A stretch of 64,000 nt of DNA from Lewinella sp. 4G2 (lineage in GTDB: Bacteria > Bacteroidota > Bacteroidia > Chitinophagales > Saprospiraceae). Numbering within the stretch: the stretch's first letter is position 1; every line of letters starts with the position of its first letter. Location: contig NZ_LVWJ02000014.1 in NCBI RefSeq assembly GCF_001625015.1, forward strand, positions 2,914,001-2,978,000. Direction: 5' to 3'. The notes under the pieces are model-generated. The model saw nothing but the letters and a program-made list of their open reading frames with translations, searched no databases and was not told the DNA's origin. Both the position numbers and the translations under genes were made by a program. Below, piece after piece: positions 1 to 64,000 of this stretch.

Positions 1-2
1 CG

Positions 3-377
3 TTCAGCTATTCTCACTTTCCTGAAGATGCTAATGATCAACTGCTGGCTAACCCCGTCTCCAAAGTGACTTACCTCATGCGCCCGGCCGTCGGGGAAGG
101 TTTCTTACGCTATGATATAACGGAGCTTAATCTCGATACGTACGCGATTGAGATTGGCCAGGGCAACCAGTTGACGATCTCCGGAATGGGTACGGACCTT
201 CCGAGCCAATTCATTTTAGCTAACCTGTCCACGGGGTATCAAATTGGTGGAAGTACCGAAATTGCTGGGAATCAGTTCTCCATCACGATGTATGCTGAGG
301 AAGTTGCGCCGATGAAACTGGGCGTTCTAAATCCTCGTGGTGAGATCGTGCTGGCCTACGAGCTTACCGTTCGGTAG
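3..377 (+). CDS. C-terminal fragment of an unrecognised protein (partial)
   Basis: The reading frame is open from the window edge to the stop at 375-377, so only about 124 C-terminal residues are visible. A GTG at 66 is not needed as a start because the frame continues upstream. The sequence is rich in short alternating hydrophobic stretches and glycine, as in a beta-rich extracellular domain, and ends in YELTVR. I do not recognise a family. The stop overlaps the 3' end of the convergent glycosyltransferase gene by 14 bp. A secreted or cell-surface protein is plausible, but the N-terminus that would decide this lies outside the window. Confidence 0.6.
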   Translation, partial: FSYSHFPEDANDQLLANPVSKVTYLMRPAVGEGFLRYDITELNLDTYAIEIGQGNQLTISGMGTDLPSQFILANLSTGYQIGGSTEIAGNQFSITMYAEEVAPMKLGVLNPRGEIVLAYELTVR

Positions 378-1479
378 CTCCGTCCAATGTTGAAAGGACA
401 TCATTGAATCTACGGGCGTAATCCGCCCAACTGAAGCGGGCGGACCAGGCTGGGCCGGCTGCCGCCCTTTCCTTTACATGCTGACCGCCGACTAGTACTT
501 CTTGCATTCGGTCCGTCAGCGCAGCGGTATCGTGGGTGGGGTAGTAGTAGGCCAATTCTCCGCCTACTTCTGGAAGGCTGCTGTTGTCCGGACAGATAAC
601 GTTGGTGCCGCACGAAAGGGCCTCAAGAATGGGAAAACCGAAACCTTCGTAGATGGAGGGATAGACCAACGCTTCCGCGTGGGAATAGGCTTGCAGTAAA
701 TGGTCCTTGCTGACGTACCCCGTTACGATGATATCGTTCCGGTAAGGGTGATCCTTTAAGGCTTGGTCCAAAAGCTCATTCTTCCATCCTTTGCCCCCTA
801 CCAAAACACACTGCACCTGCGGCAGCGCCCGCTTTCTTAATTGCGTGAATGCTTGGAGTAAGAGGACGAGATTCTTCCGTGGTTCCAGTGTGCCAACGTA
901 GAGGAAATAGGGTTTGGTGATTTTGTATTCGGAAAGGAAATCGCGGTCCGTGACCGGCTGGAAGGATTCATTGCGGCCCAGCAATATAGTCTGGATTTTA
1001 CCTTGGGTAAAAGGGTAGTATTGTTCTACATCCCGCTGCGTGTTGAGCGAATTACTGATGATTAGATCGGCCCGTTGAAGGATGCGGTTAAGAAACAGCC
1101 GCTGTAATTGTTGGCTGTGCCACCGGTGAAATTGGGGGAAAAGGATGGGCGTCAGGTCGTGGATCATGGTGATCCGCTTAACGCTTTTTGGTAAGTTGAA
1201 GGGGCCAAAGTGGGCCGGCTCAAATACTGCGTCCACTTTAAGCCGGCGCAGAATGCGGGGAATAATGAAGAATAAACGCGCCGAAGCGTAACCTATTGGA
1301 AGGCGAATATTCTTCACGGCTACCTGTCGGAGCGATAGGTTCGGGTCCACCTTCTCTCGAATAAGGATGTATTCGTGCTCGCCGGGATTGGCCGCCAATG
1401 CCCGAACCAACTCCCGTACGTAGACGTGGACACCGGCGTTCTGATTATCCAGCGGATCCGCAATGATCGCCACCCTCAT
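364..1479 (-). CDS. Family 4 glycosyltransferase (GT-B)
   Basis: A 371-residue retaining GT-B glycosyltransferase, probably transferring a sugar from a nucleotide sugar onto a growing surface glycan at the cytoplasmic membrane. Residues 1-15 form the first Rossmann strand. GTLEPRKN at 197-204 is the usual phosphate-binding turn of GT4 enzymes. E278 and E286 form the E-x7-E nucleotide-sugar motif in YEGFGFPILEAL. I place the start at ATG 1479, because the reading frame that extends further upstream overlaps the preceding gene and lacks family similarity; this start overlaps the upstream stop as ATGA. It is translationally coupled to the sulfotransferase-glycosyltransferase fusion, whose C-terminal half is a paralogue with the same EPRKN and YEGFG motifs. 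The acceptor and sugar cannot be read from sequence. Residues 217-222 are encoded by a copy of the 18-bp interspersed repeat. Confidence 0.92.
   Translation of the reverse strand: MRVAIIADPLDNQNAGVHVYVRELVRALAANPGEHEYILIREKVDPNLSLRQVAVKNIRLPIGYASARLFFIIPRILRRLKVDAVFEPAHFGPFNLPKSVKRITMIHDLTPILFPQFHRWHSQQLQRLFLNRILQRADLIISNSLNTQRDVEQYYPFTQGKIQTILLGRNESFQPVTDRDFLSEYKITKPYFLYVGTLEPRKNLVLLLQAFTQLRKRALPQVQCVLVGGKGWKNELLDQALKDHPYRNDIIVTGYVSKDHLLQAYSHAEALVYPSIYEGFGFPILEALSCGTNVICPDNSSLPEVGGELAYYYPTHDTAALTDRMQEVLVGGQHVKERAAAGPAWSARFSWADYARRFNDVLSTLDGATER
813..830 (-). repeat. 18-bp GGGCGCTGNCGCRGGTGC repeat, copy 1
   Basis: The minus strand reads GGGCGCTGCCGCAGGTGC, a full match to the consensus. It lies within the GT4 coding region, where it encodes the ALPQV linker before the VLVGG strand. 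Confidence 0.85.
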
Positions 1480-3482
1480 GATCGTGAATAAAGGATATCC
1501 TCGTAGGCACTGAGGGTGAGCAAGGCAGTTTTCAGCCAATTCATACGGTGACTTTGGCGACGGGCCTCCTGGCAAAGTTGATCATGGCGCTCTTGATCCG
1601 TGAACAGGGTTGAAATGGCCGTTTGGATATCGTCTACACTTTCGGCGTCCACGGCGATTCCTCCCTGGCCGGCCACCTCCGGCTGGGAACTATTATCCCC
1701 GTAAATGACGGGTGTGCCGCAGGCAAGCGCTTCCGCGATGGGGAGGCCGAAACCTTCGTAAAGACTGGCGTATAGGAGCCCACGTGCGTTTGCGTAGAGC
1801 GCGGGAAGGTGCTCATCTTCAATGAAACCAGTCAGAACAATGTCTGGTCGGTCCAGCGGCAGCCCGGCGAAGATCTCACTGGTTTTCCAACCCTTTTTTC
1901 CGCCGATTACTAAAAGGTCCTGCCTTTCCGGGAAGGCATCCTTATGGGCGATGAAAGCCTGAATCATCCGCCGCAGATTCTTCCGTGGCTCAATGGTGGA
2001 CAGGCAGAATAGGTAAGGTCCCTCCAGAATCCCGTACTTGCTGCGAATGCGGGTAAAGTCCTGCCGCTTTACCGCCGGGTTGAAGAGATTCACGTCGGCG
2101 GCTTCCAGGACGACGTGGCGGTGGTCGCTCGGTACTCTGTATTCTTTCTCAAGGTCCTCGTCGGTGGCGGAGGAAACACTCAGGAAGTGAGCGCCCGCCG
2201 CGAGGGCTGCCTGCATGCCCCGCTCGGAAAAAGCAACGTTGGCTTCCTCGTGGTACTGCGGAAATAGTCGGTGGGTCAGGTCGTGGACGGTGACCAAAGC
2301 TTTGGCATTACCCAGTGGTAATTCGTGAAAGTGTTGCGGTAGGGGAAAGTGGATCAGATCCGCCTCATCAACCAACTTTGTCAGATCCGACGTGCTGAGG
2401 CGACCGCCGACTTTGCGGGCTTGCATCTTAATGGCCGCCAGATATTTACGGTAGGGCCCGCGTTCGTACTGACGGGCGAGCGCGCCGTAAAGACTATTCG
2501 GGACGATGCTTTTCACCGCATTCTTGATGAGCAACAACAGCTTCTCGTAGCCCATCGTCCGGCGGTCCTGGAGGATCTCTTCGCGGCGGCTCAGGTTGCG
2601 GAAGACCGGATCCGCCCGCTGGGCATCCGTCTGGCGGACGAGGACGCCGTTGCCGTAGTACAGTGCGACTTTTAAATGCGGGAAGTAGGGCAAGAGTGGG
2701 GCCAATCCGTAGTCGAGACCCGTTAGGTACCGCTTTATCCCGTCGTTATCGTTGGTGAACATCTTGGACGCTTCCACGAGGACAGTCTTCTGTTCCGGCA
2801 CAGGGGGGAGCTCATCAACGTAACCCATTTTTTGGAGAGTCGGGCCGTGGACGGCCATCAGCAAGCGGTACAACTCCGGAGTGAGGTCCTCTTTGTAGCC
2901 GCCGACCTTCCCTTTGCGGAAGTGTTTGCGGTTGTTGGCGGGGTTGAACTTAGCACCCTTGCCACCCCCGTATGCGGGTTCACCCTCCCGCAAGCTTTTG
3001 AAGGTGGGGAGTTTGGACCGGTCCGGTTGGGGCAGGTCGATTACGGTACGCAGTTTTTCCACCTCGCGGATCGGGTCGGCGATCAAATCCTGAAAACGGA
3101 TGACGACGGCGGCGCGCTCCGTCCACTGCCGTACGTTCTCGCTCCAACCGCCAAAAAAGCTGCCGTTTTGGGCGAGGGTAGCCTCGATCAGGTTGTTGTA
3201 GAAATCCGTGCCCGGCGCCACGATGTCCTTACGGTGGTGGGCGATGGATACGAGGGAGTCCCGACCGTCACGGACGATATATACGGCGGGCCAATCCTGG
3301 GTTTCTTCGGGTAATTGACCGGGCAGGAGGTGGGTCTTAACCACCCGGTAGCTGGCGAAGTTGTCGTCCACCTTGCGGGTACTATCCAGGTGGAAAGTAC
3401 TGCTCTCGATGCCGTACACTTCGTGCAGGACGTTGCGAAAAAAGGTGTTCCCGGACCGAGGAAAAGAGGCAAGCCAGAGCAT
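1476..3482 (-). CDS. Sulfotransferase-glycosyltransferase (GT4) fusion protein
   Basis: A 668-residue bifunctional protein. Residues 1-222 are a PAPS-dependent sulfotransferase: FPRSGNT (7-13) is the 5'-phosphosulfate loop, RDGRDSLVS (71-79) the 3'-phosphate site, and FRKGKVGGYKEDLT (188-201) matches the RKGxxGDWK region of the Sulfotransfer_1 family. Residues from about 232 to 668 are a GT4 enzyme with EPRKN at 498-502 and an E-x7-E in YEGFGLPIAEAL starting at 575. The start ATG at 3482 puts the P-loop at residue 7, as normal for the family. A near-consensus -7 box (TACCTTCG on the minus strand) ends four bases before the ATG. The stop overlaps the next gene by ATGA. The fusion suggests that sugar addition and sulfation are coupled on the same acceptor; this is inference. 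Confidence 0.92.
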   Translation of the reverse strand: MLWLASFPRSGNTFFRNVLHEVYGIESSTFHLDSTRKVDDNFASYRVVKTHLLPGQLPEETQDWPAVYIVRDGRDSLVSIAHHRKDIVAPGTDFYNNLIEATLAQNGSFFGGWSENVRQWTERAAVVIRFQDLIADPIREVEKLRTVIDLPQPDRSKLPTFKSLREGEPAYGGGKGAKFNPANNRKHFRKGKVGGYKEDLTPELYRLLMAVHGPTLQKMGYVDELPPVPEQKTVLVEASKMFTNDNDGIKRYLTGLDYGLAPLLPYFPHLKVALYYGNGVLVRQTDAQRADPVFRNLSRREEILQDRRTMGYEKLLLLIKNAVKSIVPNSLYGALARQYERGPYRKYLAAIKMQARKVGGRLSTSDLTKLVDEADLIHFPLPQHFHELPLGNAKALVTVHDLTHRLFPQYHEEANVAFSERGMQAALAAGAHFLSVSSATDEDLEKEYRVPSDHRHVVLEAADVNLFNPAVKRQDFTRIRSKYGILEGPYLFCLSTIEPRKNLRRMIQAFIAHKDAFPERQDLLVIGGKKGWKTSEIFAGLPLDRPDIVLTGFIEDEHLPALYANARGLLYASLYEGFGLPIAEALACGTPVIYGDNSSQPEVAGQGGIAVDAESVDDIQTAISTLFTDQERHDQLCQEARRQSHRMNWLKTALLTLSAYEDILYSRS

Positions 3483-3486
3483 GGGG

Positions 3487-3494
3487 CGAAGGTA
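3487..3494 (-). promoter_or_regulatory. Near-consensus -7 box four bases upstream of the fusion gene start
   Basis: The minus strand reads TACCTTCG (consensus TAnnTTTG), followed by four bases and then the ATG at 3482. The spacing would put the transcript start at or next to the start codon. Confidence 0.4.
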
Positions 3495-3622
3495 GGGATT
3501 AGCGGGCGGGCCGGGTAAGGGCAGCGAAGGGAATCATGGGGCCGGTACCGTATTGTTACAGTTAGGCGTTGGTCAAGTCTTCTAGCTAAGCGAGCGGCCC
3601 TTCATTCTTGCGGCCACCGTGG

Positions 3623-3630
3623 TATCTTTG
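3623..3630 (+). promoter_or_regulatory. TAnnTTTG -7 promoter box
   Basis: TATCTTTG matches the Bacteroidota -7 consensus exactly and lies 20 bases upstream of the ATG at 3651. No clear TTG is seen 17-23 bases further upstream. It would drive the plus-strand sulfotransferase/glycosyltransferase run. Confidence 0.45.
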
Positions 3631-3650
3631 GCCCCGTTAACCCACCCTGT

Positions 3651-5030
3651 ATGTTGTCGAAGCTCCTGCAGCAGATTCGCTCCCCCCGCCGCCGTAAGGA
3701 CGTTCAGCTCGAGCTGATCTCCCTGCACATTCCGAAGACGGCGGGCACGAGTTTTCGGCACATCCTGAAGAGCAAGTACGGGGAGCAGGAAGTTATCCGC
3801 CTGGACATCCCCGCGGGGAAGCGGCGGGTACGCATCAACGAGAAGCGATACCGGGAAACGACGATACCGTCCGGTACCCGCGTCGTCCACGGCCATTTTT
3901 ACCTGCCGGAACTCTACGCCAAATTCCCGGAGACGAAGGACTTACCCGTCATCACCTGGCTGCGGGATCCCGTTGAACGGGTGATCTCCAACTATTTCTA
4001 CCTACAGAAGATCCTGCGGCAACTGCTCGACGAGGAAGGGAAGGGCGTTAACCTCCTCAGTAAGATGCAGCGGTCGCTCATCGAGTACGCCCGTGCTGAG
4101 GTGAACCAAAATCGTCAGAGTAAATTCCTGGCCGGTAAGGATCTGGAAGACTTTGCTTTCGTGGCCATCCAGGAATATTACGGTGAGGAACTGGTCGAAC
4201 TGTCGAAAGTCCTGGGATGGTCCGGCGTAGAGGAAAAGAAAGTTAACGTTACGGGTAAGGACCGGCCTGAGGTATCCATCGAAATCAGAGAAGAAATCGC
4301 CCGCCTCAACGCTGCCGACGTCGCGCTCTACCAACGTGCATTGCACCTGCGGCAGCGCCGTATGAGTCGAAGACGGCTGGAAATTATCTCCATCCACGTG
4401 CCAAAAACCGCGGGCACTTCGTTCTACCACGCCCTACAAACGGCATATGGAAAAGCCGTGAGCCCATCCTACCGCCGGCGGGACGTGAAGCAGTTGGCCG
4501 AACGGCACGGGAGTTTTGCCAACGGGATCGACAAGAGTGATGTCGTTCTCCACGGCCACTTTTACTACGAGGAAATTAAGCGCCTGCACCAACCAAGCCG
4601 CGTAAAATTGATCACTTGGCTACGCGATCCTGTTGATCGGGTCATCTCCAACTACCGGTTTTTCCGGGCCGGCCTGAAGAATCCCGACCGGAACCCGGAG
4701 CAATTTGCGGCCAACCAGCACCGGTTGGAGGAATCGCTGCTCACCTACGCCGAGCGGCCGGAGAATCGTAACGTAATGAGCAAGTTTTTGACCGGTATCC
4801 AATTGGAGGAACTGGATTTCGTTGGCTTGCAGGAACACTACGCAACCGACCTCGCCAGGCTAGCAAAGGTGACCGGCCTGCCCCTCATAGCGGTGAAGAA
4901 AAACGTCAGCAATCAAGGCGACTGGGACTTCAGTTTCGACGACGAAGCAACGCGCGCCCAAATAGCCAAGTGGAACCGCGAAGACCTCGATCTCTACCAA
5001 CGCGCGCTCAAAATGCGGGCGGGTGAATAG
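3651..5030 (+). CDS. Tandem-domain sulfotransferase (two fused Sulfotransfer_2-like domains)
   Basis: A 459-residue protein made of two homologous carbohydrate-sulfotransferase domains. Domain 1 (about 22-235) has PKTAGTSF at 28-35, HGHFY at 80-84 and WLRDPVERVISNY at 103-115. Domain 2 (about 243-456) has PKTAGTSF at 251-258, HGHFY at 301-305 and WLRDPVDRVISNY at 323-335. Both keep the PAPS-binding P-loop and the RDPxxRxxSxY 3'-phosphate site, so both look active. Both end in a (D/A)LYQRAL helix. The junction codes LHLRQRRMSRRR and coincides with a copy of the 18-bp repeat, and domain 2 begins with an ATG, so this looks like two tandem genes fused by loss of the intervening stop. Normal family members have a single domain of about 230 residues. 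It probably sulfates two positions, or successive sugars, of the surface glycan. Confidence 0.92.
   Translation: MLSKLLQQIRSPRRRKDVQLELISLHIPKTAGTSFRHILKSKYGEQEVIRLDIPAGKRRVRINEKRYRETTIPSGTRVVHGHFYLPELYAKFPETKDLPVITWLRDPVERVISNYFYLQKILRQLLDEEGKGVNLLSKMQRSLIEYARAEVNQNRQSKFLAGKDLEDFAFVAIQEYYGEELVELSKVLGWSGVEEKKVNVTGKDRPEVSIEIREEIARLNAADVALYQRALHLRQRRMSRRRLEIISIHVPKTAGTSFYHALQTAYGKAVSPSYRRRDVKQLAERHGSFANGIDKSDVVLHGHFYYEEIKRLHQPSRVKLITWLRDPVDRVISNYRFFRAGLKNPDRNPEQFAANQHRLEESLLTYAERPENRNVMSKFLTGIQLEELDFVGLQEHYATDLARLAKVTGLPLIAVKKNVSNQGDWDFSFDDEATRAQIAKWNREDLDLYQRALKMRAGE
4343..4360 (-). repeat. 18-bp repeat, copy 2, at the junction of the tandem sulfotransferase
   Basis: The plus strand reads GCACCTGCGGCAGCGCCG, one edge mismatch from the reverse-complement consensus. 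It encodes residues 231-237, exactly between the two sulfotransferase domains. Confidence 0.8.
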
Positions 5031-5892
5031 CTTCCGCCCCGACCGAAAAAACCGCCTCCAAAACGCGTGGGCGCTGCTCAAATCTTACCGTGGCTACCGG
5101 TCAACTATCGACTTTTCGGCGATGGATCGGCTCCTACTCTTCACCGGCTACCCCCGCAGCGGCCACACCTTGGTCGGTGCCCTGCTCGACGCCCATCCCC
5201 AAATCGTGATCGCCCACCAGGCCTACGCGCTGGAGTATTTTCAATGGGGGATCGCGAAGGAAAGAGTACTCCAGCTACTCATCGACAACTCGACCCGCTT
5301 CACCAATTCTGGTCGGGAATGGATGGGCTACCCCTACCGTATCTCCGGGCAGTGGCAGGGAAAACACGAAAATCTGCAATTGATTGGCGACAAGAGTGGC
5401 GGCATCACCACGCGCAAAATATTTGAGCGCGGAGACTTCAGCGCATTAAACGAGTTGAAGGAACGGGCCGGATTATCGCCGGTCTTCATCCACGTGATCC
5501 GCAATCCCTTCGACATCATCACGACCATGACTACACGCTCCGCTACCCGGCGGAAGACGCTGGTTTCGGAGGAATTACTGGACCGGAAAATTGCTCACTT
5601 CCTGAAACACGCCGAAGGCGTTCAGCGGCTAAAGGAAAGCGGCGACTATACGATCATTGACGTTTATTCGGAAGACCTCGCCTACGAAACCGAAGCTACT
5701 CTCGGTCAACTTTGCGATAATTTAGGCCTGCCCGCAAGCCGGGAATACCTGGCGGCAGCTGCAGAATTAGTGTGGGATAAACCTAAGCAGTCACGGGGTA
5801 CAATTAACTTATGGTCAGCGGATAAAGTAGATTCACTAATGAATCGTATTAAGCCCTTTGTCTGGTTTTCGCGCTACACTTTCAACGATTGA
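5023..5892 (+). CDS. Sulfotransferase family protein
   Basis: A 289-residue PAPS-dependent sulfotransferase. TGYPRSGHTL at 41-50 is the 5'-phosphosulfate loop, and HVIRNPFDIITTM (157-169) carries the Arg and the region of the 3'-phosphate site. The GTG start at 5023 overlaps the previous gene by eight bases. An internal ATG at 5122 would start the protein seven residues before the P-loop strand and is a fair alternative, since many relatives begin there. It is third in a plus-strand run of sulfotransferases and glycosyltransferases with almost no intergenic space, so it is almost certainly co-transcribed and acts on the same glycan. The substrate position is unknown. Confidence 0.88.
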   Translation: MNSFRPDRKNRLQNAWALLKSYRGYRSTIDFSAMDRLLLFTGYPRSGHTLVGALLDAHPQIVIAHQAYALEYFQWGIAKERVLQLLIDNSTRFTNSGREWMGYPYRISGQWQGKHENLQLIGDKSGGITTRKIFERGDFSALNELKERAGLSPVFIHVIRNPFDIITTMTTRSATRRKTLVSEELLDRKIAHFLKHAEGVQRLKESGDYTIIDVYSEDLAYETEATLGQLCDNLGLPASREYLAAAAELVWDKPKQSRGTINLWSADKVDSLMNRIKPFVWFSRYTFND

Positions 5893-5895
5893 CGG

Positions 5896-6972
5896 ATGAG
5901 TAGCAGCAAAAAACCACGCGTGCTCTTCTACCGGGATCTGCGCAGCCTCAACTCCGGTTCCAACGGTGGCAACCTGAAAGTCCGGGATGCCTTTGACTAC
6001 TTCCGGGAGTCAGATCTTTGGAATCCCAAAGTGTGCTTTTCCCCCGAAACCAAGTGGTTCCCCGAACGGCCAAATCTTTGGACGGATCTGCGTGACGAGG
6101 GTATTCCCAGACTCGATCCGCAGCCCGGCGATCTCCTCTTCTTCTCCGGCCGTGATTGGTTGGCACTGCCCGCAGCCGAACGCCGCAAACCGCCCGTCCC
6201 CGTTCTGAATATCGCTCAACCCCGCCACGTTCGGCCCGAAGATGGTCGCCGCGAATTCCTCGCTCATCCCGCGTTGCGTATCGCAAAAAGTGCGCACGGA
6301 GCCAGTATCCTGAGCGAGCACGGCGTCAATGGTCCGCTCGTCACCATTCCCGATGCCATCGATTTAGGGGCGCTGCCGCAGGTGCCCAAGCAAAAGGATA
6401 TCGACATCCTCATACTCGGTTTGAAACAGCCAACCTTCGGGAAACAGGTTTACGAAGGATTATCCGCCTGGAATGAGGAAATGGGTTTAGGCCTCCGGCT
6501 CCACCTCCAACTCCCTCCTAAACTCCCTACTCGGAATGATTTCCTTGAACTACTGGCCCGCGCCAAAGTGGTGGCCTGCATCCCGCTGGAATTGGAACGC
6601 GGCGGCGAAGGATTCTACCTCCCCGCCCTCGAGGCGATGGCGCTGCAAACCCTGGTTGTCTGTCCCCATTCAGTGGGGAACCTCGGCCACTGTATTGACG
6701 GGGTGAACTGCATCGTGCCGCCCTTCACGCCGGAAGGGTTGATACGAGGGGTAAAACAAATGTGGGAAGCGGATTCGACGTGGCAGCAGGCCCTGCGCAC
6801 CGCCGGCCGGGAGACGGCGGAAGCCCACGATCGACCCGCCGAAAAGCGAGCATTGTTGGAATTAGCGGACCAGGCTTACGATATGTGGTCAAGCTATCCT
6901 TTCTCGCTACCTTTGCCCACGGACGAGACCACGCCGCAAAGACGTAAGTGGTGGCAATTTTTCAACCGTTAG
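5896..6972 (+). CDS. GT-B glycosyltransferase, family 1/4-like
   Basis: A 358-residue glycosyltransferase-like protein. The N-terminal half begins with the strand KPRVLFYRDL (6-15) followed by a glycine-rich loop. The C-terminal Rossmann domain starts near 168 (DIDILILGLKQ) and holds E238 and E246 of the E-x7-E motif (GEGFYLPALEAMA), followed by a conserved VVCPHSVGN segment near 254-262. The linker between the two domains, around residues 158-163 (GALPQV), is encoded by a copy of the 18-bp repeat. It lies three bases after the preceding sulfotransferase stop. The family call is supported by the fold motifs; donor and acceptor are unknown. Confidence 0.8.
   Translation: MSSSKKPRVLFYRDLRSLNSGSNGGNLKVRDAFDYFRESDLWNPKVCFSPETKWFPERPNLWTDLRDEGIPRLDPQPGDLLFFSGRDWLALPAAERRKPPVPVLNIAQPRHVRPEDGRREFLAHPALRIAKSAHGASILSEHGVNGPLVTIPDAIDLGALPQVPKQKDIDILILGLKQPTFGKQVYEGLSAWNEEMGLGLRLHLQLPPKLPTRNDFLELLARAKVVACIPLELERGGEGFYLPALEAMALQTLVVCPHSVGNLGHCIDGVNCIVPPFTPEGLIRGVKQMWEADSTWQQALRTAGRETAEAHDRPAEKRALLELADQAYDMWSSYPFSLPLPTDETTPQRRKWWQFFNR
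6368..6385 (+). repeat. 18-bp repeat, copy 3
   Basis: GGGCGCTGCCGCAGGTGC, a full match, lying in the interdomain linker of the GT-B glycosyltransferase and encoding ALPQV. Confidence 0.85.
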
Positions 6973-7004
6973 ACACGGGTCCACCACCCTGAAAATCCAT
7001 CTTT

Positions 7005-7823
7005 ATGACGAACAACCGGGACATCATTCTTACGGGCGTGCCCCGCTCCGGAACGACGCTGGCCTGCTTCCTGCTCAGTAAGATCCCGCACGTGGTTGCC
7101 CTCAACGAGCCGATGCGTACGGCGAAATACCGTTCCCGGAGCGAGGCGCTCAGCGCGGTGCCAGAATTTTACGCGGATACCAGGAAGTCCATCCTGGAAC
7201 GCGGCGTCGCTACCGCCCGGGCGGTCAAGGGAAAGATGACCACGAACCATTTTGCTCAGGTGAAGGGCAAGCGGGTAAAACTGGTCTCCAAGCAGGAGAT
7301 CGAAATTGACAAACCGCTCGGCCCCGATTTTCGTCTGGCCTGTAAGCACAATGCGCTCTTCACCATTTTGCAGGATGACTTGCGCCAGGATCATCCTTTT
7401 TTCGCTATCATCCGTAATCCACTTGCGGTGCTGGCTTCCTGGAAGAGCGTCGAGATCCCCGCTAGCAGGGGAGAGGTGCGGGCCTTGGATTACCTGCTCC
7501 CGGAAGCGGGAGAGAGGCTGAAGGCCGCCGGTGACGTCGACCAACGGCAACTCTTTATCCTGGATTGGTACTTCCGCAAGTACGCCGAATTGGAGGCGAA
7601 CCAGGTCATCAAATACGAAGACATCATTGCCACCGATGGCAAAGCATTGTCCGTCGTTGACGCTGGCGCTAAGGATCTCAACGAAGACCTCAGTAGCCGC
7701 AACCGGAGCAAGGTATACGACTGGGATACGATGGGCCCATTAGCCGAGAAATTGCTGGCTTCCGACAACGCCTGCTGGCAATTCTACGAAAGGGCTGAAG
7801 TCGAGAAATTGATCGCTCGCTAA
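7005..7823 (+). CDS. Sulfotransferase family protein
   Basis: A 272-residue sulfotransferase. GVPRSGTTLACFLL (11-24) is the PAPS 5'-phosphosulfate loop, and FAIIRNPLAVLASW (133-146) is the 3'-phosphate site with R137 and S145. The C-terminal part contains IKYEDIIA, the conserved acidic turn common to Sulfotransfer_1/3 enzymes. The ATG at 7005 follows a 32-bp gap from the upstream glycosyltransferase. Length is normal for the family. It is probably the fourth sulfotransferase polypeptide acting on the exported glycan. Confidence 0.88.
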   Translation: MTNNRDIILTGVPRSGTTLACFLLSKIPHVVALNEPMRTAKYRSRSEALSAVPEFYADTRKSILERGVATARAVKGKMTTNHFAQVKGKRVKLVSKQEIEIDKPLGPDFRLACKHNALFTILQDDLRQDHPFFAIIRNPLAVLASWKSVEIPASRGEVRALDYLLPEAGERLKAAGDVDQRQLFILDWYFRKYAELEANQVIKYEDIIATDGKALSVVDAGAKDLNEDLSSRNRSKVYDWDTMGPLAEKLLASDNACWQFYERAEVEKLIAR

Positions 7824-7850
7824 GCGGTGGCTTCCCCAAAACCTATCACT

Positions 7851-8810
7851 ATGTCCGATACTGGTAACGCCTCCTCCGCGGTGGATCTCACGCAAGCATC
7901 CGAGCAGTTTGCCATCGTGACGGTGTGTACGCCGCCCTTTCTTCCGGGGACGGTCGTGATGCTCAAGTCCTTCCTCGAGACCAACCCCTGGTTCCGGGGC
8001 GACGTAGTGATCCTTACTGACAAGGTGACGGAGGAGCTGCGGGCCATTCTCACCGAGATCTATCCCGTCAAGTTTCGCCTGATTGGTCAGCGCATTCTCG
8101 ATAACGCCGCCATCGTCCGGGAAGCGGTGACGGACAGGTTGATTCTGGAGGTTCGCTTTTTCGCGATGGAGCTCTTCGCCGTATCCGGTTACCGGAAGGT
8201 CCTCTACTTGGACAGCGACCTACTGATTACGCGGGACCTGACGGAATTCTGGTCTCACCCCGAACCCGTCGTTGGGGTAGGTGATGGCTTCCATTACCGC
8301 GACAAATTGCGGACGGGGCCGGATTACCTTCCCCACAAGTTGCGCTTCTGGCAAAAACGCTCCAATTACTGGAGTGGCCAGTTCAACGCCGGGGTTTTGT
8401 TGATCGACGATACGGTCACGACGCCCGAGCGGTACCAGGAGTTGGTCGACATGATCAACCCGGGCAACTTCAGCAATAAGATCCGCCGCTTCCACAACCA
8501 GAAGTTGCTGAATATCTACTTCTACCAGAAGGCAAAGCTCATCTCCGCCAAGTTCAATTACCGGCTCGGGATGGCGGAAGAGATCCTGCAAAAGGATGGC
8601 GTTCGCTTTGCGGATGCTCACATCATCCACTACACCGCCAAGCGGAAGCCCTGGATGGCCGAGCAATCCGCTGAACGTCTGGAAGCAGGTGGCGACTACC
8701 TGACCGCCTTCGAAATGTGGCAAACTTGTTGGCAAAGTCTTCCCCTGAGTCTACGCGAGCGAGTGGAAGCTGCTACGATGCCTTACGAACCCCACGCCCC
8801 CAAAACCTGA
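7851..8810 (+). CDS. Family 8 glycosyltransferase
   Basis: A retaining GT-A glycosyltransferase of the GT8/glycogenin-like group, 319 residues from ATG 7851; a GTG at 7827 would add eight residues. The DxD metal-binding motif is in KVLYLDSDLLITRDL, with D121 and D123 in this numbering. FNAGVLLID and the C-terminal HYTAKRKPW are the further GT8 signatures. It uses a nucleotide sugar and Mn2+, and very likely adds a hexose or galacturonic-type sugar to the locus glycan, though the donor cannot be read from the sequence. It sits between a sulfotransferase and the O-acyltransferase pair on the same strand. Confidence 0.88.
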   Translation: MSDTGNASSAVDLTQASEQFAIVTVCTPPFLPGTVVMLKSFLETNPWFRGDVVILTDKVTEELRAILTEIYPVKFRLIGQRILDNAAIVREAVTDRLILEVRFFAMELFAVSGYRKVLYLDSDLLITRDLTEFWSHPEPVVGVGDGFHYRDKLRTGPDYLPHKLRFWQKRSNYWSGQFNAGVLLIDDTVTTPERYQELVDMINPGNFSNKIRRFHNQKLLNIYFYQKAKLISAKFNYRLGMAEEILQKDGVRFADAHIIHYTAKRKPWMAEQSAERLEAGGDYLTAFEMWQTCWQSLPLSLRERVEAATMPYEPHAPKT

Positions 8811-8817
8811 CTGAGCC

Positions 8818-10242
8818 TTGAGTTTTAATACGCTCGAATTTGCGGTGTTCTTTGCGGTGTTCTTCGTCCTCTACTGGTTCGTGACGAATAAGCACCTGCG
8901 CGTCCAGAACGCCCTGATCGTCGTGGCGAGTTACATCTTTTACGGATGGTGGGATGAACGTTTTCTCGCCCTCATCGCCATCAGCAGCGCGGCGGATTAC
9001 GCCATCGGCCTACAAATGGGGAAGTCGGAAAATGACCAGGTGCGGCTCCGCTACTTGTGGCTAAGTCTCGCGATTAACCTGGGAATTCTGGGCTTTTTCA
9101 AGTACTTCAACTTCTTCCTGGATAACCTCAACGGGGTCAGTTCGCTACTGGGCATGCGCCTGGACTGGCCGATGTTAAACATCATCCTGCCCGTCGGGAT
9201 CAGCTTCTACACGTTGCAGACCCTTTCCTATACATTCGACGTTTACAAGCGCAAGATTGAACCTACGCGGGATGCCATTGCCTTCTTTGCCTACGTCAGC
9301 TTCTTCCCCCAACTCGTAGCGGGGCCGATCGAGCGGGCGACGCAGCTTTTACCCCAGTTCCACCGTACCCGGAAGTTCGATTACGCCGGCGCGGCTGATG
9401 GTGCTCGCCAAGTGGTCTGGGGACTGTTCATGAAGATGGTCATCGCCGATAATATCGGCCCCTACGTGGATGCCAATTACTTTAATCCGACGGACTTCAA
9501 CCAGCAGACTATTTGGATCATGGCCTACCTCGGTGTCGTGCAGATGTACTGCGATTTTGCTGGCTACTCCAATATCGCCATCGGTCTGGCCCGCATTCTG
9601 GGCTTTGACCTGATGAAGAATTTTGATTACCCCCTCTTCGCCCGCAACATCTCCGAGTTCTGGCAGAAGTGGCACATCTCCCTCATCACCTGGCTGCGGG
9701 ACTACGTCATCGTCTGGCTGAAGGGGATGTCCAAGTGGAAAGTCGCGCGCAACATCTTCGTGATCTTTTTCGTCGCGGGGCTCTGGCACGGTGCGGATTG
9801 GCGGTACATCATCTGGGGCGTGGGCAACGCCCTCTGGTTCATTCCCTTACTCATCGGGAAGCGGAAGAAATACCGCAAGCCGGTGGCTCACGGAAGAATT
9901 CTGCCCACCTTTTCCGAGCTACTCGCGATGTTCTGGGTCGTTACCCAGTTCACATTGGTGGGAATGATGTTCCGGGGCTTTTCCCTCTCCAGCAGTATGG
10001 GCGTTTACAAGCAGGCCGTCAATTTCTCGGCGATGGGGGTACCGGTGATCCCCGATTGGCGTTTTGTCTTCGTCATCGTTCTATTCGGCGTCGAATGGTG
10101 GCAACGTGAGCAGGACCACGGCATGGACTTCACCAAGCGCAATCTGCCCGGTTGGGCGCGGTGGGCATTCTACTTCGTCGTCATCTTCCTGACGCTCTTC
10201 TACGGCGGGCAGGCCAACGATTTTATCTACTTCCAATTCTAA
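8818..10242 (+). CDS. MBOAT family O-acyltransferase (AlgI-like)
   Basis: A 474-residue polytopic membrane protein of the membrane-bound O-acyltransferase family, related to AlgI/DltB. It begins from TTG 8818 as (M)SFNTLEFAVFFAVFFVLYW, which is the standard AlgI N-terminus and supports that rare start. FKYFNFFLDN, the SFYTLQTLSYTFDVYK stretch, SFFPQLVAGPIERA and the GLWHGADW motif with the conserved catalytic His are all present. It would pass acyl (probably acetyl) groups across the inner membrane for O-acylation of a polysaccharide. The next gene, four bases downstream, encodes a single-span periplasmic partner of the kind that normally performs the final transfer. In this locus the acceptor is probably the sulfated glycan. 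Confidence 0.93.
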   Translation: MSFNTLEFAVFFAVFFVLYWFVTNKHLRVQNALIVVASYIFYGWWDERFLALIAISSAADYAIGLQMGKSENDQVRLRYLWLSLAINLGILGFFKYFNFFLDNLNGVSSLLGMRLDWPMLNIILPVGISFYTLQTLSYTFDVYKRKIEPTRDAIAFFAYVSFFPQLVAGPIERATQLLPQFHRTRKFDYAGAADGARQVVWGLFMKMVIADNIGPYVDANYFNPTDFNQQTIWIMAYLGVVQMYCDFAGYSNIAIGLARILGFDLMKNFDYPLFARNISEFWQKWHISLITWLRDYVIVWLKGMSKWKVARNIFVIFFVAGLWHGADWRYIIWGVGNALWFIPLLIGKRKKYRKPVAHGRILPTFSELLAMFWVVTQFTLVGMMFRGFSLSSSMGVYKQAVNFSAMGVPVIPDWRFVFVIVLFGVEWWQREQDHGMDFTKRNLPGWARWAFYFVVIFLTLFYGGQANDFIYFQF

Positions 10243-10246
10243 GCGC

Positions 10247-11170
10247 ATGCGTACCTGGCTCTGGAAAATGATCGTCACCATTGGTGTCATCCTCGCCGTT
10301 CTCTACGGTGTAGAGCGCTACGCCATCGCCCACGATAATAGCGGCTTCGGAAAACGCGTCGCTTGGTTTGGCGCTAACGCAGGTGCGGTGAAAGGACTGG
10401 TATTCGGACCGTCCCTCCTTGTACAGGCCATCGATCCAACTGGATTGGATGCCCCAACGGCCAGCCTGGCCCTCAGCGCAAGCGCTCCGGACGTTGATAC
10501 CAAGCTACTGACCAAGGCCCTCAAACGCAGCAACCCCGACTTTATCCTTTTCGACCTGACCGTCGGTACGCTGGACCGGCGAAAACCCGTTAAATACTAC
10601 GAGCAACGGAAACTCTACCAGTACATGGGCATCCCCTTCGAAGGAATGCAACTCAAAGATCGGTTCTTCACCAGCTACCCACTCTACCGCTATTTCTACC
10701 CTGACCCTCCGGAAAAGAACTACAACGAACGGGGATTCCCCACTTCCGTGAAAGAAAGCGAAGACTACTTCCGCCTCCTGGATTACGACCCAGAAAAGAT
10801 CGCCGCGGAAAAGCGTTTGATGCGTAAAATGCGCAAGCAAGGCCTCTACAGTGACGCCGATAATGCCCTCAACCAACGCGACCTGAAAATGGTGATTGAA
10901 CAGTGCCGGGAACGGGACATCAAATTCATCTTCCTGGCCCCTCCAAAGTATCGTCTCTTCAACGAAAATGTAGAGCCCCTACACCCGGGCCGCCGCCAGG
11001 CTTTTCTAGATGAAGTCGTCGATAACGAAACCGTTTTCTTCTGGGACTACGCCACCTTCGGCCAGGATGAGCCGGAGTACTTCCACAACATCAACCATAC
11101 CAGCCCGCTGGGTGGCCAGGCCTTTACGGCGGAGTTGAATGAGCGCTTGAATGCGTTTTTGGCGGAGTAG
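10247..11170 (+). CDS. DltD/AlgX-like partner of the O-acyltransferase
   Basis: A 307-residue protein with one N-terminal membrane segment (about 5-22) followed by a periplasmic domain. It lies four bases after the MBOAT gene, the position usually taken by an SGNH-hydrolase-like acetyl transferase or DltD homologue. The C-terminal FHNINHTSPLGGQAFTAELN resembles the end of DltD/AlgJ-type proteins, where a conserved Asp/His precedes the last helix. A canonical GDS nucleophile motif is not obvious; FGPSLLVQ near residue 58 occupies the expected place. I infer that it completes O-acylation of the exported polysaccharide. Confidence in the exact family is moderate. Confidence 0.65.
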   Translation: MRTWLWKMIVTIGVILAVLYGVERYAIAHDNSGFGKRVAWFGANAGAVKGLVFGPSLLVQAIDPTGLDAPTASLALSASAPDVDTKLLTKALKRSNPDFILFDLTVGTLDRRKPVKYYEQRKLYQYMGIPFEGMQLKDRFFTSYPLYRYFYPDPPEKNYNERGFPTSVKESEDYFRLLDYDPEKIAAEKRLMRKMRKQGLYSDADNALNQRDLKMVIEQCRERDIKFIFLAPPKYRLFNENVEPLHPGRRQAFLDEVVDNETVFFWDYATFGQDEPEYFHNINHTSPLGGQAFTAELNERLNAFLAE

Positions 11171-11181
11171 TGGCTCCGGAG

Positions 11182-11200
11182 ACCCGACCTCCGGTCGGGT
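11182..11200. repeat. GACCTnnAGGTC-type hairpin repeat
   Basis: ACCCGACC and GGTCGGGT are an 8-bp perfect inverted repeat around a TCC loop, 12 bases after the stop at 11170. It belongs to the same family as the copies at 11301 and 38568-38799 and may act as a transcript end. Confidence 0.6.
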
Positions 11201-11207
11201 TGCTTTG

Positions 11208-11241
11208 TGGGACTTTAGATTTTAGATTTTCGATTTTAGAC
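11208..11241. repeat. TAGATTTT short tandem repeat
   Basis: GTGGGACTT is followed by three imperfect copies of TAGATTTT ending in AGAC. A closely related block occurs at 38239-38273 after another gene end, so it is an interspersed intergenic element rather than chance. Confidence 0.5.
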
Positions 11242-11300
11242 GCAGGGTATTGTAGTTCGTGGCCCTCCCGACATCAAGTCGTGTTGTTTACATCAACTGA

Positions 11301-11319
11301 CCCCGACCAGAGGTCGGGG
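11301..11319. repeat. GACCTnnAGGTC-type hairpin repeat
   Basis: CCCCGACC and GGTCGGGG pair perfectly around AGA, followed by CTCC. It lies six bases beyond the stop of the minus-strand sulfotransferase, so it could terminate that operon. Confidence 0.6.
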
Positions 11320-11324
11320 CTCCA

Positions 11325-11951
11325 TCACCAATTCGCGGGGAAACTATACCCCCACTCAGTAAAAATCCGCCCAAAATAAGCCTTCGCCTGCCCTCGAATA
11401 GCCGGCGTATAGTAGCTCAAAAAGTCCTTCTCTTTCCCCTCCGTTCGGTTAAAGACCGGAATGTTGTGCGCCGGCCATCCGCGTTGATTACAGAGCTGGT
11501 TGTAATCTTCCGTCAGTGTCTCGTAGCGTAGGACGTGATCAACTTTTGCTAGGGTTTCTTGGTGACGCGGCACCTGGTACTCACCCCGGTGAAATTCAGC
11601 GAAGTAGGTTGCAAAGTCAGCGTCATTCTCTACGATGAACCGGTACTCCGCCATCGCACGTGGTGCGATTGGCCGGCCACTTTTAAAGGTGCCGCGGCTG
11701 AACCGTCCGTTATGGTCCGATTTCTTTTTGAAATAAGCGCTCACCACGGAATCCATGGGGTTGCGGACGGTAGCGAAGGTGAAATAGTTACGCACGGAGC
11801 GATTGGCAGCTTTCATGAATTCCGCGTAGCTCAAGTGCATCGGTTTGATCTCCTCCCCATCAAGGTGTTCGATCATTGCTTTGGAGATGGCTTTGCTGGC
11901 CGTCCGAGGCACGGCGAAGAAGCAGGTCCGGTGGGCGTGGCTGACGATCAT
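11325..11951 (-). CDS. Sulfotransferase, family 2-like
   Basis: A 208-residue single-domain carbohydrate sulfotransferase. CFFAVPRTASKAISKAM (10-26) is the P-loop region, with the variant VPRTASKA in place of the common PKTAGTS. FATVRNPMDSVVSAYFKKK is the 3'-phosphate site with RNP and Ser. The start codon overlaps the end of the ABC ATP-binding gene by four bases, so it is the last gene of the permease/ATPase/sulfotransferase operon. Coupling of a sulfotransferase to the exporter suggests that sulfation occurs on the cytoplasmic side before export. It uses PAPS; the acceptor is unknown. Confidence 0.85.
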   Translation of the reverse strand: MIVSHAHRTCFFAVPRTASKAISKAMIEHLDGEEIKPMHLSYAEFMKAANRSVRNYFTFATVRNPMDSVVSAYFKKKSDHNGRFSRGTFKSGRPIAPRAMAEYRFIVENDADFATYFAEFHRGEYQVPRHQETLAKVDHVLRYETLTEDYNQLCNQRGWPAHNIPVFNRTEGKEKDFLSYYTPAIRGQAKAYFGRIFTEWGYSFPANW

Positions 11952-12784
11952 AGCTCGTAGTTGCGGATCTTCTCAATCTTGGCGGCCTGCTTCTGCGGGT
12001 CCAAATCACTGTAGCAGTTACGGATGTAGAAATCCAGCCCGGCGGGTACGTCCTCCGTCCGGTGGATGATGCGGCCCTTTTCCATTACGATCAGGCGGTC
12101 GGCTACCTTCAGCACCTTCCCGATCTGATTGGATACGAAAATGACGGCTTTGCCCGGTTGCTCCACGAAACTCCGGAGGTTATCCAGGCACTTTGCTTTG
12201 AATGCGGAATCGCCGACGGCAAGGGACTCATCAATAATGAAGACGTCCGGATCCGTTGCCATCGCAATGGAGTAGGAGAGGCGGGCCTTCATTCCGGAGG
12301 AGTAGTTGCCAAAGGGTCGGTCGATGCGGTCGCCCAATTCCGAGAAGGACTCAATGAAAGAGATCTTAGCGTCGATCTGTTCTTTGGTCATTCCGTACAT
12401 GGCGCCCTTGATGTACACGTTTTCGCGGCCGCTGAACATCGCCTGCATCCCCGCGCTGAGGGCAAATATGGCCGTGATGTCCAGATCGGGGCGTCCCCGG
12501 ACGACGCCGGTATCCGGTTCGTAGATGCCGGAGATCATCCGCATCAGTGTTGTCTTTCCGGAGCCATTTACCCCAACTACGGCCAGGATCTCTCCCGTGC
12601 GCAGTTCCAGGTCGATCTTGTGAAGGCCGAAAAATTCTCCTTTCCGCAATTGGCCACGGTCAGTCTTCAACCCAATGATCTGCCGCCCCAGGTCAGACAT
12701 CCCGTAGAGCATGCTCCGGCGCACTTCCTTGGTGAAGCGTTTGCTCAACCCTTCTACCTTCAGCAATGTCGGTTGGTCAGTCAT
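11948..12784 (-). CDS. Polysaccharide ABC exporter, ATP-binding protein (Wzt-like)
   Basis: A 278-residue ABC ATPase of the O-antigen/teichoic-acid export group. Walker A is GVNGSGKTT (71-79), the signature is YSSGMKARL (161-169) and Walker B is VFIIDE (181-186). The N-terminal insertion before Walker A (about 20-48) is typical of Wzt/TagH-like proteins. The switch position reads FVSNQ, with Asn219 where most ABC ATPases have His. There is no long C-terminal glycan-binding domain, so recognition of a capping group is less likely. It overlaps the permease gene by one base and the downstream sulfotransferase by four. Together with the permease it should export the finished glycan across the inner membrane. 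Confidence 0.92.
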   Translation of the reverse strand: MTDQPTLLKVEGLSKRFTKEVRRSMLYGMSDLGRQIIGLKTDRGQLRKGEFFGLHKIDLELRTGEILAVVGVNGSGKTTLMRMISGIYEPDTGVVRGRPDLDITAIFALSAGMQAMFSGRENVYIKGAMYGMTKEQIDAKISFIESFSELGDRIDRPFGNYSSGMKARLSYSIAMATDPDVFIIDESLAVGDSAFKAKCLDNLRSFVEQPGKAVIFVSNQIGKVLKVADRLIVMEKGRIIHRTEDVPAGLDFYIRNCYSDLDPQKQAAKIEKIRNYEL

Positions 12785-13635
12785 CAGTTGGCGATTAGTC
12801 TTTCCCGGACGCGGGGTTCCGCGAGGCGGAAGAAGCGGAGGGCGAACAGGAAGAATAACAGGGAAGCTAGCGCGCAGATGGCAAATAAGCCCGGCCGGTA
12901 AAAGGTGCCCGAGGTGAGTAGCTCCCGGGGGAAGCTGATCAAGTAAGTAAGCGGATTTATGTCAATGATGAAGGAGAGCCCCCCCACTTCCAGCTTCGGT
13001 GAATAAACGACCGGGGAAAGGAACATCAGTAATCGAATGCCCTCATCGGCCAGCTTGCTAAGGTCCATCGCCACGATCTTAAGGAGGGAGGCAATCAAGC
13101 CAATAGCTGCGGCAAGTAACAGCAGGGGGATTAGAGCAAAAGGAAATAGCAAGGCCGCCCAGGTGAACTTCACCCCGAAGAGGAGCAACACTATGATGTT
13201 GAGCCCAAAAGGAATAGCGAACCGAATCAGGTGGACGATCAGCGCGGAAACCACAAAGGTCTGCGGTGGAAAGGGCGTCATCAACAACAGCCGGCCATTC
13301 GATTCCAGAATTTTGGCGCAGGCCTTGTAGAGTTCAGAAAAGAAGCCCCAGATAGAAGTACTCAGTAGGACGTAGGCGGGGTAGGGGATGTCCATCTGCC
13401 CGGGCTCCAGCACGCCGGCGCGATTGAGTAGGATCCAGATCACCACGGAGACCAGGGGCATCAGGATGAGCCAGGTCAAGCCTAGAAAGGAACGGCGATA
13501 TTCTGTGACCAGATCGATCCGTACCAGCTGGCGCACTAAGTAGCGGTAGTCGCTTACGCCATCCCGTTTACGATCAATCCGGCCCACGGCAGCGTGAAGG
13601 ATGGCGTGGTCGGACTTGGAGGATGGGTGGGACAA
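12784..13635 (-). CDS. Polysaccharide ABC exporter, permease (Wzm-like)
   Basis: A 283-residue ABC-2 type permease with six predicted membrane segments (around 61-83, 96-118, 139-165, 176-200, 205-225 and 257-276). YRRSFLGLTWLILMPL (about 60-75) matches the conserved start of the O-antigen exporter permeases. It is immediately upstream of the ATPase. The frame begins at TTG 13635. Upstream in frame is ATTCAGCGCCAGAAT, preceded by a near-consensus -7 box at 13658-13665, so the true start could be the in-frame ATT seven bases after that box; this is unsettled. Confidence 0.9.
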   Translation of the reverse strand: MSHPSSKSDHAILHAAVGRIDRKRDGVSDYRYLVRQLVRIDLVTEYRRSFLGLTWLILMPLVSVVIWILLNRAGVLEPGQMDIPYPAYVLLSTSIWGFFSELYKACAKILESNGRLLLMTPFPPQTFVVSALIVHLIRFAIPFGLNIIVLLLFGVKFTWAALLFPFALIPLLLLAAAIGLIASLLKIVAMDLSKLADEGIRLLMFLSPVVYSPKLEVGGLSFIIDINPLTYLISFPRELLTSGTFYRPGLFAICALASLLFFLFALRFFRLAEPRVRERLIAN

Positions 13636-13693
13636 ATTCTGGCGCTGAATGGTGGGGCGAAGTTACAAGATTACCACAAGCCTGCGCGTTTCG

Positions 13694-13701
13694 TATTTTT
13701 G
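13694..13701 (+). promoter_or_regulatory. TAnnTTTG -7 promoter box
   Basis: TATTTTTG matches the consensus and lies upstream of the lipoprotein gene at 13787, leaving an 85-base leader. Confidence 0.35.
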
Positions 13702-13786
13702 CGGCCCCGAAGGAAAGCTGGCCGCTAGGTTGAGCCCTCTGGGTACTTAACTAAAATACCGCTCCCGAAGCGTTTAAGACCATACC

Positions 13787-14269
13787 ATGAAAAGCATCTA
13801 CTTCTTCTTCGCCATTGCTTTGCTGGCTTCCACCGTCTCTTGCGACCGCACCGCCGCCGTCCAGGAAGCCAAAGAGGATAACGCAGAACTGGTCCCTACC
13901 ACCACCGCCGGAGAAACACCAACGACCGCACAGGATGGCGTCAAAACCGACGATGAGAACACCCTCGAGCTGAAGAAAGTGGAAGTGTCCACCAGCCCAC
14001 TGAAAGACCTGTCTGAAGCCGAACGTAACACCAAACTCATTGAAGCCACCGACGACGGGGTAGCCTCACAGGCCATCGCTTTCATGGAATCCCGCGTCAC
14101 CCTCACGGCTACCCAAAAGGAGCAAATCGTTGCTTTCGCGGATGAGCTCAACCTCTCCGATAAAAACGCCGGTAGCCGCCGCGCCGCACTGAAGACGATG
14201 CGCAAGAAGATCAAAAATGAGATCCTTACGCCGGACCAACTCCGCCAGTTCAAGGCCAGCCGCCGGTAG
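13787..14269 (+). CDS. Putative lipoprotein with an LTxxQ-like helical region
   Basis: A 160-residue protein with a signal peptide and lipobox (LLASTVSC, Cys19), followed by a low-complexity acidic, Thr-rich linker to about residue 65. The C-terminal half (LTATQKEQIVAFADELN and LTPDQLRQFK) carries two LTxxQ-type motifs like those of the Spy/CpxP family of periplasmic chaperones. It is a single gene on the plus strand between two minus-strand glycan operons. A role in envelope stress is possible but inferred from weak motif similarity. Confidence 0.7.
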   Translation: MKSIYFFFAIALLASTVSCDRTAAVQEAKEDNAELVPTTTAGETPTTAQDGVKTDDENTLELKKVEVSTSPLKDLSEAERNTKLIEATDDGVASQAIAFMESRVTLTATQKEQIVAFADELNLSDKNAGSRRAALKTMRKKIKNEILTPDQLRQFKASRR

Positions 14270-14281
14270 CATCGCGCTGCC

Positions 14282-15373
14282 TCAGGCAGTGATCTCCGCG
14301 TAAAATTCCAAGTACTGGTCAATCGACTCCCGCAATGGGAAGCGTTTTAGTGGGGTCTCATCCCATTCGCTCCGGTACGCTCTAGTCAAACATTGTACCA
14401 GTGCCGGTACGCTCATCTCCTGCATTGTCAGGTGCGGACCGCTTACGGTTTCCACCAGTGCTCCTCGCCCGGAAGAAATGATGGGAATCCCCGCCGCTGC
14501 CGTCTCTGCGGCGACGAAGCAAAAGCCTTCGCTGTAAGAGGTGATCAGGACGCAGGAGGAAGTGTTGACCGCCGACCGTAATTCGGCCTCCGGTAATTCG
14601 TGGAGCAACTCCACGTATTCACCAATACCCTCGTGGTCAATCATCGCGAGGATGTTACGGTACATCCCTGCCGGTCCTTTCGGGATGATCAGTCGCAACT
14701 TCGATTTAGGATACGTTTTGCGGAACTCAGCGGCGGCGGGAATGATCAGGTCCAGTCCTTTACTGACGCCCAGCCTTCCGAAATAGGTGTAGGTGAATAG
14801 GTCCGGAGCTTGAAGCTCACTCCCTTCGTACCGCGTGTAGTCCAGGCCGTTGTAGATCCGTCTTACGCGGTCACTTGCCACTCCACCCCGCACCAGCGCC
14901 AGCGCCGTAAAATTGGAAACGGCTACGTAGTTATCGAAGGGTAGGGCGAGGATAAAGCGCTCGTAAGCGCGGTAGACCCAGGCCGCAGTGGAAGACAGAA
15001 AGGGTAACTTGTTCCAGAGCGCGCCCCAGTACTCGTGAAAGGTGATGACGGTCTTCGTGCCCCGAAATTTGGCGCCCACCCAGGCGGGGAAAGCAGCGTT
15101 GTAGGTGGTGGTGTGCACGAGGTCCGCCCAACCGGCCCATTTGATTACGGCGGGCAGCGCCAGTGCGGAAAAAAGGAATCGGTTGCGGCAGTTGATGCGC
15201 TCGACGATAACTCCGTTCAGTGCTTCTTCAGCGGGGAGATCCGGCCGGTAGCGGGTGGTGATAACGCGGATTTCGTGGCCATTTTGAGCAAGTGATTCGC
15301 AGAGCGTAGTGAAGAGCGTTTCGGCGCCGCCAATGTAGGGATGGTAGTGCTCGAGGACAAAGAGGAGCTTCAT
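14282..15373 (-). CDS. Family 4 glycosyltransferase
   Basis: A 363-residue GT4 enzyme. The N-terminus MKLLFVLEHYHPYIGGAE is the classical GT4 opening with the GGAE loop. FTYFGRLGVSKGLDLII is the start of the C-terminal Rossmann domain, and YSEGFCFVAAETAAAG carries the E-x7-E pair. It is the last gene of a four-gene minus-strand operon and overlaps the DUF2304 gene by four bases. It presumably adds one sugar of the surface glycan or of a lipid-linked precursor. Its stop lies in a CTGCCTCAGGCAG palindrome shared with the 3' flank of the convergent lipoprotein gene. Confidence 0.92.
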   Translation of the reverse strand: MKLLFVLEHYHPYIGGAETLFTTLCESLAQNGHEIRVITTRYRPDLPAEEALNGVIVERINCRNRFLFSALALPAVIKWAGWADLVHTTTYNAAFPAWVGAKFRGTKTVITFHEYWGALWNKLPFLSSTAAWVYRAYERFILALPFDNYVAVSNFTALALVRGGVASDRVRRIYNGLDYTRYEGSELQAPDLFTYTYFGRLGVSKGLDLIIPAAAEFRKTYPKSKLRLIIPKGPAGMYRNILAMIDHEGIGEYVELLHELPEAELRSAVNTSSCVLITSYSEGFCFVAAETAAAGIPIISSGRGALVETVSGPHLTMQEMSVPALVQCLTRAYRSEWDETPLKRFPLRESIDQYLEFYAEITA

Positions 15374-15717
15374 TCTCCCTCCTTTTCCGCTTCCAGCAGG
15401 GCAATCTTGCGGGCTAATTCCGTGACCTGCCGGCGGTTGAGCCGCATCTCATTGTAAAGCCGGAAAATGAGGTAAAGCAGGACGCCAATGCTCAAAAAGA
15501 TGATGGCGTTAACGTTATCCTTAATGCCAAAGAGCCGGCCGACGAACTTACTGATCCGGTCGGGCCAGATGGCGATGGCCGCTACGCCCAACCAAAAGCC
15601 GATGGTGAGGATCATCTCCCCCAAACTCACCCGCCCCTTTCCGTAACGGACGACGATCACGGCCATGAACAGCAGCGTGAGCAGCGGGACGATGATTTGA
15701 AAGACACGTAATTCCAT
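15370..15717 (-). CDS. DUF2304 membrane protein
   Basis: A 115-residue protein with an early membrane segment (5-23), a WPDRISKFVGRLFGI segment typical of DUF2304, a second pair of hydrophobic stretches, and a C-terminal coiled-coil (EMRLNRRQVTELARKIALLE). I start it at ATG 15717; a longer frame exists upstream but overlaps the GT2 gene. DUF2304 proteins usually lie next to polyprenyl-phosphate GT2 enzymes and are thought to help them, which is the arrangement here. The biochemical role is unknown. Confidence 0.82.
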   Translation of the reverse strand: MELRVFQIIVPLLTLLFMAVIVVRYGKGRVSLGEMILTIGFWLGVAAIAIWPDRISKFVGRLFGIKDNVNAIIFLSIGVLLYLIFRLYNEMRLNRRQVTELARKIALLEAEKEGE

Positions 15718-15770
15718 ACGGCGAGAACGGTGGTTGCGGTCGCTAAGGTACGGCGCACGCGGAACTGCGA

Positions 15771-16460
15771 TCAGGCCCGGAAAAAGAGGTTCCACAGAAA
15801 GTGGATGGCCGTCGTAAAGCCCATCGGCAGGTCCTGCCCCTTGCTCTGCGAGTAATCCGTGTACAGGACCGAGATCGGAGTTTCCCGCAAATCCAGCCCA
15901 CTCGCTTCTGCCTGGTGGATCATCTCGCTGCAAAACCCGAAGCCGTCAATACGCAATTCCAGTTGCCGAATCGCACGGTGGTTCAGTAGTCGTAGACCAG
16001 ACTGGGTATCCGTGTAGTTTTGCTTGCAGAACAGATTAGTCATCTGGTTTCCGATGGCATTAAAAATGCGGCGCGAACGCGGGATGCCGGGCGATGGATC
16101 CAGGAAGCGGCTACCAATGACCAGGTCGCAATCCGTTTCGGACATCTTCTCGCAAAGACGAGCCACGTCGCTGATGACGTGTTGCCCGTCGGCGTCCATG
16201 AAAAGGATGTACTTCCAGCCGCGTAACCTGGCCAATTCGATCGCCGTCTGCACGGCCGCCCCCGCCCCCCGGTTGATGGGGTGGCTGATGGTGTAGGCCC
16301 CGGCCATGCGGGCTACTTCCGCGGTGCCGTCACTACTCCCATCGTCGACGACGGCCACGTTGGGGTACCCGGCGTCCAGCAGGTTACGGATCACTTCACC
16401 CAAAACGCTGGCTTCGTTGTAGGCTGGCAAACAGACGTATAGGTCGCTCGGGTGAATCAT
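15771..16460 (-). CDS. Family 2 glycosyltransferase, dolichyl/polyprenyl-phosphate mannosyltransferase-like
   Basis: A 229-residue GT-A enzyme. YVCLPAYNEASVLGEVI, AVVDDGSSDGTAE and LFMDADGQH (the DxD motif) are the DPM1/GtrB-like signatures. It lacks the two C-terminal membrane helices of GtrB. It overlaps the upstream GT-C-like membrane protein by four bases (ATGA) and is followed by DUF2304. The likely role is to make a polyprenyl-phosphate-linked sugar, which the adjacent large membrane protein could use as donor on the periplasmic side; the pairing is inferred from gene order. Confidence 0.9.
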   Translation of the reverse strand: MIHPSDLYVCLPAYNEASVLGEVIRNLLDAGYPNVAVVDDGSSDGTAEVARMAGAYTISHPINRGAGAAVQTAIELARLRGWKYILFMDADGQHVISDVARLCEKMSETDCDLVIGSRFLDPSPGIPRSRRIFNAIGNQMTNLFCKQNYTDTQSGLRLLNHRAIRQLELRIDGFGFCSEMIHQAEASGLDLRETPISVLYTDYSQSKGQDLPMGFTTAIHFLWNLFFRA

Positions 16461-19400
16461 TTGATCTCCATTAGAATAACGCTGCCCTTAAAGACGGTTT
16501 TACCCTTGATTCTGCGCCGGGCGTTGGCCCGTTTGCCATCCGGAAGCATAATGACGGGAGCTTTGGGATCGGCAACGTAGTTGTCCGTACTGACCAGTTT
16601 TAATTTTTTGGTGGAGAAAATGGCCCGCGCCAAACTGAGGAATTTCTTCTTCAGCGTCTGTTCCGGCGTCCGGTCGACGGCGCCCAGGTTGAGATCGAAG
16701 AGTACGTACTTGTACCCTTGCGCCTTAAGCATGTCAAAGAACTTCTCCTCCTCGCCCGGACGGAGGCGGGAGGCAATCTCATCATACCGCGTCAGGACCG
16801 GATCGCTAAATACCCGCCGGTCGTTCTGCTTGATGAAGTGGCCCAGCTGGGTAGCTACCCGGTAGATCTTATCGTCCATATCCGCATTTAGTGCATCCAG
16901 AATCTCGTTGGAGGCGGGATTGAAAGCCGCCTGCACCTTCCGCTCGTTCATGTCCGATGAGGTTGCCATTTCTACGAAGGGATAGCGGAACAGCCCGGCC
17001 GGATCTCCCTCACTTTCAAACGGCGAGGTAAAGTACAGCGCTCCCTGAACGAAAATGGTCAGACCAATCACTACGCTACCGAATACGCTGGTGAAGCGCG
17101 CCAAACCAGGACCGAGGAACCGGTCCGGTCGGTCGAAGAACCAAACCAGGAAGACCGGTGCAAGCACAAAAAGCGGCATCGCATACCATATGACGCCGTT
17201 GCCCATGATCCAGAAGAGGATGGCGTAGATGGAGAGAAAGGCACCGAACTGGCGGAAGCGTACCGGCAAGCTGGCCAGCCGCCGCTTCGCCCCCAGCGTC
17301 AGCAACAGGCCAACACCGAGAATAGAAGTGAATACGGCAGAGAGCGGCAATTCCCCCAAAGATTTAAAGGTGCCAGAAAGAGCCGCGGAAAGATTGAGCA
17401 GTGGCGTTGTAGCCGCCCGAACTATCCCGCGCATCGATCCCGGAACCTGGGTAGTAATGAACCGCTTCTCCATATCCACCCAAATGGCTTTTTGGAGGAT
17501 CTCCCCGTCGCGTTCGTACAGGCTGTAGAGCACGGCGGCCAGGTAAATGAGAATGGGAACGAGTAAAGCCAACTTGGCCCACTTGATTGATCCGCCCGGA
17601 GCAATCAGCAGGATAATGGGCAGTAGGAGTAAGCCCAGCCAGCCAATGTCTACCAGCCGAGAACTCAGGTTGCTATTTACCGTCATGTCGTACGGTAAAC
17701 TGAAGTAACGCCAGAACGGAGCCTCGTAACCGAGGTAGCGTTGGACGTCCTCTCGCGCTCCCTGGTTGATCTCGAAGCTGCTGGCTTCTTCCGCAGGTGC
17801 TTCAGCAGCGGGCTGCTGGTCGTACTCCGCAAATTGGAAGGTGGGTTGCTCTACGCTCGGCGATTGATGAGTAAAGTAGAATTCAGGAGTACCCCAGTTA
17901 TCCAGGAAGGAAAGTTGGTGGATGTAATCGAGCGAAGGCGCTACCGACTCCCCCTGGATAAGGTGATTGACGGAGACGCTGCCATTTTCAGCCACGTTCT
18001 TAATTCCCCAGGGTGCAAAGGTCAGCAGGAAGGACGCGGTAAAGAGCCCAATCCCTTTCGCTAGACCAATCCCCGCGGTAATATTCTTTCTGAAAGCGTA
18101 GGCAATAAAAGCCAAACCCAGTACCAGAGTAGCCCCGCCAAATGCTAATGACTCTGCCCGTGGCATGGAAATGTAGCCCAGTCGATACACCCCCGTGAAG
18201 AAGAGGAAGCCAACGCTACCGAGCACGGAACCCAAGAATGCGATCTTCCCCGCCCGCTGGTACAACCAGTAGCCGCCGAGGGCCAGCACGAAAATGATCG
18301 CGGTGTACTTAATGGTGAAGGCAAACCCCACGAGCAGCCCAAGCAACAGCCAAACGTAGTTGTCGGAACTCTGTGCGTGAGTGGATGGGCCAGTCTCGAT
18401 TTCCTGCGCTTCCTGGACAGTCGTAGCGTCGCTTGCTACCATCACATTGAATGGATTGGTTAGCACAGTCGCTAAGTAGAAAGCAGCAAGACTGATGAAG
18501 GTGAAGGCCAGATCCACCTTTTCATCCACCAAGCTGTGGAACACGAAAAAGGGTGCAATCAACACCAGGAGGCAGGCGAGCAGGGCACCGGATTCTGACA
18601 AGTAGATGCGAGCTACCCGGTACAGCATCAGTAGGCAAAGCACATTCATGAGGTGGCTGAGCAGAATGCCCATCGTCAGGCTACCGAAGAGGATGTCGCC
18701 TACGCCCATCATCACCGACCAGGCGAAAGCTTGGCCACCGTAGGGGAGGCCACCGCTGTCGGCCGTCAGCATCGCCGTATTCAGGTAAAGGGCCGCACCG
18801 TCGAAACCTACCGGGAAGGTTTTAAAGGCGCCCACGAAGGTCACGCCCAGAATGGCAACCAGTGCTACCAGTACGGCGGGCACCCAGGCTCTGCTGATGG
18901 TAATTTTCTTCTTCGTCCAGAGGGTATTGATGAGAAACCCAAGTACGGATTTGTAGCCAATTCCGATACCTACGGCAATCACGATCCAGCAAACGATGGG
19001 AATCAACAGATTGGTTAAACCAATGATTGCAAATAGAATGCCCAGTACGCTGATTCCCAGCGCAATGGAAATGAGGTTGAAACTGGATTTTAACCGTTCC
19101 CGGTAGCGGGATAGCAGCACGCTCCCAATGCCAAAAGCCGAAGTGGCCAGGATAAATAGACCCGCCACGTGGTAGGTGCCGTAAGCCGTGAAGTAGAATA
19201 AACGCTGGGATAATCCAGTTTGCGGAAGGCGCTCCGCCAATGAAAAGGCCGCAATGGAGCAGAGGGCAGTCAGCAGTACCAATCCGTAAACACTGATGCC
19301 CCGAAAGGAAATTTGAAAAGCTTGCCCCTCCGTCTTGCTCAATTTACGGTGAGCCAGAAAAGAAGCGACACCGCCCAATACAACGTAGGTACCCACAAGA

Positions 19401-19534
19401 CCGGCGTAAGGGAAGGCGAGAAAGTCCTTGAGCATCCGTCCGTGGAAGCCGAGGTAATCCAACAACAGGTAGATCGTCCAGATAATGACGGCGGCAATAC
19501 TGAGGTAGTGGGGTGTCCGTAAGGTTGTCGGCAT
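16457..19534 (-). CDS. Large polytopic membrane protein, candidate GT-C glycosyltransferase
   Basis: A 1025-residue protein with many hydrophobic segments spread over roughly residues 8-860, and a soluble C-terminal domain of about 150 residues (from about 870). The stretch FPVGFDGAALYLNTA and the later VDEKVDLAFTFISLAAFYLA resemble the first periplasmic loop and the conserved acidic loop of lipid-sugar-dependent GT-C enzymes such as the GT39/83 families. It heads an operon whose next genes are a polyprenyl-phosphate GT2 and DUF2304. I infer a periplasmic glycosyl transfer using a lipid-linked sugar; no family name is certain. The length is well above a typical GT-C enzyme. Confidence 0.7.
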   Translation of the reverse strand: MPTTLRTPHYLSIAAVIIWTIYLLLDYLGFHGRMLKDFLAFPYAGLVGTYVVLGGVASFLAHRKLSKTEGQAFQISFRGISVYGLVLLTALCSIAAFSLAERLPQTGLSQRLFYFTAYGTYHVAGLFILATSAFGIGSVLLSRYRERLKSSFNLISIALGISVLGILFAIIGLTNLLIPIVCWIVIAVGIGIGYKSVLGFLINTLWTKKKITISRAWVPAVLVALVAILGVTFVGAFKTFPVGFDGAALYLNTAMLTADSGGLPYGGQAFAWSVMMGVGDILFGSLTMGILLSHLMNVLCLLMLYRVARIYLSESGALLACLLVLIAPFFVFHSLVDEKVDLAFTFISLAAFYLATVLTNPFNVMVASDATTVQEAQEIETGPSTHAQSSDNYVWLLLGLLVGFAFTIKYTAIIFVLALGGYWLYQRAGKIAFLGSVLGSVGFLFFTGVYRLGYISMPRAESLAFGGATLVLGLAFIAYAFRKNITAGIGLAKGIGLFTASFLLTFAPWGIKNVAENGSVSVNHLIQGESVAPSLDYIHQLSFLDNWGTPEFYFTHQSPSVEQPTFQFAEYDQQPAAEAPAEEASSFEINQGAREDVQRYLGYEAPFWRYFSLPYDMTVNSNLSSRLVDIGWLGLLLLPIILLIAPGGSIKWAKLALLVPILIYLAAVLYSLYERDGEILQKAIWVDMEKRFITTQVPGSMRGIVRAATTPLLNLSAALSGTFKSLGELPLSAVFTSILGVGLLLTLGAKRRLASLPVRFRQFGAFLSIYAILFWIMGNGVIWYAMPLFVLAPVFLVWFFDRPDRFLGPGLARFTSVFGSVVIGLTIFVQGALYFTSPFESEGDPAGLFRYPFVEMATSSDMNERKVQAAFNPASNEILDALNADMDDKIYRVATQLGHFIKQNDRRVFSDPVLTRYDEIASRLRPGEEEKFFDMLKAQGYKYVLFDLNLGAVDRTPEQTLKKKFLSLARAIFSTKKLKLVSTDNYVADPKAPVIMLPDGKRANARRRIKGKTVFKGSVILMEIK

Positions 19535-19664
19535 AGAAAGGGGCAGAATACGAGTCCGCTAAGGTAAGTACTCGGCCGCATCACTTGGCTCCAAGCTTGC
19601 TTGACGGTAACACTTTGCCCCCGAGGTTCAGCGCTGAACTTTCCCTTTCCTCTTTTTTGAAACG

Positions 19665-19678
19665 CGCAAACGTTTGCG
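19665..19678. promoter_or_regulatory. LacI-family operator, perfect 14-bp palindrome
   Basis: CGCAAACGTTTGCG is a perfect palindrome with the central CG typical of LacI/GalR operators. It lies 44 bases before the xylulokinase ATG and its TTTG overlaps the probable -33 element (19673-19676), with a -7-like TATCTTGG at 19694-19701 after a 17-base spacer. Binding here would block transcription. Confidence 0.65.
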
Positions 19679-19693
19679 TCAGGCACCTTTGGC

Positions 19694-19701
19694 TATCTTG
19701 G
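19694..19701 (+). promoter_or_regulatory. Probable xylulokinase promoter -7 box
   Basis: TATCTTGG is close to TAnnTTTG. A TTTG lies 17 bases upstream, inside the LacI-type palindrome, and the ATG is 21 bases downstream. Confidence 0.45.
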
Positions 19702-19722
19702 GCGCCACTTAAAAAATCACCT

Positions 19723-21207
19723 ATGTACACGATCGGCTACGACCTCGGTTCTTCCTCTATCAAAGCGGCGCTCGTCGAAGCGGCCACCGGCAAAGTCCTG
19801 GCGCGCGTTACCGCTCCGGATACCGAAATGGGAATGGACGCTCCCCAACCCGGTTGGGCGGAGCAGAACCCTGAGGACTGGTATAAGTACGTCGGTGAAG
19901 CCACCCGAAAGGTCCTGGAAGTCTCCGGTGCTAAGGCCGAGGACGTCAAAGCCGTCGGCATCGGCTACCAAATGCACGGCCTCGTCCTGGTTGATGATAA
20001 GCACGCCGTGATCCGCCCCAGCATCATCTGGTGTGACGGCCGGGCAGTAGCCACCGGCGACCAGGCATTTCAGGGAATTGGGGAGGAAAAATGCCTCAGC
20101 CACCACCTCAACAGCCCGGGCAACTTCACCGCCAGCAAGCTCAAATGGGTGGCCGAGAACGAACCCGAGAACTACGCCCGCATCAAGTACGCCATGCTTC
20201 CGGGCGATTACGTTGCCCTCCGCATGACGGGCGAGGCGACCACTACCGTTACCGGATTGAGCGAAGGTGTCCTGTGGGATTTCGCCGAAAACACGCCCGC
20301 CAATCTCGTCCTGCGGGAAATGAACCTGAACGCTAGTTTGCTGCCAAAGCGCGTCCCAGCCGTCGGCCAACAGGGCGTCCTCACCGCTGAAGCTGCCGCT
20401 GAACTCGGGCTCGCGGTCGGTACCGTCGTCGGTTACCGGGCTGGCGACCAACCCAATAATGCCCTTTCCCTCAATGTCCTCGCGCCAGGAGAAGTCGCCG
20501 CTACGGGCGGCACTTCCGGCGTAGTCTATGGCGTGAGTGATCAACTGGCCTTCGACCCCGACCAGCGAGTCAACTCCTTCGCCCACGTTAACCACATCGG
20601 CGATACGCCGCGGATCGGCATTCTGCTCTGTATCAACGGCAGCGGAATCCTTCACCGTTGGGTGAAGAACCTACTGGGTGGTGAAACCCTATCCTACGGC
20701 GAAATGGAAGCCATGGCCGCCAGCGTTCCTCAGGGATCCGACGGCCTGCACTTCCTACCCTTCGGCAACGGACCGGAGCGAATGCTCAACAACAAGAATA
20801 TCGGCGCCCACCTACTGGGGCTCGACCTCAACCGCCACGACCGCAACCACGTCGTCCGGGCCGGATTGGAGGGCATCGCCTTCTCCTTCGTCTACGGGAT
20901 GAAGATCATGGAAAGCCTTGGTGTTGACCTTAGTACCATCCGGGTGGGGAACGATAATCTCTTCCAGAGCAAGGTTTTTGCAACAACGATCGCCACGCTC
21001 ACCGGGGCGACCATCGAGGTACACAATACAACCGGAGCCGTTGGGGCCGCCCTCGCCGCCGGTGCGGCCGTAGGTCTGGCCGATTCCCTTGAGACGGCCG
21101 TAGGGAAACAAGAAGTATTAGAGCGCATCACGCCCGGTGCGGGTAAAGAAGCACTGACGGAAGCCTACGAAGTTTGGGCGGCCAGTCTCGCCGAGAAGCT
21201 GGCCTAG
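19723..21207 (+). CDS. xylB: Xylulokinase
   Basis: A 494-residue FGGY-family carbohydrate kinase that phosphorylates D-xylulose to xylulose 5-phosphate for the pentose phosphate pathway. MYTIGYDLGSSSIKAALVEA is the N-terminal phosphate-binding strand-turn. GWAEQNPEDWY, KAVGIGYQMHGLVLVD, IIWCDGR and the C-terminal RVGNDNLFQSKVFA with TGAVGAALAAG fit XylB throughout. The start at ATG 19723 gives normal family length; the in-frame extension upstream would overrun the promoter and operator. No xylose isomerase or transporter is adjacent. A LacI-type operator in the promoter predicts sugar-dependent repression. Related FGGY kinases of other pentoses cannot be fully excluded. Confidence 0.9.
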   Translation: MYTIGYDLGSSSIKAALVEAATGKVLARVTAPDTEMGMDAPQPGWAEQNPEDWYKYVGEATRKVLEVSGAKAEDVKAVGIGYQMHGLVLVDDKHAVIRPSIIWCDGRAVATGDQAFQGIGEEKCLSHHLNSPGNFTASKLKWVAENEPENYARIKYAMLPGDYVALRMTGEATTTVTGLSEGVLWDFAENTPANLVLREMNLNASLLPKRVPAVGQQGVLTAEAAAELGLAVGTVVGYRAGDQPNNALSLNVLAPGEVAATGGTSGVVYGVSDQLAFDPDQRVNSFAHVNHIGDTPRIGILLCINGSGILHRWVKNLLGGETLSYGEMEAMAASVPQGSDGLHFLPFGNGPERMLNNKNIGAHLLGLDLNRHDRNHVVRAGLEGIAFSFVYGMKIMESLGVDLSTIRVGNDNLFQSKVFATTIATLTGATIEVHNTTGAVGAALAAGAAVGLADSLETAVGKQEVLERITPGAGKEALTEAYEVWAASLAEKLA

Positions 21208-21212
21208 ACTGG

Positions 21213-21446
21213 TCATTCTTCTTTAGATTTCTTCTCCTCGAAGAAAGAAATGGCCATCGAAGCAATCACGAAAACCATGGCGAGGGCGCTCAACCAAGCG
21301 CCACTCTCACCGGTCTGGTAGTAGATCACGGCCTGGGCGACGATGATGGCCGTAGCGACGGTAATGAGGATGATTCTAGTGCGGGTCATTTTGGTTTCGC
21401 GGATTTGGGGAATGGTGGAGGCGATTGCATCTAGGCTGCCGATCAT
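21213..21446 (-). CDS. Small two-helix membrane protein
   Basis: A protein of up to 77 residues (ATG 21446) or 58 residues (ATG 21389, beginning MTRTRIILITVATAI). It has two hydrophobic segments (about 25-42 and 52-68 in the longer form) and a charged lysine/glutamate-rich C-terminus. It sits 16 bases from the acetylglutamate kinase gene on the same strand, and the stops of this gene and of xylulokinase converge. I recognise no family; the function is unknown. Confidence 0.55.
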   Translation of the reverse strand: MIGSLDAIASTIPQIRETKMTRTRIILITVATAIIVAQAVIYYQTGESGAWLSALAMVFVIASMAISFFEEKKSKEE

Positions 21447-21462
21447 TCACTAAACTGCTAAA

Positions 21463-22233
21463 TCAGCCCACCAGTTTGGTTCCACCCCGGCCTTCCAGTC
21501 CCGGTAGATCCGAGATCACCACTTCCGCTACTCCGCGATTAATCGCATCAAATGCGTTGTCGAGTTTGGGGATCATTCCCCCGGCGATCACGCCGTCGGC
21601 CTTCAGTTGCGCGTAGGTGGCCTGGTCAATGGGGGAGATGACGGAGGTTTTGTCATTGATGTCCCGCAGTACTCCGGGTAATTCGAAGCAGTAGCGAAGG
21701 GAAACGGTGTGGCCAGCGGCCGCCATGGCTTTCGCTACTTCGTTGGCAATGGTGTCGGCATTCGTATTTAAAAGTTGACCCTTCTGGTCGTGGGTGATGG
21801 GGCATACCACGGGGCGGAGATCAAGTTTCAAAAGACCTTCCAAAAGGTCGGCACTCGCTCCTTGCACGTCACCCGCGAAGCCGTAGTCGATCTCTCCGAC
21901 TGGCCGTTTGCTCGCCTTAATAATGTTGCCATCGGCACCACTCAGGCCAATGGCGTTAGTACCCCGTGCCTGTAATTGGGCCACTACGTTCTTATTGATC
22001 AGCCCCGCGTAGACCATCGTTACGATCTCCAGGGTGGGGGCATCCGTAATTCTTCTACCACCAACCATCTTTGGTTCGCGGCCCATTTCGGCAATCACTT
22101 CGCTCGCTTTCCGGCCGCCGCCGTGCACGAGGATCGCCGGTTCTTGCAGGCTCGCAAAGTAGTCCAACGCTCGGTGCAATATCGGTTCGTCGTTGAGGAC
22201 GTTGCCGCCAATTTTAAGAATAGTCAGATTCAT
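21463..22233 (-). CDS. argB: Acetylglutamate kinase (N-acyl-glutamate kinase)
   Basis: A 256-residue amino acid kinase, the second step of arginine synthesis, phosphorylating N-acetyl-L-glutamate (or N-succinyl-glutamate in some Bacteroidota). LKIGGNVLND (6-15) and ILVHGGGRKASEVI hold the conserved Lys and Gly-rich loops. NTNADTIANEVAKAM and the late VIAGGMIPKLDNAFDAI are standard ArgB segments. The ATG at 22233 gives family length. No other arginine genes are in the window. A copy of the 18-bp repeat lies six bases upstream of the start codon. Confidence 0.93.
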   Translation of the reverse strand: MNLTILKIGGNVLNDEPILHRALDYFASLQEPAILVHGGGRKASEVIAEMGREPKMVGGRRITDAPTLEIVTMVYAGLINKNVVAQLQARGTNAIGLSGADGNIIKASKRPVGEIDYGFAGDVQGASADLLEGLLKLDLRPVVCPITHDQKGQLLNTNADTIANEVAKAMAAAGHTVSLRYCFELPGVLRDINDKTSVISPIDQATYAQLKADGVIAGGMIPKLDNAFDAINRGVAEVVISDLPGLEGRGGTKLVG

Positions 22234-22238
22234 AATCT

Positions 22239-22256
22239 GGGCGCTGCCGCAGGTGC
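22239..22256 (+). repeat. 18-bp repeat, copy 4 (intergenic)
   Basis: GGGCGCTGCCGCAGGTGC, a full match, just upstream of the argB start and outside any gene. Confidence 0.85.
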
Positions 22257-22366
22257 GGGGAAGATGGGCGAATAATCAGAATTGACTTTAAATGTAACGG
22301 ACCGCGCCTTAACACTTCTTAATTTCCCTTAGCTTTTTCGTAGGCAAATCCGTTCGTTAAGGCCCG

Positions 22367-22374
22367 TATGTTTG
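22367..22374 (+). promoter_or_regulatory. TAnnTTTG -7 promoter box
   Basis: TATGTTTG matches the consensus exactly and lies 22 bases before the ATG of the lipoprotein gene at 22397. Confidence 0.45.
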
Positions 22375-22396
22375 AAGGGTACTAAAGACGTTAGCT

Positions 22397-23584
22397 ATGA
22401 CACACGCCAAGTTATTCGCCGCCCTATTCTTCTTACTTGCCTTTACCCTGACTTCCTGTAAGTCCGTCGATACCCTGGTGGAAGACGGGAACTACGAGCG
22501 GGCCATCCGCATCGCCCAGAACCGACTCACCGGTAAGCAAAAGAAGAACCCCAAGTACGTCGCCGCCCTCGAAGATGCCGTGAACCGTTCCATCGTCCGG
22601 GATATGCAGGCCGCCGCCTACCTCGCCAGCTCCGGTACGCCGGACTGGGGGCGCATCCACGGCATTTACGTTGACATCGATAATCGCCAGCGCGCGCTCC
22701 AGCCGTTGCTGCCCCTGACGGATAAGAATGGTCGCGCCGCCAACTTCAACTTTGTCGACCTGGGGCCACTACTCGCCAACGCCGAGAATAAAGCCGCCGA
22801 CCAAGCCTACACTAACGGACTGGAAGCACTCGCCCTGGGCCGTACTGGAGACAAAGCCGCCGCCCGCGCCGCCTACAATGACTTCCTGATCGTCGGGGAT
22901 TTCAAAGATAACTACCTCGATACGGACGCCCTGATGGCGGAGGCCCGGGAACTCGGAAAGGTCTGGATCTACGTAGCAACCGTCAACGAATCCGGAAGCT
23001 TCCTGCCCCGTGGCTTCGAAGAAGAGTTGCTCCGCCTGGAAAGCAATAATATCGACTCGGAGTGGAGATTTTACGACTTCACGCCACGCCCCGAGGTCCA
23101 GTACGATTACGACGCCCAAATTGTCATCCGCGACATCCGGGTCAGCCCCGAACGCATCACGGAGCGGGTTTACACGGACGAGCGCAACATCACCGACGGA
23201 ACCGAGTACGTCCTGGACGCAAACGGAAACGTTGCCAAGGATACCCTCGGTAACGACATCACCCGCCCCCGCCAGATCACCGTCCGTGCCGAAGTGGTCG
23301 AAGTCCTGCAAGAAAAGACGGCCGAAGTACGCGGAAGCCTCGTTCTCTACGACAACGACCTTAACCGGATTGTCCAGGAAGATGCCATCACGGCCGAAGC
23401 GTTCTTCCGCAACTACGCCAGTACCTACCGCGGCGATCGCCGGGCCCTGAGCCGGGATACCCGTCGGTACATCGGTAGCCGGGCCCGCCCCTTCCCGACG
23501 GACGAGGACCTCATCCTTACCGCCGCCGATGAATTGAAGCCTCGGCTGCAAACGCTGCTCTCGCGGAGTTACCAGACCAGGTAA
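22397..23584 (+). CDS. Putative lipoprotein with TPR-like N-terminal region
   Basis: A 395-residue protein with a signal peptide and lipobox (TLTSC, Cys21). Residues 25-60 (VEDGNYERAIRIAQNRLTGKQKKNPKYVAALEDAV) resemble a TPR-like helical pair. The central part is mixed alpha/beta, including RVYTDERNITDGTEYVLD, and the C-terminal part ends in an alpha-helical region with an RRYIGSRARPFPTDEDLI segment. It is a single-gene unit with its own promoter and a strong terminator. I do not know a function; an outer-membrane-anchored periplasmic protein is likely. Confidence 0.75.
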   Translation: MTHAKLFAALFFLLAFTLTSCKSVDTLVEDGNYERAIRIAQNRLTGKQKKNPKYVAALEDAVNRSIVRDMQAAAYLASSGTPDWGRIHGIYVDIDNRQRALQPLLPLTDKNGRAANFNFVDLGPLLANAENKAADQAYTNGLEALALGRTGDKAAARAAYNDFLIVGDFKDNYLDTDALMAEARELGKVWIYVATVNESGSFLPRGFEEELLRLESNNIDSEWRFYDFTPRPEVQYDYDAQIVIRDIRVSPERITERVYTDERNITDGTEYVLDANGNVAKDTLGNDITRPRQITVRAEVVEVLQEKTAEVRGSLVLYDNDLNRIVQEDAITAEAFFRNYASTYRGDRRALSRDTRRYIGSRARPFPTDEDLILTAADELKPRLQTLLSRSYQTR

Positions 23585-23658
23585 GTCCACAGCCGGAATA
23601 GCGATAGATATTGCTTCGCGCTGATGGATGGTCTGCATGACCTTCAGCAAGCCTTCAT

Positions 23659-23698
23659 GAAAGGGGAATGGTAGTTTTCATACTACCGTTCCCCTTTC
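23659..23698 (+). terminator. Rho-independent-type hairpin after the lipoprotein gene
   Basis: A 16-bp stem (GAAAGGGGAATGGTAG with CTACCGTTCCCCTTTC, one G-T pair) around an 8-base loop, located 75 bases after the stop and before the Nudix promoter. Confidence 0.75.
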
Positions 23699-23740
23699 TA
23701 ACTGTCCTTGCTAAACACTGGCAACCTATCTTGGCCAGCA

Positions 23741-24277
23741 ATGAAATTTTGCCCCAATTGCGGTTCCGATAGACTTGAAAAGCGTATTCCCGCCGGCGAT
23801 AACCGGCCCCGGCTGGTGTGCCTCAATTGCAAAACCATCCACTACAGCAACCCCAAGGTCGTGGCGGGGTGCCTTCCGGTTTGGGAGGATAAGGTGCTAC
23901 TCTGCCGCCGGGCCATCGAACCCTGCTATGGATTGTGGAACATCCCCAGCGGCTACCTGGAAAACGGAGAGACAGTAGAAATGGGCGCGGAAAGGGAAGT
24001 CCACGAAGAGGCGGCCGCCAAGGTCAGGATCACCTATCTCATCTCCATGTACAGCCTCCCCAAGATCAATCAGATCTACCTGCAATTCGTCGGTGAGCTC
24101 ATCAACGGAGCATACGGGGTAGGGGAGGAATCCCTGGAATCCAAGCTATTCACCGAAGCGGAAATTCCGTGGGAAGAGATGGCCTTTACCTCCTCCACCT
24201 TTGCGCTTCGACGGTACTTCGAGGATCGTAAGGCCGGCCTGCAACGGCTGCATAGAGGTGAATATCCCATGCTGTAG
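23741..24277 (+). CDS. Nudix hydrolase with N-terminal zinc ribbon
   Basis: A 178-residue protein. Residues 1-30 are a zinc ribbon with two Cys pairs (CPNCGS and CLNCKT), as in NudC-like and ADP-ribose pyrophosphatase relatives. The Nudix box is GYLENGETVEMGAEREVHEEAAAKV, with the canonical GX5EX7REUXEE spacing. Substrate is a nucleoside diphosphate linked to another group, probably a nucleotide sugar or NADH-like compound. The ATG at 23741 lies six bases after a TATCTTGG box, so the messenger may be leaderless. Confidence 0.9.
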   Translation: MKFCPNCGSDRLEKRIPAGDNRPRLVCLNCKTIHYSNPKVVAGCLPVWEDKVLLCRRAIEPCYGLWNIPSGYLENGETVEMGAEREVHEEAAAKVRITYLISMYSLPKINQIYLQFVGELINGAYGVGEESLESKLFTEAEIPWEEMAFTSSTFALRRYFEDRKAGLQRLHRGEYPML

Positions 24278-24284
24278 GCGCAGG

Positions 24285-25532
24285 CTAATCCTTGATGATC
24301 AGTACGGTTTCCGGCGTAAACGGTGGCATCGGTGGTTTAGGAATCTCCGCTGCCTGGCTTTCCTCTTTGACGAGTAGGCCGAAGACAACCGGGATCACCG
24401 ACCGCTCTTCGGGGTAAGGCGTGAACCCATCCGTGAGCACCAGGATCACGTCCGCCCTAGGGCGAAGTTTCTCCGCCTGAGCAATGCCGGCCCGCATGTC
24501 CGTTTGCCCACCACCGGGGAGAGAGGCGATGCCATAAGCTTCCCTTTCTGCCAGCACCCGTACCGGCTCAAAGGTCCGGTCGTCGCAGGGTATGATGGTG
24601 ACGGGGTAGCGGAAGGTCCGGATCACGCCCGCCACTTCCGCCAGGGACCGTTCGAGTTGGGTTGCCCCCATAGAACCACTGGTGTCCACTACGATGACGA
24701 TGCGCGCCGTCCGGTCACCCCGTAAGCTCGGGGTGAGGATGGGGTGGTAGACGGCCTGTCGCCGGCTTGGACGCTCAAAGCTGTAGTCGATCCTGCTGCC
24801 GATACCGCGTTGCAGGGCGATGCTCATTCGGTGGGAGAGGGAGCGGCGCCAGTTGGTTTTACTGGAGAGTACGTTCTCACCCCAATTTCTCCAGGAAGGT
24901 GGGATGGCCTGGGGCCCGGCCTTCTTCATCTCGTCGGCGACTTTGCGGCGGATGAGTTCCTCGTCGAGGGTGGAGAGATCCTGCCGGTCGCCGGTTTCCC
25001 ACTCGCGGTGTTCGCCGTGGACGCCGCTGCCTTCGTCCGGAAGGAAGGTCCAATCACGGCCGGATTGTTCCATGAAAGTCAGGTACTCTTCGGCGAGGCG
25101 GCCGTCTTCGAAACCGTGTTGCCGGGGCAGCATCCCGGGGTAGGCGGCCGGCATGTTGAGTCCGGGCCAGGGGTTATCGTTGATCTCGAAGTCAGCGGCG
25201 ATGTTCCAGGCACGGGCGTCCACTTCGCGGGAAGCCTGCAATTGTTCCCGCCGTTCCGCGTGTTGGCGCAGCCGGTGGCTGATCTCGTGGATCCACAAGA
25301 AGCCGAGTTCCGTTAGGGAGTGGAGTTCGGTGTTGTTGGCCCAGATGTCCTCCACTACGTCCGGGTTCCAGTACACGTTATAGTGGAGGTCGATGGAGGC
25401 GACGCTTACGCTTTCCGTTACGATAATCCGGCAGCGGAAGAGAGCCGGGGCGAACCACGGGAGTTTCTGAGCCGCGTAAGCCCGCGCGAAGCGCACCCTT
25501 TCCGCCGTGGTGGTTTCTTTAGCCGAGGGCAT
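24285..25532 (-). CDS. VWA domain protein with putative metallopeptidase domain (DUF2201-like)
   Basis: A 415-residue protein. The N-terminal part has LWIHEISHRLRQHAER, an HExxH zinc-binding motif typical of the DUF2201 putative metallopeptidase domain. The C-terminal part is a VWA-like domain with IVIVVDTSGSMGAT, where DTSGS is a MIDAS metal site. The gene overlaps the MoxR-like ATPase by 14 bases. Such MoxR/VWA pairs are thought to act together as chaperone-like or metal-insertion systems. The target is unknown. Confidence 0.88.
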   Translation of the reverse strand: MPSAKETTTAERVRFARAYAAQKLPWFAPALFRCRIIVTESVSVASIDLHYNVYWNPDVVEDIWANNTELHSLTELGFLWIHEISHRLRQHAERREQLQASREVDARAWNIAADFEINDNPWPGLNMPAAYPGMLPRQHGFEDGRLAEEYLTFMEQSGRDWTFLPDEGSGVHGEHREWETGDRQDLSTLDEELIRRKVADEMKKAGPQAIPPSWRNWGENVLSSKTNWRRSLSHRMSIALQRGIGSRIDYSFERPSRRQAVYHPILTPSLRGDRTARIVIVVDTSGSMGATQLERSLAEVAGVIRTFRYPVTIIPCDDRTFEPVRVLAEREAYGIASLPGGGQTDMRAGIAQAEKLRPRADVILVLTDGFTPYPEERSVIPVVFGLLVKEESQAAEIPKPPMPPFTPETVLIIKD

Positions 25533-26748
25533 CTACGAATTGTTGTAGGCCTTCGTCCGCAAAAAAGCGCTCGATCCTTTCCGTTATTCCTTCCCCGGCA
25601 CCCGCGGCAGCGCCCGAATCATTTCGCTGAACGCTGGCAAAAACCTCGGGCAACCAGCCGGAGCGCGCCAGATCGCGCAGGGGGACGAAAGCAATATCGC
25701 GGCGGCCGTCATCAAAAGTGGCGGCCATGAGGTCGAGGTATACCTTGGAATAGGGAAGGAGATGATCGGTACCCACGGCCTGTTTGAGGTAGGGATTGAG
25801 GCTGGCGAAGAGCACGTATAGTTCACCGTCGTTTAGGTCCGTTACGTCCACGGTAGTTTCACCGGATAGTAGCTCAGCCGGGGCCGGCAAACGGAGGTTT
25901 TGCAGGTACTCCAGAAGCGCAATCGCGATGCCTTCGCCAAGGCAACCCGTAGCAAGTTCCAGGTAGACCTGATTACTTTGGGTATCCTGTAGATCGTAGC
26001 CAAGACAAGTAGCACTGGCGAAAAGGGCGGCAACGAAATCCCAACTCCGGGGGCTGGCGAAACCGTACGGATTGTCTTCCGGGCTGGCGTGCAAGTACTC
26101 GGGCTGGATACGGAGGAAGGCAGCTACTCTGGCTTTGACCATGGCTAACTCCTCACTATGCTTGGCGGAGTCTATTTGGCGTAACTGTCCGCGCTCCCAA
26201 CCCGCCAGCAGCGCATTGACGTAGAGATCGCTATCAATATCCCAGGTAAGGTGGAGAAAGCGATTGCGCAGGGGAGGGGAGAGCTCCCAGCCGCCTACCA
26301 TTAGATCGGGTGGGTTAGCAGCTGCTACGATGCGCACCCCACCGGGCAATTCGTGGAAGCCCACGCGGCGTTCGAAGACTACCCGCAGGAGAGCAGACTG
26401 TACGGACGGGGGAGCCGTGCTCAGCTCATCCAGAAACAAAATACCCTGCTGAGTCTCGGTAAAATCATCTACCCACCGCGGGATAGCGTACCGCACCTTA
26501 CCATCTTCCAGTACGGGCAGGCCACTGAAATCAGTTGGGTCGTGAATGGAGGCAATGAGGGTAGTTACGGGGAAGTCGTCCGTTGCCAATGCTTCAATAA
26601 AACTGGACTTACCGACGCCAGGCCGGCCCCAGAGTAGGACGGGGATCCCCGTGAGGCCATTTTGTGTTGGTGTCGCTAACGCAATCAAAAGCGCCGCGGC
26701 GCCCTGAGGCAAATTGTGGGTGGGGTAGTTTTCAGTCACGAAAGCCAT
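25519..26748 (-). CDS. MoxR-like AAA+ ATPase
   Basis: A 409-residue AAA+ ATPase. PVLLWGRPGVGKSSFIEAL contains Walker A, GILFLDELSTAPPSVQSALL is Walker B with sensor-1 context, and VRIVAAANPPDLMVGGWEL is the following strand with the NP motif of the MoxR group. It lies directly upstream of and overlaps the VWA/DUF2201 gene; the two should form a complex that remodels or activates a partner. A copy of the 18-bp repeat encodes the GAAAGA stretch in the C-terminal linker. Confidence 0.9.
   Translation of the reverse strand: MAFVTENYPTHNLPQGAAALLIALATPTQNGLTGIPVLLWGRPGVGKSSFIEALATDDFPVTTLIASIHDPTDFSGLPVLEDGKVRYAIPRWVDDFTETQQGILFLDELSTAPPSVQSALLRVVFERRVGFHELPGGVRIVAAANPPDLMVGGWELSPPLRNRFLHLTWDIDSDLYVNALLAGWERGQLRQIDSAKHSEELAMVKARVAAFLRIQPEYLHASPEDNPYGFASPRSWDFVAALFASATCLGYDLQDTQSNQVYLELATGCLGEGIAIALLEYLQNLRLPAPAELLSGETTVDVTDLNDGELYVLFASLNPYLKQAVGTDHLLPYSKVYLDLMAATFDDGRRDIAFVPLRDLARSGWLPEVFASVQRNDSGAAAGAGEGITERIERFFADEGLQQFVDALG
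25598..25615 (-). repeat. 18-bp repeat, copy 5
   Basis: The minus strand reads GGGCGCTGCCGCGGGTGC, matching the consensus with G at the R position. It is in the C-terminal part of the MoxR-like ATPase and encodes GAAAGA. Confidence 0.85.
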
Positions 26749-26909
26749 TAACAGCAGGTTGGTGGGAGAGTTGTACTGGGAGTCGGCAAGCGTAGACTTA
26801 GCAATTCTGAAAAGTTGTTTCGAACATCCGGGCTAAGCATCTGCGTTTCAGAATTAGCAGTCGGTCACCCGATTGTAAGATTCATTTACCATCATCAAAA
26901 CACAGTTCC

Positions 26910-27155
26910 ATGGGCATCTTCGCTTGGATTATTCTCGGCCTCATCGCCGGCGCAATTGCAAAAATGATTCACCCCGGTCCCGATCCCGGTGGTTGGATCG
27001 CTTCCCTCATCATCGGCATCGTCGGTGCCGTAGTCGGCGGTTGGGTTTTTAACCTCGTCGGAATGGGCGGCGCAACGGGCATCAACCTGTGGTCCATCAT
27101 CGTCGCCGTAGTGGGTGCCATCATCTGTTTGGCCATCTACCGTCGGGTAGCCTAA
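26910..27155 (+). CDS. GlsB/YeaQ/YmgE family stress-response membrane protein
   Basis: An 81-residue protein of three hydrophobic segments, beginning MGIFAWIILGLIAGAIAKMI, followed by HPGPDPGGWIASLIIGIVGAVVGGW. This matches the transglycosylase-associated protein family throughout. It is a small inner-membrane protein induced by stress in other bacteria. It is a single-gene unit, with convergent transcription towards the acyltransferase gene. Confidence 0.9.
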   Translation: MGIFAWIILGLIAGAIAKMIHPGPDPGGWIASLIIGIVGAVVGGWVFNLVGMGGATGINLWSIIVAVVGAIICLAIYRRVA

Positions 27156-27162
27156 ATGAAAA

Positions 27163-27208
27163 TACCGGGTTGCAATTATGGTAAATCTACTGTAAGTGTA
27201 ACCCGGTA
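27163..27208. terminator. Possible bidirectional terminator
   Basis: TACCGGGTT and AACCCGGTA pair perfectly over nine bases, with a 28-base loop, between two convergent genes. The long loop makes it less certain than the other hairpins. Confidence 0.45.
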
Positions 27209-27212
27209 ACTC

Positions 27213-28952
27213 TTACTTGATCAATACCTTAGGGTATTTGATTCGACCTTTCAGTTTGAACGTACTCAGGCGATTGTGGTAGTAATACAACATCGCGTAG
27301 CTATCGCAAATAACCCTTCCCTCGGTGTCTCGGTGGAGGGGTTTGTCAATATGGAAGTTACCAATGTGCGCGATGGCGTGGCGGAGGATGCTCGCCGGAC
27401 TCTCGTACAATTCAGGGGAAACCTGGGCCCTGCCGCTATTGCTCAAGGCCAGCAATTGGTCCCGCAATTGGCCGATAACGTTCAGTAGCGCTTCCTCCTC
27501 AAAGTAGTAGTCGTCGGCAGGAATGCGGAGAAGGCCGTACAGGTCCGTTCCGGGGTTAGCCCGCTCCACCATCGCGAACGCTGCGTGGGAGGCAACGTGG
27601 CCAGCCAATATGATTCCGTCCGCGTGGTAACGCTCCACAATTTTTTCTCCCAACATTCGCGTGTATTCGCTCTCCCGCTGGTAGTCCGTATTGATCTCCC
27701 CGAACTGGTCGCGGAAGTAGGCGCGGGTGCTCACGTGGCGGCCGCTTTTCGTGAAGCTCTTCCCCTCACTATCAACGTGGTTCCCCAGCACGTCCAACGG
27801 CTGGCCCAGGCTAATGGTGATCTCGTTACCCTTCGCAAATACACCCCAAATAAATTTGAGGATGGACCGGATAGAATGGAAACTGTCCTCCGATTTAATG
27901 TAGCGATCCTGCCCTTCCCGCCGGAGGTGTTCTTCCACCAGGAACTGGGCCTCCAGGACAAAGGGATAGCTTAGGATGACTGGGACAATGAACACCTTAT
28001 CGTCCCGCCCTTCCAAGTAACGGCTGCGCTGGGCTTCGACGGCGGTTCCGAGCAAGCCAAGCTTCAACTTGGTTTCCAAGGCGCCCGATCGGGAGCGCGT
28101 CCCACCCGGGAAGAACAGACTCGGCACGCCCCGCTGGATGATGAGTTTGGAGAACATCTTCAGCGCCGTCATGTAGATCGGGTTCCGCTTGCGGCGGTCC
28201 ACCCGGTAGGCCCCCAGGCGGTTCATGAAGTAGGCGGTGTAGCCCGTATTGTACAGGTTGAGGCCGGCCCCGAAGCTTACGGCTGGAAGCCCGGCCACCT
28301 GGTCGAGCGCGTAGCCGATCAGGATAGAATCCAGATTGGAAAAGTGAGTCGGGACGAACACAACCGTGCCCTTTCCCGAGAGCTCTCGTACCTGTTCCAC
28401 GAAACCGCGAACCAGTAACTTTTCTTCCAGCAGGATCTTCTTCGAAAAGAAGGACCGGAAACTGCGCCCATCCGCCGCGTTGAGCAGTCTGCCAAAGAAA
28501 AAGGTGAGGAAGCGCCGCGCGAATTTGAAGGTGGGAATCTTGAAGTGGCCAACGATCTCATTGGAATAGCGGTGGACGATCTTGCGCAGGATTGACCGCG
28601 CGGCGTCGTCGCCCTTCGTTTCCACATCTTCGTCGAGGGAGCGGCTCGCCAGTTTTTTGGCCAGGCTCTTCCAGTAGCCGCGTTCTTTGGGTGGATCCAC
28701 CTTCCACGGCTCCTTGCGCGTTCTTTCCTGTTCGCTGTAGAGGGTTTTACTGAGAAGTTCCTTCAGGTTGTCGCCGTGTTCTTCGAGCAGACGGCTATAC
28801 GTTTCCTCGTCGAGGCTCTCCACAAAAGCTTCGCGGTTTTCGTGGAGTTTATAAATATCCCAAGCCTCCAGATCGGGGGCGATGTGGTCGTAGCGCTTTC
28901 CAGCGTGTTGAAATTCCTCTACGGGGGCGGTCTTTGGTGTGGTGGCAGTCAA
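27213..28952 (-). CDS. PlsB-like glycerol-phosphate acyltransferase
   Basis: A 579-residue phospholipid acyltransferase. FVPTHFSNLDSILIGYAL contains the HX4D catalytic motif (H203, D208), and FFPGGTRSRSG is the later substrate-binding motif comparable with the EGGRSRTG of PlsB. It most likely makes lysophosphatidic acid from glycerol 3-phosphate. A TTG at 28952 is the apparent start. A TAACTTAG box lies six bases upstream of it. The protein is shorter than E. coli PlsB and has its own N-terminal alpha-helical region. Confidence 0.85.
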   Translation of the reverse strand: MTATTPKTAPVEEFQHAGKRYDHIAPDLEAWDIYKLHENREAFVESLDEETYSRLLEEHGDNLKELLSKTLYSEQERTRKEPWKVDPPKERGYWKSLAKKLASRSLDEDVETKGDDAARSILRKIVHRYSNEIVGHFKIPTFKFARRFLTFFFGRLLNAADGRSFRSFFSKKILLEEKLLVRGFVEQVRELSGKGTVVFVPTHFSNLDSILIGYALDQVAGLPAVSFGAGLNLYNTGYTAYFMNRLGAYRVDRRKRNPIYMTALKMFSKLIIQRGVPSLFFPGGTRSRSGALETKLKLGLLGTAVEAQRSRYLEGRDDKVFIVPVILSYPFVLEAQFLVEEHLRREGQDRYIKSEDSFHSIRSILKFIWGVFAKGNEITISLGQPLDVLGNHVDSEGKSFTKSGRHVSTRAYFRDQFGEINTDYQRESEYTRMLGEKIVERYHADGIILAGHVASHAAFAMVERANPGTDLYGLLRIPADDYYFEEEALLNVIGQLRDQLLALSNSGRAQVSPELYESPASILRHAIAHIGNFHIDKPLHRDTEGRVICDSYAMLYYYHNRLSTFKLKGRIKYPKVLIK

Positions 28953-28963
28953 GGAGCGCTAAG

Positions 28964-29581
28964 TTAGGTGGTTTCGGCGTAGGGCCAGTCGAGCGTCTCG
29001 AGGGTGCTTTCGATGAAGGCGAGCAGCTCGTCGCGGCCTTCAAATTTGATGGCGCTCGTCAGGAAGGTGGGAGGAAGTTCTTCCCAGTACTCCAGTAGCT
29101 TCTGCTTAAATGCCTCCACATTTTTCAGGCCGCGGGCCTGCTTGCGGTCGGTCTTAGTAAATACCAGCACGAAGGGTACGCCGTGCTCGCCGAGCCAATT
29201 CACGAATTCCAGGTCGATCTTCTGAGGTGGCACGTTGCTGTCGATCAGGACCATCGCGCAGGCCATCTGCTCGCGTTTCAGGAAATAGTTGGTGGTCCGC
29301 GTTTCCCATTTGGAGCGGGTTTTCTTGCTGTGCAGGGCGTAGCCGTAGCCGGGCAAATCGGTTAGGTTCCAGCTATTGTTGATCAGGAAGTAGTTGATCA
29401 ACTGCGTTTTACCGGGCTTCCCACTCGTTTTGGCCAGCTCCTTGCGGCGCGTAAGCATATTGATCAGGCTACTCTTACCCACGTTACTGCGCCCAATGAA
29501 GGCAAACTCCGGGCGCTGCCCCTCTGGTATTTGGTTCACCCGCGCGTAACTGGTAGAGAAACTGGAAGAAGTAATGGACAT
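28964..29581 (-). CDS. engB: Ribosome biogenesis GTPase EngB/YsxC
   Basis: A 205-residue GTP-binding protein required for assembly of the large ribosomal subunit. G1 is GRSNVGKSS, G3 DLPGYG and G4 TKTD. The start is set at ATG 29581, which gives the normal EngB N-terminus and length; upstream residues in the same frame read through a copy of the 18-bp repeat and are not family-like. A -7 box (TACCTTTG on the minus strand, 29656-29663) lies about 75 bases upstream. Confidence 0.95.
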   Translation of the reverse strand: MSITSSSFSTSYARVNQIPEGQRPEFAFIGRSNVGKSSLINMLTRRKELAKTSGKPGKTQLINYFLINNSWNLTDLPGYGYALHSKKTRSKWETRTTNYFLKREQMACAMVLIDSNVPPQKIDLEFVNWLGEHGVPFVLVFTKTDRKQARGLKNVEAFKQKLLEYWEELPPTFLTSAIKFEGRDELLAFIESTLETLDWPYAETT

Positions 29582-29618
29582 CAGTAGGTCGGTAAAACGT
29601 GGTGAAGCAATAAGTGCT

Positions 29619-29636
29619 GGGCGCTGTCGCAGGTGC
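29619..29636 (+). repeat. 18-bp repeat, copy 6 (intergenic)
   Basis: GGGCGCTGTCGCAGGTGC, a full match with T at the variable position, between the engB start and its probable promoter, so it would lie in the 5' leader. Confidence 0.85.
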
Positions 29637-29655
29637 ACTGCAAATGAATAACGGG

Positions 29656-29663
29656 CAAAGGTA
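29656..29663 (-). promoter_or_regulatory. TAnnTTTG -7 promoter box for engB
   Basis: The minus strand reads TACCTTTG, an exact consensus match, 74 bases before the engB ATG. Confidence 0.4.
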
Positions 29664-29859
29664 AGCCTCCGCCGTTCCCTTCACCATTCACTGTTCACGG
29701 ATAGCTAAAGTGATAACAGCAGGAGGGGAAAAGGGGTTGGGCCACGCCGATCACTGCCGTCCGTCGAACTTCCATCCCACTTCGTCGACCAAAGTGGCGC
29801 CGTACCACCCTTTGATCCGATCATTGCAGCGTAACCATCAATAAACACCCACTACAACC

Positions 29860-30324
29860 ATGATTAAGTACTTTACCCGGGCCATCGGAAAGTTCGCCAC
29901 CTTCACTGGGCGCTCGCGCCGCAAGGAATTCTGGTACTTCGTACTGGCCGTCGCCATCATCAAAGCCATCCTCCTAAATATTCACGGTAGCGTGATTGGC
30001 AATGAAAAGGGGCTAGAGAAATTTCTGGATCTCCTCTTTTTCGTTCCCTCCCTCGCCGTAGCTGTTCGCCGTCTCCACGATACCGGCCGCAGCGGTTGGT
30101 GGATGCTAATGGCACCCACCGGGATCGGTTTCATCATTCTTCTCTTCTGGTTCGCTCAGGACGGAGACCCCCACGCTAACGAATACGGCGCCAACCCCAA
30201 AGGATATGATGATGGTAACGGTGACGACCGTACCGGCCGCCGCCGCCGTAAGAATAAGAAGTACCGTAAGCGCCTCTACAAAACCCTGAAGGAATGGGAG
30301 CAGGACGACGACCAGCTCGTTTAA
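29860..30324 (+). CDS. DUF805 membrane protein
   Basis: A 154-residue protein. The N-terminal GRSRRKEFWYFVLAV and the central VRRLHDTGRSGWWMLM are the DUF805 signatures. It has about three hydrophobic segments and an unusually long, charged C-terminal tail (DRTGRRRRKNKKYRKRLYKT), which probably stays in the cytoplasm. The function of DUF805 proteins is unknown. It is a single-gene unit followed by a terminator. Confidence 0.85.
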   Translation: MIKYFTRAIGKFATFTGRSRRKEFWYFVLAVAIIKAILLNIHGSVIGNEKGLEKFLDLLFFVPSLAVAVRRLHDTGRSGWWMLMAPTGIGFIILLFWFAQDGDPHANEYGANPKGYDDGNGDDRTGRRRRKNKKYRKRLYKTLKEWEQDDDQLV

Positions 30325-30397
30325 CGCCTCGCAACCTTGTAGTAAAGAGAGAAACCCGTTAATAACAATCGTTGCCGTGATTCGCAACGATAATTAC

Positions 30398-30430
30398 AAA
30401 ACCCCGCGCCACGCAACTGGCCGGGGTTTT
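30398..30430. terminator. Terminator hairpin between convergent genes
   Basis: AAAACCCCG pairs with CGGGGTTTT over nine bases, followed by TTC on the plus strand and preceded by an A-rich stretch that would read as T-rich on the minus strand. It lies between the DUF805 gene and the CcmB-like gene and could work both ways. Confidence 0.65.
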
Positions 30431-30453
30431 TCTTGCGGCCGTTCCATCAACGG

Positions 30454-31119
30454 TCAATCCCTCCACACGAAGGGGAATAGCACCAGGCCAACGGCCAGTC
30501 CAATCAAATCGAGGGCCGCGAGGTAAATAATGATGCTTCCCGCCTGGCCAGACGTCAGGCCAAAAGCATTTCCTCCTAAATTGACCAGCAGGTAGAGTAG
30601 GGGAGTAAGCAAGGGTAGCGAAAGGATGGCCATCAAAGTTCCATTCCCCCCGGCCCGAGCAGAGATCGCCGCCACAAAAGTGAGGACGGCCGACAGCCCG
30701 ATCCCACCCAGCCCGATGGCGGCCAGGAAGGCTCCCGTCTCAAACAGGTAGGATTCCCGCGCGAAAAAGGTAAGGATGCCATAGCTCAGCCCCGACACGA
30801 TCCAAATGATCAGTGTATTGTAGATCCACTTACTCGCCAGCAGGGCCTCCGGGCTCGCCAGTTGGTAATAATAGAGGTGACGCCGGCCCCCTTCCCGCAA
30901 GAAACTACGTCCGCTGGCGACCAGGGCGCCAAAGAACAGGACGATCCACAGCACGGCATTGAACGTCATCGCCGAAAAGTTGGTGATCGCCAGGTAAACG
31001 ATCGTCGCCGTCACCGCCACGTACAGGAATACGCTGCTGATGGCGCTGCGGTCCCGCCACTCCGTTTTGATTTCCCAGCGTAAAAGGTGGGCGATTTGCT
31101 CCAGGGTAGTCACGGTCAC
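30454..31119 (-). CDS. CcmB-like ABC-2 membrane protein (cytochrome c maturation)
   Basis: A polytopic protein of about 220 residues. IAHLLRWEIKTEWRDRSAISSVFLYV, the block ending in SGRSFLREGGRRHLYYYQL and the following six-helix pattern match CcmB, the membrane subunit of the CcmABC haem-handling complex. I start it at GTG 31119 (31113 is an alternative), since upstream codons are not family-like. No CcmA, CcmC or other cytochrome c maturation gene is adjacent, which is odd for Proteobacteria, although Bacteroidota often scatter these genes. Confidence 0.75.
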   Translation of the reverse strand: MTVTTLEQIAHLLRWEIKTEWRDRSAISSVFLYVAVTATIVYLAITNFSAMTFNAVLWIVLFFGALVASGRSFLREGGRRHLYYYQLASPEALLASKWIYNTLIIWIVSGLSYGILTFFARESYLFETGAFLAAIGLGGIGLSAVLTFVAAISARAGGNGTLMAILSLPLLTPLLYLLVNLGGNAFGLTSGQAGSIIIYLAALDLIGLAVGLVLFPFVWRD

Positions 31120-31313
31120 AATGATACGGCGGTTGGCGGGACGAGGGAGGAGTGCCGGGTAAGTCTTACGTAAAAGGTGAGCCGCCACGGTACTGGTTAG
31201 TCCTTTCCGCAAATTTGGTCGCTTACGGTACCCGCCACATTTTAATACGGCCTTAATAATCAGTCACCCGTCTAAAACGTTAGCTGTTTGCTACGATAAG
31301 GAAGTGGCTTTCG

Positions 31314-31321
31314 TACCTTCG
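31314..31321 (+). promoter_or_regulatory. Near-consensus promoter for the amidase gene
   Basis: TACCTTCG at the -7 position is paired with TTTG at 31287-31290, 23 bases upstream. The ATG is at 31366. Confidence 0.4.
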
Positions 31322-31365
31322 CCTACCACTGTCCGTGCATTGTTCCGTCTAGCTTTCACCAACTT

Positions 31366-32703
31366 ATGTTCCCCCAAAAACTAACCCTCCTCTTCCTGTG
31401 CCTGCTCTGTTGCTCGGTCTCCCTGAGCGCAGAAGCCGTCACGGTGGTAGCGAAGCGGGGGGACGGCGTCTACTCCATTCTGCGCCACTACGGGCTGCTG
31501 GAATTCCCCTGTAACCTGGATGAGTTCTACCGGCTCAATATGTTGCCTAAAAACGCTGGCCTGCGGGTCGGCCGTAGCTACAAGTTGCCCATCGAGGAGG
31601 TGACCTACAACGGGAAGAGCATCCGCAGCACCACGAACAACAAGAACTACAACCGGGCGCTGGACATCCAGTACTTCAATGACGGCCTCCTTGAGAAAGG
31701 CGTTCGGAAAAAAGACTTTCGGGAGGACAAGAAATTATGGGTGCCCTTCCACATCGACAATTGCCCCACGCCGCCGAAGGTCGAATCAACGACGACGGTG
31801 CCCTCCGCCTCGAAACCTACCCCGACGCCAAGCCCGGATAAGGAAATCAAAGATTTAGGGGAGATTACCAAGAACGACGGGATCAAGGAACAGGCTGGTG
31901 ACGACAACCCCGTGCAGTCCAGCCCCCGCTCCGGTGGGCGACCAACCGGCCCCGCGCCTGAGCAGTCGACGCGCAGCAAGTTCCGCACCTTCGACATCTT
32001 CGGTGAAAAGTACGCCTACGTTCCCAAGATTGATGACCGTTTGGCGGGGCGGATCTACTACATCATGTCCGGCCACGGTGGTCCCGACCCGGGTGCGTCG
32101 GCTAAACGAAATGGCCGCCGGATCTACGAAGACGAATACGCCTACGACGTAGCCCTGCGGCTGACGCGTAACATCCTCGCCCACGGCGGTACGCCCTACA
32201 TGATCATTCGGGATAACACCCACGGGATTCGGGACGAGCGCTACCTCCCGGCGGACAAAACCGAAACCGTTTGGGGAGGCGACGCCATCCCTCTCAACCA
32301 AAAGAAACGGCTTTGGCAACGGTGCGATATCGTCAATGCCCTCTACGAGCAGAACCTCGCTAAAGGTTTATCCGACCAAACCATGATCAGCATCCACGTG
32401 GATAGCCGCCACCGCAACAAGCGGGTAGATCTCTTTTTCTACCATGATGCGAACGATATGATCGGGAAGAAGAAAGCCACCCACATGCGGAACACGATCG
32501 GGGAGATGTACGACAAGACCCGTGCCGGACGTGGGTACGACGGGACGGTATCCGCTCGCGATCTACACGTGCTCCGGGAAGCGAAACCCAGCAGCGTCTT
32601 CATTGAGCTGGCGAACATGGCCAACCCTTCCGATCAACTACGTATCCTGGAGCCCAGCAACCGACAATTGATTGCCGACTGGCTGTTGCTCGGTCTTTAC
32701 TAG
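31366..32703 (+). CDS. N-acetylmuramoyl-L-alanine amidase (Amidase_3)
   Basis: A 445-residue exported peptidoglycan amidase that cleaves the bond between MurNAc and the stem peptide. A signal peptide (about 1-24) is followed by a LysM-like region (VVAKRGDGVYSILRHYGLL), a Pro/Thr-rich linker (about 140-205) and a C-terminal zinc-dependent catalytic domain. The zinc ligands are in MSGHGGPDPGA (His), YEDEYAYDV (Glu) and ISIHVDS (His), with FIELANMAN at the end carrying the catalytic Glu. It is probably involved in cell separation or wall turnover. Confidence 0.92.
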   Translation: MFPQKLTLLFLCLLCCSVSLSAEAVTVVAKRGDGVYSILRHYGLLEFPCNLDEFYRLNMLPKNAGLRVGRSYKLPIEEVTYNGKSIRSTTNNKNYNRALDIQYFNDGLLEKGVRKKDFREDKKLWVPFHIDNCPTPPKVESTTTVPSASKPTPTPSPDKEIKDLGEITKNDGIKEQAGDDNPVQSSPRSGGRPTGPAPEQSTRSKFRTFDIFGEKYAYVPKIDDRLAGRIYYIMSGHGGPDPGASAKRNGRRIYEDEYAYDVALRLTRNILAHGGTPYMIIRDNTHGIRDERYLPADKTETVWGGDAIPLNQKKRLWQRCDIVNALYEQNLAKGLSDQTMISIHVDSRHRNKRVDLFFYHDANDMIGKKKATHMRNTIGEMYDKTRAGRGYDGTVSARDLHVLREAKPSSVFIELANMANPSDQLRILEPSNRQLIADWLLLGLY

Positions 32704-32878
32704 CATAATATCGTAGGTACCACTGCGTTACCCAGGCGTAAGCCAATCCGTATGGTGGTTACGAAATGAAGAAGTGAGCCTGAGCTTCGCTTAATCATCT
32801 CCAGCCGACGGTAGTTTAAGTTAAAGGGTCGTCACCGGCGACTTGCGGTTTATCACTACCTTAACGGCGTCTTATGCA

Positions 32879-32886
32879 TATTTTTG
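32879..32886 (+). promoter_or_regulatory. TAnnTTTG -7 promoter box
   Basis: TATTTTTG matches the consensus and lies 37 bases before the ATG of the thioredoxin gene. The rest of the 32704-32923 interval shows no gene. Confidence 0.4.
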
Positions 32887-32923
32887 GTCACCTCACTGTT
32901 CATAATCCCACAAATACAAATAC

Positions 32924-33418
32924 ATGATTAAGCAATTGTTTTTCTCCCTGCTCCTCGTAGGGATGGCCGGTTCACTGTCCGCCCAGGCTGCTTTTCCCAC
33001 ACCGACGCTGAAAACCGTCGATCACCAGTCCGTAGAGCTAGCCGATAAGATTGGCAACGGGCAAGTGACCGTCGTCGCCGTCTGGGCTACCTGGTGCCAA
33101 CCCTGCCACATGGAGTTGGACCATATGAGTAAGTACCTCGATAAGTGGAAGAACGAACTCGATGTCCAATTCCTCGCCATCAGCGTCGATAAGCGCCACA
33201 TGGTCAACCGCATCCCCGCGCTCGTTAGCCGCAAAGGTTGGGAGTACGATATCCTCGTCGATTCCAATTCTGCCCTGCAGAGCCAACTCGGTTTCCGTAG
33301 CATTCCCCAGATGTACATCATCGACGGTGATGGGAAGATTGTCAAGGAGTTCAGCGGTTACCGCGACGGCCGGGAAGAAGAAGTGGACCGGATGCTTAAC
33401 CAGCTTTCCAGTAAGTAG
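32924..33418 (+). CDS. TlpA-like exported thioredoxin
   Basis: A 164-residue periplasmic thiol-disulfide protein. A signal peptide (about 1-22, ending LSAQA) is followed by a thioredoxin fold with the active site VWATWCQPCHME (CxxC) and a conserved cis-proline region in LGFRSIPQMYIID. It probably reduces or isomerises disulfides in the periplasm, for example during cytochrome c maturation; the CcmB-like gene is about 1.8 kb away. A very strong terminator follows. Confidence 0.9.
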   Translation: MIKQLFFSLLLVGMAGSLSAQAAFPTPTLKTVDHQSVELADKIGNGQVTVVAVWATWCQPCHMELDHMSKYLDKWKNELDVQFLAISVDKRHMVNRIPALVSRKGWEYDILVDSNSALQSQLGFRSIPQMYIIDGDGKIVKEFSGYRDGREEEVDRMLNQLSSK

Positions 33419-33444
33419 CAGGCACTTTCCAACCACCCTAAATC

Positions 33445-33480
33445 AAGAAAGGCCCGACGATGATTCGTCGGGCCTTTCTT
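33445..33480 (+). terminator. Strong terminator hairpin after the thioredoxin gene
   Basis: AAGAAAGGCCCGACGA pairs perfectly over 16 bases with TCGTCGGGCCTTTCTT, with a TGAT loop. The stem contains the 3' T run. It sits 27 bases after the stop. Confidence 0.9.
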
Positions 33481-33545
33481 ATTGTTGTGGCTATCGTTTC
33501 AGCTTACCAGAAGGCTAGCTTTCGAAGGCCTCGTGATACGTAGAC

Positions 33546-33752
33546 TTATACGTCCACTTCGAAGGTGATCTTCACATTCACGCGGAATTTATCCACCTTA
33601 CCATCCTTGATGGTGACGGATTGCTCGTTGAGGTAAGCGGAACGGATGTTGCGCACGGATTTGCCGGTATCTTCTACCGCATTGCGAATCGCGTCTTCGT
33701 AGCTTTTGGATGATTCAGAGAGAACTTCGATTACTTTAAGCACTTTGCCCAT
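33546..33752 (-). CDS. Dodecin family flavin-binding protein
   Basis: A 68-residue protein starting at ATG 33752 (MGKVLKVIEVLSESSKSYED). The pattern of one helix and three strands, the length and the DAIRNAVEDTGKSVRNIRSA segment are those of dodecin, a dodecameric flavin store. It is a single gene on the minus strand. Confidence 0.93.
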   Translation of the reverse strand: MGKVLKVIEVLSESSKSYEDAIRNAVEDTGKSVRNIRSAYLNEQSVTIKDGKVDKFRVNVKITFEVDV

Positions 33753-33792
33753 AGTCAAATGTTTTGTGGACTGGCACTTCGCCAGGCCGGAT

Positions 33793-34659
33793 TTATCTAA
33801 GAAGGATTCCTAGAAAAAGAATGTTTGGCAAAGTATTATTTTCTCTATGTATTCTCAAAGAATAGGTCCCTTTTTGTAATCTTTTTTCGATCAATGGTGC
33901 TTGCCCTGGCGTGTTGCTCCGGCCTTCTACTGCTCCCACATCGTTCAGGAGATAAAGTTCTTGATCGGGCGCGTCCGGCGCACTACTGAGGGCGAATAGA
34001 TAGTCACCCGGGAAAGTGACGATGCCATCAATCTGCAGCTCGTTTTCCGGTACCGCAAAGGCTACTAGCACGGGCCAATTTGGAGTCGTGTCATCCAGTC
34101 TAACGTTCGGGGCTGCGGTACGTAAACCCGCGAGACTGCCAAAAAACTTTTTTGCCACAAAGTCATACCTGCTCCTTGGCAGGGTGAATCCATCAGTATC
34201 CATAAGGCCGATTCCAACGCCGAGGCGCGGTAGGTCACTGGAGCGTAGGTAGGCTCGCAATACATACGGGCCATCTGACGGCGCGGTAAACTCCAGGAAG
34301 GGGGTAGCGTCATCGCCAGCGTCCACCACAAGTAGCTGGCCATCCGCGTCGAGCAGCTGCAGATCGAGGTAAGCCCGTTCCGTTTCCGCCGAAGCGTAAA
34401 GTGTGTACGCGCGCCCGCCGGCTAGTTGGATCCGGAGATCTCGGTATTCCCCGACGTTGAGAGACGCCCCCGCCAACGTCACGCCCGTTTTCCACCGCAT
34501 GGAGCTGATGGCACTCAGCAGGTTGCCCTTCTCGTAAGTCCGCCGTAAGGCTTTTTCAACGCCCATTTCTTGCTGACCTAGGATTGCTCCACCCAACAGC
34601 ATACAAATCAGCAGGGCGCTGACGCGGGTACACAGTAATTGGGTGGATCGATTGGTCAC
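33793..34659 (-). CDS. Exported protein with a pre-peptidase-C-like domain
   Basis: A 288-residue protein with an N-terminal hydrophobic signal (LLICMLLGGAILG). The central part, LQLLDADGQLLVVDAGDDATPFLEFTAPSDGPYVLRAY, resembles the beta-sandwich PPC domain, in which DxDGxxL and the Gly-x-Tyr strand recur. A similar, weaker pattern is near the C-terminus (KGTYSLRIHRE). Function is unknown. Residues in the signal region (CTRVSAL) are encoded by an imperfect copy of the 18-bp repeat. Confidence 0.7.
   Translation of the reverse strand: MTNRSTQLLCTRVSALLICMLLGGAILGQQEMGVEKALRRTYEKGNLLSAISSMRWKTGVTLAGASLNVGEYRDLRIQLAGGRAYTLYASAETERAYLDLQLLDADGQLLVVDAGDDATPFLEFTAPSDGPYVLRAYLRSSDLPRLGVGIGLMDTDGFTLPRSRYDFVAKKFFGSLAGLRTAAPNVRLDDTTPNWPVLVAFAVPENELQIDGIVTFPGDYLFALSSAPDAPDQELYLLNDVGAVEGRSNTPGQAPLIEKRLQKGTYSLRIHRENNTLPNILFLGILLR
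34614..34631 (+). repeat. 18-bp repeat, copy 7
   Basis: GGGCGCTGACGCGGGTAC, one mismatch from the consensus, in the signal-peptide region of the minus-strand PPC-like gene. Confidence 0.7.
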
Positions 34660-34739
34660 GTAGATTGTAGAGTTACTCCCTGCTAACGAAAGGCCAGCCT
34701 TTTGGTTAAGTCTGGTCTTTGCCCTTGCGTAACGAAGTA

Positions 34740-35975
34740 CTAATTAGCAAGCCCCGCCAGGACGATGTCGGCCGTCCGTCTGCCGGCGCCTGCACTGAGT
34801 TCGCTGGTGGTCATTTGTGCTTGGTGAGCTTCCTGCCAGAGCTCTTCATCCTGGAGGGTGTGGAGGCTATTCAGGAGGTCCTCCCCGTCACTAATGCTGA
34901 AGGCCCCACCGGCGGCGATGGCGACAGCGGCCTCAGGGAATTTTTCGTGGTTTGGTCCAAAGATCGTCGGTAGTCCGTAGGCCATTGGTTCCAGGGTATT
35001 GTGGAGGCCCGTTTTGAATCCACCCCCTACGTAGGCTACCCGGCCGTAGCGGTATACTTTACTCAGCATCCCAATGGTATCGAGGATCAGTACGTTGTTG
35101 GAGGCGACGTCCTTCAGAGTGGCGGTGGTGTATCGCACCCCCTTCCACTGCACCTGCGTCAGCGCCAAATCTGCCTCGTTGAGTTGGTGGGGCGCGAAAA
35201 TGATGTTCCAGTGGTCCGATACTTGGTCCCAAACCTCCTCCCACACGGCCATATCCTGGGGCCATACGCTACCCGCAATAATGGTAGGGCGGCGAGCACA
35301 AAAGGCCTCAATGAGCGGATCGCTGAACGGAATGGTGGTGAGCGATCGCGTGCGGTCCATGCGGGGGTCGCCGGCCACGAAGGTGCGTTTGCGCGGATAC
35401 TTGCCTGCTTGGTTAAGCAATTGCCGCGCAGCTTCCGTCTGCAAAATAATGCCGGTGAAGAACGGTAACATCCGCCGGTACCAACCGCCGTAAGGCTTGA
35501 AAAAAAGTTGGCCGGGCCGGAAACTGGCCGCCACCAACCAAGTAGGAACGCCCGACCGGTGCAGGGCCTGCAGATGGAAAAACCAGAATTCGTACTTTAC
35601 GAAAAGCGCTAGATCCGGCGCCAATTCCCGCACCCAGGCTTCGGCGTTGGTGGGGGAATCTGGAGGTAAGTACAGAACGTGATCGACCAGGTCGAGGCCC
35701 TTCGATTTCTCGTAACCGGAGGGGCTAAAAAAGCTCAGAACAAATTCCCAGTCGGGAAGGCGGCGTTGCAATTCATCCAGCACCGGTCGGCCCTGTTCCC
35801 ATTCACCAAGGCTGGCGCAGTGCATCCAAACGCGCTGCTTTCCGGAGGGTTTGGGGGGAGTAATCTGCTCTTCGCGCCCCGCCACCCACTGGGCTGCCTG
35901 CTGATTGCCCAGCTTACCGTAGAGGTGAATGGCTCGGTGGTACAGCGCTGTACCCAACCGGTAGATCGGCGTCAC
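34740..35975 (-). CDS. waaA: 3-deoxy-D-manno-octulosonic acid transferase
   Basis: A 411-residue GT30 enzyme that transfers KDO from CMP-KDO to lipid A precursor at the inner membrane. The N-terminal block VWMHCASLGEWEQGRPVLDEL contains the GE catalytic context, FFSPSGYE follows, and FVKYEFWFFHLQALHRSGVP is the standard WaaA segment. VAYVGGGFKTGLHNTLEPMAYGLPTIFGP is the C-terminal donor-binding region. It overlaps the upstream outer-membrane protein gene by four bases. A copy of the 18-bp repeat encodes ALTQV in a loop. Confidence 0.94.
   Translation of the reverse strand: MTPIYRLGTALYHRAIHLYGKLGNQQAAQWVAGREEQITPPKPSGKQRVWMHCASLGEWEQGRPVLDELQRRLPDWEFVLSFFSPSGYEKSKGLDLVDHVLYLPPDSPTNAEAWVRELAPDLALFVKYEFWFFHLQALHRSGVPTWLVAASFRPGQLFFKPYGGWYRRMLPFFTGIILQTEAARQLLNQAGKYPRKRTFVAGDPRMDRTRSLTTIPFSDPLIEAFCARRPTIIAGSVWPQDMAVWEEVWDQVSDHWNIIFAPHQLNEADLALTQVQWKGVRYTTATLKDVASNNVLILDTIGMLSKVYRYGRVAYVGGGFKTGLHNTLEPMAYGLPTIFGPNHEKFPEAAVAIAAGGAFSISDGEDLLNSLHTLQDEELWQEAHQAQMTTSELSAGAGRRTADIVLAGLAN
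35150..35167 (-). repeat. 18-bp repeat, copy 8
   Basis: The minus strand reads TGGCGCTGACGCAGGTGC, one edge mismatch. It is inside waaA and encodes ALTQV. Confidence 0.75.
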
Positions 35976-36733
35976 TTGTAATAAATTTCGCGGCCCTCAC
36001 CGATGTAGATGGGGATGACAATGCCAACGCGTGCACCGAGCGCAACGTCCGTTCGAACCTCATCCGGCAGTGGACCGCCAGTAGGAATATCGAAGGCCCG
36101 AAGCGGCTTGGTGAAGCCGGCCAGTAGATCGGCCCCGGCATAAAAGTTGATGCGTTTGTTTTCGCTCAGGATTTGATAACCCACGAATTGGTAGATCGCC
36201 GGGCCACCGGTTAGCCGGTCGTAACCCGCCAGCCGCTCTGGCTGAAGCGGCTCCACACCCTGAATGGCATCCTGCTGCACCCGGATCCGACTGAAGAAGT
36301 AGCCGACGCTCGTCCGCACGTTGATGCCGGAACGCTTGCTCGCCCCGAGCCCGAACGTATACCCGACCATCGGCCCGACGAACAGTTGCCGCTGCCGTAA
36401 TTGGATGTCGGCCGGGTCGCGCATGTTGCCGATGATGAAGCCTTGATCCGTCCGCAGATCAGCGACCACATCTTCGTTCACCTGGTTCCCAAACCCATAG
36501 TTGGCGCGGACACCGAATTCCCAATTGGTCTTTTTACCGAGGTAACTCACGCCGCCGTCGATGGCAAATCCATTACCAAATCGATCCGCCAGGTCGCCGG
36601 CAGATTGAAAAACACCGTACCCGGCCGAGATGAGCACCCCGCGGTCCTGGTTTTTCGCCCCCGCCAACCCCTGGGCGCTGGCGCTGGTGCAAAGGAGGAA
36701 GGCAAGTAAGAAAAGGAGTTGGCTTTTAGGCAT
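35972..36733 (-). CDS. Outer membrane beta-barrel protein
   Basis: A 253-residue protein with a signal peptide (about 1-20, ending SASAQG) and alternating amphipathic strands typical of a PorT/OMP_b-brl-like small barrel, such as NWEFGVRANYGFGNQ and FVGPMVGYTFGLG. It lies directly upstream of waaA with a four-base overlap. An exact TAnnTTTG box ends four bases before its ATG. Function unknown; a link to LPS synthesis is suggested only by the operon. Confidence 0.8.
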   Translation of the reverse strand: MPKSQLLFLLAFLLCTSASAQGLAGAKNQDRGVLISAGYGVFQSAGDLADRFGNGFAIDGGVSYLGKKTNWEFGVRANYGFGNQVNEDVVADLRTDQGFIIGNMRDPADIQLRQRQLFVGPMVGYTFGLGASKRSGINVRTSVGYFFSRIRVQQDAIQGVEPLQPERLAGYDRLTGGPAIYQFVGYQILSENKRINFYAGADLLAGFTKPLRAFDIPTGGPLPDEVRTDVALGARVGIVIPIYIGEGREIYYK

Positions 36734-36737
36734 AGGG

Positions 36738-36745
36738 CAAAGTTA
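36738..36745 (-). promoter_or_regulatory. TAnnTTTG -7 box four bases before the start codon
   Basis: The minus strand reads TAACTTTG, an exact match, then four bases and the ATG at 36733. The transcript is probably leaderless. Confidence 0.45.
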
Positions 36746-36804
36746 CGGAAAGGGGACACGGGAGAGAAAAGGTAGGTTGGCTGATTGGGCAGGAGGATCC
36801 TCGA

Positions 36805-36851
36805 TACTTGCAACTTGCAACTTGCCACTCGCTACTCGCCACTTGCAACTC
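36805..36851. repeat. Degenerate 7-bp tandem repeat (ACTTGCA)
   Basis: About seven imperfect copies of ACTTGCA/ACTCGCT occupy the space upstream of the M16 gene. No coding potential is apparent; it could be replication slippage. Confidence 0.6.
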
Positions 36852-36894
36852 GAAGTCGATAACCAAAAGGCACCTCAAACGGTTATTCTCCCCA

Positions 36895-38235
36895 ATGAGT
36901 CAACCTACCGTACCGAAGATATTGCCGCCGCCCATTCACCTGGCGAGCATTCCCGCCTTGTTGCCAGCCGAACGGTTTACGCTTTCCAACGGACTGAAGG
37001 TGGTCGCCCTCGGCGGGGTGGATGCGCCCGTTCTTCGCGTGGAGTTGATCTGGAATGCAGGCCGGTCCTTCGAACCCGGTAAGTTGGTGAGTGCCCTGAC
37101 GGAAGAGCTACTGCTGGAAGGAACTCCAAAACACACGGGCGCTGACATCGAAGCCTACTTCGAGCAATTCGGCACCCAACTCACTCAGCCAGACCTGATG
37201 GATACGGGTAACCTCAGCGTTGCGACCACCCTCCGGTTTGCCGGGGAAGTCTTGCCGATGATGGCGGAAATTGTCGCGGAAGCCAACTATTCGGAGGAGA
37301 GCTTCCAGCGTTCCGTCCGCCAGCGAAAGCAACGCTTGCGGGAGAATCTTTCCGACAATGACACCCTAGCTTTCCGGCTCATCACCGTGGCGACCTACGG
37401 GAAGGACCACCCCTACGGTTACAATAGCACCCAGTCACTATACGACGAATTGCAGTTGGAGGATGTACGTCAATTCTACCAATCCCACTATCACGCCGGG
37501 AATGCCACCCTGTTTGTTGCTGGACAACTGAACGATGAAGTTTTGCAGTTGCTGGAACGGGCTTTCGGCGGACTAAGGTCCGGCCCCGTCGCAACCCCCA
37601 GTACGCTGCCTGCGATCCCAGCCAAACCGCGCGTAGTTCAGGTACTCCGTCCCCGCGCCGAACAAACGATGATCAGGATCGGCCGTTCCGGCATCGACAT
37701 CCGCAGTGCAGACTTTCCCGCCCTCGTCGTTCTGGATACCATCTACGGCGGCTATTTCGGTTCCCGCTTGATGCGCAACATCCGCGAAGAAAAAGGACTT
37801 ACTTACGGCATCGAATCCGAAGTAGATACCTACCGCTACGACGGCGACTTCGGCGTCTCCGCCGACGTAGCCAACGAAAGTCTCGGCATCGTCCGCCAGG
37901 AGATTGCCACCGAAGCCGAACGCCTACGTCAGGACCTCGTAGGTCCAGCGGAGCTAGAGATGGTAAGGGCCTACCTCTGCGGTTCCGTTTCCAATAACCT
38001 GGATGGCATTTTCGGCCACGCCTACCGCCACCGGGCGGGCATCCTGAAAGCTTACGAACCCCACGCCTTTTTGGCGGACCTCTCCCAAACCATCCTGGAA
38101 ATTACTCCCGAAACCATTCGGGATGTAGCGCAACGGTATCTTGATCCTACAAAAGAATGGGAGGTTATTCTGGGTGGCGCGCCAGGAGTTGATGGGGCGG
38201 AGGTGTTGGAGAATCCGTTGGGGTTTGTGCCTTGA
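36895..38235 (+). CDS. M16 family peptidase homologue without the zinc motif
   Basis: A 446-residue protein of the insulinase/pitrilysin family, starting at ATG 36895. FTLSNGLKVVALGGVDAPVLRVEL is the normal M16 N-terminus. The HxxEH site is replaced by A67-L-T-E70-E71 in LVSALTEELLLEGT, so both zinc-binding histidines are missing. The C-terminal half has RNIREEKGLTYGIESEV, with the R/Y substrate-binding pair of the C-terminal M16 domain. In Bacteroidota such non-catalytic subunits usually pair with an adjacent catalytic M16, but none is next to it here. Confidence 0.88.
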   Translation: MSQPTVPKILPPPIHLASIPALLPAERFTLSNGLKVVALGGVDAPVLRVELIWNAGRSFEPGKLVSALTEELLLEGTPKHTGADIEAYFEQFGTQLTQPDLMDTGNLSVATTLRFAGEVLPMMAEIVAEANYSEESFQRSVRQRKQRLRENLSDNDTLAFRLITVATYGKDHPYGYNSTQSLYDELQLEDVRQFYQSHYHAGNATLFVAGQLNDEVLQLLERAFGGLRSGPVATPSTLPAIPAKPRVVQVLRPRAEQTMIRIGRSGIDIRSADFPALVVLDTIYGGYFGSRLMRNIREEKGLTYGIESEVDTYRYDGDFGVSADVANESLGIVRQEIATEAERLRQDLVGPAELEMVRAYLCGSVSNNLDGIFGHAYRHRAGILKAYEPHAFLADLSQTILEITPETIRDVAQRYLDPTKEWEVILGGAPGVDGAEVLENPLGFVP

Positions 38236-38238
38236 GTT

Positions 38239-38273
38239 GTGGGACTTAAGACGCTAGATTTTAGATTTTAGAC
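38239..38273. repeat. TAGATTTT short tandem repeat, second copy
   Basis: GTGGGACTTAAGACGC followed by TAGATTTT repeats, ending AGAC; related to the block at 11208-11241. Confidence 0.5.
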
Positions 38274-38306
38274 TGGACACCTATAGCCTTGGAAGTCATC
38301 CGTCCC

Positions 38307-38490
38307 TTAACCGTGGTAGTGATTTCAGCGGGAGAAAGCGTTAAGAAATTTGCACTGTTTGAGCGTGCGATGGATTGAGGAAGAACCACTAAAATGATGC
38401 AATCTATAGTTGGTTGCGCATCGCTCAGATCGATTGGCGAGTTGGCAAATTTTAGCTTTCTGCCGCTGAAATCGCGTTAAGCCACGGTTA
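38307..38490. mobile_element. MITE-like element with about 46-bp inverted ends
   Basis: The left arm (38307-38353) begins TTAACCGTGG and contains GATTTCAGCGG, AGAAAGC and AAATTTGC. The right arm (38445-38490), read on the other strand, has the same blocks in the same order, with small gaps and few mismatches. The centre of about 90 bases also partly pairs (TGAGCG and GATGC blocks). There is no reading frame, so it would need transposase in trans. Clear target-site duplications were not found. Confidence 0.6.
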
Positions 38491-38506
38491 CAGGACAAAG
38501 CTTTTG

Positions 38507-38528
38507 CTTCTTTTGGCTACAAAAGAAG
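38507..38528. repeat. CTTCTTTTG-GCTA-CAAAAGAAG hairpin
   Basis: A nine-base perfect inverted repeat with a four-base loop, next to the MITE right end. A degenerate partner follows the partial copy near 38631-38680. Confidence 0.6.
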
Positions 38529-38567
38529 TGGTAAAAAAGAAACTCCAGGAAGACCTAAATTTTGAGA

Positions 38568-38589
38568 CCCGACTTGGAGGTCGGGAGCC
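38568..38589. repeat. GACCTnnAGGTC-type hairpin repeat
   Basis: CCCGACTTGGAGGTCGGG followed by AGCC; same family as the copies at 11182 and 11301. Confidence 0.6.
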
Positions 38590-38596
38590 GGAGAAA

Positions 38597-38641
38597 AATC
38601 GCGATAATGCCAGGGTAATAGGACGAAGCTTTTGCTACTTT
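38597..38641. repeat. Partial second copy of the MITE right end
   Basis: AAATCGCG, CCAGGGTAA, AGGAC and AAGCTTTTGCTACTTT align with the sequence at 38470-38513 with a few substitutions and an indel. Confidence 0.5.
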
Positions 38642-38713
38642 GAGCTGCGGTCCTACTTCGCGGTGGTCACAAAAGAGTGGTAGGATAATCTGTCTTCAGG
38701 AGCCTCCTCGGCC

Positions 38714-38799
38714 TGACCTAAAGGTCAGACTACCGGGTAGCGGGCTTGACCTAAAGGTCAAACTACCAGCTAGCAGGCCCGACCTGGAGGTCGGGAGCC
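38714..38799. repeat. Three spaced GACCTnnAGGTC repeats
   Basis: TGACCTAAAGGTCA (38714), TTGACCTAAAGGTCAA (38746) and CCCGACCTGGAGGTCGGG (38778) alternate with GACTACC/AACTACC spacers of similar length, so this is a small local array of one repeat family. Confidence 0.65.
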
Positions 38800-38820
38800 G
38801 AGTAAAAGGCAAGAATCGAT

Positions 38821-39492
38821 TTAAACAATACCAACAGGATTCCCCGAAATACCCTTCAACTGCTGAATAACCCCAGCAGGATCCTCCGCCTTAAAAACCG
38901 CCGACCCCGCTACCAAAACCCTTGCCCCCGCTTCTAAAACCTTCTGCGCATTCTGCAAACCAATCCCCCCATCCACCTCGATGATGGCCGGGCTGTTGCG
39001 CACGACGATCATGTCGTAAGCCTGGCGGATCTTTTGCAGGGAGTTGTAGATGAATTTCTGCCCCCCAAAGCCGGGATTAACCGTCATGATCAACACCAGG
39101 TCTAACTCTTCGATCACGTTTTCCAGTACGCTGACGGGGGTGTGAGGATTCAGAGCAACCCCCGCTTTACAACCCGTCTCTTTGATCTGCTGGATCACCC
39201 GGTGCAGGTGGTTCGTCGCTTCCGCGTGGACGGTGATACCCGTCGCGCCGGCCCGCGCAAAACTTTCGATGTAGCGCTCTGGCTGGTCGATCATCAGGTG
39301 GACGTCCAGGTACTTTTTGGCATCCTGCGCTACCTGCTCGATGATGAACTGGCCGAAGGAGATGTTGGGGACAAAAGACCCGTCCATCACGTCCAGGTGA
39401 AACCAATCCGCTTCGGAGGTATTGACCAATTCAATGGCCTGGTCCAAACGGCGGAAGTCAGCGGCGAGTAGGGAAGGGGCAACGTAGTGCAT
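38821..39492 (-). CDS. rpe: Ribulose-phosphate 3-epimerase
   Basis: A 223-residue TIM-barrel enzyme of the pentose phosphate pathway, interconverting ribulose 5-phosphate and xylulose 5-phosphate. MHYVAPSLLAADFRRL, FHLDVMDGSFVPNISFG, LVLIMTVNPGFGGQKFI and EVDGGIG are the Rpe signatures, including the metal-binding His and Asp residues. It is full length. The repeat island starts at its stop codon. Confidence 0.96.
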   Translation of the reverse strand: MHYVAPSLLAADFRRLDQAIELVNTSEADWFHLDVMDGSFVPNISFGQFIIEQVAQDAKKYLDVHLMIDQPERYIESFARAGATGITVHAEATNHLHRVIQQIKETGCKAGVALNPHTPVSVLENVIEELDLVLIMTVNPGFGGQKFIYNSLQKIRQAYDMIVVRNSPAIIEVDGGIGLQNAQKVLEAGARVLVAGSAVFKAEDPAGVIQQLKGISGNPVGIV

Positions 39493-39531
39493 AGCGGATG
39501 TCTGAGGAATGAACTGGTGGAAGGCGTTCGG

Positions 39532-40344
39532 TCAATGAGCCGTAGCCCGCAAACTATAGACCAAAGGTATGAGGCCGGGCAACTGTTTTAACCACCACTG
39601 GCCTTCTTCTTTCCCCGGTACCATATCGTCAAAACAAGCGTAGGGGGAGTATTCAAACTCGTGGAATTCATTCAGCGTGAGCCCGGCCCGGATGAGGGTG
39701 GTGATGACGGAACTTACGGGGTGGTCCCAATTCACTTCGGTACCGGTCACGGTCTGGTCCCCATCCGTATAGGTGGATTTAATTTCTTCCACGATCGGCT
39801 GCTCGTTGAAGTAGGGGTACTTGATGGCCGTCCGGTCCTCATTCCACAGGTAAGCGAAGTTGTGGAACTCCGCGAAGACGAACTGCCCTCCCGGCTTCAG
39901 GTACTGGCGGATGATCGTCGCCCACCGGTCCAGATCCGGCAGCCAGGTGATGGTGCCGTAGGAAGTGAAGACGATGTCAAAACTGGCCGCTTCGTCGAGG
40001 TGATCGGGCAAGGAGTACAGATCACAATTAATGAATCGGGCCGCCAGACCAGACTGCCGGGCGAGGTCCTTCGCAGCTGCGATCGCGGCATCACTTAAAT
40101 CCACCCCCGTTACCTCGGCGCCCATGCGGGCCAGGCTAAGGGTGTCCTGTCCGAAATGACATTGTAGGTGCAGTACTTTCAGTCCAGTCAAGTCTTTCGG
40201 TAGTAGGTCAAGTTCGGGTGGCATTAGACTTTGGGCTCCGTTCAGCCAGCCGGGAACATCGTAAAAATCACTCTTCAGGTGGATGGCCGTGCGCTGGTTC
40301 CATTGGTCTTTATTCAGCGCCAGGTAATCGGGGTGGTTAATCAT
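39532..40344 (-). CDS. Class I SAM-dependent methyltransferase
   Basis: A 270-residue protein starting at ATG 40344 (MINHPDYLALNKDQWNQRT). LKVLHLQCHFGQDTLSLARMGAEVTGVDLSDAAI contains motif I (a HCHFGxD variant) and the acidic end of strand 2. The substrate cannot be told. It lies 84 bases from the sulfatase gene, and a TACCTTTA box on the minus strand (40366-40373) may give it its own promoter. Confidence 0.88.
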   Translation of the reverse strand: MINHPDYLALNKDQWNQRTAIHLKSDFYDVPGWLNGAQSLMPPELDLLPKDLTGLKVLHLQCHFGQDTLSLARMGAEVTGVDLSDAAIAAAKDLARQSGLAARFINCDLYSLPDHLDEAASFDIVFTSYGTITWLPDLDRWATIIRQYLKPGGQFVFAEFHNFAYLWNEDRTAIKYPYFNEQPIVEEIKSTYTDGDQTVTGTEVNWDHPVSSVITTLIRAGLTLNEFHEFEYSPYACFDDMVPGKEEGQWWLKQLPGLIPLVYSLRATAH

Positions 40345-40365
40345 AGTCAGGATCATTGTACAGAT

Positions 40366-40373
40366 TAAAGGTA
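40366..40373 (-). promoter_or_regulatory. Near-consensus -7 box for the methyltransferase
   Basis: The minus strand reads TACCTTTA, 21 bases before the ATG at 40344. Confidence 0.35.
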
Positions 40374-40428
40374 GCGGTCGTCGGTGATCGATCAAACGTG
40401 GTGATTGCGCCAACTAGTTGCTGATTAC

Positions 40429-42162
40429 TCACCGCCCGTAACTAACTCCACTCTCCTGGTAGCCGATGCGTTGGGCAACGGCTTTCAACGTATCCCCCCG
40501 TGGGTAATCGAGCGGTTCGGTGTAGACCAGCCACGGGCCGGGAATGCCTCCCTTCGGCGTCAACTGGTAGGCAATTTGCGCGCCCTCCGTCTTGCTGTAC
40601 AATTCAAACCTTCCGAGGCTATCCCGCCGCGCCTGCGGGCGACCGGTAGTGGGCATCACCTCCAGCCCATCCCAGAACCGCTGGACGAGTTCGATTTCCG
40701 GTACCGCCCCCAAATCACCTATCTCCGCCAGCCAGGCATCCGTGGCCGACCTTAGTTCCGCAAGCTTCCCGGCGTAAGCTGGATCGTCCGCCAGATTTTG
40801 TAGTTCGTAAGGGTCATTCTCCGTATCAAAAAGTTCTTCCGTCGGTTTGGTCTTGCGGAACCATTGCGCCTGTGCGTCGGTCAGGGTACACGCATCGCGA
40901 CCCATTAGTAGAGACTGCATCGCCGCCATCTGTTCCCGGTATACGACGGGCAGGTAGTAGCCCCGCTCCGGGTAGTAGTTGCGCAAATATTTATACCGTT
41001 TATCCCGGCAGGCTCGGATCCGGTCGTAAAAGCCATCTAGCCGGTCCGAAGCTGCGAAAACATAGTCCCGCGGCGGGGCGGCGGCGGGGCCGAGGATGGC
41101 CTGGCCTTGCAGGTAATCCGGCAGGTCAATTCCGGTTAGACTAAACACTGTCGGTGCGAGATCGACGAAACTGAAAAGGCTGGAATCTATCGTACCCGCC
41201 TTCCGCTCATCGGGCCACTTTACGATCATCGGTACGCGAATCCCACTATCGTACAGCAGTCGTTTTTGCCGGGGAAGCGGCCCGCCGTGGTCGGAATAGA
41301 AGAAGATGATGGTGTTGCCCATCAGCCCGTCGGCCTCGAGTTGGTCCAGGAGCAGGCCCACCTGCTGGTCCATGATCTCGATGTTAGAGTAGACCCGGGC
41401 GGCGTCTTTCCGTGTGGCGGCATCGTCCACGAGGTAGGGTGGGAGGGGGACGTCGGCGGGGTCCACGGTAAGCGGCGGGCGGTCCGCATCCTCGGTCCAG
41501 ACGTCATCCCAGCGGTGGATTTTTGCCGTCGGCTCTTCGAAGCCTTCCACGAAACGGAGCTGCCCTTTCCCCGTGCGCCACACTTGGCTTTCGTGGGTGA
41601 TCTCCATGTTGAAGATTGAAAAAAAAGGCATCTCCGGGTCCGGCCGGTGGCGCCAGTGGGCGCGGGGTCCGGTTTCGTCCCAGGCCGTTTTCGGGGCGGC
41701 GAATTGGTAGTCGTGCTTCTGGTTATTCGTGGTGAAATACCCGTGCTCCCGCATGATTTGGCTCATCATCTTTACCTCGGGTGGCGGGAGGGCACCGTAA
41801 GGCCCGGGCAGTCCGAGCGCCTCCATATCCTCTTGCCGGCTGGTCGTCCGCATGTTGTGGCCGCCAATGCTGATCGGATACATCCCGGTCGCGATGCAGT
41901 TTCGGCTCGGGGCACATACACCGGCCACGCTGAAGGTATTTGGGAACCGCACGCCCGCTGCGGCTAGCCGGTCCAGGTTCGGCGTCCGCGCGGTACTGTC
42001 GCCAAAGGCAGCGATCATCGGGCTAATGTCCTCACACGTCAGCCAGAGGATATTCATCCGGTCTTTACCCGGCACCTGCGGCAGCGCCTCCGCATCATCA
42101 CGCTGGGCGCTGTCGCAGGTGCAAAGCAAGAGGGCAAGCAGAAAAAGGATAACGCGGTGCAT
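40429..42162 (-). CDS. Sulfatase (heparan-N-sulfatase-like), probable lipoprotein
   Basis: A 577-residue type I sulfatase that hydrolyses sulfate esters or sulfamates. The formylglycine motif is CAPSR (83-87), preceded by the family opening MNILWLTCEDISPMI with the metal-binding Asp. The start at ATG 42162 gives a hydrophobic signal with a likely lipobox (LALLLC, Cys14). The linker after it (residues 14-31) is encoded by two inverted copies of the 18-bp repeat. It lies downstream of a T9SS protein, TonB receptor and small membrane protein on the same strand, suggesting uptake and desulfation of an external sulfated compound. The locus to the left makes sulfated glycans, so the sulfatase may also act on the cell's own polymer. 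Confidence 0.9.
   Translation of the reverse strand: MHRVILFLLALLLCTCDSAQRDDAEALPQVPGKDRMNILWLTCEDISPMIAAFGDSTARTPNLDRLAAAGVRFPNTFSVAGVCAPSRNCIATGMYPISIGGHNMRTTSRQEDMEALGLPGPYGALPPPEVKMMSQIMREHGYFTTNNQKHDYQFAAPKTAWDETGPRAHWRHRPDPEMPFFSIFNMEITHESQVWRTGKGQLRFVEGFEEPTAKIHRWDDVWTEDADRPPLTVDPADVPLPPYLVDDAATRKDAARVYSNIEIMDQQVGLLLDQLEADGLMGNTIIFFYSDHGGPLPRQKRLLYDSGIRVPMIVKWPDERKAGTIDSSLFSFVDLAPTVFSLTGIDLPDYLQGQAILGPAAAPPRDYVFAASDRLDGFYDRIRACRDKRYKYLRNYYPERGYYLPVVYREQMAAMQSLLMGRDACTLTDAQAQWFRKTKPTEELFDTENDPYELQNLADDPAYAGKLAELRSATDAWLAEIGDLGAVPEIELVQRFWDGLEVMPTTGRPQARRDSLGRFELYSKTEGAQIAYQLTPKGGIPGPWLVYTEPLDYPRGDTLKAVAQRIGYQESGVSYGR
42072..42089 (-). repeat. 18-bp repeat, copy 9
   Basis: The minus strand reads AGGCGCTGCCGCAGGTGC, one edge mismatch, encoding EALPQVP in the sulfatase linker. 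Confidence 0.8.
42105..42122 (+). repeat. 18-bp repeat, copy 10 (inverted to copy 9)
   Basis: GGGCGCTGTCGCAGGTGC, a full match, 15 bases from copy 9 in the opposite orientation; the two could form a 17-bp stem. On the coding strand it encodes CTCDSAQ near the lipobox. Confidence 0.85.
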
Positions 42163-42175
42163 GGGATCGAGCGAT

Positions 42176-42988
42176 TTAATTGAGGTAGGAACGCAGCAAA
42201 ATGGCCGAAGCAGCGTGGTACAACAGACCAATAGAAATACCAATGAAAAGGTAGCTCTGAATGAACTTCGGGCCCACCCCAAACGCCCGGTTGATTCCCC
42301 GCTGGAGCATCACCAGTAATAACAGGACCACCAGCGAAATTGAAATGCCAAGGGAGATCACGGAGTCTGGATACAGACTGAGGTTGAAGGGGACGGATCC
42401 GCGAACAAGTGCAATGATTTGCTGAATATCCTCCAAGCCGTGAAAGCCCAGAAGAAAGGATAAAATGCCCAAGCTCCAGTGCTTTTGCCGGTACAGGCCA
42501 ATGGTGATGAGGATCAGTAGTAAAGTTGGCACTAAAAGGGGAACAAGGCTGAAGTCGCTCGCCGGCCGAAAGACATCCTGGTTTTCCTGAAAACTAAAGG
42601 TGACCCAGCGCCCCCGCATCCACCACATGCAGTACCCGATCCAGACGTACACCAGGCGCACCACCGCTGCACGATCCTGCAGTGGCTGTCGATCATCCGC
42701 GGTGATACCAGCATCGAGTAATTCTTCCCGTACCGCCTCGTTCCCTTCGCGCCCGAAAGCAAACCAGGAGGCCGATCGTTTTGGCTTCGACTTGGGGGAA
42801 GGTGGCGTTGCCGTAGCCTCGTTTCGAGGTGGAGGTACCGCCAGCCCTCTCCGGTTAAATTCCTCCAGCAATGCGGGAGCTACGGACGTAGATTGGCCTC
42901 GTTGTTCCCGGAACAACTGCTTGAGCTCCAAATTGGAAAGGTGCGTATAGGAATTGGACTTACCCGGCATATCCGGAAGGTAGCCCAT
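42176..42988 (-). CDS. Five-helix membrane protein with a charged N-terminal region
   Basis: A 270-residue protein with a soluble N-terminal part (about 1-110), proline and lysine rich near PPPRNEATATPPSPKSKP, then about five hydrophobic segments towards the C-terminus (YVWIGYCMWWM, LVPLLVPTLLLILITIGLY, ILSFLLGF, ISISLVVLLLLVML, YLFIGISIGLLY). It sits 13 bases from both the TonB receptor and the sulfatase genes, so it is in the same operon. No family is recognised. Confidence 0.7.
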   Translation of the reverse strand: MGYLPDMPGKSNSYTHLSNLELKQLFREQRGQSTSVAPALLEEFNRRGLAVPPPRNEATATPPSPKSKPKRSASWFAFGREGNEAVREELLDAGITADDRQPLQDRAAVVRLVYVWIGYCMWWMRGRWVTFSFQENQDVFRPASDFSLVPLLVPTLLLILITIGLYRQKHWSLGILSFLLGFHGLEDIQQIIALVRGSVPFNLSLYPDSVISLGISISLVVLLLLVMLQRGINRAFGVGPKFIQSYLFIGISIGLLYHAASAILLRSYLN

Positions 42989-43001
42989 CCAGGCGCGAAA
43001 C

Positions 43002-45548
43002 TCAAAACCGAAGACTCACCCCGAAGCGAATATCCAGCCCTGGCGCCGACACCCCACTCGCAAAAGTCCGGTAGTGGCAGTCCAACAAATTATCCGCCCG
43101 CAGACGGAGGCGGAGGGAACGGGTAAGCGCGTACTCCCCCGAAACATTTAGCGTCCACCAGGCCCGGCTACCTACGAATTCGCCCGTGTTGGGGTTGATG
43201 GGTGTGAACTCGATGTTGTCCGGGGTGCCCAGGTTGATGCCAATATTGTAGCTATCCCCGGGCGGCACGACTATCGACGACACGGCATAGCGCCAAACGG
43301 GTTTGGCCACCTGGAAACGGACATTGCCATTCAACCGTAGCCTTCGCTTGCGGTAACCTATCCCAAGTTTCCCGTAGGCTGGCGGAATGTGATCCTGCGG
43401 AACAATTATGCTGTTGGGTAACTCAGGAAAGTTTTGCCGCCGCCTGCCGTAGATGTAGTGGACATCCCCATCCAACTCCCACCCCTCGGCGAATTGCCAA
43501 TTGAAATAAAAGTCGCCCCCCGCAATGTTTCCACTGATGGCATTGACGTTGGTCTGCGTGCGCAGGGTATCGCCCCGGCTAACGAAGAAATCATCTCCGT
43601 TCGGCAGGGCACCATCCTCACGGATAATCGCGTTGCGCAGCCAGGTATGGTATAGCGTTGCACCAACTCGTAGCGTGCGGTCACTTGAAAAGATTTCGTA
43701 GCCAAATTCCAGCGTGTTGGATCGCTCCGCCCCCAATTCCGGGTTGGGGATGAGGATGAAGCCGTTCCGCTCCCGGAATTTACCGAAGTCATCCACGTTC
43801 GGTGCCCGAAAACCTTGGGTGGCAACGAACCGTAGGTTGGACCGTTCCCCGTTGCGGCGAATACCAAAAGCGCCCGTTGCGGATGTGTTATCGTTCCTGA
43901 TCCCGTCGAGGTAGGCCCGCGGCCATTCCAACGGATCGTCCTCACCAAAGGTGGCCCGCAAGCGTTGGGAGGCCAGGCGTAGCCCGCCACGCAGCCGCCA
44001 TCTTCGACCCAATTGTTGGCTCATGTCCAAATAAGCGCCCGCCGCGCTGAGGCTACTGCCCTGGCTGGGGTACCGGGTGGGAAGAGAAAGATTATCCCGC
44101 TCCCCGCTGACGATATTTTTTAGGAAGGCATCACTCACTACCCGGTCGTGGCGTAGGTCCACTCCGTACTTCAGGGTCAGGTTGCCGGGTAGCTCCTTGC
44201 TGAAATCAACCTGTAGGTTACTGACGAATACTTCCTCCTCGTTGTTCTCCTCCCAGTCATCCCCAAAGCGGCGGCGAATCCGGTCTTCTTCGATGAATTG
44301 TTGGCTAAGGAGGTAGGTCACCCGGTCGTAGAGTGCCGTCTTGCGCCGGTCCTTCAGCTCCAGGGCGGCCAGGAGTCTGGTCTGCGGCCCGTAGTCCCAC
44401 CGCGCCCACCGCAGCTGACCATTCCGCAGCTCGGTAAGTGCGTCGTATCGTGGGATGTCCGAGCTGGTGGAAGCCTGTAGGTTGATGCCCAATTCCAGTT
44501 CAGGCGCCAGCTGGAAACGGAACTTCTGGAGCAGGTTGTACTGGTCATAACCCGTTCCAATCTGGACGTTTGGCCGGTCATTTTGTACCACGGTATCCCG
44601 TCCGTTGCGTCGATCGACGAACGTATTCCGCAGCCCAAAGTCTGGATACTCGGGGCGCCAGGAACCAGCGCGTAGGTCCGAGGTTTGGGTGGTGGAGAGA
44701 ATTGTCAGTCCGGCCCATTTCGCTCCGCCGTATTCCAGCCGGCCGCCGAATTGGAGAGAGTTAGCTGCGGTACCAAAGGAGGAGATGACCTCGCCGGTAA
44801 TTACGGGGTCAATACCCTTCACCCTATACTTCGGTTCCCTGGTCTTGAAGTGGACGACTCCACCCAGCGCATCCGATCCGTAAGCCAGGGAGCCGGCGCC
44901 GTAGATGACCTCCAATTGGGAGAGGGCCAGTGGATCCACCGTAATGGCGTTCTGCAGGTGGCCCGAACGGTAGATGGCGTTGTTCATCCGCACGCCGTCC
45001 ACCACCAGTAAGACGCGGTTCGCTTCAAAACCACGCAGGACCGGGCTGCCACCACCAAACTGCGATTGCTGAACGTAAGCACCACTGAGGTTGGCCAGGG
45101 CATCAACGGTAGTGAGGGATTGCTGAGTAGTGATGGTACTGCCGGGTATGACCTCCACCGCCGCCGTCATCCGGTCAACGCGGGTTTCCCGCCGGCCTGC
45201 GACGACGACGGAAACGAGGAAGGAGGAACTTCGGGAAAGGACACCTTTGTTCCCACTAGCAATTAAGTTTTCCAGCGTAAAGGCTCCCTGCTCAAACCCC
45301 ACCCAGCTTACGCGGACGGTATCAGTCAGACCCAGACCGAGCTTCGGCGTCCAGTACCCACCTTCATCGGTTAGGCTGGTATCCAGTTTGGTTTGGACGG
45401 TGGCGAAGGGTAGGGGAGACCCATCGTCGTCCGCAACGAATTGGATGGGCGTTTGGGCGATGGCACCAAAGGAAAGCAGGCTCAGGCAGAGCAGCCAGTA
45501 CGTCCGCCGGTGTCTACGTAATATCCAAGCCCAGCGTGCTGGCATCAA
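43002..45548 (-). CDS. TonB-dependent receptor
   Basis: An 848-residue outer-membrane receptor. After a signal peptide (about 1-30) there is a carboxypeptidase-regulatory-like domain (residues 31-90), a plug domain with VDALANLSGAYVQQ, SPVLRGFEANRVLLVVDGVRMNNAIY and YGSDALGGVVHF, and a barrel ending in FGVSLRF with a C-terminal Phe. The plug resembles receptors of the haem/haemoglobin/siderophore type. No SusD partner is present, so glycan import through a SusCD pair is unlikely. It overlaps the upstream T9SS gene by four bases. Confidence 0.93.
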   Translation of the reverse strand: MMPARWAWILRRHRRTYWLLCLSLLSFGAIAQTPIQFVADDDGSPLPFATVQTKLDTSLTDEGGYWTPKLGLGLTDTVRVSWVGFEQGAFTLENLIASGNKGVLSRSSSFLVSVVVAGRRETRVDRMTAAVEVIPGSTITTQQSLTTVDALANLSGAYVQQSQFGGGSPVLRGFEANRVLLVVDGVRMNNAIYRSGHLQNAITVDPLALSQLEVIYGAGSLAYGSDALGGVVHFKTREPKYRVKGIDPVITGEVISSFGTAANSLQFGGRLEYGGAKWAGLTILSTTQTSDLRAGSWRPEYPDFGLRNTFVDRRNGRDTVVQNDRPNVQIGTGYDQYNLLQKFRFQLAPELELGINLQASTSSDIPRYDALTELRNGQLRWARWDYGPQTRLLAALELKDRRKTALYDRVTYLLSQQFIEEDRIRRRFGDDWEENNEEEVFVSNLQVDFSKELPGNLTLKYGVDLRHDRVVSDAFLKNIVSGERDNLSLPTRYPSQGSSLSAAGAYLDMSQQLGRRWRLRGGLRLASQRLRATFGEDDPLEWPRAYLDGIRNDNTSATGAFGIRRNGERSNLRFVATQGFRAPNVDDFGKFRERNGFILIPNPELGAERSNTLEFGYEIFSSDRTLRVGATLYHTWLRNAIIREDGALPNGDDFFVSRGDTLRTQTNVNAISGNIAGGDFYFNWQFAEGWELDGDVHYIYGRRRQNFPELPNSIIVPQDHIPPAYGKLGIGYRKRRLRLNGNVRFQVAKPVWRYAVSSIVVPPGDSYNIGINLGTPDNIEFTPINPNTGEFVGSRAWWTLNVSGEYALTRSLRLRLRADNLLDCHYRTFASGVSAPGLDIRFGVSLRF

Positions 45549-47458
45549 CGGACGAGGGAGAATTGCCCCTCAACGCTCATCACTTCGCCCATACCCTCAA
45601 TGCGGTAGGAGGACAGGAACAAGTAGGTTCCGACGTTCTGCGGCTTCCCGTCGGTCGTGCCGTCCCAACCTTCGGTGTAGGTATTGGTACTGAATACCTC
45701 CTGGCCCCACCGGTTGTAGATGAGGAGGCTGTAATCCGTGAGTTCACACTCGCTGAAGGCGCGGAACTCGTCGTTGAGCCCATCCTGATTGGCGGAAATG
45801 ATCTCGGGGAAGACCGGGTCGTCGCAAGTGCAACCCTCAATCGCCGTCAGGAAGATTAGCTCGTTAGTGGCACCACAGGAGTCGGTGACCGTGGCGGAGA
45901 TCTCATCTCCTTCGGCCAACGTAAGCAGCAAACTATCCCTTCGCGTACCGTCAAAAAAGACGATGTCGACCGGGGTAGTATCATTCGCGACGTGCAGTAC
46001 CCGGACGATGGCTTCGCGCCCGTCACAGATCTCCCCCCGCGTGGCGGTGACGGACAGGCGATACTCATCCGCCGTCGGGGCGCTGGTGGGGATGACCGTC
46101 TGGCAATCAAAGGTGGTCTCACAACCGTTGGTGATCGTAACACAGTATTCTCCGGGTTCCCGTACAACCAGGATAGAGTCGGTGCTCTCGTCGGACCACA
46201 AGTAGGCGTTACCCTCTACTCGTGCTGCCAACTCTAAATCGGTGTCGGGACAATTCTCGATTGTGAGCGGCTCCAGAATGATGGTGTCCGCCAGGCTGGT
46301 GCCAATGAAGATGTCATCAACGTACTGTGGCAAATTGGAGAGCCCGAAGGAGCTATTACCAGCATCAATTCGTAGTACGCCCCGGCGGAAGTCCGGCCCT
46401 GAATTGGAAGGGCAGGCGATTTCGTTGAGGAGAATGAACGTGTTTTGGCTACCTGTCTCTACCTCACTTTCGAGGTAGTAGAGATTACCGTTCGGCCCCA
46501 ACTGGAAAGCCGAAGTGGGGGCACCCTGGGTGAATCCTTCGTCCAAAAGGGCCACTTCGAGGCGGGTGAAATCCTCGAGGTCGTACCGGACCAAACGCGG
46601 AATGCCGAAGTCGACGCTTTCGATGAGGTACATGAAGCGACTGTCCGCAGTGAAGCCGGCACTGACGCTATTGGAGTTGGGGAAGTTCCGCAGTATTTCA
46701 CCGGGTGTCCCCGTAGCGTTATCGTAGGCTAATAGGTTGTCGCTGGCGAAGAGGAAATTGCCGTCCGGACTAAAGGTGTAGCGCTCCGTCAGGAAGGGGA
46801 AGTCTTTATTCACGGGGGCGCCGACACCGTCCGCCGTAACGGGGATGGTCACGATTTTTGGATTGCCTCCGTCGTCCAGGTTAGCGATGACCCAGTAGCC
46901 GGATCCATCCGCCATGGCGGTGGCGTCGAGGGCTTCTACGACGTTAGGGACGTAGGTCTGCCGCTCCTCCGTCACCTTGCCCAGGTTAGCGTCCTGGTTC
47001 ATATCCACGACGTAGTAGGAGAGGCCGTTGCCGGGGGGGCGATTGACCTGGGCGTTCTCCCGGTCTTCCATCGTGAAAAGGTAGTAGACATTGGGGCGGC
47101 CCGGGGCTGGAAAGGCGATGCTACTCTGCCGGGCGCTGATGCCGCCGCCCCGGAAGGTGGCCCAGTCAAACATCCGGTCGTTGTTCTTATTCCAAATGAC
47201 GCCGTCGATGTCCTGGTCGATCCCGCGGCCACCGCCGTTGCTGTAGAATTGGATCTCCCCCCGTTCGTTGCTCATCGATACACAACCTTCGAGGGCCACC
47301 ATGGCGGAGGGGCCGGAGAGGGTGGGGCGATCGTTTCCGAAGGTGATGAGGTAGCCGTTACCGAAGTGCCAGTTCTCCGCCTGACGGGCGGGCTGGGCGA
47401 CCAAGCAAGTGGCAAAGCCGAGCAGGAATACGCAACTCAAAAGGTGCCGTAAGTTCAT
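45545..47458 (-). CDS. T9SS type B secreted protein with gliding-motility C-terminal domain
   Basis: A 637-residue exported protein. A signal peptide (about 1-21) is followed by a large beta-propeller-like or WD40-like region (YLITFGNDRPTLSG, YYLFTMEDREN, YTFSPDGNFLFASDNL), two Cys-rich Ig-like segments, and the C-terminal CHU_C/type B sorting domain (PEIISANQDGLNDEFRAF and YNRWGQEVFST, ending in a GTYLFLSSYRI strand). It should be secreted through the type IX system and held at the cell surface, co-expressed with the TonB receptor. Confidence 0.9.
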   Translation of the reverse strand: MNLRHLLSCVFLLGFATCLVAQPARQAENWHFGNGYLITFGNDRPTLSGPSAMVALEGCVSMSNERGEIQFYSNGGGRGIDQDIDGVIWNKNNDRMFDWATFRGGGISARQSSIAFPAPGRPNVYYLFTMEDRENAQVNRPPGNGLSYYVVDMNQDANLGKVTEERQTYVPNVVEALDATAMADGSGYWVIANLDDGGNPKIVTIPVTADGVGAPVNKDFPFLTERYTFSPDGNFLFASDNLLAYDNATGTPGEILRNFPNSNSVSAGFTADSRFMYLIESVDFGIPRLVRYDLEDFTRLEVALLDEGFTQGAPTSAFQLGPNGNLYYLESEVETGSQNTFILLNEIACPSNSGPDFRRGVLRIDAGNSSFGLSNLPQYVDDIFIGTSLADTIILEPLTIENCPDTDLELAARVEGNAYLWSDESTDSILVVREPGEYCVTITNGCETTFDCQTVIPTSAPTADEYRLSVTATRGEICDGREAIVRVLHVANDTTPVDIVFFDGTRRDSLLLTLAEGDEISATVTDSCGATNELIFLTAIEGCTCDDPVFPEIISANQDGLNDEFRAFSECELTDYSLLIYNRWGQEVFSTNTYTEGWDGTTDGKPQNVGTYLFLSSYRIEGMGEVMSVEGQFSLVR

Positions 47459-47505
47459 CCGGTAAAATTAGGGTGTAGGAATAGAACGGTAGGTCGGTAC
47501 TATGG

Positions 47506-48060
47506 CTAATCTGCCGACTGTTGAATGGCCGTCGTTTCCCGGTCGGACGGCGCTGCTTCTTCCGTTCTTTCTTCCTCGTCATCCTTTGCAAAGGCGAAAG
47601 GTAGCATGATGAACATCCCGGCCATGATGGCCATGTCCGCCACGTTGAAGATGCCTGTCTGGAGCCCGAATAGCTTAAGGTGCAGCATATCTACCACGTG
47701 GCCCAGCATCAGCCGGTCGACGATGTTGCTTAGGCCACCGCCTACAATCAGCGCAAGTGCCACCACTTGCCAACCGTTCAGTCGGCGTTCGCGGAAGATG
47801 TAGACCAACAGGGCGACTAGCAGGATAGCGGGGAAGCCTTCCAAAAGAAGCGTACGCAGTACCGGTCCGAAGTCGGCCCCTAGCGACAGGAAGGCACCCG
47901 TGTTGCGGACGAAAGTGAAGCGCAGGATATCGTTCAGGTAAAACTGATCGGGCTGGCCCTGCAGGTGTTCGATGGCCAGCTGTTTGGTCCACTGGTCCAG
48001 GATCACCGTGATGGCAATGGCGATCGCTACTGGGAGCCATCTGGCTTTGAAGTATTTCAT
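47506..48060 (-). CDS. lspA: Lipoprotein signal peptidase
   Basis: A 184-residue aspartic peptidase that removes signal peptides from diacylated prolipoproteins. Four membrane helices are visible, with VILDQWTKQLA, FVRNTGAFLSLG, and GGGLSNIVDRLMLGHVVDML carrying the two catalytic Asp residues. I start at ATG 48060. The C-terminal 26 residues (DDEEERTEEAAPSDRETTAI) form an acidic tail beyond the usual LspA end. Confidence 0.95.
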   Translation of the reverse strand: MKYFKARWLPVAIAIAITVILDQWTKQLAIEHLQGQPDQFYLNDILRFTFVRNTGAFLSLGADFGPVLRTLLLEGFPAILLVALLVYIFRERRLNGWQVVALALIVGGGLSNIVDRLMLGHVVDMLHLKLFGLQTGIFNVADMAIMAGMFIMLPFAFAKDDEEERTEEAAPSDRETTAIQQSAD

Positions 48061-48121
48061 GGTATTGTCGTTTCGTCCCCCCGGTTTGCGGGCTGCCTTT
48101 TCTTGCTTGGTCCTTAACCTG

Positions 48122-48139
48122 GCACCTGCGGCAGCGCCC
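48122..48139 (-). repeat. 18-bp repeat, copy 11 (intergenic)
   Basis: The minus strand reads GGGCGCTGCCGCAGGTGC, a full match, in the 88-bp gap between the TlpA-like and lspA genes. Confidence 0.85.
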
Positions 48140-48148
48140 CTGAGAACG

Positions 48149-49501
48149 TTACTTGCCGGCGAAGACCTGAGCGAGTTTTTGCTCGAGCGCCGCACCGCGC
48201 AAATTGCGTGCAAGGATACGACCTTCTGCGTCTAATAACACGGTTTGGGGGATGCTCGATACTCCGTAGAGGCGGCCGACGGTACTTTTCCAACCCTTCA
48301 ATTCGGAGACGTGCAGCCACGTGAGATTATCATCCGCAATGGCCTTGAGCCAACGGTCGCGGTTGCTATCGAGAGATACGGCGAGGATCTCAAAACCCTG
48401 GTCCTTGTACTTCTCATAAACCTTCACGACGTTGGGATTTTCCCGCCGGCAGGGGCCACACCAACTCGCCCAAAAGTCGATGAGGACGACCTTGCCCCGT
48501 AAACTTTCGAGGGAAATGTTTTCGCCTTCGGGCGATTCGCTGGTGAAGAGTGGCGCTTCGGCACCAACGGAAAAGGTGCGCAGACCAGCCGCTTGTTGTT
48601 TGATCTGCTTGACGGGCGCGGGGTAGTCTGCGGCGAAGCGCTTTTCAATGGCGTCGGCCAGCTTGACGGCCGCCGGGTGCTTCTTCTGCGCAAGTGCGGC
48701 GAAGGCACCACTCAGGGCGAACAGCTGGGCGCGGGAGCCTTCGGGCCACTGGGAATTGACTTGCATGAGGATGTCCGCCAGGTTCTCTCCCTTCACGGCG
48801 CCAGCCAACGTATTCGTGAAGTTGCGGTTGCCTTCGTAGGACCACGGAAGGTCGTTATACCCCTTGTCGTTCCAATCAACGTTTTCGAAATAGGTATTGA
48901 CAAAGTAGTCGAGCTCATTGGAGAAACGACCCTGATTACTAGTGAGATAGCTTTTATAGGTGTTCAGCGTGGCGATGCGGCCCAGGATGGGTGTTTCCTT
49001 TTGCAGGCGTTCCATCAATTGCTGCTTTTGCTGGTCGATGTCGGCCAGCGTAGCGAGGTGGGTTTGCATGGCTGCGGAGTCGCCAGCCGTCATCGCTTTC
49101 TGATAGCTACGGGTAGCGGTGGAGAATTTTCCGTTTTGCACCTGGAACTGCTTTTTCAATTCCTGATAGCCGTCATTAGCGGGGGAGCCGGCGACTTTAG
49201 CGCGCTTCATCTGCCCGCACGTAGCCGTCACGGAAGGCTGCTCACCGGGGACTAACAAAACGGGGAGGGCATCCTTTGGCGCCGGGCCGAGGTAACGGAA
49301 TTTGGCCTCGTCGTAGGCAAAGTCCAACGTGAAGGTGCCGTCGGAGCCCTTGACCAGATCCATCTCCGTATCGAAACCCGCCCCGTTAAATTGGTAGAGG
49401 TGGAGGGCGGAGCAACCCTTGGCGGTAACCGTTAGCTGAGATGCCTGGGCGGAGAGGGTAGAAGCACTCAGTAAAACGAGAAGAATACGTAGATAATTCA
49501 T
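48149..49501 (-). CDS. TlpA-family thioredoxin with N-terminal DUF4369-like domain
   Basis: A 450-residue exported thiol-disulfide protein. A signal peptide (1-19) is followed by a beta-rich N-terminal domain, a long helical middle (about 100-300) and a C-terminal thioredoxin domain with FWASWCGPCRRENP (CxxC) and a cis-Pro in YGVSSIPQTVLLD. The arrangement is common in Bacteroidota. An exact TAnnTTTG box lies four bases before its ATG, and a repeat-bearing spacer separates it from lspA. Confidence 0.9.
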   Translation of the reverse strand: MNYLRILLVLLSASTLSAQASQLTVTAKGCSALHLYQFNGAGFDTEMDLVKGSDGTFTLDFAYDEAKFRYLGPAPKDALPVLLVPGEQPSVTATCGQMKRAKVAGSPANDGYQELKKQFQVQNGKFSTATRSYQKAMTAGDSAAMQTHLATLADIDQQKQQLMERLQKETPILGRIATLNTYKSYLTSNQGRFSNELDYFVNTYFENVDWNDKGYNDLPWSYEGNRNFTNTLAGAVKGENLADILMQVNSQWPEGSRAQLFALSGAFAALAQKKHPAAVKLADAIEKRFAADYPAPVKQIKQQAAGLRTFSVGAEAPLFTSESPEGENISLESLRGKVVLIDFWASWCGPCRRENPNVVKVYEKYKDQGFEILAVSLDSNRDRWLKAIADDNLTWLHVSELKGWKSTVGRLYGVSSIPQTVLLDAEGRILARNLRGAALEQKLAQVFAGK

Positions 49502-49505
49502 GGGG

Positions 49506-49513
49506 CAAATTTA
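49506..49513 (-). promoter_or_regulatory. TAnnTTTG -7 box four bases before the start codon
   Basis: The minus strand reads TAAATTTG, an exact match, then four bases and the ATG at 49501. The transcript is probably leaderless. Confidence 0.45.
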
Positions 49514-49702
49514 CGAAAAACGGCTGCCGTCCGTCGAAGACCGGCCCCGATAAGACGGTTGAATGACGACTTTGGACGAATTCCCCCGTGATCTTAGGCA
49601 GGCCTTAACAACCTGGGGGTGATTTGCTGGTTTGGTTTAGGTACTGGCGTTGAAAATTGGCTTCACAAAGCAATTACCTTTAGGCCGGCTCAAACCACTA
49701 AT

Positions 49703-50191
49703 ATGTCCCGATTCCGCAATCCACTTGAACGATCACCCCTTGGCACCGTGGGGAGTATTCTCGTTGCCCTGTTATTTTTCTACCTCCTGTTTAAACTGCT
49801 CGGCTTCGTTTTTTCCCTCATCTGGTACGTAGCGCCGCTGATCTTCATCGCCTCATTGGTCATCGATTACAAGGTATTCGTCGGCTTCCTCACCATGCTC
49901 GGCAACCTCTTTAAAAAGAACTGGATCTGGGGCTTGGCGGCGGGCATCGCGAGTGTCGTCCTCTTCCCGCTCGTCAGCCTGTACCTGCTCGGGATGGCCA
50001 TGTTCAAGAAGAAAATGAAGACCCGCGCCGAAGAGATGGACGAGCGCGTCAACGGCCGCTGGGCGGAGTACGAAGACGTCACGCCGGAGCCGATGGACAT
50101 CGATATCCCCTACGAAGAACTACCGCCGGCGCCGGAGCCCCAGACCCGCGGCCGCAATAAGGGTACGGATTACGACCAGCTCTTCGAGTAG
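49703..50191 (+). CDS. Small membrane protein of unknown function
   Basis: A 162-residue protein starting at ATG 49703 (MSRFRNPLERSPLGTVGSIL). It has two or three hydrophobic segments between residues 17-56 and 70-98, then a charged C-terminal tail with proline-rich ELPPAPEPQTRGRNKG. It is followed within seven bases by the glycosyltransferase gene. No family is recognised. Confidence 0.75.
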   Translation: MSRFRNPLERSPLGTVGSILVALLFFYLLFKLLGFVFSLIWYVAPLIFIASLVIDYKVFVGFLTMLGNLFKKNWIWGLAAGIASVVLFPLVSLYLLGMAMFKKKMKTRAEEMDERVNGRWAEYEDVTPEPMDIDIPYEELPPAPEPQTRGRNKGTDYDQLFE

Positions 50192-50197
50192 CCCGCC

Positions 50198-51403
50198 TTG
50201 AGCTACCTCCTCTATTTCTGTTCCGCAAGCATACTGGGTTACTGCCTTTGGCAACTCAATAATTGGCGCGTTTGGGTTCGGCTTACCAAGTTTCGGGTGC
50301 CGCCGCCGGGCCCCGTGCATTCGCTTGCGCTCATCATTCCGTTCCGCAACGAGGCCAATAATCTTTCCCGCCTCTTCGCGTCCATCCTGCAACAGGATTT
50401 CCCCCGCGAGCAACTCGAAATCATCTTCGTCGACGATAGTTCTACCGATAAGGGGAGGTCCATGGTCGAAACATTTATACGCGAAACAGCGCACGCCGAT
50501 TTGGGCGCTGCCGCGGGTGCCAAGAAATGGGAGGGGATCAAGCCTCAGACAACCGGATTAAACGTCCGCCTACTGGACCTCACCGATCACCTTAGGACCC
50601 GGAAAACGGTGGCCCACAAAAAGGAAGCGCTCACCTACGCCATCAACTCCACGGAGCAAGAGATCATCCTGACGACGGACGCCGACTGCACGCTACCACC
50701 AACCTTACTCCGAACGGTAGCTGCCACCTTTCGGGATGGCGTCCAAGTAGTCTCCGGGCCGGTAGCCAATGGCCCACTAAAGAGCTTCTGCGATACCTTC
50801 CAGGCGTTGGACCTCGCTTCCTACCAATTCTTAACCGCCGTCCAGATAGAAGTCGGGAAGCCAGTATTGGCTAACGGCGCCTGCTTTGCCTTCCGCCGTT
50901 CCGCCTTCCACGATGTTAACGGCTACGTGGGGGTCGACCACCTACCTTCAGGAGACGACGTATTGCTCCTGCACAAATTTCGGGATGCCTTCCCCGGAAA
51001 TGCATTCCGTTGGCTCAAAGCTGGCCCGGTTACGCTGACGGCCCCCGTAAGAAACTGGAAAGCACTCTGGAACCAACGGCTCCGCTGGGCGGGGAAGGCG
51101 GGGAACTACCAGGCGAAGGAATTAGAGCGGGCACAGAATTTAGCGGTTATGGCCGCTTTGTCGGTTTTGTTATTGTTGGTAGTCATCATACTCACCGATT
51201 ATACGGTGGTGATGCTCTGGCTGTGGCTGGTTAAAATTATTATCGACGGTATCTGTTTATGGGCGTACCAAAGGCACTACCGGCAACCGTTTCCCATCAT
51301 TGGCTATCTGAAGACGGCTTTGATCCACCCATTTTTTCTGGTTGGTATTGCCGTGGCCCACCTCCGCGGTAAGAAACCCAGGTGGAAGGGTAGGGCTACG
51401 TAG
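50198..51403 (+). CDS. Membrane-anchored family 2 glycosyltransferase
   Basis: A 401-residue GT-A enzyme from TTG 50198. After a short N-terminal hydrophobic segment, LIIPFRNEANN, IIFVDDSSTD, LTTDADCTL (DAD at 161-163) and QRLRWAG (293-299, the QxxRW motif) are all present, as in processive or membrane-linked GT2 enzymes. Two or three C-terminal membrane helices follow. It is outside the main glycan cluster. The GAAAGA linker at 103-108 is encoded by a copy of the 18-bp repeat. Confidence 0.88.
   Translation: MSYLLYFCSASILGYCLWQLNNWRVWVRLTKFRVPPPGPVHSLALIIPFRNEANNLSRLFASILQQDFPREQLEIIFVDDSSTDKGRSMVETFIRETAHADLGAAAGAKKWEGIKPQTTGLNVRLLDLTDHLRTRKTVAHKKEALTYAINSTEQEIILTTDADCTLPPTLLRTVAATFRDGVQVVSGPVANGPLKSFCDTFQALDLASYQFLTAVQIEVGKPVLANGACFAFRRSAFHDVNGYVGVDHLPSGDDVLLLHKFRDAFPGNAFRWLKAGPVTLTAPVRNWKALWNQRLRWAGKAGNYQAKELERAQNLAVMAALSVLLLLVVIILTDYTVVMLWLWLVKIIIDGICLWAYQRHYRQPFPIIGYLKTALIHPFFLVGIAVAHLRGKKPRWKGRAT
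50503..50520 (+). repeat. 18-bp repeat, copy 12
   Basis: GGGCGCTGCCGCGGGTGC, matching the consensus with G at the R position, in the GT2 gene and encoding GAAAGA. Confidence 0.85.
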
Positions 51404-51435
51404 AATAACTTACCTTTCCCACGTCAAGCCGACGT

Positions 51436-52515
51436 ATGGATTTAGTACTTACCCCGTTTACACAACTACTCTTCCCCCCGGGCGGTCACGTGCGACAATT
51501 GCCCGTTACTCGCAATGGCGTGGCGGCAGTACCGGCGGAAGCACTAATGGCGACCAAGCAACCGAGCTTTGGGCATTTACTCGTACGATCAACCGCAGTG
51601 GGAGCTGGTCACCAAGTGAGTGGCAAGATGCTTTGTGGCCTCGTTCCCGCCGCCGCATTCCTCGACGGGCGCATCAAACCCCACGAGAATACGCTGACCG
51701 CGCGCCTGAACCGCCAGAAGGAATTGGTCACCGCGGAGCGTGGTGCCCTCGGTAAACCCATCTTGCTTACCGCTGCTGACCTGACCTCGGCCTGGGCGGC
51801 AGTCGATCAGCAGGAGATGACCTCGGACCAACTAGTAAGGTTCTCGGGGCACAACGACTACACGTTGATTAATCTCACCGCTAGGGAAGAACAAGGGCTA
51901 TGTCCTATTTCCCTGGACGGTCTGGGCACCCTCGTCATCGCCGATGGTCACCACCGGGCCGAGACCCACGCCCTATTAAGTGCGGAGGGACACGCTTACT
52001 GCGATTACGTACCCGTTTGTATTGCCGACGTTCGGGACCTCACCATCGGCTGCTTCCGCCGCCAGTTGCCGGCCTACGTCGGGACGATCGATGACTTACT
52101 CAAATCGCTCCGGCCCTACTTCCGCATTCACCAGCTTGCGTATCCCGTCGCACCCGAATTGCAGGGTAACTGGCTCATGAGCTACCAAGGGAAATACTTC
52201 GAACTATCCCGCGATAAAGTGGACGCCAGATACACCACCCAACTGGGCTGGCTGACGGGAGAAGTGCTGGCCAATGTATTCGGCATCCTCGACCCCAAGA
52301 ATGATGACCGCCTGGTCAATCTCGAAGTAGATACGCTGCCCTCCGGTCTGCTGGACATTGACGGTGACCGCGCGCTCTCCTTTACGGGGAGTTCCGTCAG
52401 CCCCCAGGCTTTTTTTAGTGAGGTGGCGGCGGGAAGGGTGTTTCCGCCAAAGTCCACCCGTTTTCTACCGCGAGTGCCTAGCGGCCTGCTGGTGTGGCCG
52501 GGTTGGCGGGGGTAG
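51436..52515 (+). CDS. DUF1015 family protein
   Basis: A 359-residue protein. The central LVIADGHHRAETHALL is the DGHHR signature of DUF1015, a family of unknown biochemical role often linked to serine/one-carbon metabolism genes. The C-terminal VFPPKSTRFLPRVPSGLLVW is also typical. The length is slightly below the common 400-residue size. Its stop overlaps the convergent hydroxylase gene by 38 bases. Confidence 0.88.
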   Translation: MDLVLTPFTQLLFPPGGHVRQLPVTRNGVAAVPAEALMATKQPSFGHLLVRSTAVGAGHQVSGKMLCGLVPAAAFLDGRIKPHENTLTARLNRQKELVTAERGALGKPILLTAADLTSAWAAVDQQEMTSDQLVRFSGHNDYTLINLTAREEQGLCPISLDGLGTLVIADGHHRAETHALLSAEGHAYCDYVPVCIADVRDLTIGCFRRQLPAYVGTIDDLLKSLRPYFRIHQLAYPVAPELQGNWLMSYQGKYFELSRDKVDARYTTQLGWLTGEVLANVFGILDPKNDDRLVNLEVDTLPSGLLDIDGDRALSFTGSSVSPQAFFSEVAAGRVFPPKSTRFLPRVPSGLLVWPGWRG

Positions 52516-53329
52516 TGGGAGACCGCTTCCCGTCGAAGGGAATCCGGAGCATGCGGCCGATGGATTGGTGGTCCGCCACGTCCATGTGGGTGTCTACTCC
52601 GTAAACCAATTCGTTATTGTCCACTTGCTGGTAGGTGCCGAAGAGCCGATCCCAAAAACTGAAGATGTTGCCGTAGTTGCTGTCCGTCAGGGGTAATTGG
52701 TAGTGGTGGTGGACGCGGTGCATATCCGGCGTCACGATCAACCAGGAGATCGCTTTGTTGATCCAAGCCGGCACGGTAATGTTGGCGTGGTTGAACTGGC
52801 TCAGCAGTGCGCTCATACTCTGGTAAATAAAGACCAACCAGATGGGTGCACCGACGATCAGAATGGCGAGGGTCGTGAACGCAAACCGAATCACGCTTTC
52901 TCCCGGGTGGTGGCGATTAGCCGAAGTCGTGTCCACGTGCTGATCCGTATGGTGGACGAGATGAAATCGCCACAGGACGGGAACACGATGCTCCGTCCAG
53001 TGCGCAGCGTAAGCACCGATGAGGTCAAGTAGCATCAGGCCGGCAACAACTTCGACGATTACGGGTAAGCTGACCCACTGCAGTAGTCCAAATTGCTCCG
53101 CAACGACCCAATCGCTGGCCGCAACGAGAATAAAGGCCAGAAAAAAATTAACGAGGATGGTCGTCAGCGTAAAGAAGAAGTTGATGCCCGCGTGTTTCCA
53201 TTTGCGGTATTCGTGGCTGAACAGCGGCACGGCTGACTCCATAATCCAGAAGAGGGTGATGCCTCCGACCAGGAGTAGCGTCCGGTGGCTACTGGGGATG
53301 GTCGTGAAGTAGTCGATGATCGTTTGCAT
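52478..53329 (-). CDS. Fatty acid hydroxylase/sterol desaturase superfamily protein
   Basis: A 283-residue membrane di-iron enzyme. HWTEHRVPVLWRFHLVHHTDQHVDTT and DMHRVHHHYQLPLTDSNYGN contain the HxxxH, HxxHH and second HxxHH clusters that bind the two irons. About four hydrophobic segments surround them. It would hydroxylate or desaturate a lipid; carotenoid hydroxylase or alkylglycerol monooxygenase types are possible. Confidence 0.9.
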   Translation of the reverse strand: MQTIIDYFTTIPSSHRTLLLVGGITLFWIMESAVPLFSHEYRKWKHAGINFFFTLTTILVNFFLAFILVAASDWVVAEQFGLLQWVSLPVIVEVVAGLMLLDLIGAYAAHWTEHRVPVLWRFHLVHHTDQHVDTTSANRHHPGESVIRFAFTTLAILIVGAPIWLVFIYQSMSALLSQFNHANITVPAWINKAISWLIVTPDMHRVHHHYQLPLTDSNYGNIFSFWDRLFGTYQQVDNNELVYGVDTHMDVADHQSIGRMLRIPFDGKRSPTTPANPATPAGR

Positions 53330-53474
53330 GTGGGTAAGGTACGGCGTTCACGCGCCTGGTCAAACCGGAGAGGGTGCGGATCAATGCGGGGCGAGGAGTA
53401 GACCAATGTTTGGTCAGCCAGTCAACGCTTGCACATAGTGCTCTGAACTGCTGTACATGTAACGCCTATCACGT

Positions 53475-53509
53475 CTCCCCTCTCCTTTAAAGAGGGGGCC
53501 GGGGGAGAG
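53475..53509. repeat. CCCCTCT/AGAGGGG intergenic hairpin
   Basis: CCCCTCT (53477-53483) pairs with AGAGGGG (53491-53497), and the outer CTCCCC pairs with GGGGAG. It lies in the 248-bp gap between the hydroxylase start and the channel gene, which otherwise holds only the channel promoter. Confidence 0.5.
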
Positions 53510-53563
53510 GAATACATAACGTCATGTATAGCGACGTGCCTAGTGCTCCCTGCGGCATTTCGT

Positions 53564-53571
53564 TACCTTCA
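53564..53571 (+). promoter_or_regulatory. Near-consensus -7 box six bases before the channel start
   Basis: TACCTTCA (consensus TAnnTTTG) followed by six bases and ATG 53578. Confidence 0.35.
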
Positions 53572-53577
53572 CGCCCG

Positions 53578-54351
53578 ATGAAGAAGCTATTCTTTAATGA
53601 ACGGGCCATGCTGACGGCCATCATCCTAAATGCGGTGGTGATCTTTGCGCTCTATTTTCCCGAGCTAAGGAACAACGATTGGCTGCTGCTCCTGGATCAT
53701 GCCTTCCTCCTGTTCTTCGTAGTGGAGCTGATCGTTAAGTTAGTAGTGCTTAAACCCAAAGCATACTTCGCGAAAGGGTGGAACCGCTTTGACTTTATCG
53801 TCGTCGTTGGGAGCCTGCCGGTCTTACTGGAAGGCTTCATGAGCGTTCCCGAAGGTGCCAGTTTGCTGATTTTGCTCCGGCTCTTTCGCCTGGTCCGGCT
53901 GATCCGTTTCCTACGTTTCATCCCTAATATTGGGATGATTGTCTCCGGCTTAGGGAGGGCCCTGAAAGCCTCCGTATTTGTCCTGATTGCCTTGGTCTTC
54001 CTTAACCTGATGTTGGCCATCGTCACCTGCCACTTCTATGCGGACATCGCGCCCAGGTATTTCGGTAATCCGTTGGTGAGTGCCTACAGCATCTTCCAAA
54101 TGTTTACCCTCGAAGGTTGGAACGACATCCCCGCCGCCATCGTGAACAACCCGAACGTGCCGATGTCGGACACCATGATCGGGATGACGCGCTTCTACTT
54201 CGTCCTGATTGTATTGCTGGGCGGCATCTTTGGGATGAGCCTGGCCAATGCCGTTTTCATCGATGAGATGATGATGGATAACAACAAGGCACTCGAAGAC
54301 AAAGTAGACCGCCTGATCGAAGAGGTTCGCAGTTTGAAGAAGGAAGGGTAG
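53578..54351 (+). CDS. Single-domain voltage-gated ion channel with a TLEGWND filter (BacCav/BacNav)
   Basis: A 257-residue six-helix cation channel subunit that would form a homotetramer. S4 has regularly spaced Arg at 101, 104, 107, 110 and 113 (RLFRLVRLIRFLRF), indicating voltage sensing. The pore loop contains FTLEGWNDIP with T177, L178, E179, G180, W181, N182 and D183. Known Na+-selective BacNav channels carry TLESW; Gly after the ring Glu is the feature reported for the native Ca2+ channel CavMr and for domains I and III of animal Cav channels. Ca2+ permeability is therefore my inference. S6 is followed by a coiled-coil tail (NNKALEDKVDRLIEEVRSL), as in the family. Start at ATG 53578. 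Confidence 0.88.
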   Translation: MKKLFFNERAMLTAIILNAVVIFALYFPELRNNDWLLLLDHAFLLFFVVELIVKLVVLKPKAYFAKGWNRFDFIVVVGSLPVLLEGFMSVPEGASLLILLRLFRLVRLIRFLRFIPNIGMIVSGLGRALKASVFVLIALVFLNLMLAIVTCHFYADIAPRYFGNPLVSAYSIFQMFTLEGWNDIPAAIVNNPNVPMSDTMIGMTRFYFVLIVLLGGIFGMSLANAVFIDEMMMDNNKALEDKVDRLIEEVRSLKKEG

Positions 54352-54381
54352 GGGAGCCTATAAATTCGTCGTAGAGCTTGT

Positions 54382-57300
54382 CTAGAAGGCATCCTTTACC
54401 CTGCGCAAAAAGGTATCCGCCGTAGCGGGGCTGACGGGAAGGATTTCATAAGTTCCGCCATCCTTACCCTTGATTTTCTTGACGAGGTCCTTCGGCTTCA
54501 TCCCCTCCAGCTCGTCCATGAATTGGGTGTTGTTGGAAACGACATTCAGTACGCCAGCCTGGAAACCGAAAAAGTAGTACAACTCGCTCGGCGTCTTCAG
54601 GTAGATGTACAACCGGTCATCACCGCCGGTGGGCATTTTGATTTCCGTGTAGACCTCCACCATTTTGGAGACGGTATTACCACGGATGCTGGCCAGACCA
54701 TTCAGTTTTTCCGTACTGACGAAGGACTGGTAGTCGTCCGACCACTTCAGTTTCATCTTGGGGAAGAACAGGGTGTGTTCGTTGATCTTGCGCGGTACTT
54801 CGAGTACGCCGGCGTCGAGGCTGGCGATGGCGCCGGCTCGTTCCTTGCCTTCGAGGAAGAGGGTCTCGAGCCCGGTCGAATAAAACTCCCGGTCGGTCAC
54901 CAAATTCAGCCCCGGTGAAGCAAAGGTTCCGGAGAGCACGTCGTTGGCCATCATGTTCACCAGCTTGTCCGGGAAGATCAGATCGATGGCCATCATGGCC
55001 TCTACCAGTACCTCCGGGCGTGATGGAGCGACGGGCGCGTTAATGGTGAGTTCCACCTTCTTTTTCTCCTGGGTCGTATCCTTGGCGGTGACGGTTTCTT
55101 CTTCCAGCAGGAACATGCTGGGAGGGGGCGTATCCTCCTCTTCTTCGGGTTCCGGCGCTGCGGGCTTCTCCTCAATCTGAACCTGGGCGGCGACGCGTTG
55201 GCCAGTGGGCATATCCATTTTGATGGTTCCGTAGGCGTTGATGTTGATGAACTCCAGTCGACCGCCGAGCCCTAACTCTCCGCTGCCATCGATCTTGCCA
55301 TTGGCATTGTCGAAGCGCATCAGGTTGCCCGTGGTTTGGGTCTCGTCGAAGATGCGGAGGCTGTCGCCAAAGAGGAACACATCGTTCTCTTCGTCGTAAT
55401 TCATCAACCCATTGGCGTCCAGAATGGCGTGGTCCTTCCGGAAGTCCAGGGTCTGCACCATGCTCGGATAGATGCCCCGGTTGGGCTTACTGAGGTAAAG
55501 GCCTGTGAAAAGGGGTAGGCCATCCCGGTCCTTCGGTTCCCGGACTTCCAGGGTGAGGTCTTTCTTATCCCCTTCAGATTGAACGGTGAACCACTGTGCG
55601 CCCGGCAGTTTCTCGGCGTCAATCTTGGCGTAGCCGTCAAACAAAAGCGTTTTTGAACCGGCGTCCAGGTTGATGGTGCCGAAAAACTTGGTCTTGTTAT
55701 CCACGTAGAAGGAGGTAGACTCTTCCACCGTTCCCTCGGCGCGGGTAGCCGTTGCCTTATCGTTTTTCTTGCCCTTGCCGACGCGGGTACCAATGATGTT
55801 CTGGAACTCGACCTCCTGCCGGTGGGGGCCGACGTTGTACTCGTAGAAGCCCGAGGCCGTATACTCTTTTCGGCCCATTAAATTAACGGTGGCCCGCTTG
55901 ATGACGTGGTACTCATTCAGAGTGTCAGCAACGATCCGAGCGTTAGTGAGCTCGCGCACCTTGGCGCCGCCTTCCACCTCAACTCTGCCGTCGCCTGGGT
56001 AGATGCGGGCGTCGGCGGCCGTGACGAAGGGTACTCCCTCCACACCCAGTACGTTGGTGTTGATATCGTAGGTGGCCGATTCTCCAGTGAAGGTGAGTTC
56101 ATCCTGATCCGGGTGGGTACTCGTGAAGCGATCCTTACCGGGCTCCGCCTTGAAGGTGATGTTACCCGTTGCCATATCCCAATCGAACTCGTTGATGCTG
56201 GTTTTGAACTGGGTATAAGGAAGGTCCGTACTTAGATCCGTACTGTTATTCCGGAAGCTGGCGGACTGTTTCTCAAAATCAAAGGATGACTGCACATTAG
56301 TAGTGGTGAGTGCCAATTGGTCACCCGCCTGCAGGCTCTTAATGGAGACGTTCGAGGTATCCGCTTTGGCACCGAAAAGGGTAAAGTCCATATCCTTCGA
56401 GGTCATGCTGGCCGCGTCCCAGTCCAGGGTGCCATTAGCCTTTAGGGCTTCGGGCGTGAGGACGAGGGTACCCTCCAACTGGTGGTCACCCGCCTTGAAC
56501 ATGTCGAAGGCAGCTCCTTCGGCGGCCTCCACGACGAGGCTGTCTCCGTAGGGAATGAACTCGACGTTGACCTCCGTACCCGCTACTTGTGGAACCACGC
56601 GGCCATCCTTCGCAGATTCCTCCAGTGCGAAACTATTGGAGCTGGCCGTCGTCCGGTCGAGCCGGAAATCCAGGTTGTCGGATTCGATGTTGGCCTCGAG
56701 GTAGCTCAGTTTGCCGGTGCCCTTTAGCCCCTTGTTGGTCAGGACGAGTTCGCCTTCGTAGTTGCCCCGGTCTTCGTAAGTGGATTGGCCGCCCTCCGGC
56801 GTTTCCGTCACGAAGCCCAGGCTGCCGTCTTCCTGGATGGTGAGCGTTTCTTCAATGTCGGGGAAGATGCCACCACTGTTCAGTTTTCCACCTAGCGCCA
56901 AGTCCGACGCCAGCAATGAATCGGTGCCATTCAGGCTGAAGGGTTGTAGCTCAAAGTAAAACTCATCCCGATCATAGGCAGCCGTGCTGTCGGCGCCATC
57001 GTAATAGATGTAGCTGATCTCCTTGCTTTGGAGTGAGGGGAAGTAAGGGATGTTCTCCGTTCCGCTTTTGTTCTTCGGTGCGTCGATTAGCAGGTAGCCA
57101 GTTACGTGCTCGATGCGGCTGCCGGCGCTGCGGCGGTTGCCCTTCGCTTCCAGGTCGTCACCTTCGGGCAGGAAGAGATCCACGTAACGGACGGAATCCA
57201 GTTCGATGTAATACGGATCATACTTGAAGTGGAACCCCTTGCCGGACATGACGATACCACCGGCGTACACCTCTCCGCTAAAGTCCAGGTCCCGGTTGTT

Positions 57301-59067
57301 ACGGATCGTCAACTGATTGCCGGCGGGGCGGATAGCGATCTTCTTTTCTTTGTTGAATTCTACCGGTAAAACGGCGTCGACTCGAATATCACCCGTTACC
57401 ATGTTCATCACGGCGTTGGGTTTGGGAGTTCGGGAGACTACCCGGAGTTTGTCGTAATCCACCTCTTCGCGGCTGGCCTCCACGTAGAGGGAAAGCTTGC
57501 GCTTGAGGTTGATGATGTTGGTCTGGGGATTGTACAACAGGAAGCCGGCCGTCTGCAGGTCGTAGAGCAGCGGTTTGATGTCCGTTGCGGTGAAGTCTTT
57601 GCGGAAGAACTTCGCTAGGTCGTCAGCGTGCAGATCATCCATACCGCCATTTTGGTTTTGGCGGTAGGAGTAAATGCGTTCCAGTGGGTTAGAGCTAGCG
57701 ATGTCCTGAGTGTACTCATACTCCCGCTGGCTGTAGTAATCCGAGCTTTCAAAAACAACGTCCGGTTTTTCCTGGAAGGATACGGTTGGCTTCCCGATCA
57801 CGGCGCTGTCACCGTCCAGGTGAATGTCCAGGTAGTCACTGAAGATGGCCATTGCGTTTTTGGAATGGTAGAACGGCGCCCGGTCGGCACTCGACTTAGA
57901 TCGCCGCAGACCCACGATACGATCCTCGAGATCGACGTACATCGTTACACTGGGGTGGAAGAGGCTGTCCTGTCCCACCTTCACGGTCGTGCGGACACCC
58001 TCACCACCGACGCTTTTGCCCTGGCGGACGACGAAACGCCGAGCCTCGCCCTGCACGGACCGGTCGGTCGCGCTACCCTGTAAGCGGAGGCGGACGTAAG
58101 CTTCCCTACCTTCTTCACCGATGGCGTAAACGGTGTTGCCCTTCAATTCAAAGTTGCCGAACAGGGTAACGTTTTTGCCGATGTTCTTGATCTCCACGTA
58201 CCCATCGTCGGAGAGAAACTGGGGAAAGTCCCCTTCGGGCCGTACGCCGCCCACCTGGTTCTTATCGTTGAAACTGCCCATGAGGATTCGGTCGCCGAAG
58301 TACTCCGGGTACTGGAACTGGGCGGAGTCACTCTTGTAGATCATCCGGCCCGCGTCGAGTTCGTACTGAACGAGGATGACGAAGATGTCGGGGGAGAGGC
58401 CCACCCGGCGCCAATCGGTCCTTCCGCCCTTCCCGCTGGCGGCGTTCATGGCCAGATCAACCAGGAGGTTGGTCTCTTTAATTTTGATCGTATCCTTTGG
58501 GCTGATGGCGATCAGTTCCCGGATCGTATCCACCTGAATTTTCAAGCGGTTGTCTTCGGCCAGGAAGGTGGGTTTACCGCCGATGACGCGCCACCCCGTA
58601 TCTTCCTTACCCGGCTTGAGCCATCCCTTTTCCAGAAAGACGGCGGCGTTCTGCAGAGTTTTGTTCAACTGATCGACGCGGGCATCCCCCGAACTGGCCA
58701 CCTGCGACAGCGCCGCATGAAAACTTTCGAAAAGCGGATTAGGTGCATCTACCGCACCCGTCAGAAACTCCTGAGCGGCGAGGTAGGGAATGAAGCCGCC
58801 GGTAGCCGTGACCCGATTCTGAGAAAGCAAAACGGCCGTGGCGGCGATCTGCTTCTGTTGTTCTTCGGTGAAGCCACCGCCAAAGAAAATGCCGTTGAAA
58901 TTGGAGTAACTTTCTTTGGCCGCCTTGTTGCCAGAGCCGGTCATGAAGGCTTCCAGGGCTTCGTCGAAGGCCGCTGGTTCACTGGTGGCGTCAAAATCGG
59001 CGAGCCCCTGTCCGGTAGCCTGGGCGGCGGTGAACAGGAGTGTCAGTATCAGAAAATGCAAACGCAT
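54382..59067 (-). CDS. Very large exported protein of unknown function (1561 residues)
   Basis: A 1561-residue protein with a signal peptide (about 1-19). It begins with a mainly helical region to about residue 250, followed by a very long beta-rich region with recurring short strands. A segment starting LTFTGESATYDINTNVLGVE, then IYPGDGRVEVEGGAKVREL and ATVNLMGRKEYTASG, resembles OstA/LptA-like strand repeats, but I do not claim homology. A proline/glutamate-rich linker (AAPEPEEEEDTPPPS) separates it from a C-terminal part of roughly 220 residues. Length and composition suggest an outer-membrane or surface protein. It lies upstream of nothing obviously related. Copy 13 of the 18-bp repeat is near its start. 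Confidence 0.8.
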   Translation of the reverse strand: MRLHFLILTLLFTAAQATGQGLADFDATSEPAAFDEALEAFMTGSGNKAAKESYSNFNGIFFGGGFTEEQQKQIAATAVLLSQNRVTATGGFIPYLAAQEFLTGAVDAPNPLFESFHAALSQVASSGDARVDQLNKTLQNAAVFLEKGWLKPGKEDTGWRVIGGKPTFLAEDNRLKIQVDTIRELIAISPKDTIKIKETNLLVDLAMNAASGKGGRTDWRRVGLSPDIFVILVQYELDAGRMIYKSDSAQFQYPEYFGDRILMGSFNDKNQVGGVRPEGDFPQFLSDDGYVEIKNIGKNVTLFGNFELKGNTVYAIGEEGREAYVRLRLQGSATDRSVQGEARRFVVRQGKSVGGEGVRTTVKVGQDSLFHPSVTMYVDLEDRIVGLRRSKSSADRAPFYHSKNAMAIFSDYLDIHLDGDSAVIGKPTVSFQEKPDVVFESSDYYSQREYEYTQDIASSNPLERIYSYRQNQNGGMDDLHADDLAKFFRKDFTATDIKPLLYDLQTAGFLLYNPQTNIINLKRKLSLYVEASREEVDYDKLRVVSRTPKPNAVMNMVTGDIRVDAVLPVEFNKEKKIAIRPAGNQLTIRNNRDLDFSGEVYAGGIVMSGKGFHFKYDPYYIELDSVRYVDLFLPEGDDLEAKGNRRSAGSRIEHVTGYLLIDAPKNKSGTENIPYFPSLQSKEISYIYYDGADSTAAYDRDEFYFELQPFSLNGTDSLLASDLALGGKLNSGGIFPDIEETLTIQEDGSLGFVTETPEGGQSTYEDRGNYEGELVLTNKGLKGTGKLSYLEANIESDNLDFRLDRTTASSNSFALEESAKDGRVVPQVAGTEVNVEFIPYGDSLVVEAAEGAAFDMFKAGDHQLEGTLVLTPEALKANGTLDWDAASMTSKDMDFTLFGAKADTSNVSIKSLQAGDQLALTTTNVQSSFDFEKQSASFRNNSTDLSTDLPYTQFKTSINEFDWDMATGNITFKAEPGKDRFTSTHPDQDELTFTGESATYDINTNVLGVEGVPFVTAADARIYPGDGRVEVEGGAKVRELTNARIVADTLNEYHVIKRATVNLMGRKEYTASGFYEYNVGPHRQEVEFQNIIGTRVGKGKKNDKATATRAEGTVEESTSFYVDNKTKFFGTINLDAGSKTLLFDGYAKIDAEKLPGAQWFTVQSEGDKKDLTLEVREPKDRDGLPLFTGLYLSKPNRGIYPSMVQTLDFRKDHAILDANGLMNYDEENDVFLFGDSLRIFDETQTTGNLMRFDNANGKIDGSGELGLGGRLEFININAYGTIKMDMPTGQRVAAQVQIEEKPAAPEPEEEEDTPPPSMFLLEEETVTAKDTTQEKKKVELTINAPVAPSRPEVLVEAMMAIDLIFPDKLVNMMANDVLSGTFASPGLNLVTDREFYSTGLETLFLEGKERAGAIASLDAGVLEVPRKINEHTLFFPKMKLKWSDDYQSFVSTEKLNGLASIRGNTVSKMVEVYTEIKMPTGGDDRLYIYLKTPSELYYFFGFQAGVLNVVSNNTQFMDELEGMKPKDLVKKIKGKDGGTYEILPVSPATADTFLRRVKDAF
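58699..58714 (-). repeat. 18-bp repeat, copy 13 (16-bp core)
   Basis: The minus strand reads GGCGCTGTCGCAGGTG, the core of the consensus with mismatches only at the two outer bases. It encodes ALSQV in the 1561-residue protein. Confidence 0.7.
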
Positions 59068-59073
59068 GTAGGG

Positions 59074-59895
59074 TCAGTTCTTGGTAAAAACGAAGGCTCG
59101 CCAGTCTTCACGCTTACGTGTATCCCGGTGTTGAAAGCCAATGGCTGAAAGGCTTTCCAGCAGTAGTTGTTCGTCCTTTTCGAGGATACCGCTGAAGAGA
59201 ACCGTGCCTTCCGGCGCCAGCCGCCCGTACAACGCCCGCGCCGTTGCCAGTATTACGTTACGGTTGATGTTTGCCAGCACGATGTCGTAGGGCAGTCCAG
59301 CGGGCACGTCTTTGAGTTCGCCAAGGACGACCCGGGAGAGTTCCACGCCGTTGCGTGTCGCGTTCTCCGCGGTGTTTTCGGCGGAGGGTTGCTCGATATC
59401 CACTGCATCAATATCGGTGGCGCCCAACTTGGCGGCGAGGATGGCCAACACGCCGGTGCCGCTACCGTAATCCAGTACTCGTTTACCCTTCAGGTCGAGT
59501 TCAAAAAGGAGCTGGCACATCATGTAGGTCGTCGCGTGGTGGCCTGTGCCAAAAGCCATTTTGGGCGTGATGACGAGCTCCAGCGGAAAGGCTGGGTTAG
59601 AGTCGTGAAAATCGGCACGGATGAAGAGACGATCACCCACCTCGAGTGGTGGAAATTGGCTTTCCCATTCCTCGTTCCAGTTGCGTTGTTCCAACGTGCT
59701 CGAGGTGTAGCTGAAGCTAAACTGCTCCGCGTATTCGTCGAGCGCCGCAACCCACTTCTCGTGTTGTGCCGCGGGGGCGAAAGCGAGCAGCCCGGCATCA
59801 GTTTCCTGAAAACTGTCAAAACCTGCTTGGCCCAGCAGGGCGACGAGGATGGCGTGGAGGTCCGGTGAATTCGTGAGGGTATACTGATTGTACAA
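59074..59895 (-). CDS. prmA: Ribosomal protein L11 methyltransferase
   Basis: A 273-residue SAM-dependent methyltransferase that trimethylates ribosomal protein L11. ITPKMAFGTGHHATTYMMCQLL is the PrmA signature, KRVLDYGSGTGVLAILAAKLGA is SAM motif I, and DIVLANINRNVIL is motif IV (N-I-N). The start is TTG 59895; the in-frame family N-terminus supports it. The gene sits 6 bases upstream of the giant gene on the same strand, so the two are probably co-transcribed. Confidence 0.93.
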   Translation of the reverse strand: MYNQYTLTNSPDLHAILVALLGQAGFDSFQETDAGLLAFAPAAQHEKWVAALDEYAEQFSFSYTSSTLEQRNWNEEWESQFPPLEVGDRLFIRADFHDSNPAFPLELVITPKMAFGTGHHATTYMMCQLLFELDLKGKRVLDYGSGTGVLAILAAKLGATDIDAVDIEQPSAENTAENATRNGVELSRVVLGELKDVPAGLPYDIVLANINRNVILATARALYGRLAPEGTVLFSGILEKDEQLLLESLSAIGFQHRDTRKREDWRAFVFTKN

Positions 59896-59949
59896 GGGGG
59901 CGAGCTTTTGTGGCGGCGAAGATAGGCCTTCCTAACAGGACCCAGCCAT

Positions 59950-59957
59950 TACCTTTG
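59950..59957 (+). promoter_or_regulatory. TAnnTTTG -7 box four bases before the rlmH start
   Basis: TACCTTTG, an exact match, then four bases and ATG 59962. The transcript is probably leaderless. Confidence 0.45.
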
Positions 59958-59961
59958 GGGC

Positions 59962-60435
59962 ATGAAGGTGCAGGTCTATTACGTCGGGAAAACCAGTGAA
60001 AAATACCTCCGGGAAGGGGAGGCGATCTACCAGAAAAGACTGCGCCATTACTTGCCCATCAGCTTCGATATTTTGCCCGATATCCGCAATGCGGGCAAGT
60101 TGTCTTCCGAGGCGCTAAAGGAAAAAGAGGGCGAGCTGATCCTCAGCAAAGTCAACAATGAAGACGGCTTGATCCTGCTCGACGAAGGCGGTAAACGCTT
60201 CACCAGCGTCAAGTTTTCGGCCTGGATCGACCGTCAATTACAGATGCCCTACCGCCGGCTGATCTTCGTGGTGGGTGGCGCTTTCGGCTTTTCTGACGCC
60301 GTCTACCAACGCGCCAACGGCAAACTTTCCCTGAGCGACATGACCTTCAGCCACCAGATGATTCGCCTGTTTTTCGCGGAGCAGTTGTACCGGGGGATGT
60401 CGATTCTGCGGGGGGAGAAGTACCATAATGAGTGA
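59962..60435 (+). CDS. rlmH: 23S rRNA (pseudouridine1915-N3)-methyltransferase
   Basis: A 157-residue SPOUT methyltransferase acting on helix 69 of the 23S rRNA in assembled ribosomes. LILLDEGGKRFTSVKFSAWI, LIFVVGGAFGFSDAVY (the trefoil-knot SAM site) and the C-terminal LFFAEQLYRGMSILRGEKYH match RlmH from end to end. Length is the family's usual length. Confidence 0.96.
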   Translation: MKVQVYYVGKTSEKYLREGEAIYQKRLRHYLPISFDILPDIRNAGKLSSEALKEKEGELILSKVNNEDGLILLDEGGKRFTSVKFSAWIDRQLQMPYRRLIFVVGGAFGFSDAVYQRANGKLSLSDMTFSHQMIRLFFAEQLYRGMSILRGEKYHNE

Positions 60436-60444
60436 GGCGTTTTT

Positions 60445-60462
60445 GGGCGCTGACGCGGGTGC
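60445..60462 (+). repeat. 18-bp repeat, copy 14 (intergenic)
   Basis: GGGCGCTGACGCGGGTGC, matching the consensus with A and G at the variable positions, ten bases after the rlmH stop. Confidence 0.85.
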
Positions 60463-60519
60463 AAAAAGATGGGGTAGGGGAAAGCCGATTTACTTTTGAC
60501 GTATCGCTGTACGGTTTTC

Positions 60520-60727
60520 GACAAGAAGGAAAAGGGGGGAAAGGAGAAAAGGAAGTGCGGCATTTCGCGCGCTCTTTTCCTTTATCTCCCCTTGGAAAAC
60601 TACAACGCTAGGTAGATTTTTTGGACCATTCTCAACAAGACGAATAAGGGGGGGAAGGAGAAAAAGGAGTGTATCACTGCACGCCCTCCTTTCCTTCTTT
60701 TCCTCCTTTGTCCCCCCTCGGAAAACA
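60520..60727. repeat. Two tandem copies of a purine/pyrimidine hairpin element
   Basis: Copy A (60520-60600) has a purine arm with AAAGGGGGGAAAGGAG (60531 on) and a pyrimidine arm CTTTTCCTTTATCTCCCC (60573 on). Copy B (about 60631-60727) has the related arms AAGGGGGGGAAGGAG and CCTCCTTTGTCCCCCC, so it can also form a hairpin. Both begin CAAGAMGAA-like and end GGAAAAC; the copies are about 112 bases apart. Confidence 0.6.
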
Positions 60728-60798
60728 GTATCCCAAGCCTAGTAAAGAAATTCTTAAAACCCAGGCAACCCTCCCCCAAACTCCGTATCTAGTGAGTG

Positions 60799-61365
60799 AT
60801 GACGGACAAGTTCCGCGATGATATCCAGCTGGCGAAAGCCTGCTCTACCAATGATCGTACGGCCCAACGGGCGCTGTACGAACGCCACCGGAATGCCCTC
60901 TACCGAATGGCCCTCCGCTACGCGCGGGACGACGCCGAAGCGGAAGATTTCGTCCACGACGGGCTGATCCACGCATTTGCTAAGATTGGCCAGTACCGGG
61001 GGAAGGGTCCGCTCGGTGGGTGGCTGCGCCGGGTGGTGGTGAATGTGATCCTGCAGGAACTGCGCAAGCGCCCCGAGATCACGGAGTTGGATCGGTCCGT
61101 GGAACCAGGCGTTGAGCCGGAAGGATTCGACGAGGATGCCGGGGCCATCCCACCGGCAACGCTGCACCGGTACATCAAGGAACTTCCACTCGGATACCGT
61201 ACGGTATTCAGCCTCTACTATTTAGAGGATCTGACCCACGAGGCGATTGCTAAACAGTTAGGCATCAGTAGCGGCTCCAGCAAGAGCCAGCTTTCTAAGG
61301 CCAAGCGTAAACTTCGCCGGACCATCTCTACCCACCACCCCCACCTTCAACGACAAAAAAAGTGA
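60799..61365 (+). CDS. ECF RNA polymerase sigma factor
   Basis: A 188-residue sigma-70 family factor (ATG 60799; a GTG three bases earlier adds one residue). Region 2 is RNALYRMALRYARDDAEAED and the following DGLIHAFAKIGQYRG; region 4 is LPLGYRTVFSLYYLEDLTHE, then the helix-turn-helix AIAKQLGISSGSSKSQLSKA. The next gene overlaps it by four bases and encodes a single-span membrane protein, the usual place of an anti-sigma factor. Confidence 0.93.
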   Translation: MTDKFRDDIQLAKACSTNDRTAQRALYERHRNALYRMALRYARDDAEAEDFVHDGLIHAFAKIGQYRGKGPLGGWLRRVVVNVILQELRKRPEITELDRSVEPGVEPEGFDEDAGAIPPATLHRYIKELPLGYRTVFSLYYLEDLTHEAIAKQLGISSGSSKSQLSKAKRKLRRTISTHHPHLQRQKK

Positions 61366-62933
61366 GTATGCCGCCAGGAGAAAACAAGCACTGGGCAAAA
61401 AAACTCAGCGAATGGGAAGCCGACGTACCGGGGCCACCACGGCCCGGTGACGCCCTGTGGGATCGGTTGGATGCCTCCCTGCCGCCTCCGAAATCACGGA
61501 AGAAGGGGGCTTACTGGTGGTATCTACTGGGTGCCCTGCTATTTCTGGGATTGACAATTGGTCTCGGCCATTTCCTTGGCAACGACGAGGCGGAAATGTT
61601 GGCAGGAGAAAGTCCCGTAGAGGAAACAGCGACCGAATTGGAGGCAACAATGGGTACAGACCAATCGGTAACTGATGACAAGCGAACCTCCACTGAGGCA
61701 GCGGGTAAAACGGAAGAATTAGGCAGGGCCGAAGAGAAAGCGAAAGCTACCGCAGACGCACCGGGGACTACTGTATCAAGCCAGGGAAACAATAAGCAGC
61801 AGGTAGAAAACGTATCCCGCATCAAGCCAGCGCCTCGATCCCAGTCGAAGTCATCTGACTTGCCACCTTCGATGATTAAGGAAACGGAAAATCCAGGTAC
61901 GGACCAACTCGATCAACCATCAACAACGTCCACCGCTTCAACTACGACTGGTACCAATGCGGTGATCACAAACTCGCAGGGTGCAGCGGAGGAATTTGAT
62001 TCCGGAGGAAGGTTTCCCGGCAGCCAAGTACTCCCAGTGCTGGAAATAACTTCCGTCACTTCGCTCTACAAGTTCGTTCCATTCGACTTGGACGACAGTA
62101 ATATTGGACTAGAGAAGTTTATGGAGGCCGCCCAGCAAGATGTAGAATGGCGGTCGTCCGACCCGACAACAGTATTCAGTCTTCAGGCTGGACCAACCTT
62201 CGCCAACTACCGGGTGATGCGCCCCAACGAAGAACGGCCGGAGGGTTTTCAACAACGCATCTGGGATGGGGTAGGTGGCCACCTCAATCTACGGGCCAGC
62301 CGTAAAAAATGGTTCGTAGAACTTGGGTTAAGTAACGCAAAACTAAAGGACGAAATCACCTTCAACCGCCCCATCCGCATCGAGCGGGAGCGGGAAACGC
62401 TGCGTACCGACGGGACCAGAGAAGGAAAGTTCTCCTTGGATCTGAAGTCGATTGACAATACCGCGGAACCCGCCAACATCACCGTCCGGCGTAATCCAGC
62501 TCAGTTCATTAACCCGAACCCCACTCTGATTCTTGAGCTAGAGGAGTTGACGGAGTTCAATCAATTCAGCATACCCCTCAAAGTTGGCTACCGGCAACCG
62601 CTCTGGAATTCGCCATTTTCCGTAGAAACCAACGCTGGTATCAGCCGCACCTGGGCCACCTTCGAGCGCTCCGTCGCCCTGCAGGAAGCCATGTTCGCTA
62701 ACGGGGTAAGGCCCCAATTCTTCGAGTTGGCGGACCGCAGTTCAACGACGGACTTCAACTACTGGTCTTATTCCCTGGGTGGCGCGGTCACCTACGGCCT
62801 TAAATCTGCTCCACTGGAACTGCGATTGGGCGGAGACTACGTCCACAGTATTGGAGATTGGATCGAGAACCGTCCTGATGATCGCTTCCTGCAGGGAATT
62901 GAGCTGCGCCTTTCCGTAGGCTACCGTTTCTAA
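61362..62933 (+). CDS. Membrane-anchored protein with C-terminal outer-membrane-barrel-like domain, anti-sigma candidate
   Basis: A 523-residue protein from GTG 61362 (ATG 61368 would drop two residues). The N-terminal 45 residues are soluble and contain WDRLDASLPPP. A single hydrophobic helix follows (about 50-67, WWYLLGALLFLGLTIGLG), then a long Thr/Ser/Glu-rich linker to about 220. The C-terminal 260 residues show alternating amphipathic strands and end in RLSVGYRF with a terminal Phe, as barrels do. If so, the protein links the inner membrane to the outer membrane. It overlaps the sigma factor gene by four bases, so it probably controls that factor. Confidence 0.75.
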   Translation: MSMPPGENKHWAKKLSEWEADVPGPPRPGDALWDRLDASLPPPKSRKKGAYWWYLLGALLFLGLTIGLGHFLGNDEAEMLAGESPVEETATELEATMGTDQSVTDDKRTSTEAAGKTEELGRAEEKAKATADAPGTTVSSQGNNKQQVENVSRIKPAPRSQSKSSDLPPSMIKETENPGTDQLDQPSTTSTASTTTGTNAVITNSQGAAEEFDSGGRFPGSQVLPVLEITSVTSLYKFVPFDLDDSNIGLEKFMEAAQQDVEWRSSDPTTVFSLQAGPTFANYRVMRPNEERPEGFQQRIWDGVGGHLNLRASRKKWFVELGLSNAKLKDEITFNRPIRIERERETLRTDGTREGKFSLDLKSIDNTAEPANITVRRNPAQFINPNPTLILELEELTEFNQFSIPLKVGYRQPLWNSPFSVETNAGISRTWATFERSVALQEAMFANGVRPQFFELADRSSTTDFNYWSYSLGGAVTYGLKSAPLELRLGGDYVHSIGDWIENRPDDRFLQGIELRLSVGYRF

Positions 62934-63014
62934 AAGATTTGAGAAAAATCTTTCAGCTGCGGGCAACCCTTGGGGTAGGGGGTCATCAGAAGGGTGTACT
63001 TAACCTACATTCCG

Positions 63015-64000
63015 ATGACGAAAATGAATCGCCGAGCCTTTTTTCGCCCCCTGAGTAAGCAGGGACCAGCACCAGTCACTGCCGGGGTGGCGGCCGCCGT
63101 GCAAGCACCCGTGCTCTCCTCAACCGGCTTAGCTCCCTACACCGGGCCGTGGACCAAGCAGGAAGCCGGCCACTTGCTGACCCGCGCCATGATGGGCCAT
63201 TCCTACGCTCAACTCAACGAAGCGGTTGGTCTCGGTATTGAAGGAACGTTGGATACATTGCTTAGCGACCTCGACCGGCCGGCGGACCCACTCATCACGA
63301 GCCGCCTGGATGGAGGAGGCGCCGTCGGGGAAACCTGGATCGACAAACCCTACGCCGCGGGTGATAATTTAATGCGGTCCGTCGTCGTCCGCATCCGTAG
63401 CCTTTACACCTGGTTAGGAAAGCAAATGCTGACCGAGGGCATGAGTGCGCGGCAGACGATGGCGCTGTTTTGGCACGACCACTTCGCCATCACCGGTGCC
63501 TTGGACCCAAAGTACAATTACCGCTACCTCACGACCATTTACAACCACATCTTCGGAGACTTCCGCCAGTTGGTGAAGGAGATGACCATCGAACCACTGA
63601 TGCTCACCTTCCTGAATGGTAATCAAAACACGGTCGCTGCCCCGAATGAGAATTACGCCCGTGAACTACTGGAACTCTTTACCCTCGGGAAAGGACCACA
63701 AGTAGGGGAGGGCGATTACACCCACTACACCGAGCAGGACGTAGTGGCAATGGCCAAAAGCCTGACGGGCTGGACGGATTATGGCTACAACTCATCCACG
63801 ATCGGTGAAATCGGTTCCCGGTTCCGCGCTGTGCGCCACGATCGCCAAACGGTACAGTTGAGCCACCGCTTCGGCAATCAAACCTTCGCCAGCTCGGGAG
63901 AAGATACTTACGCCCGTTTGGTGGACCTCATTCTGGAGCAAGACGAGGTGGCTCGGTTCATGGCCCGCAATATCTACCGTTGGTTTGTGTACTACGACAT
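63015..64000 (+). CDS. DUF1800 family protein (partial, runs off the window)
   Basis: An open reading frame from ATG 63015 to the window end, 328 codons seen. Near the N-terminus, MNRRAFFRPLSKQG is followed by a segment with WTKQEAGHLLTRAMMGHSYAQ, and ALFWHDHFAITGA, YARELLELFTLGKG and VAMAKSLTGWTDYG are DUF1800 signatures. The family is abundant in Bacteroidota and Planctomycetes, typically exported, and next to DUF1501 proteins. The NRRAFFRP start resembles a Tat-type signal, but a hydrophobic stretch is weak. Its 81-bp upstream gap includes no clear promoter. Confidence 0.9.
   Translation, partial: MTKMNRRAFFRPLSKQGPAPVTAGVAAAVQAPVLSSTGLAPYTGPWTKQEAGHLLTRAMMGHSYAQLNEAVGLGIEGTLDTLLSDLDRPADPLITSRLDGGGAVGETWIDKPYAAGDNLMRSVVVRIRSLYTWLGKQMLTEGMSARQTMALFWHDHFAITGALDPKYNYRYLTTIYNHIFGDFRQLVKEMTIEPLMLTFLNGNQNTVAAPNENYARELLELFTLGKGPQVGEGDYTHYTEQDVVAMAKSLTGWTDYGYNSSTIGEIGSRFRAVRHDRQTVQLSHRFGNQTFASSGEDTYARLVDLILEQDEVARFMARNIYRWFVYYD

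Follow-up and report, generated by a model that had tools for sequence, protein, structure and literature searches.

Copies of an asymmetric sequence motif that share an orientation show mutual exclusion within about 3 kb in the genome analysed here, whereas copies in opposite orientation are independent. The motif is strongly over-represented, was abundant in just one genus among the 112 searched, and takes different forms (dialects) in different species; its copies arise mainly by substitution. From the sequence comparisons below, we propose that it is a putative strand-specific tag of self-DNA, spreading as DNA uptake sequences do, a reading to which we give about an even chance.

Copy number, form and position of the motif

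The window, that is the whole 64-kb stretch of DNA analysed, had been credited in a first-pass annotation with 14 copies of an 18-bp repeat. All 14 were recovered, and their tally against the 18-bp consensus stood (nine full matches, four with one mismatch, one with two). One start, given as 58699, is actually 58698, the split between plus and minus strands is seven to seven and not eight to six, and the list lacked three further copies, at 10369 and 14890 (two mismatches each) and 36673 (one). A position matrix gave 17 sites in the window, 9 plus and 8 minus, listed here by their 17-bp core:

813..829, minus: exact core; inside glycosyltransferase gene 364-1575 (-)
4343..4359, minus: exact core; antisense within sulfotransferase-like gene 3651-5030 (+)
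6369..6385, plus: exact core; inside glycosyltransferase gene 5896-6972 (+)
10370..10386, plus: core with one mismatch; overlooked in the first pass
14890..14906, minus: core with one mismatch; inside glycosyltransferase gene 14282-15373 (-); overlooked in the first pass
22240..22256, plus: exact core; adjoins start of amino-acid-kinase gene 21463-22233 (-), between divergent ORFs
25598..25614, minus: exact core; 3' end of AAA ATPase gene 25519-26748 (-), about 65 bp before start of ORF 24285-25532 (-)
29620..29636, plus: exact core; 5' edge of ORF 28964-29638 (-)
34615..34631, plus: core with one mismatch; 5' edge of ORF 33793-34659 (-)
35150..35166, minus: exact core; inside kdtA 34740-35975 (-), encoding ALTQV
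36674..36690, plus: core with one mismatch (T at R position); overlooked in the first pass
42072..42088, minus: exact core; one arm of an inverted pair, 17 bp separation
42106..42122, plus: exact core; other arm of the pair with 42072..42088
48122..48138, minus: exact core; 10 bp past stop of thioredoxin-like gene 48149-49501 (-)
50504..50520, plus: exact core; inside glycosyltransferase-2 gene 50198-51403 (+)
58698..58714, minus: core with one mismatch; inside 1561-codon ORF 54382-59067 (-)
60446..60462, plus: exact core; 10 bp past stop of ORF 59962-60435 (+)

The annotation's view that this density is beyond chance was borne out. With up to three mismatches, the window holds 20 matches against 0.8 expected (100 shuffles, the largest giving 4), and a genome-wide count, far from chance level, found 888 exact copies of the core GGCGCTGNCGCRGGTGC in the 5.21 Mb of the window's genome (G000) against 0 + 0 for the reversed pattern; chance and composition are thereby excluded. 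The copies divide into 445 forward and 443 reverse (56:55 in sampled sequences, with no regional bias), so that the strand bias the annotation had thought worth looking for is absent and a replication-polar signal is ruled out. The repeat had also been described as near-palindromic. The logo and position matrix instead give a motif that is asymmetric and about 40 bp long, in which a purine-rich extension flanks the core on one side only. It carries 35.8 bits of information, against 13.0 bits required for locating the sites; such a surplus exceeds the need of ordinary binding sites and would be expected of a driven tag.

Sites lie inside ORFs in 68% of cases in G000; for uptake sequences the corresponding shares are given as 65% in H. 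influenzae and 35% in N. gonorrhoeae (PMC1939737). Of the six possible reading frames, in-gene copies occupy five in G000, the sixth accounting for 5 of 185 in all DNA fetched, and sense and antisense copies are about equal (93:92 in all DNA fetched, 64:79 in G000), in agreement with the earlier suggestion that selection is on DNA and not on protein. Noncoding DNA holds 28% of sites and makes up 10% of all sequence fetched. An excess of sites lies 50-200 bp before gene starts and in the gaps separating divergent genes; a promoter element was nonetheless rejected, since sites also occur after stops and antisense in the 5' ends of genes, in both orientations. An RNA-level element was rejected on the equal sense and antisense counts and the lack of any Rfam match in the window. 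Inverted pairs within 100 bp number 6 among 256 sites, with about 5.3 expected at random, and there is no excess between convergent genes, which disposes of terminator pairs. A phage-borne origin was likewise set aside: a viral scan gave at least 120 stretches, with one match each in the 80 stretches listed.

Spacing of copies on the same strand

Spacing was analysed in the window's genome using 209 sites in 863 kb, a mean spacing of about 4 kb, or about 8 kb per strand. Only 6 same-orientation pairs were closer than 3 kb, where 74.6 were expected, whereas opposite-orientation pairs at that distance were close to expectation (83 seen, 75.4 expected). Below 1.5 kb, +- pairs numbered 27 and -+ pairs 19, with 18.9 expected of each. 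The coefficient of variation (CV) of same-strand spacing was 0.48 and 0.45, compared with about 0.98 for random placement, and orientation alternated between 159 of 207 neighbours, a value reached in none of 10,000 shuffles. The exclusion was repeated in two congeners (G152 and G157) and was present in eight congeners pooled, being weak in G159, G167 and G160 taken singly. In toy models, strand-specific rules reproduced the spacing pattern and orientation-blind rules failed. Close same-orientation pairs were also examined for their stronger member, as a means of separating end-scanning from symmetric strand reading: the 5' site was the stronger in 29 of 43 pairs less than 5 kb apart (p 0.03), in 18 of 27 with the limit at 4 kb and in 6 of 10 with it at 3 kb; in eight congeners it was so in 22 of 42.

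Since the orientation of uptake signal sequences (USS) is described as having no effect on uptake in H. influenzae (PMC1939737), orientation exclusion is not expected for the USS of that species, and same-strand exclusion is not a known feature of uptake sequences; for the DNA uptake sequences (DUS) of Neisseriaceae, none is described in the literature examined. The exclusion by orientation offers a simple measure, computable for any genome, that separates strand-reading from strand-blind systems.

Genus restriction, dialects and uptake machinery

The word GGCGCNNNCGCRGGTGC was counted in 21 genomes of the genus and in 377 genomes from the other 111 genera. Eighteen of the 21 held 26-1202 copies, which answers the earlier suggestion to look at related genomes, and the other three held 2-18; the 377 genomes from other genera held 0-4. 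The three congeners nearly without the core (G157, G159 and G167) have other over-represented motifs, as judged from 120 kb sampled per genome. That of G157, TGCTACTTTGNNAG, occurs 851 times genome-wide (control 1), and its matrix aligns in register with that of the window's genome (0 of 300 shuffles as good). The G159 and G167 dialects show modest homology to G000 (3 of 300 shuffles as good for each) and weak homology to G157 (39 and 14 of 300). The motif of G160 was poorly recovered (reversed control 4-8), some small dialect samples gave reversed controls of 2-3 against 5-8 sites, and for G006 and three fragmentary genomes no motif could be built. Neither the G000-type core nor the G157 dialect was an abundant word in the other genera searched. 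In 80 named Bacteroidota loci and some further loci, a word resembling that of G157 turned up five times in a single locus (L123), but over 140 loci the count was no higher than in reversed sequence (250 against 322). Eight genomes from six further genera, sampled at 20-80 kb each, had no repeated word of a similar kind, although some 12-mers occurred four times in G018, and our literature search found no such repeat described for this bacterial group.

Pasteurellaceae and Neisseriaceae are known to carry uptake sequences (PMC7811141, PMC1939737), and both are reported to use type IV pili for taking up DNA (PMC7965970). In the genus studied here, the secretin family PF00263 was found in 0 of 21 genomes, a search that very divergent components could escape. 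Pilus ATPase matches (PF00437) were present in 20 of 21, in 11 of the 21 just above the 24.9-bit cut-off, but extended over fewer than 90 of 370 positions, and the best of them fall in frames of about 950 aa or longer that, on reading, look UvrA-like. Because no secretin was matched and the PF00437 matches are short and partial, the Neisseria/Haemophilus uptake route seems to be missing, and pilus-based uptake in the genus is unlikely. DprA is present in 20 of 21 genomes and ComEC in the window's genome; both were also over the cut-off in control genomes (10 and 10 of 14) and, being widespread in bacteria, say little. The search for a receptor for the motif yielded no candidate. The flavobacterium Riemerella columbina is described as preferring its own DNA, but no uptake sequence was confirmed there, a k-mer count having given just A/T-rich words (PMC7965970).

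A putative self-DNA tag and its alternatives

Under our proposal, a machine belonging to this genus would scan a DNA molecule of a few kb along one strand or starting at one end, and one motif on the strand being read would be enough for the molecule to be accepted, kept or recombined. The most likely setting would be DNA uptake and recombination between relatives, acting on single strands and not via a type IV pilus. Tagged DNA would be transmitted more often, so that tags would accumulate through biased transfer wherever protein or regulatory constraint permits; a second tag nearby on the same strand would be useless and decay, while the tags of the other strand would form a separate set. 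Shifts in the specificity of the reading protein, followed by the genome, would produce the dialects. We infer that the DNA handled by such a machine has been transferred, that reading takes place on single strands and that the copies owe their persistence to drive. More tentatively, and with somewhat less than an even chance, this would be a categorically new kind of self-recognition: the reader would act on a single strand of a long motif rich in information, whose copies recur about every 8 kb along either strand, each strand's set independent of the other's, over whole genomes and in species dialects, in bacteria where neither type IV pili nor secretins were detectable. If true, sequence-specific handling of single-stranded or end-scanned DNA would gate genetic exchange in this lineage. 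A genus that has about 1000 dialect-specific tags and in which no pilus machine is detectable would point to a separate origin of self-tagging, tied to different machinery.

The DUS of Neisseriaceae are reported in up to thousands of copies, with per-taxon over-representation and species dialects, one of them with an inserted base (PMC3630211), and the motif resembles them in its taxon-wide over-representation and its dialects. As in DUS and USS, point substitution is the main source of copies. Unlike DUS, which are short (a 12-mer in PMC12061091), it spans about 40 bp. It resembles the USS of Pasteurellaceae in having a core plus extra tracts (AT in USS, purine here) and relatively even spacing (PMC1939737, PMC7811141), although the mean spacing of USS is about 1 kb (PMC7811141) and that found here about 4 kb. 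The protein that binds DUS is ComP, a type IV minor pilin, whereas the genus has no secretin match and no convincing pilus ATPase. The first-pass suggestion of an uptake or segregation-type signal was, all the same, a fair guess.

That annotation had also raised a mobile element and in-frame six-codon insertions. REP/BIME and Rickettsia palindromic elements are dispersed short inserted repeats, the latter inside genes, and a dispersed mobile palindrome, REP-like or inserting in frame, whose close same-orientation copies are deleted between direct repeats, would account for many dispersed copies and for some inverted pairs. In keeping with this, homologues are gappier at sites than in random windows: 276 of 368 comparisons were ungapped (75%, against 91%), and at least 5 residues were missing in 13 (3.5%, against 0.6%), so that a few copies may stem from insertion. 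However, subject and query sequences alike have more gaps at sites than in controls (19.3 against 5.4% and 9.5 against 3.3%, respectively), which argues that sites sit in variable parts, and in KdtA the relatives' homologous codons lack the site without any indel, a case of plain substitution. Insertion was therefore rejected for most sites. The sites are moreover asymmetric, unlike those known elements, and mostly within genes, and deletion between short direct repeats is probably too rare to clear 3 kb; the 8-bp repeats of Chi are not cleared. We regard this explanation as highly improbable.

Chi sites are asymmetric, read from one side and 5-8 bp long. A Chi-like signal would be read on one strand by a helicase-nuclease entering at a break and switched at the first correctly oriented site; each orientation would serve breaks processed from one side, giving even coverage per orientation and making extra same-strand sites useless. 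An end-scanning toy model of this kind matches our data (alternation 0.73-0.81, CV 0.39-0.47, opposite pairs near random), the density of E. coli Chi, about one per 4-5 kb, is comparable (91 in 400 kb against our 209 in 863 kb), and no uptake machine is required. Yet Chi of E. coli K-12, scored in the same way over 400 kb, shows the opposite pattern to the strand-balanced, mutually excluding sites found here: same-orientation copies cluster (12 against 5.7 expected below 500 bp, 28 against 11.5 at 0.5-1.5 kb), the CV is 1.1-1.4 and the strand ratio 62:29. At 36 bits and about 40 bp, the motif also far exceeds known Chi sites, and rapid dialect change at 850-1200 sites would be hard if every copy were needed for repair. 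A short-motif search for RecB/AddA-type helicases, covering a minor part of the genome, gave two frames and no clear candidate. All told, a Chi-like role appears unlikely. Quite improbable, in our estimate, are polar chromosome-organising sites, at which an asymmetric DNA-binding protein would halt loop-extruding or translocating machines from one side; a site would recur every few kb for each direction, and the system would be the bacterial counterpart of polar boundary elements. Such sites would fit the asymmetry, the orientation-specific spacing and the absence of strand or transcription bias, but they would need only 13 of the 36 bits, and dialect turnover would demand that a protein and about 1000 sites change together without drive; we know of no bacterial precedent of such density. 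The copies could instead serve a gene transfer agent or similar particle as signals for packaging or export, DNA being loaded one way from each of them and the tags spreading because packaged DNA is transferred; such signals would be directional and kb-range, with drive and dialects. A simple polar-transfer toy model, however, depletes one kind of opposite pair below 1.5 kb, and here neither kind is depleted, which leaves this reading very doubtful.

HIP1 of cyanobacteria, a short perfect palindrome, is likewise hugely over-represented, located in genes and taxon-restricted; the motif described here shares these three properties and differs in being long and asymmetric.

Structure, copy number and species versions of the motif

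All 14 copies of the 18-bp repeat listed for the window by the first-pass annotation are present, and a position matrix finds 17 sites, three further copies having been missed; with at most three mismatches allowed there are 20 matches, against 0.8 expected. The genome-wide count that the annotation had proposed bears it out, with 445 + 443 exact copies of GGCGCTGNCGCRGGTGC in the 5,213,657 bases (21 contigs) of the window's genome, G000, and none of the same pattern read backwards, which served as control. Derived from 209 sites that the matrix located in two contiguous G000 blocks (398,648 and 464,000 bases), the motif reads a-t-t-G GGCGCTGcCGCaGGTGC nRRGnAAGGGG and then continues as a weaker tract of purines to a length of about 40 bp; it was already visible in a smaller set of 100 sites. 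It is clearly asymmetric; the supposed near-palindrome is confined to CTGCCGCAG in the commonest variant. The 17-bp core holds 27.3 bits, the downstream part 6.7 and the upstream part 1.7. The total of 35.8 bits, to be compared with 13.0 for log2 of the possible positions per site, is somewhat inflated by picking sites with matrix scores above 14 bits, in our judgement not by 20 bits.

The annotation had also proposed a count in related genomes, and we surveyed the family, 398 genomes in 112 genera, with the core, its middle bases left free (GGCGCNNNCGCRGGTGC). Only the window's genus has this pattern in abundance, with 26 to 1202 copies in 18 of 21 genomes and 5, 2 and 18 in the remaining three; the 377 genomes outside the genus hold 0 to 4 each. 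The motif varies by species (for example gGCGCGGtCGCrGGTGCaagg in G150 and GGCGcGGcCGCAGGTGCAaag.aagg in G156), and these dialects reach 240-350 sites per Mb in six core-seedable genomes (at least 120 kb each), where reversed controls gave 1-5 sites. The three congeners poor in GGCGCNNNCGCRGGTGC have motifs of their own in the 120 kb sampled from each: agCatTGCTACTTTGnTAGYC in G157 (41 sites, control 1), cggCGGnGcGCAGGTa in G159 (23 sites, control 0; with another seed 36, control 2) and CggagCGCaGGagc in G167 (33 sites, control 1). The G157 motif, the only one of the three counted genome-wide, has 851 exact copies as TGCTACTTTGNNAG (control 1) and is not enriched in 132 genomes of other genera (0-2 copies each). 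In a matrix comparison it falls into register with the motif of G000 once it is reversed, none of 300 column shuffles being as good; its fit to the other GC-rich dialects is weaker (0-5 of 300), and to the G159 and G167 motifs not significant (39 and 14 of 300). Each of the latter two, compared with G000, was equalled by 3 of 300 shuffles.

Spacing of sites by orientation

The main new result is the spacing of sites by orientation. Across 863 kb of G000, the coefficient of variation (CV) of spacing is 0.48 for + sites (mean 7.8 kb) and 0.45 for - sites (mean 8.7 kb), whereas random spacing gives about 0.98 and none of 2000 simulations was as low as observed. No same-orientation pair lies closer than 1.5 kb, where 37.4 were expected; there is one at 1.5-2 kb (12.4 expected), five at 2-3 kb (24.8) and 18 at 3-4 kb (24.8), with near-normal numbers beyond. 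Opposite pairs closer than 3 kb number 40 for +- and 43 for -+, against 37.7 expected for each, and in 159 of 207 cases the neighbouring site has the other orientation, where 103.8 were expected and none of 10,000 shuffles reached that number. Two congeners were examined through their first 100 listed sites, of 1202 in G152 (one lone site excluded) and of 851 in G157. In G152, pairs closer than 2 kb number 2 in the same orientation (22.0 expected) and 26 in opposite orientation (24.1 expected); in G157, whose motif is quite different, they number 2 (18.8 expected) and 23 (19.1 expected). Eight congeners pooled in 20-kb stretches gave 15 same-orientation pairs against 47.7 expected and 74 opposite pairs against 61.6; the exclusion is weak in G159, G167 and G160 individually. 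The motif is spaced as if it were read strand-specifically over a few kilobases.

Four rules of site turnover were simulated on 400 kb carrying 98 sites, with settings that we chose ourselves, among them two strengths and a range of either 3 or 6 kb. The usual uptake-sequence drive, in which one site of either orientation is used on each fragment, also excludes opposite pairs in simulation, and alternation stays at about 0.5. Polar import with the allele carried by either orientation removes one kind of opposite pair. End-scanning, where the first same-orientation site from the entering end is used, gave alternation of 0.73-0.81 and CV of 0.39-0.47, and strand-specific reading, with a single site used on each single-stranded molecule, gave 0.67-0.77 and 0.39-0.55; the observed values are 0.77 and 0.45-0.48. 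In these models end-scanning and single-strand reading fit the spacing alike, and + and - sites would serve separate molecules or entry directions.

Gene context and origin of the copies

Noncoding sequence makes up 10% of the fetched DNA as a whole but holds 28% of its sites. By our own simple codon-scored gene calls in the 863 kb of G000, 143 of 209 sites lie in genes (64 in the orientation of the host gene, 79 opposite), and sites are enriched 2.8-fold in divergent and 2.1-fold in tandem intergenic regions, with no enrichment in convergent ones. Another 4.9-fold enrichment falls 50-100 bp inside gene starts (29 antisense sites, 32 with three sense ones). The G000 blocks have 37 antisense sites no more than 130 bp from a gene start, and 24 of these share one frame. 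Judged by eye, most of the 37 resemble signal peptides and several do not; in those that do, the complement of the motif would supply the close of the hydrophobic part as well as the cleavage site, as in ...lllalflCTCVSAq, and often a hydrophobic stretch is followed by CTCxSA or APAAA before Q. Many probably exported proteins would thus share a cleavage region written by a DNA motif, which would account for the CTCDSAQ of the first-pass annotation. At oriented G000 sites the AT skew switches sign, going from -0.07 to +0.06, and the effect dies away within about 2 kb; the location of sites in divergent intergenic regions and close to the 5' ends of genes is the probable cause.

The earlier suggestion of an in-frame insertion of six codons does not hold at most of the sites compared. 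The site at window position 35150 in kdtA encodes ALTQV; its columns align gap-free in ten KdtA homologues, of which two (G152, G116) have the site at the same columns and the rest lack it there. The closest by sequence, G150, carries one elsewhere in the gene. For the 55 coding sites with homologues (from 175 well inside open reading frames and 256 overall in fetched DNA), 276 of 368 comparisons, several genomes per site and so not independent, are ungapped and only 13 lack at least five residues at the site; for random windows taken from those alignments the shares are 91% ungapped and 0.6% with five or more residues missing. The relative also has a site (at most one mismatch) in 70 of the 276. 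Since gaps are raised on both sides of the alignments, we conclude from them that sites occupy variable parts of proteins rather than arising by insertion, although a few may be insertions.

Candidate roles and other repeats

In its over-specification, dialects, permissive placement and apparent origin by substitution, the motif looks like a driven self-DNA tag. It shares several defining features with the DNA uptake sequences (DUS, USS) but lacks two, pilus machinery and orientation-blind placement, and is therefore not classed as either. The window's genome encodes ComEC, and 20 of the 21 genomes of the genus encode DprA, which is absent only from one that is 55% complete. A profile search gave no secretin match in any of the 21; matches to the pilus-ATPase profile PF00437 occur in 20, 11 of them just over the 25-bit cut-off, but each aligns to less than 90 of the profile's 370 positions, and the best lie in long frames (about 950 aa and upwards) that we read as other P-loop ATPases. 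With no secretin and such short matches, Neisseria-type pilus uptake is unlikely, except in the case of components that have diverged beyond the reach of these models.

A strand-specific tag would act on transferred DNA, and we hold this reading to be evenly balanced against all others together. A Chi-like recombination signal seems rather improbable: in a 400-kb stretch of E. coli K-12, scored as a yardstick, Chi shows clustering and strand bias, unlike the motif here. What likelihood these two leave goes to polar sites of the chromosome, packaging signals and further readings. In the literature searched, no paper linked uptake signal sequences with Bacteroidota; titles and opening lines of three abstracts on DNA uptake sequences, Bacteroidetes and natural transformation name no such motif, nor do the titles of the best 10 of 23 records on Lewinella, repeats and uptake. 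The literature consulted included PMC7965970, PMC3630211, PMC1939737, PMC7811141, PMC12061091, PMC6668835, PMC6299819 and PMC12616744.

A 6405-codon open frame, cut by the stretch edge, spans nearly all of a 20-kb G000 locus (L046, C14:2100001-2120000) that has no motif site on either strand. Further short repeated words that differ between species (for example GACTATAGACT / TACAGAACTA / GACTAAAAGACTAAAA-like) occur in loci of G000, G158, G167 and G153, and GCAGGTTGCA occurs 22 times in 20 kb of a G156 locus (L057) alongside ordinary tags. The window itself holds small tandem arrays:
36806-36850, units of 7/14 bp
38710-38792, units of 33 bp
38894-38941, units of 21 bp
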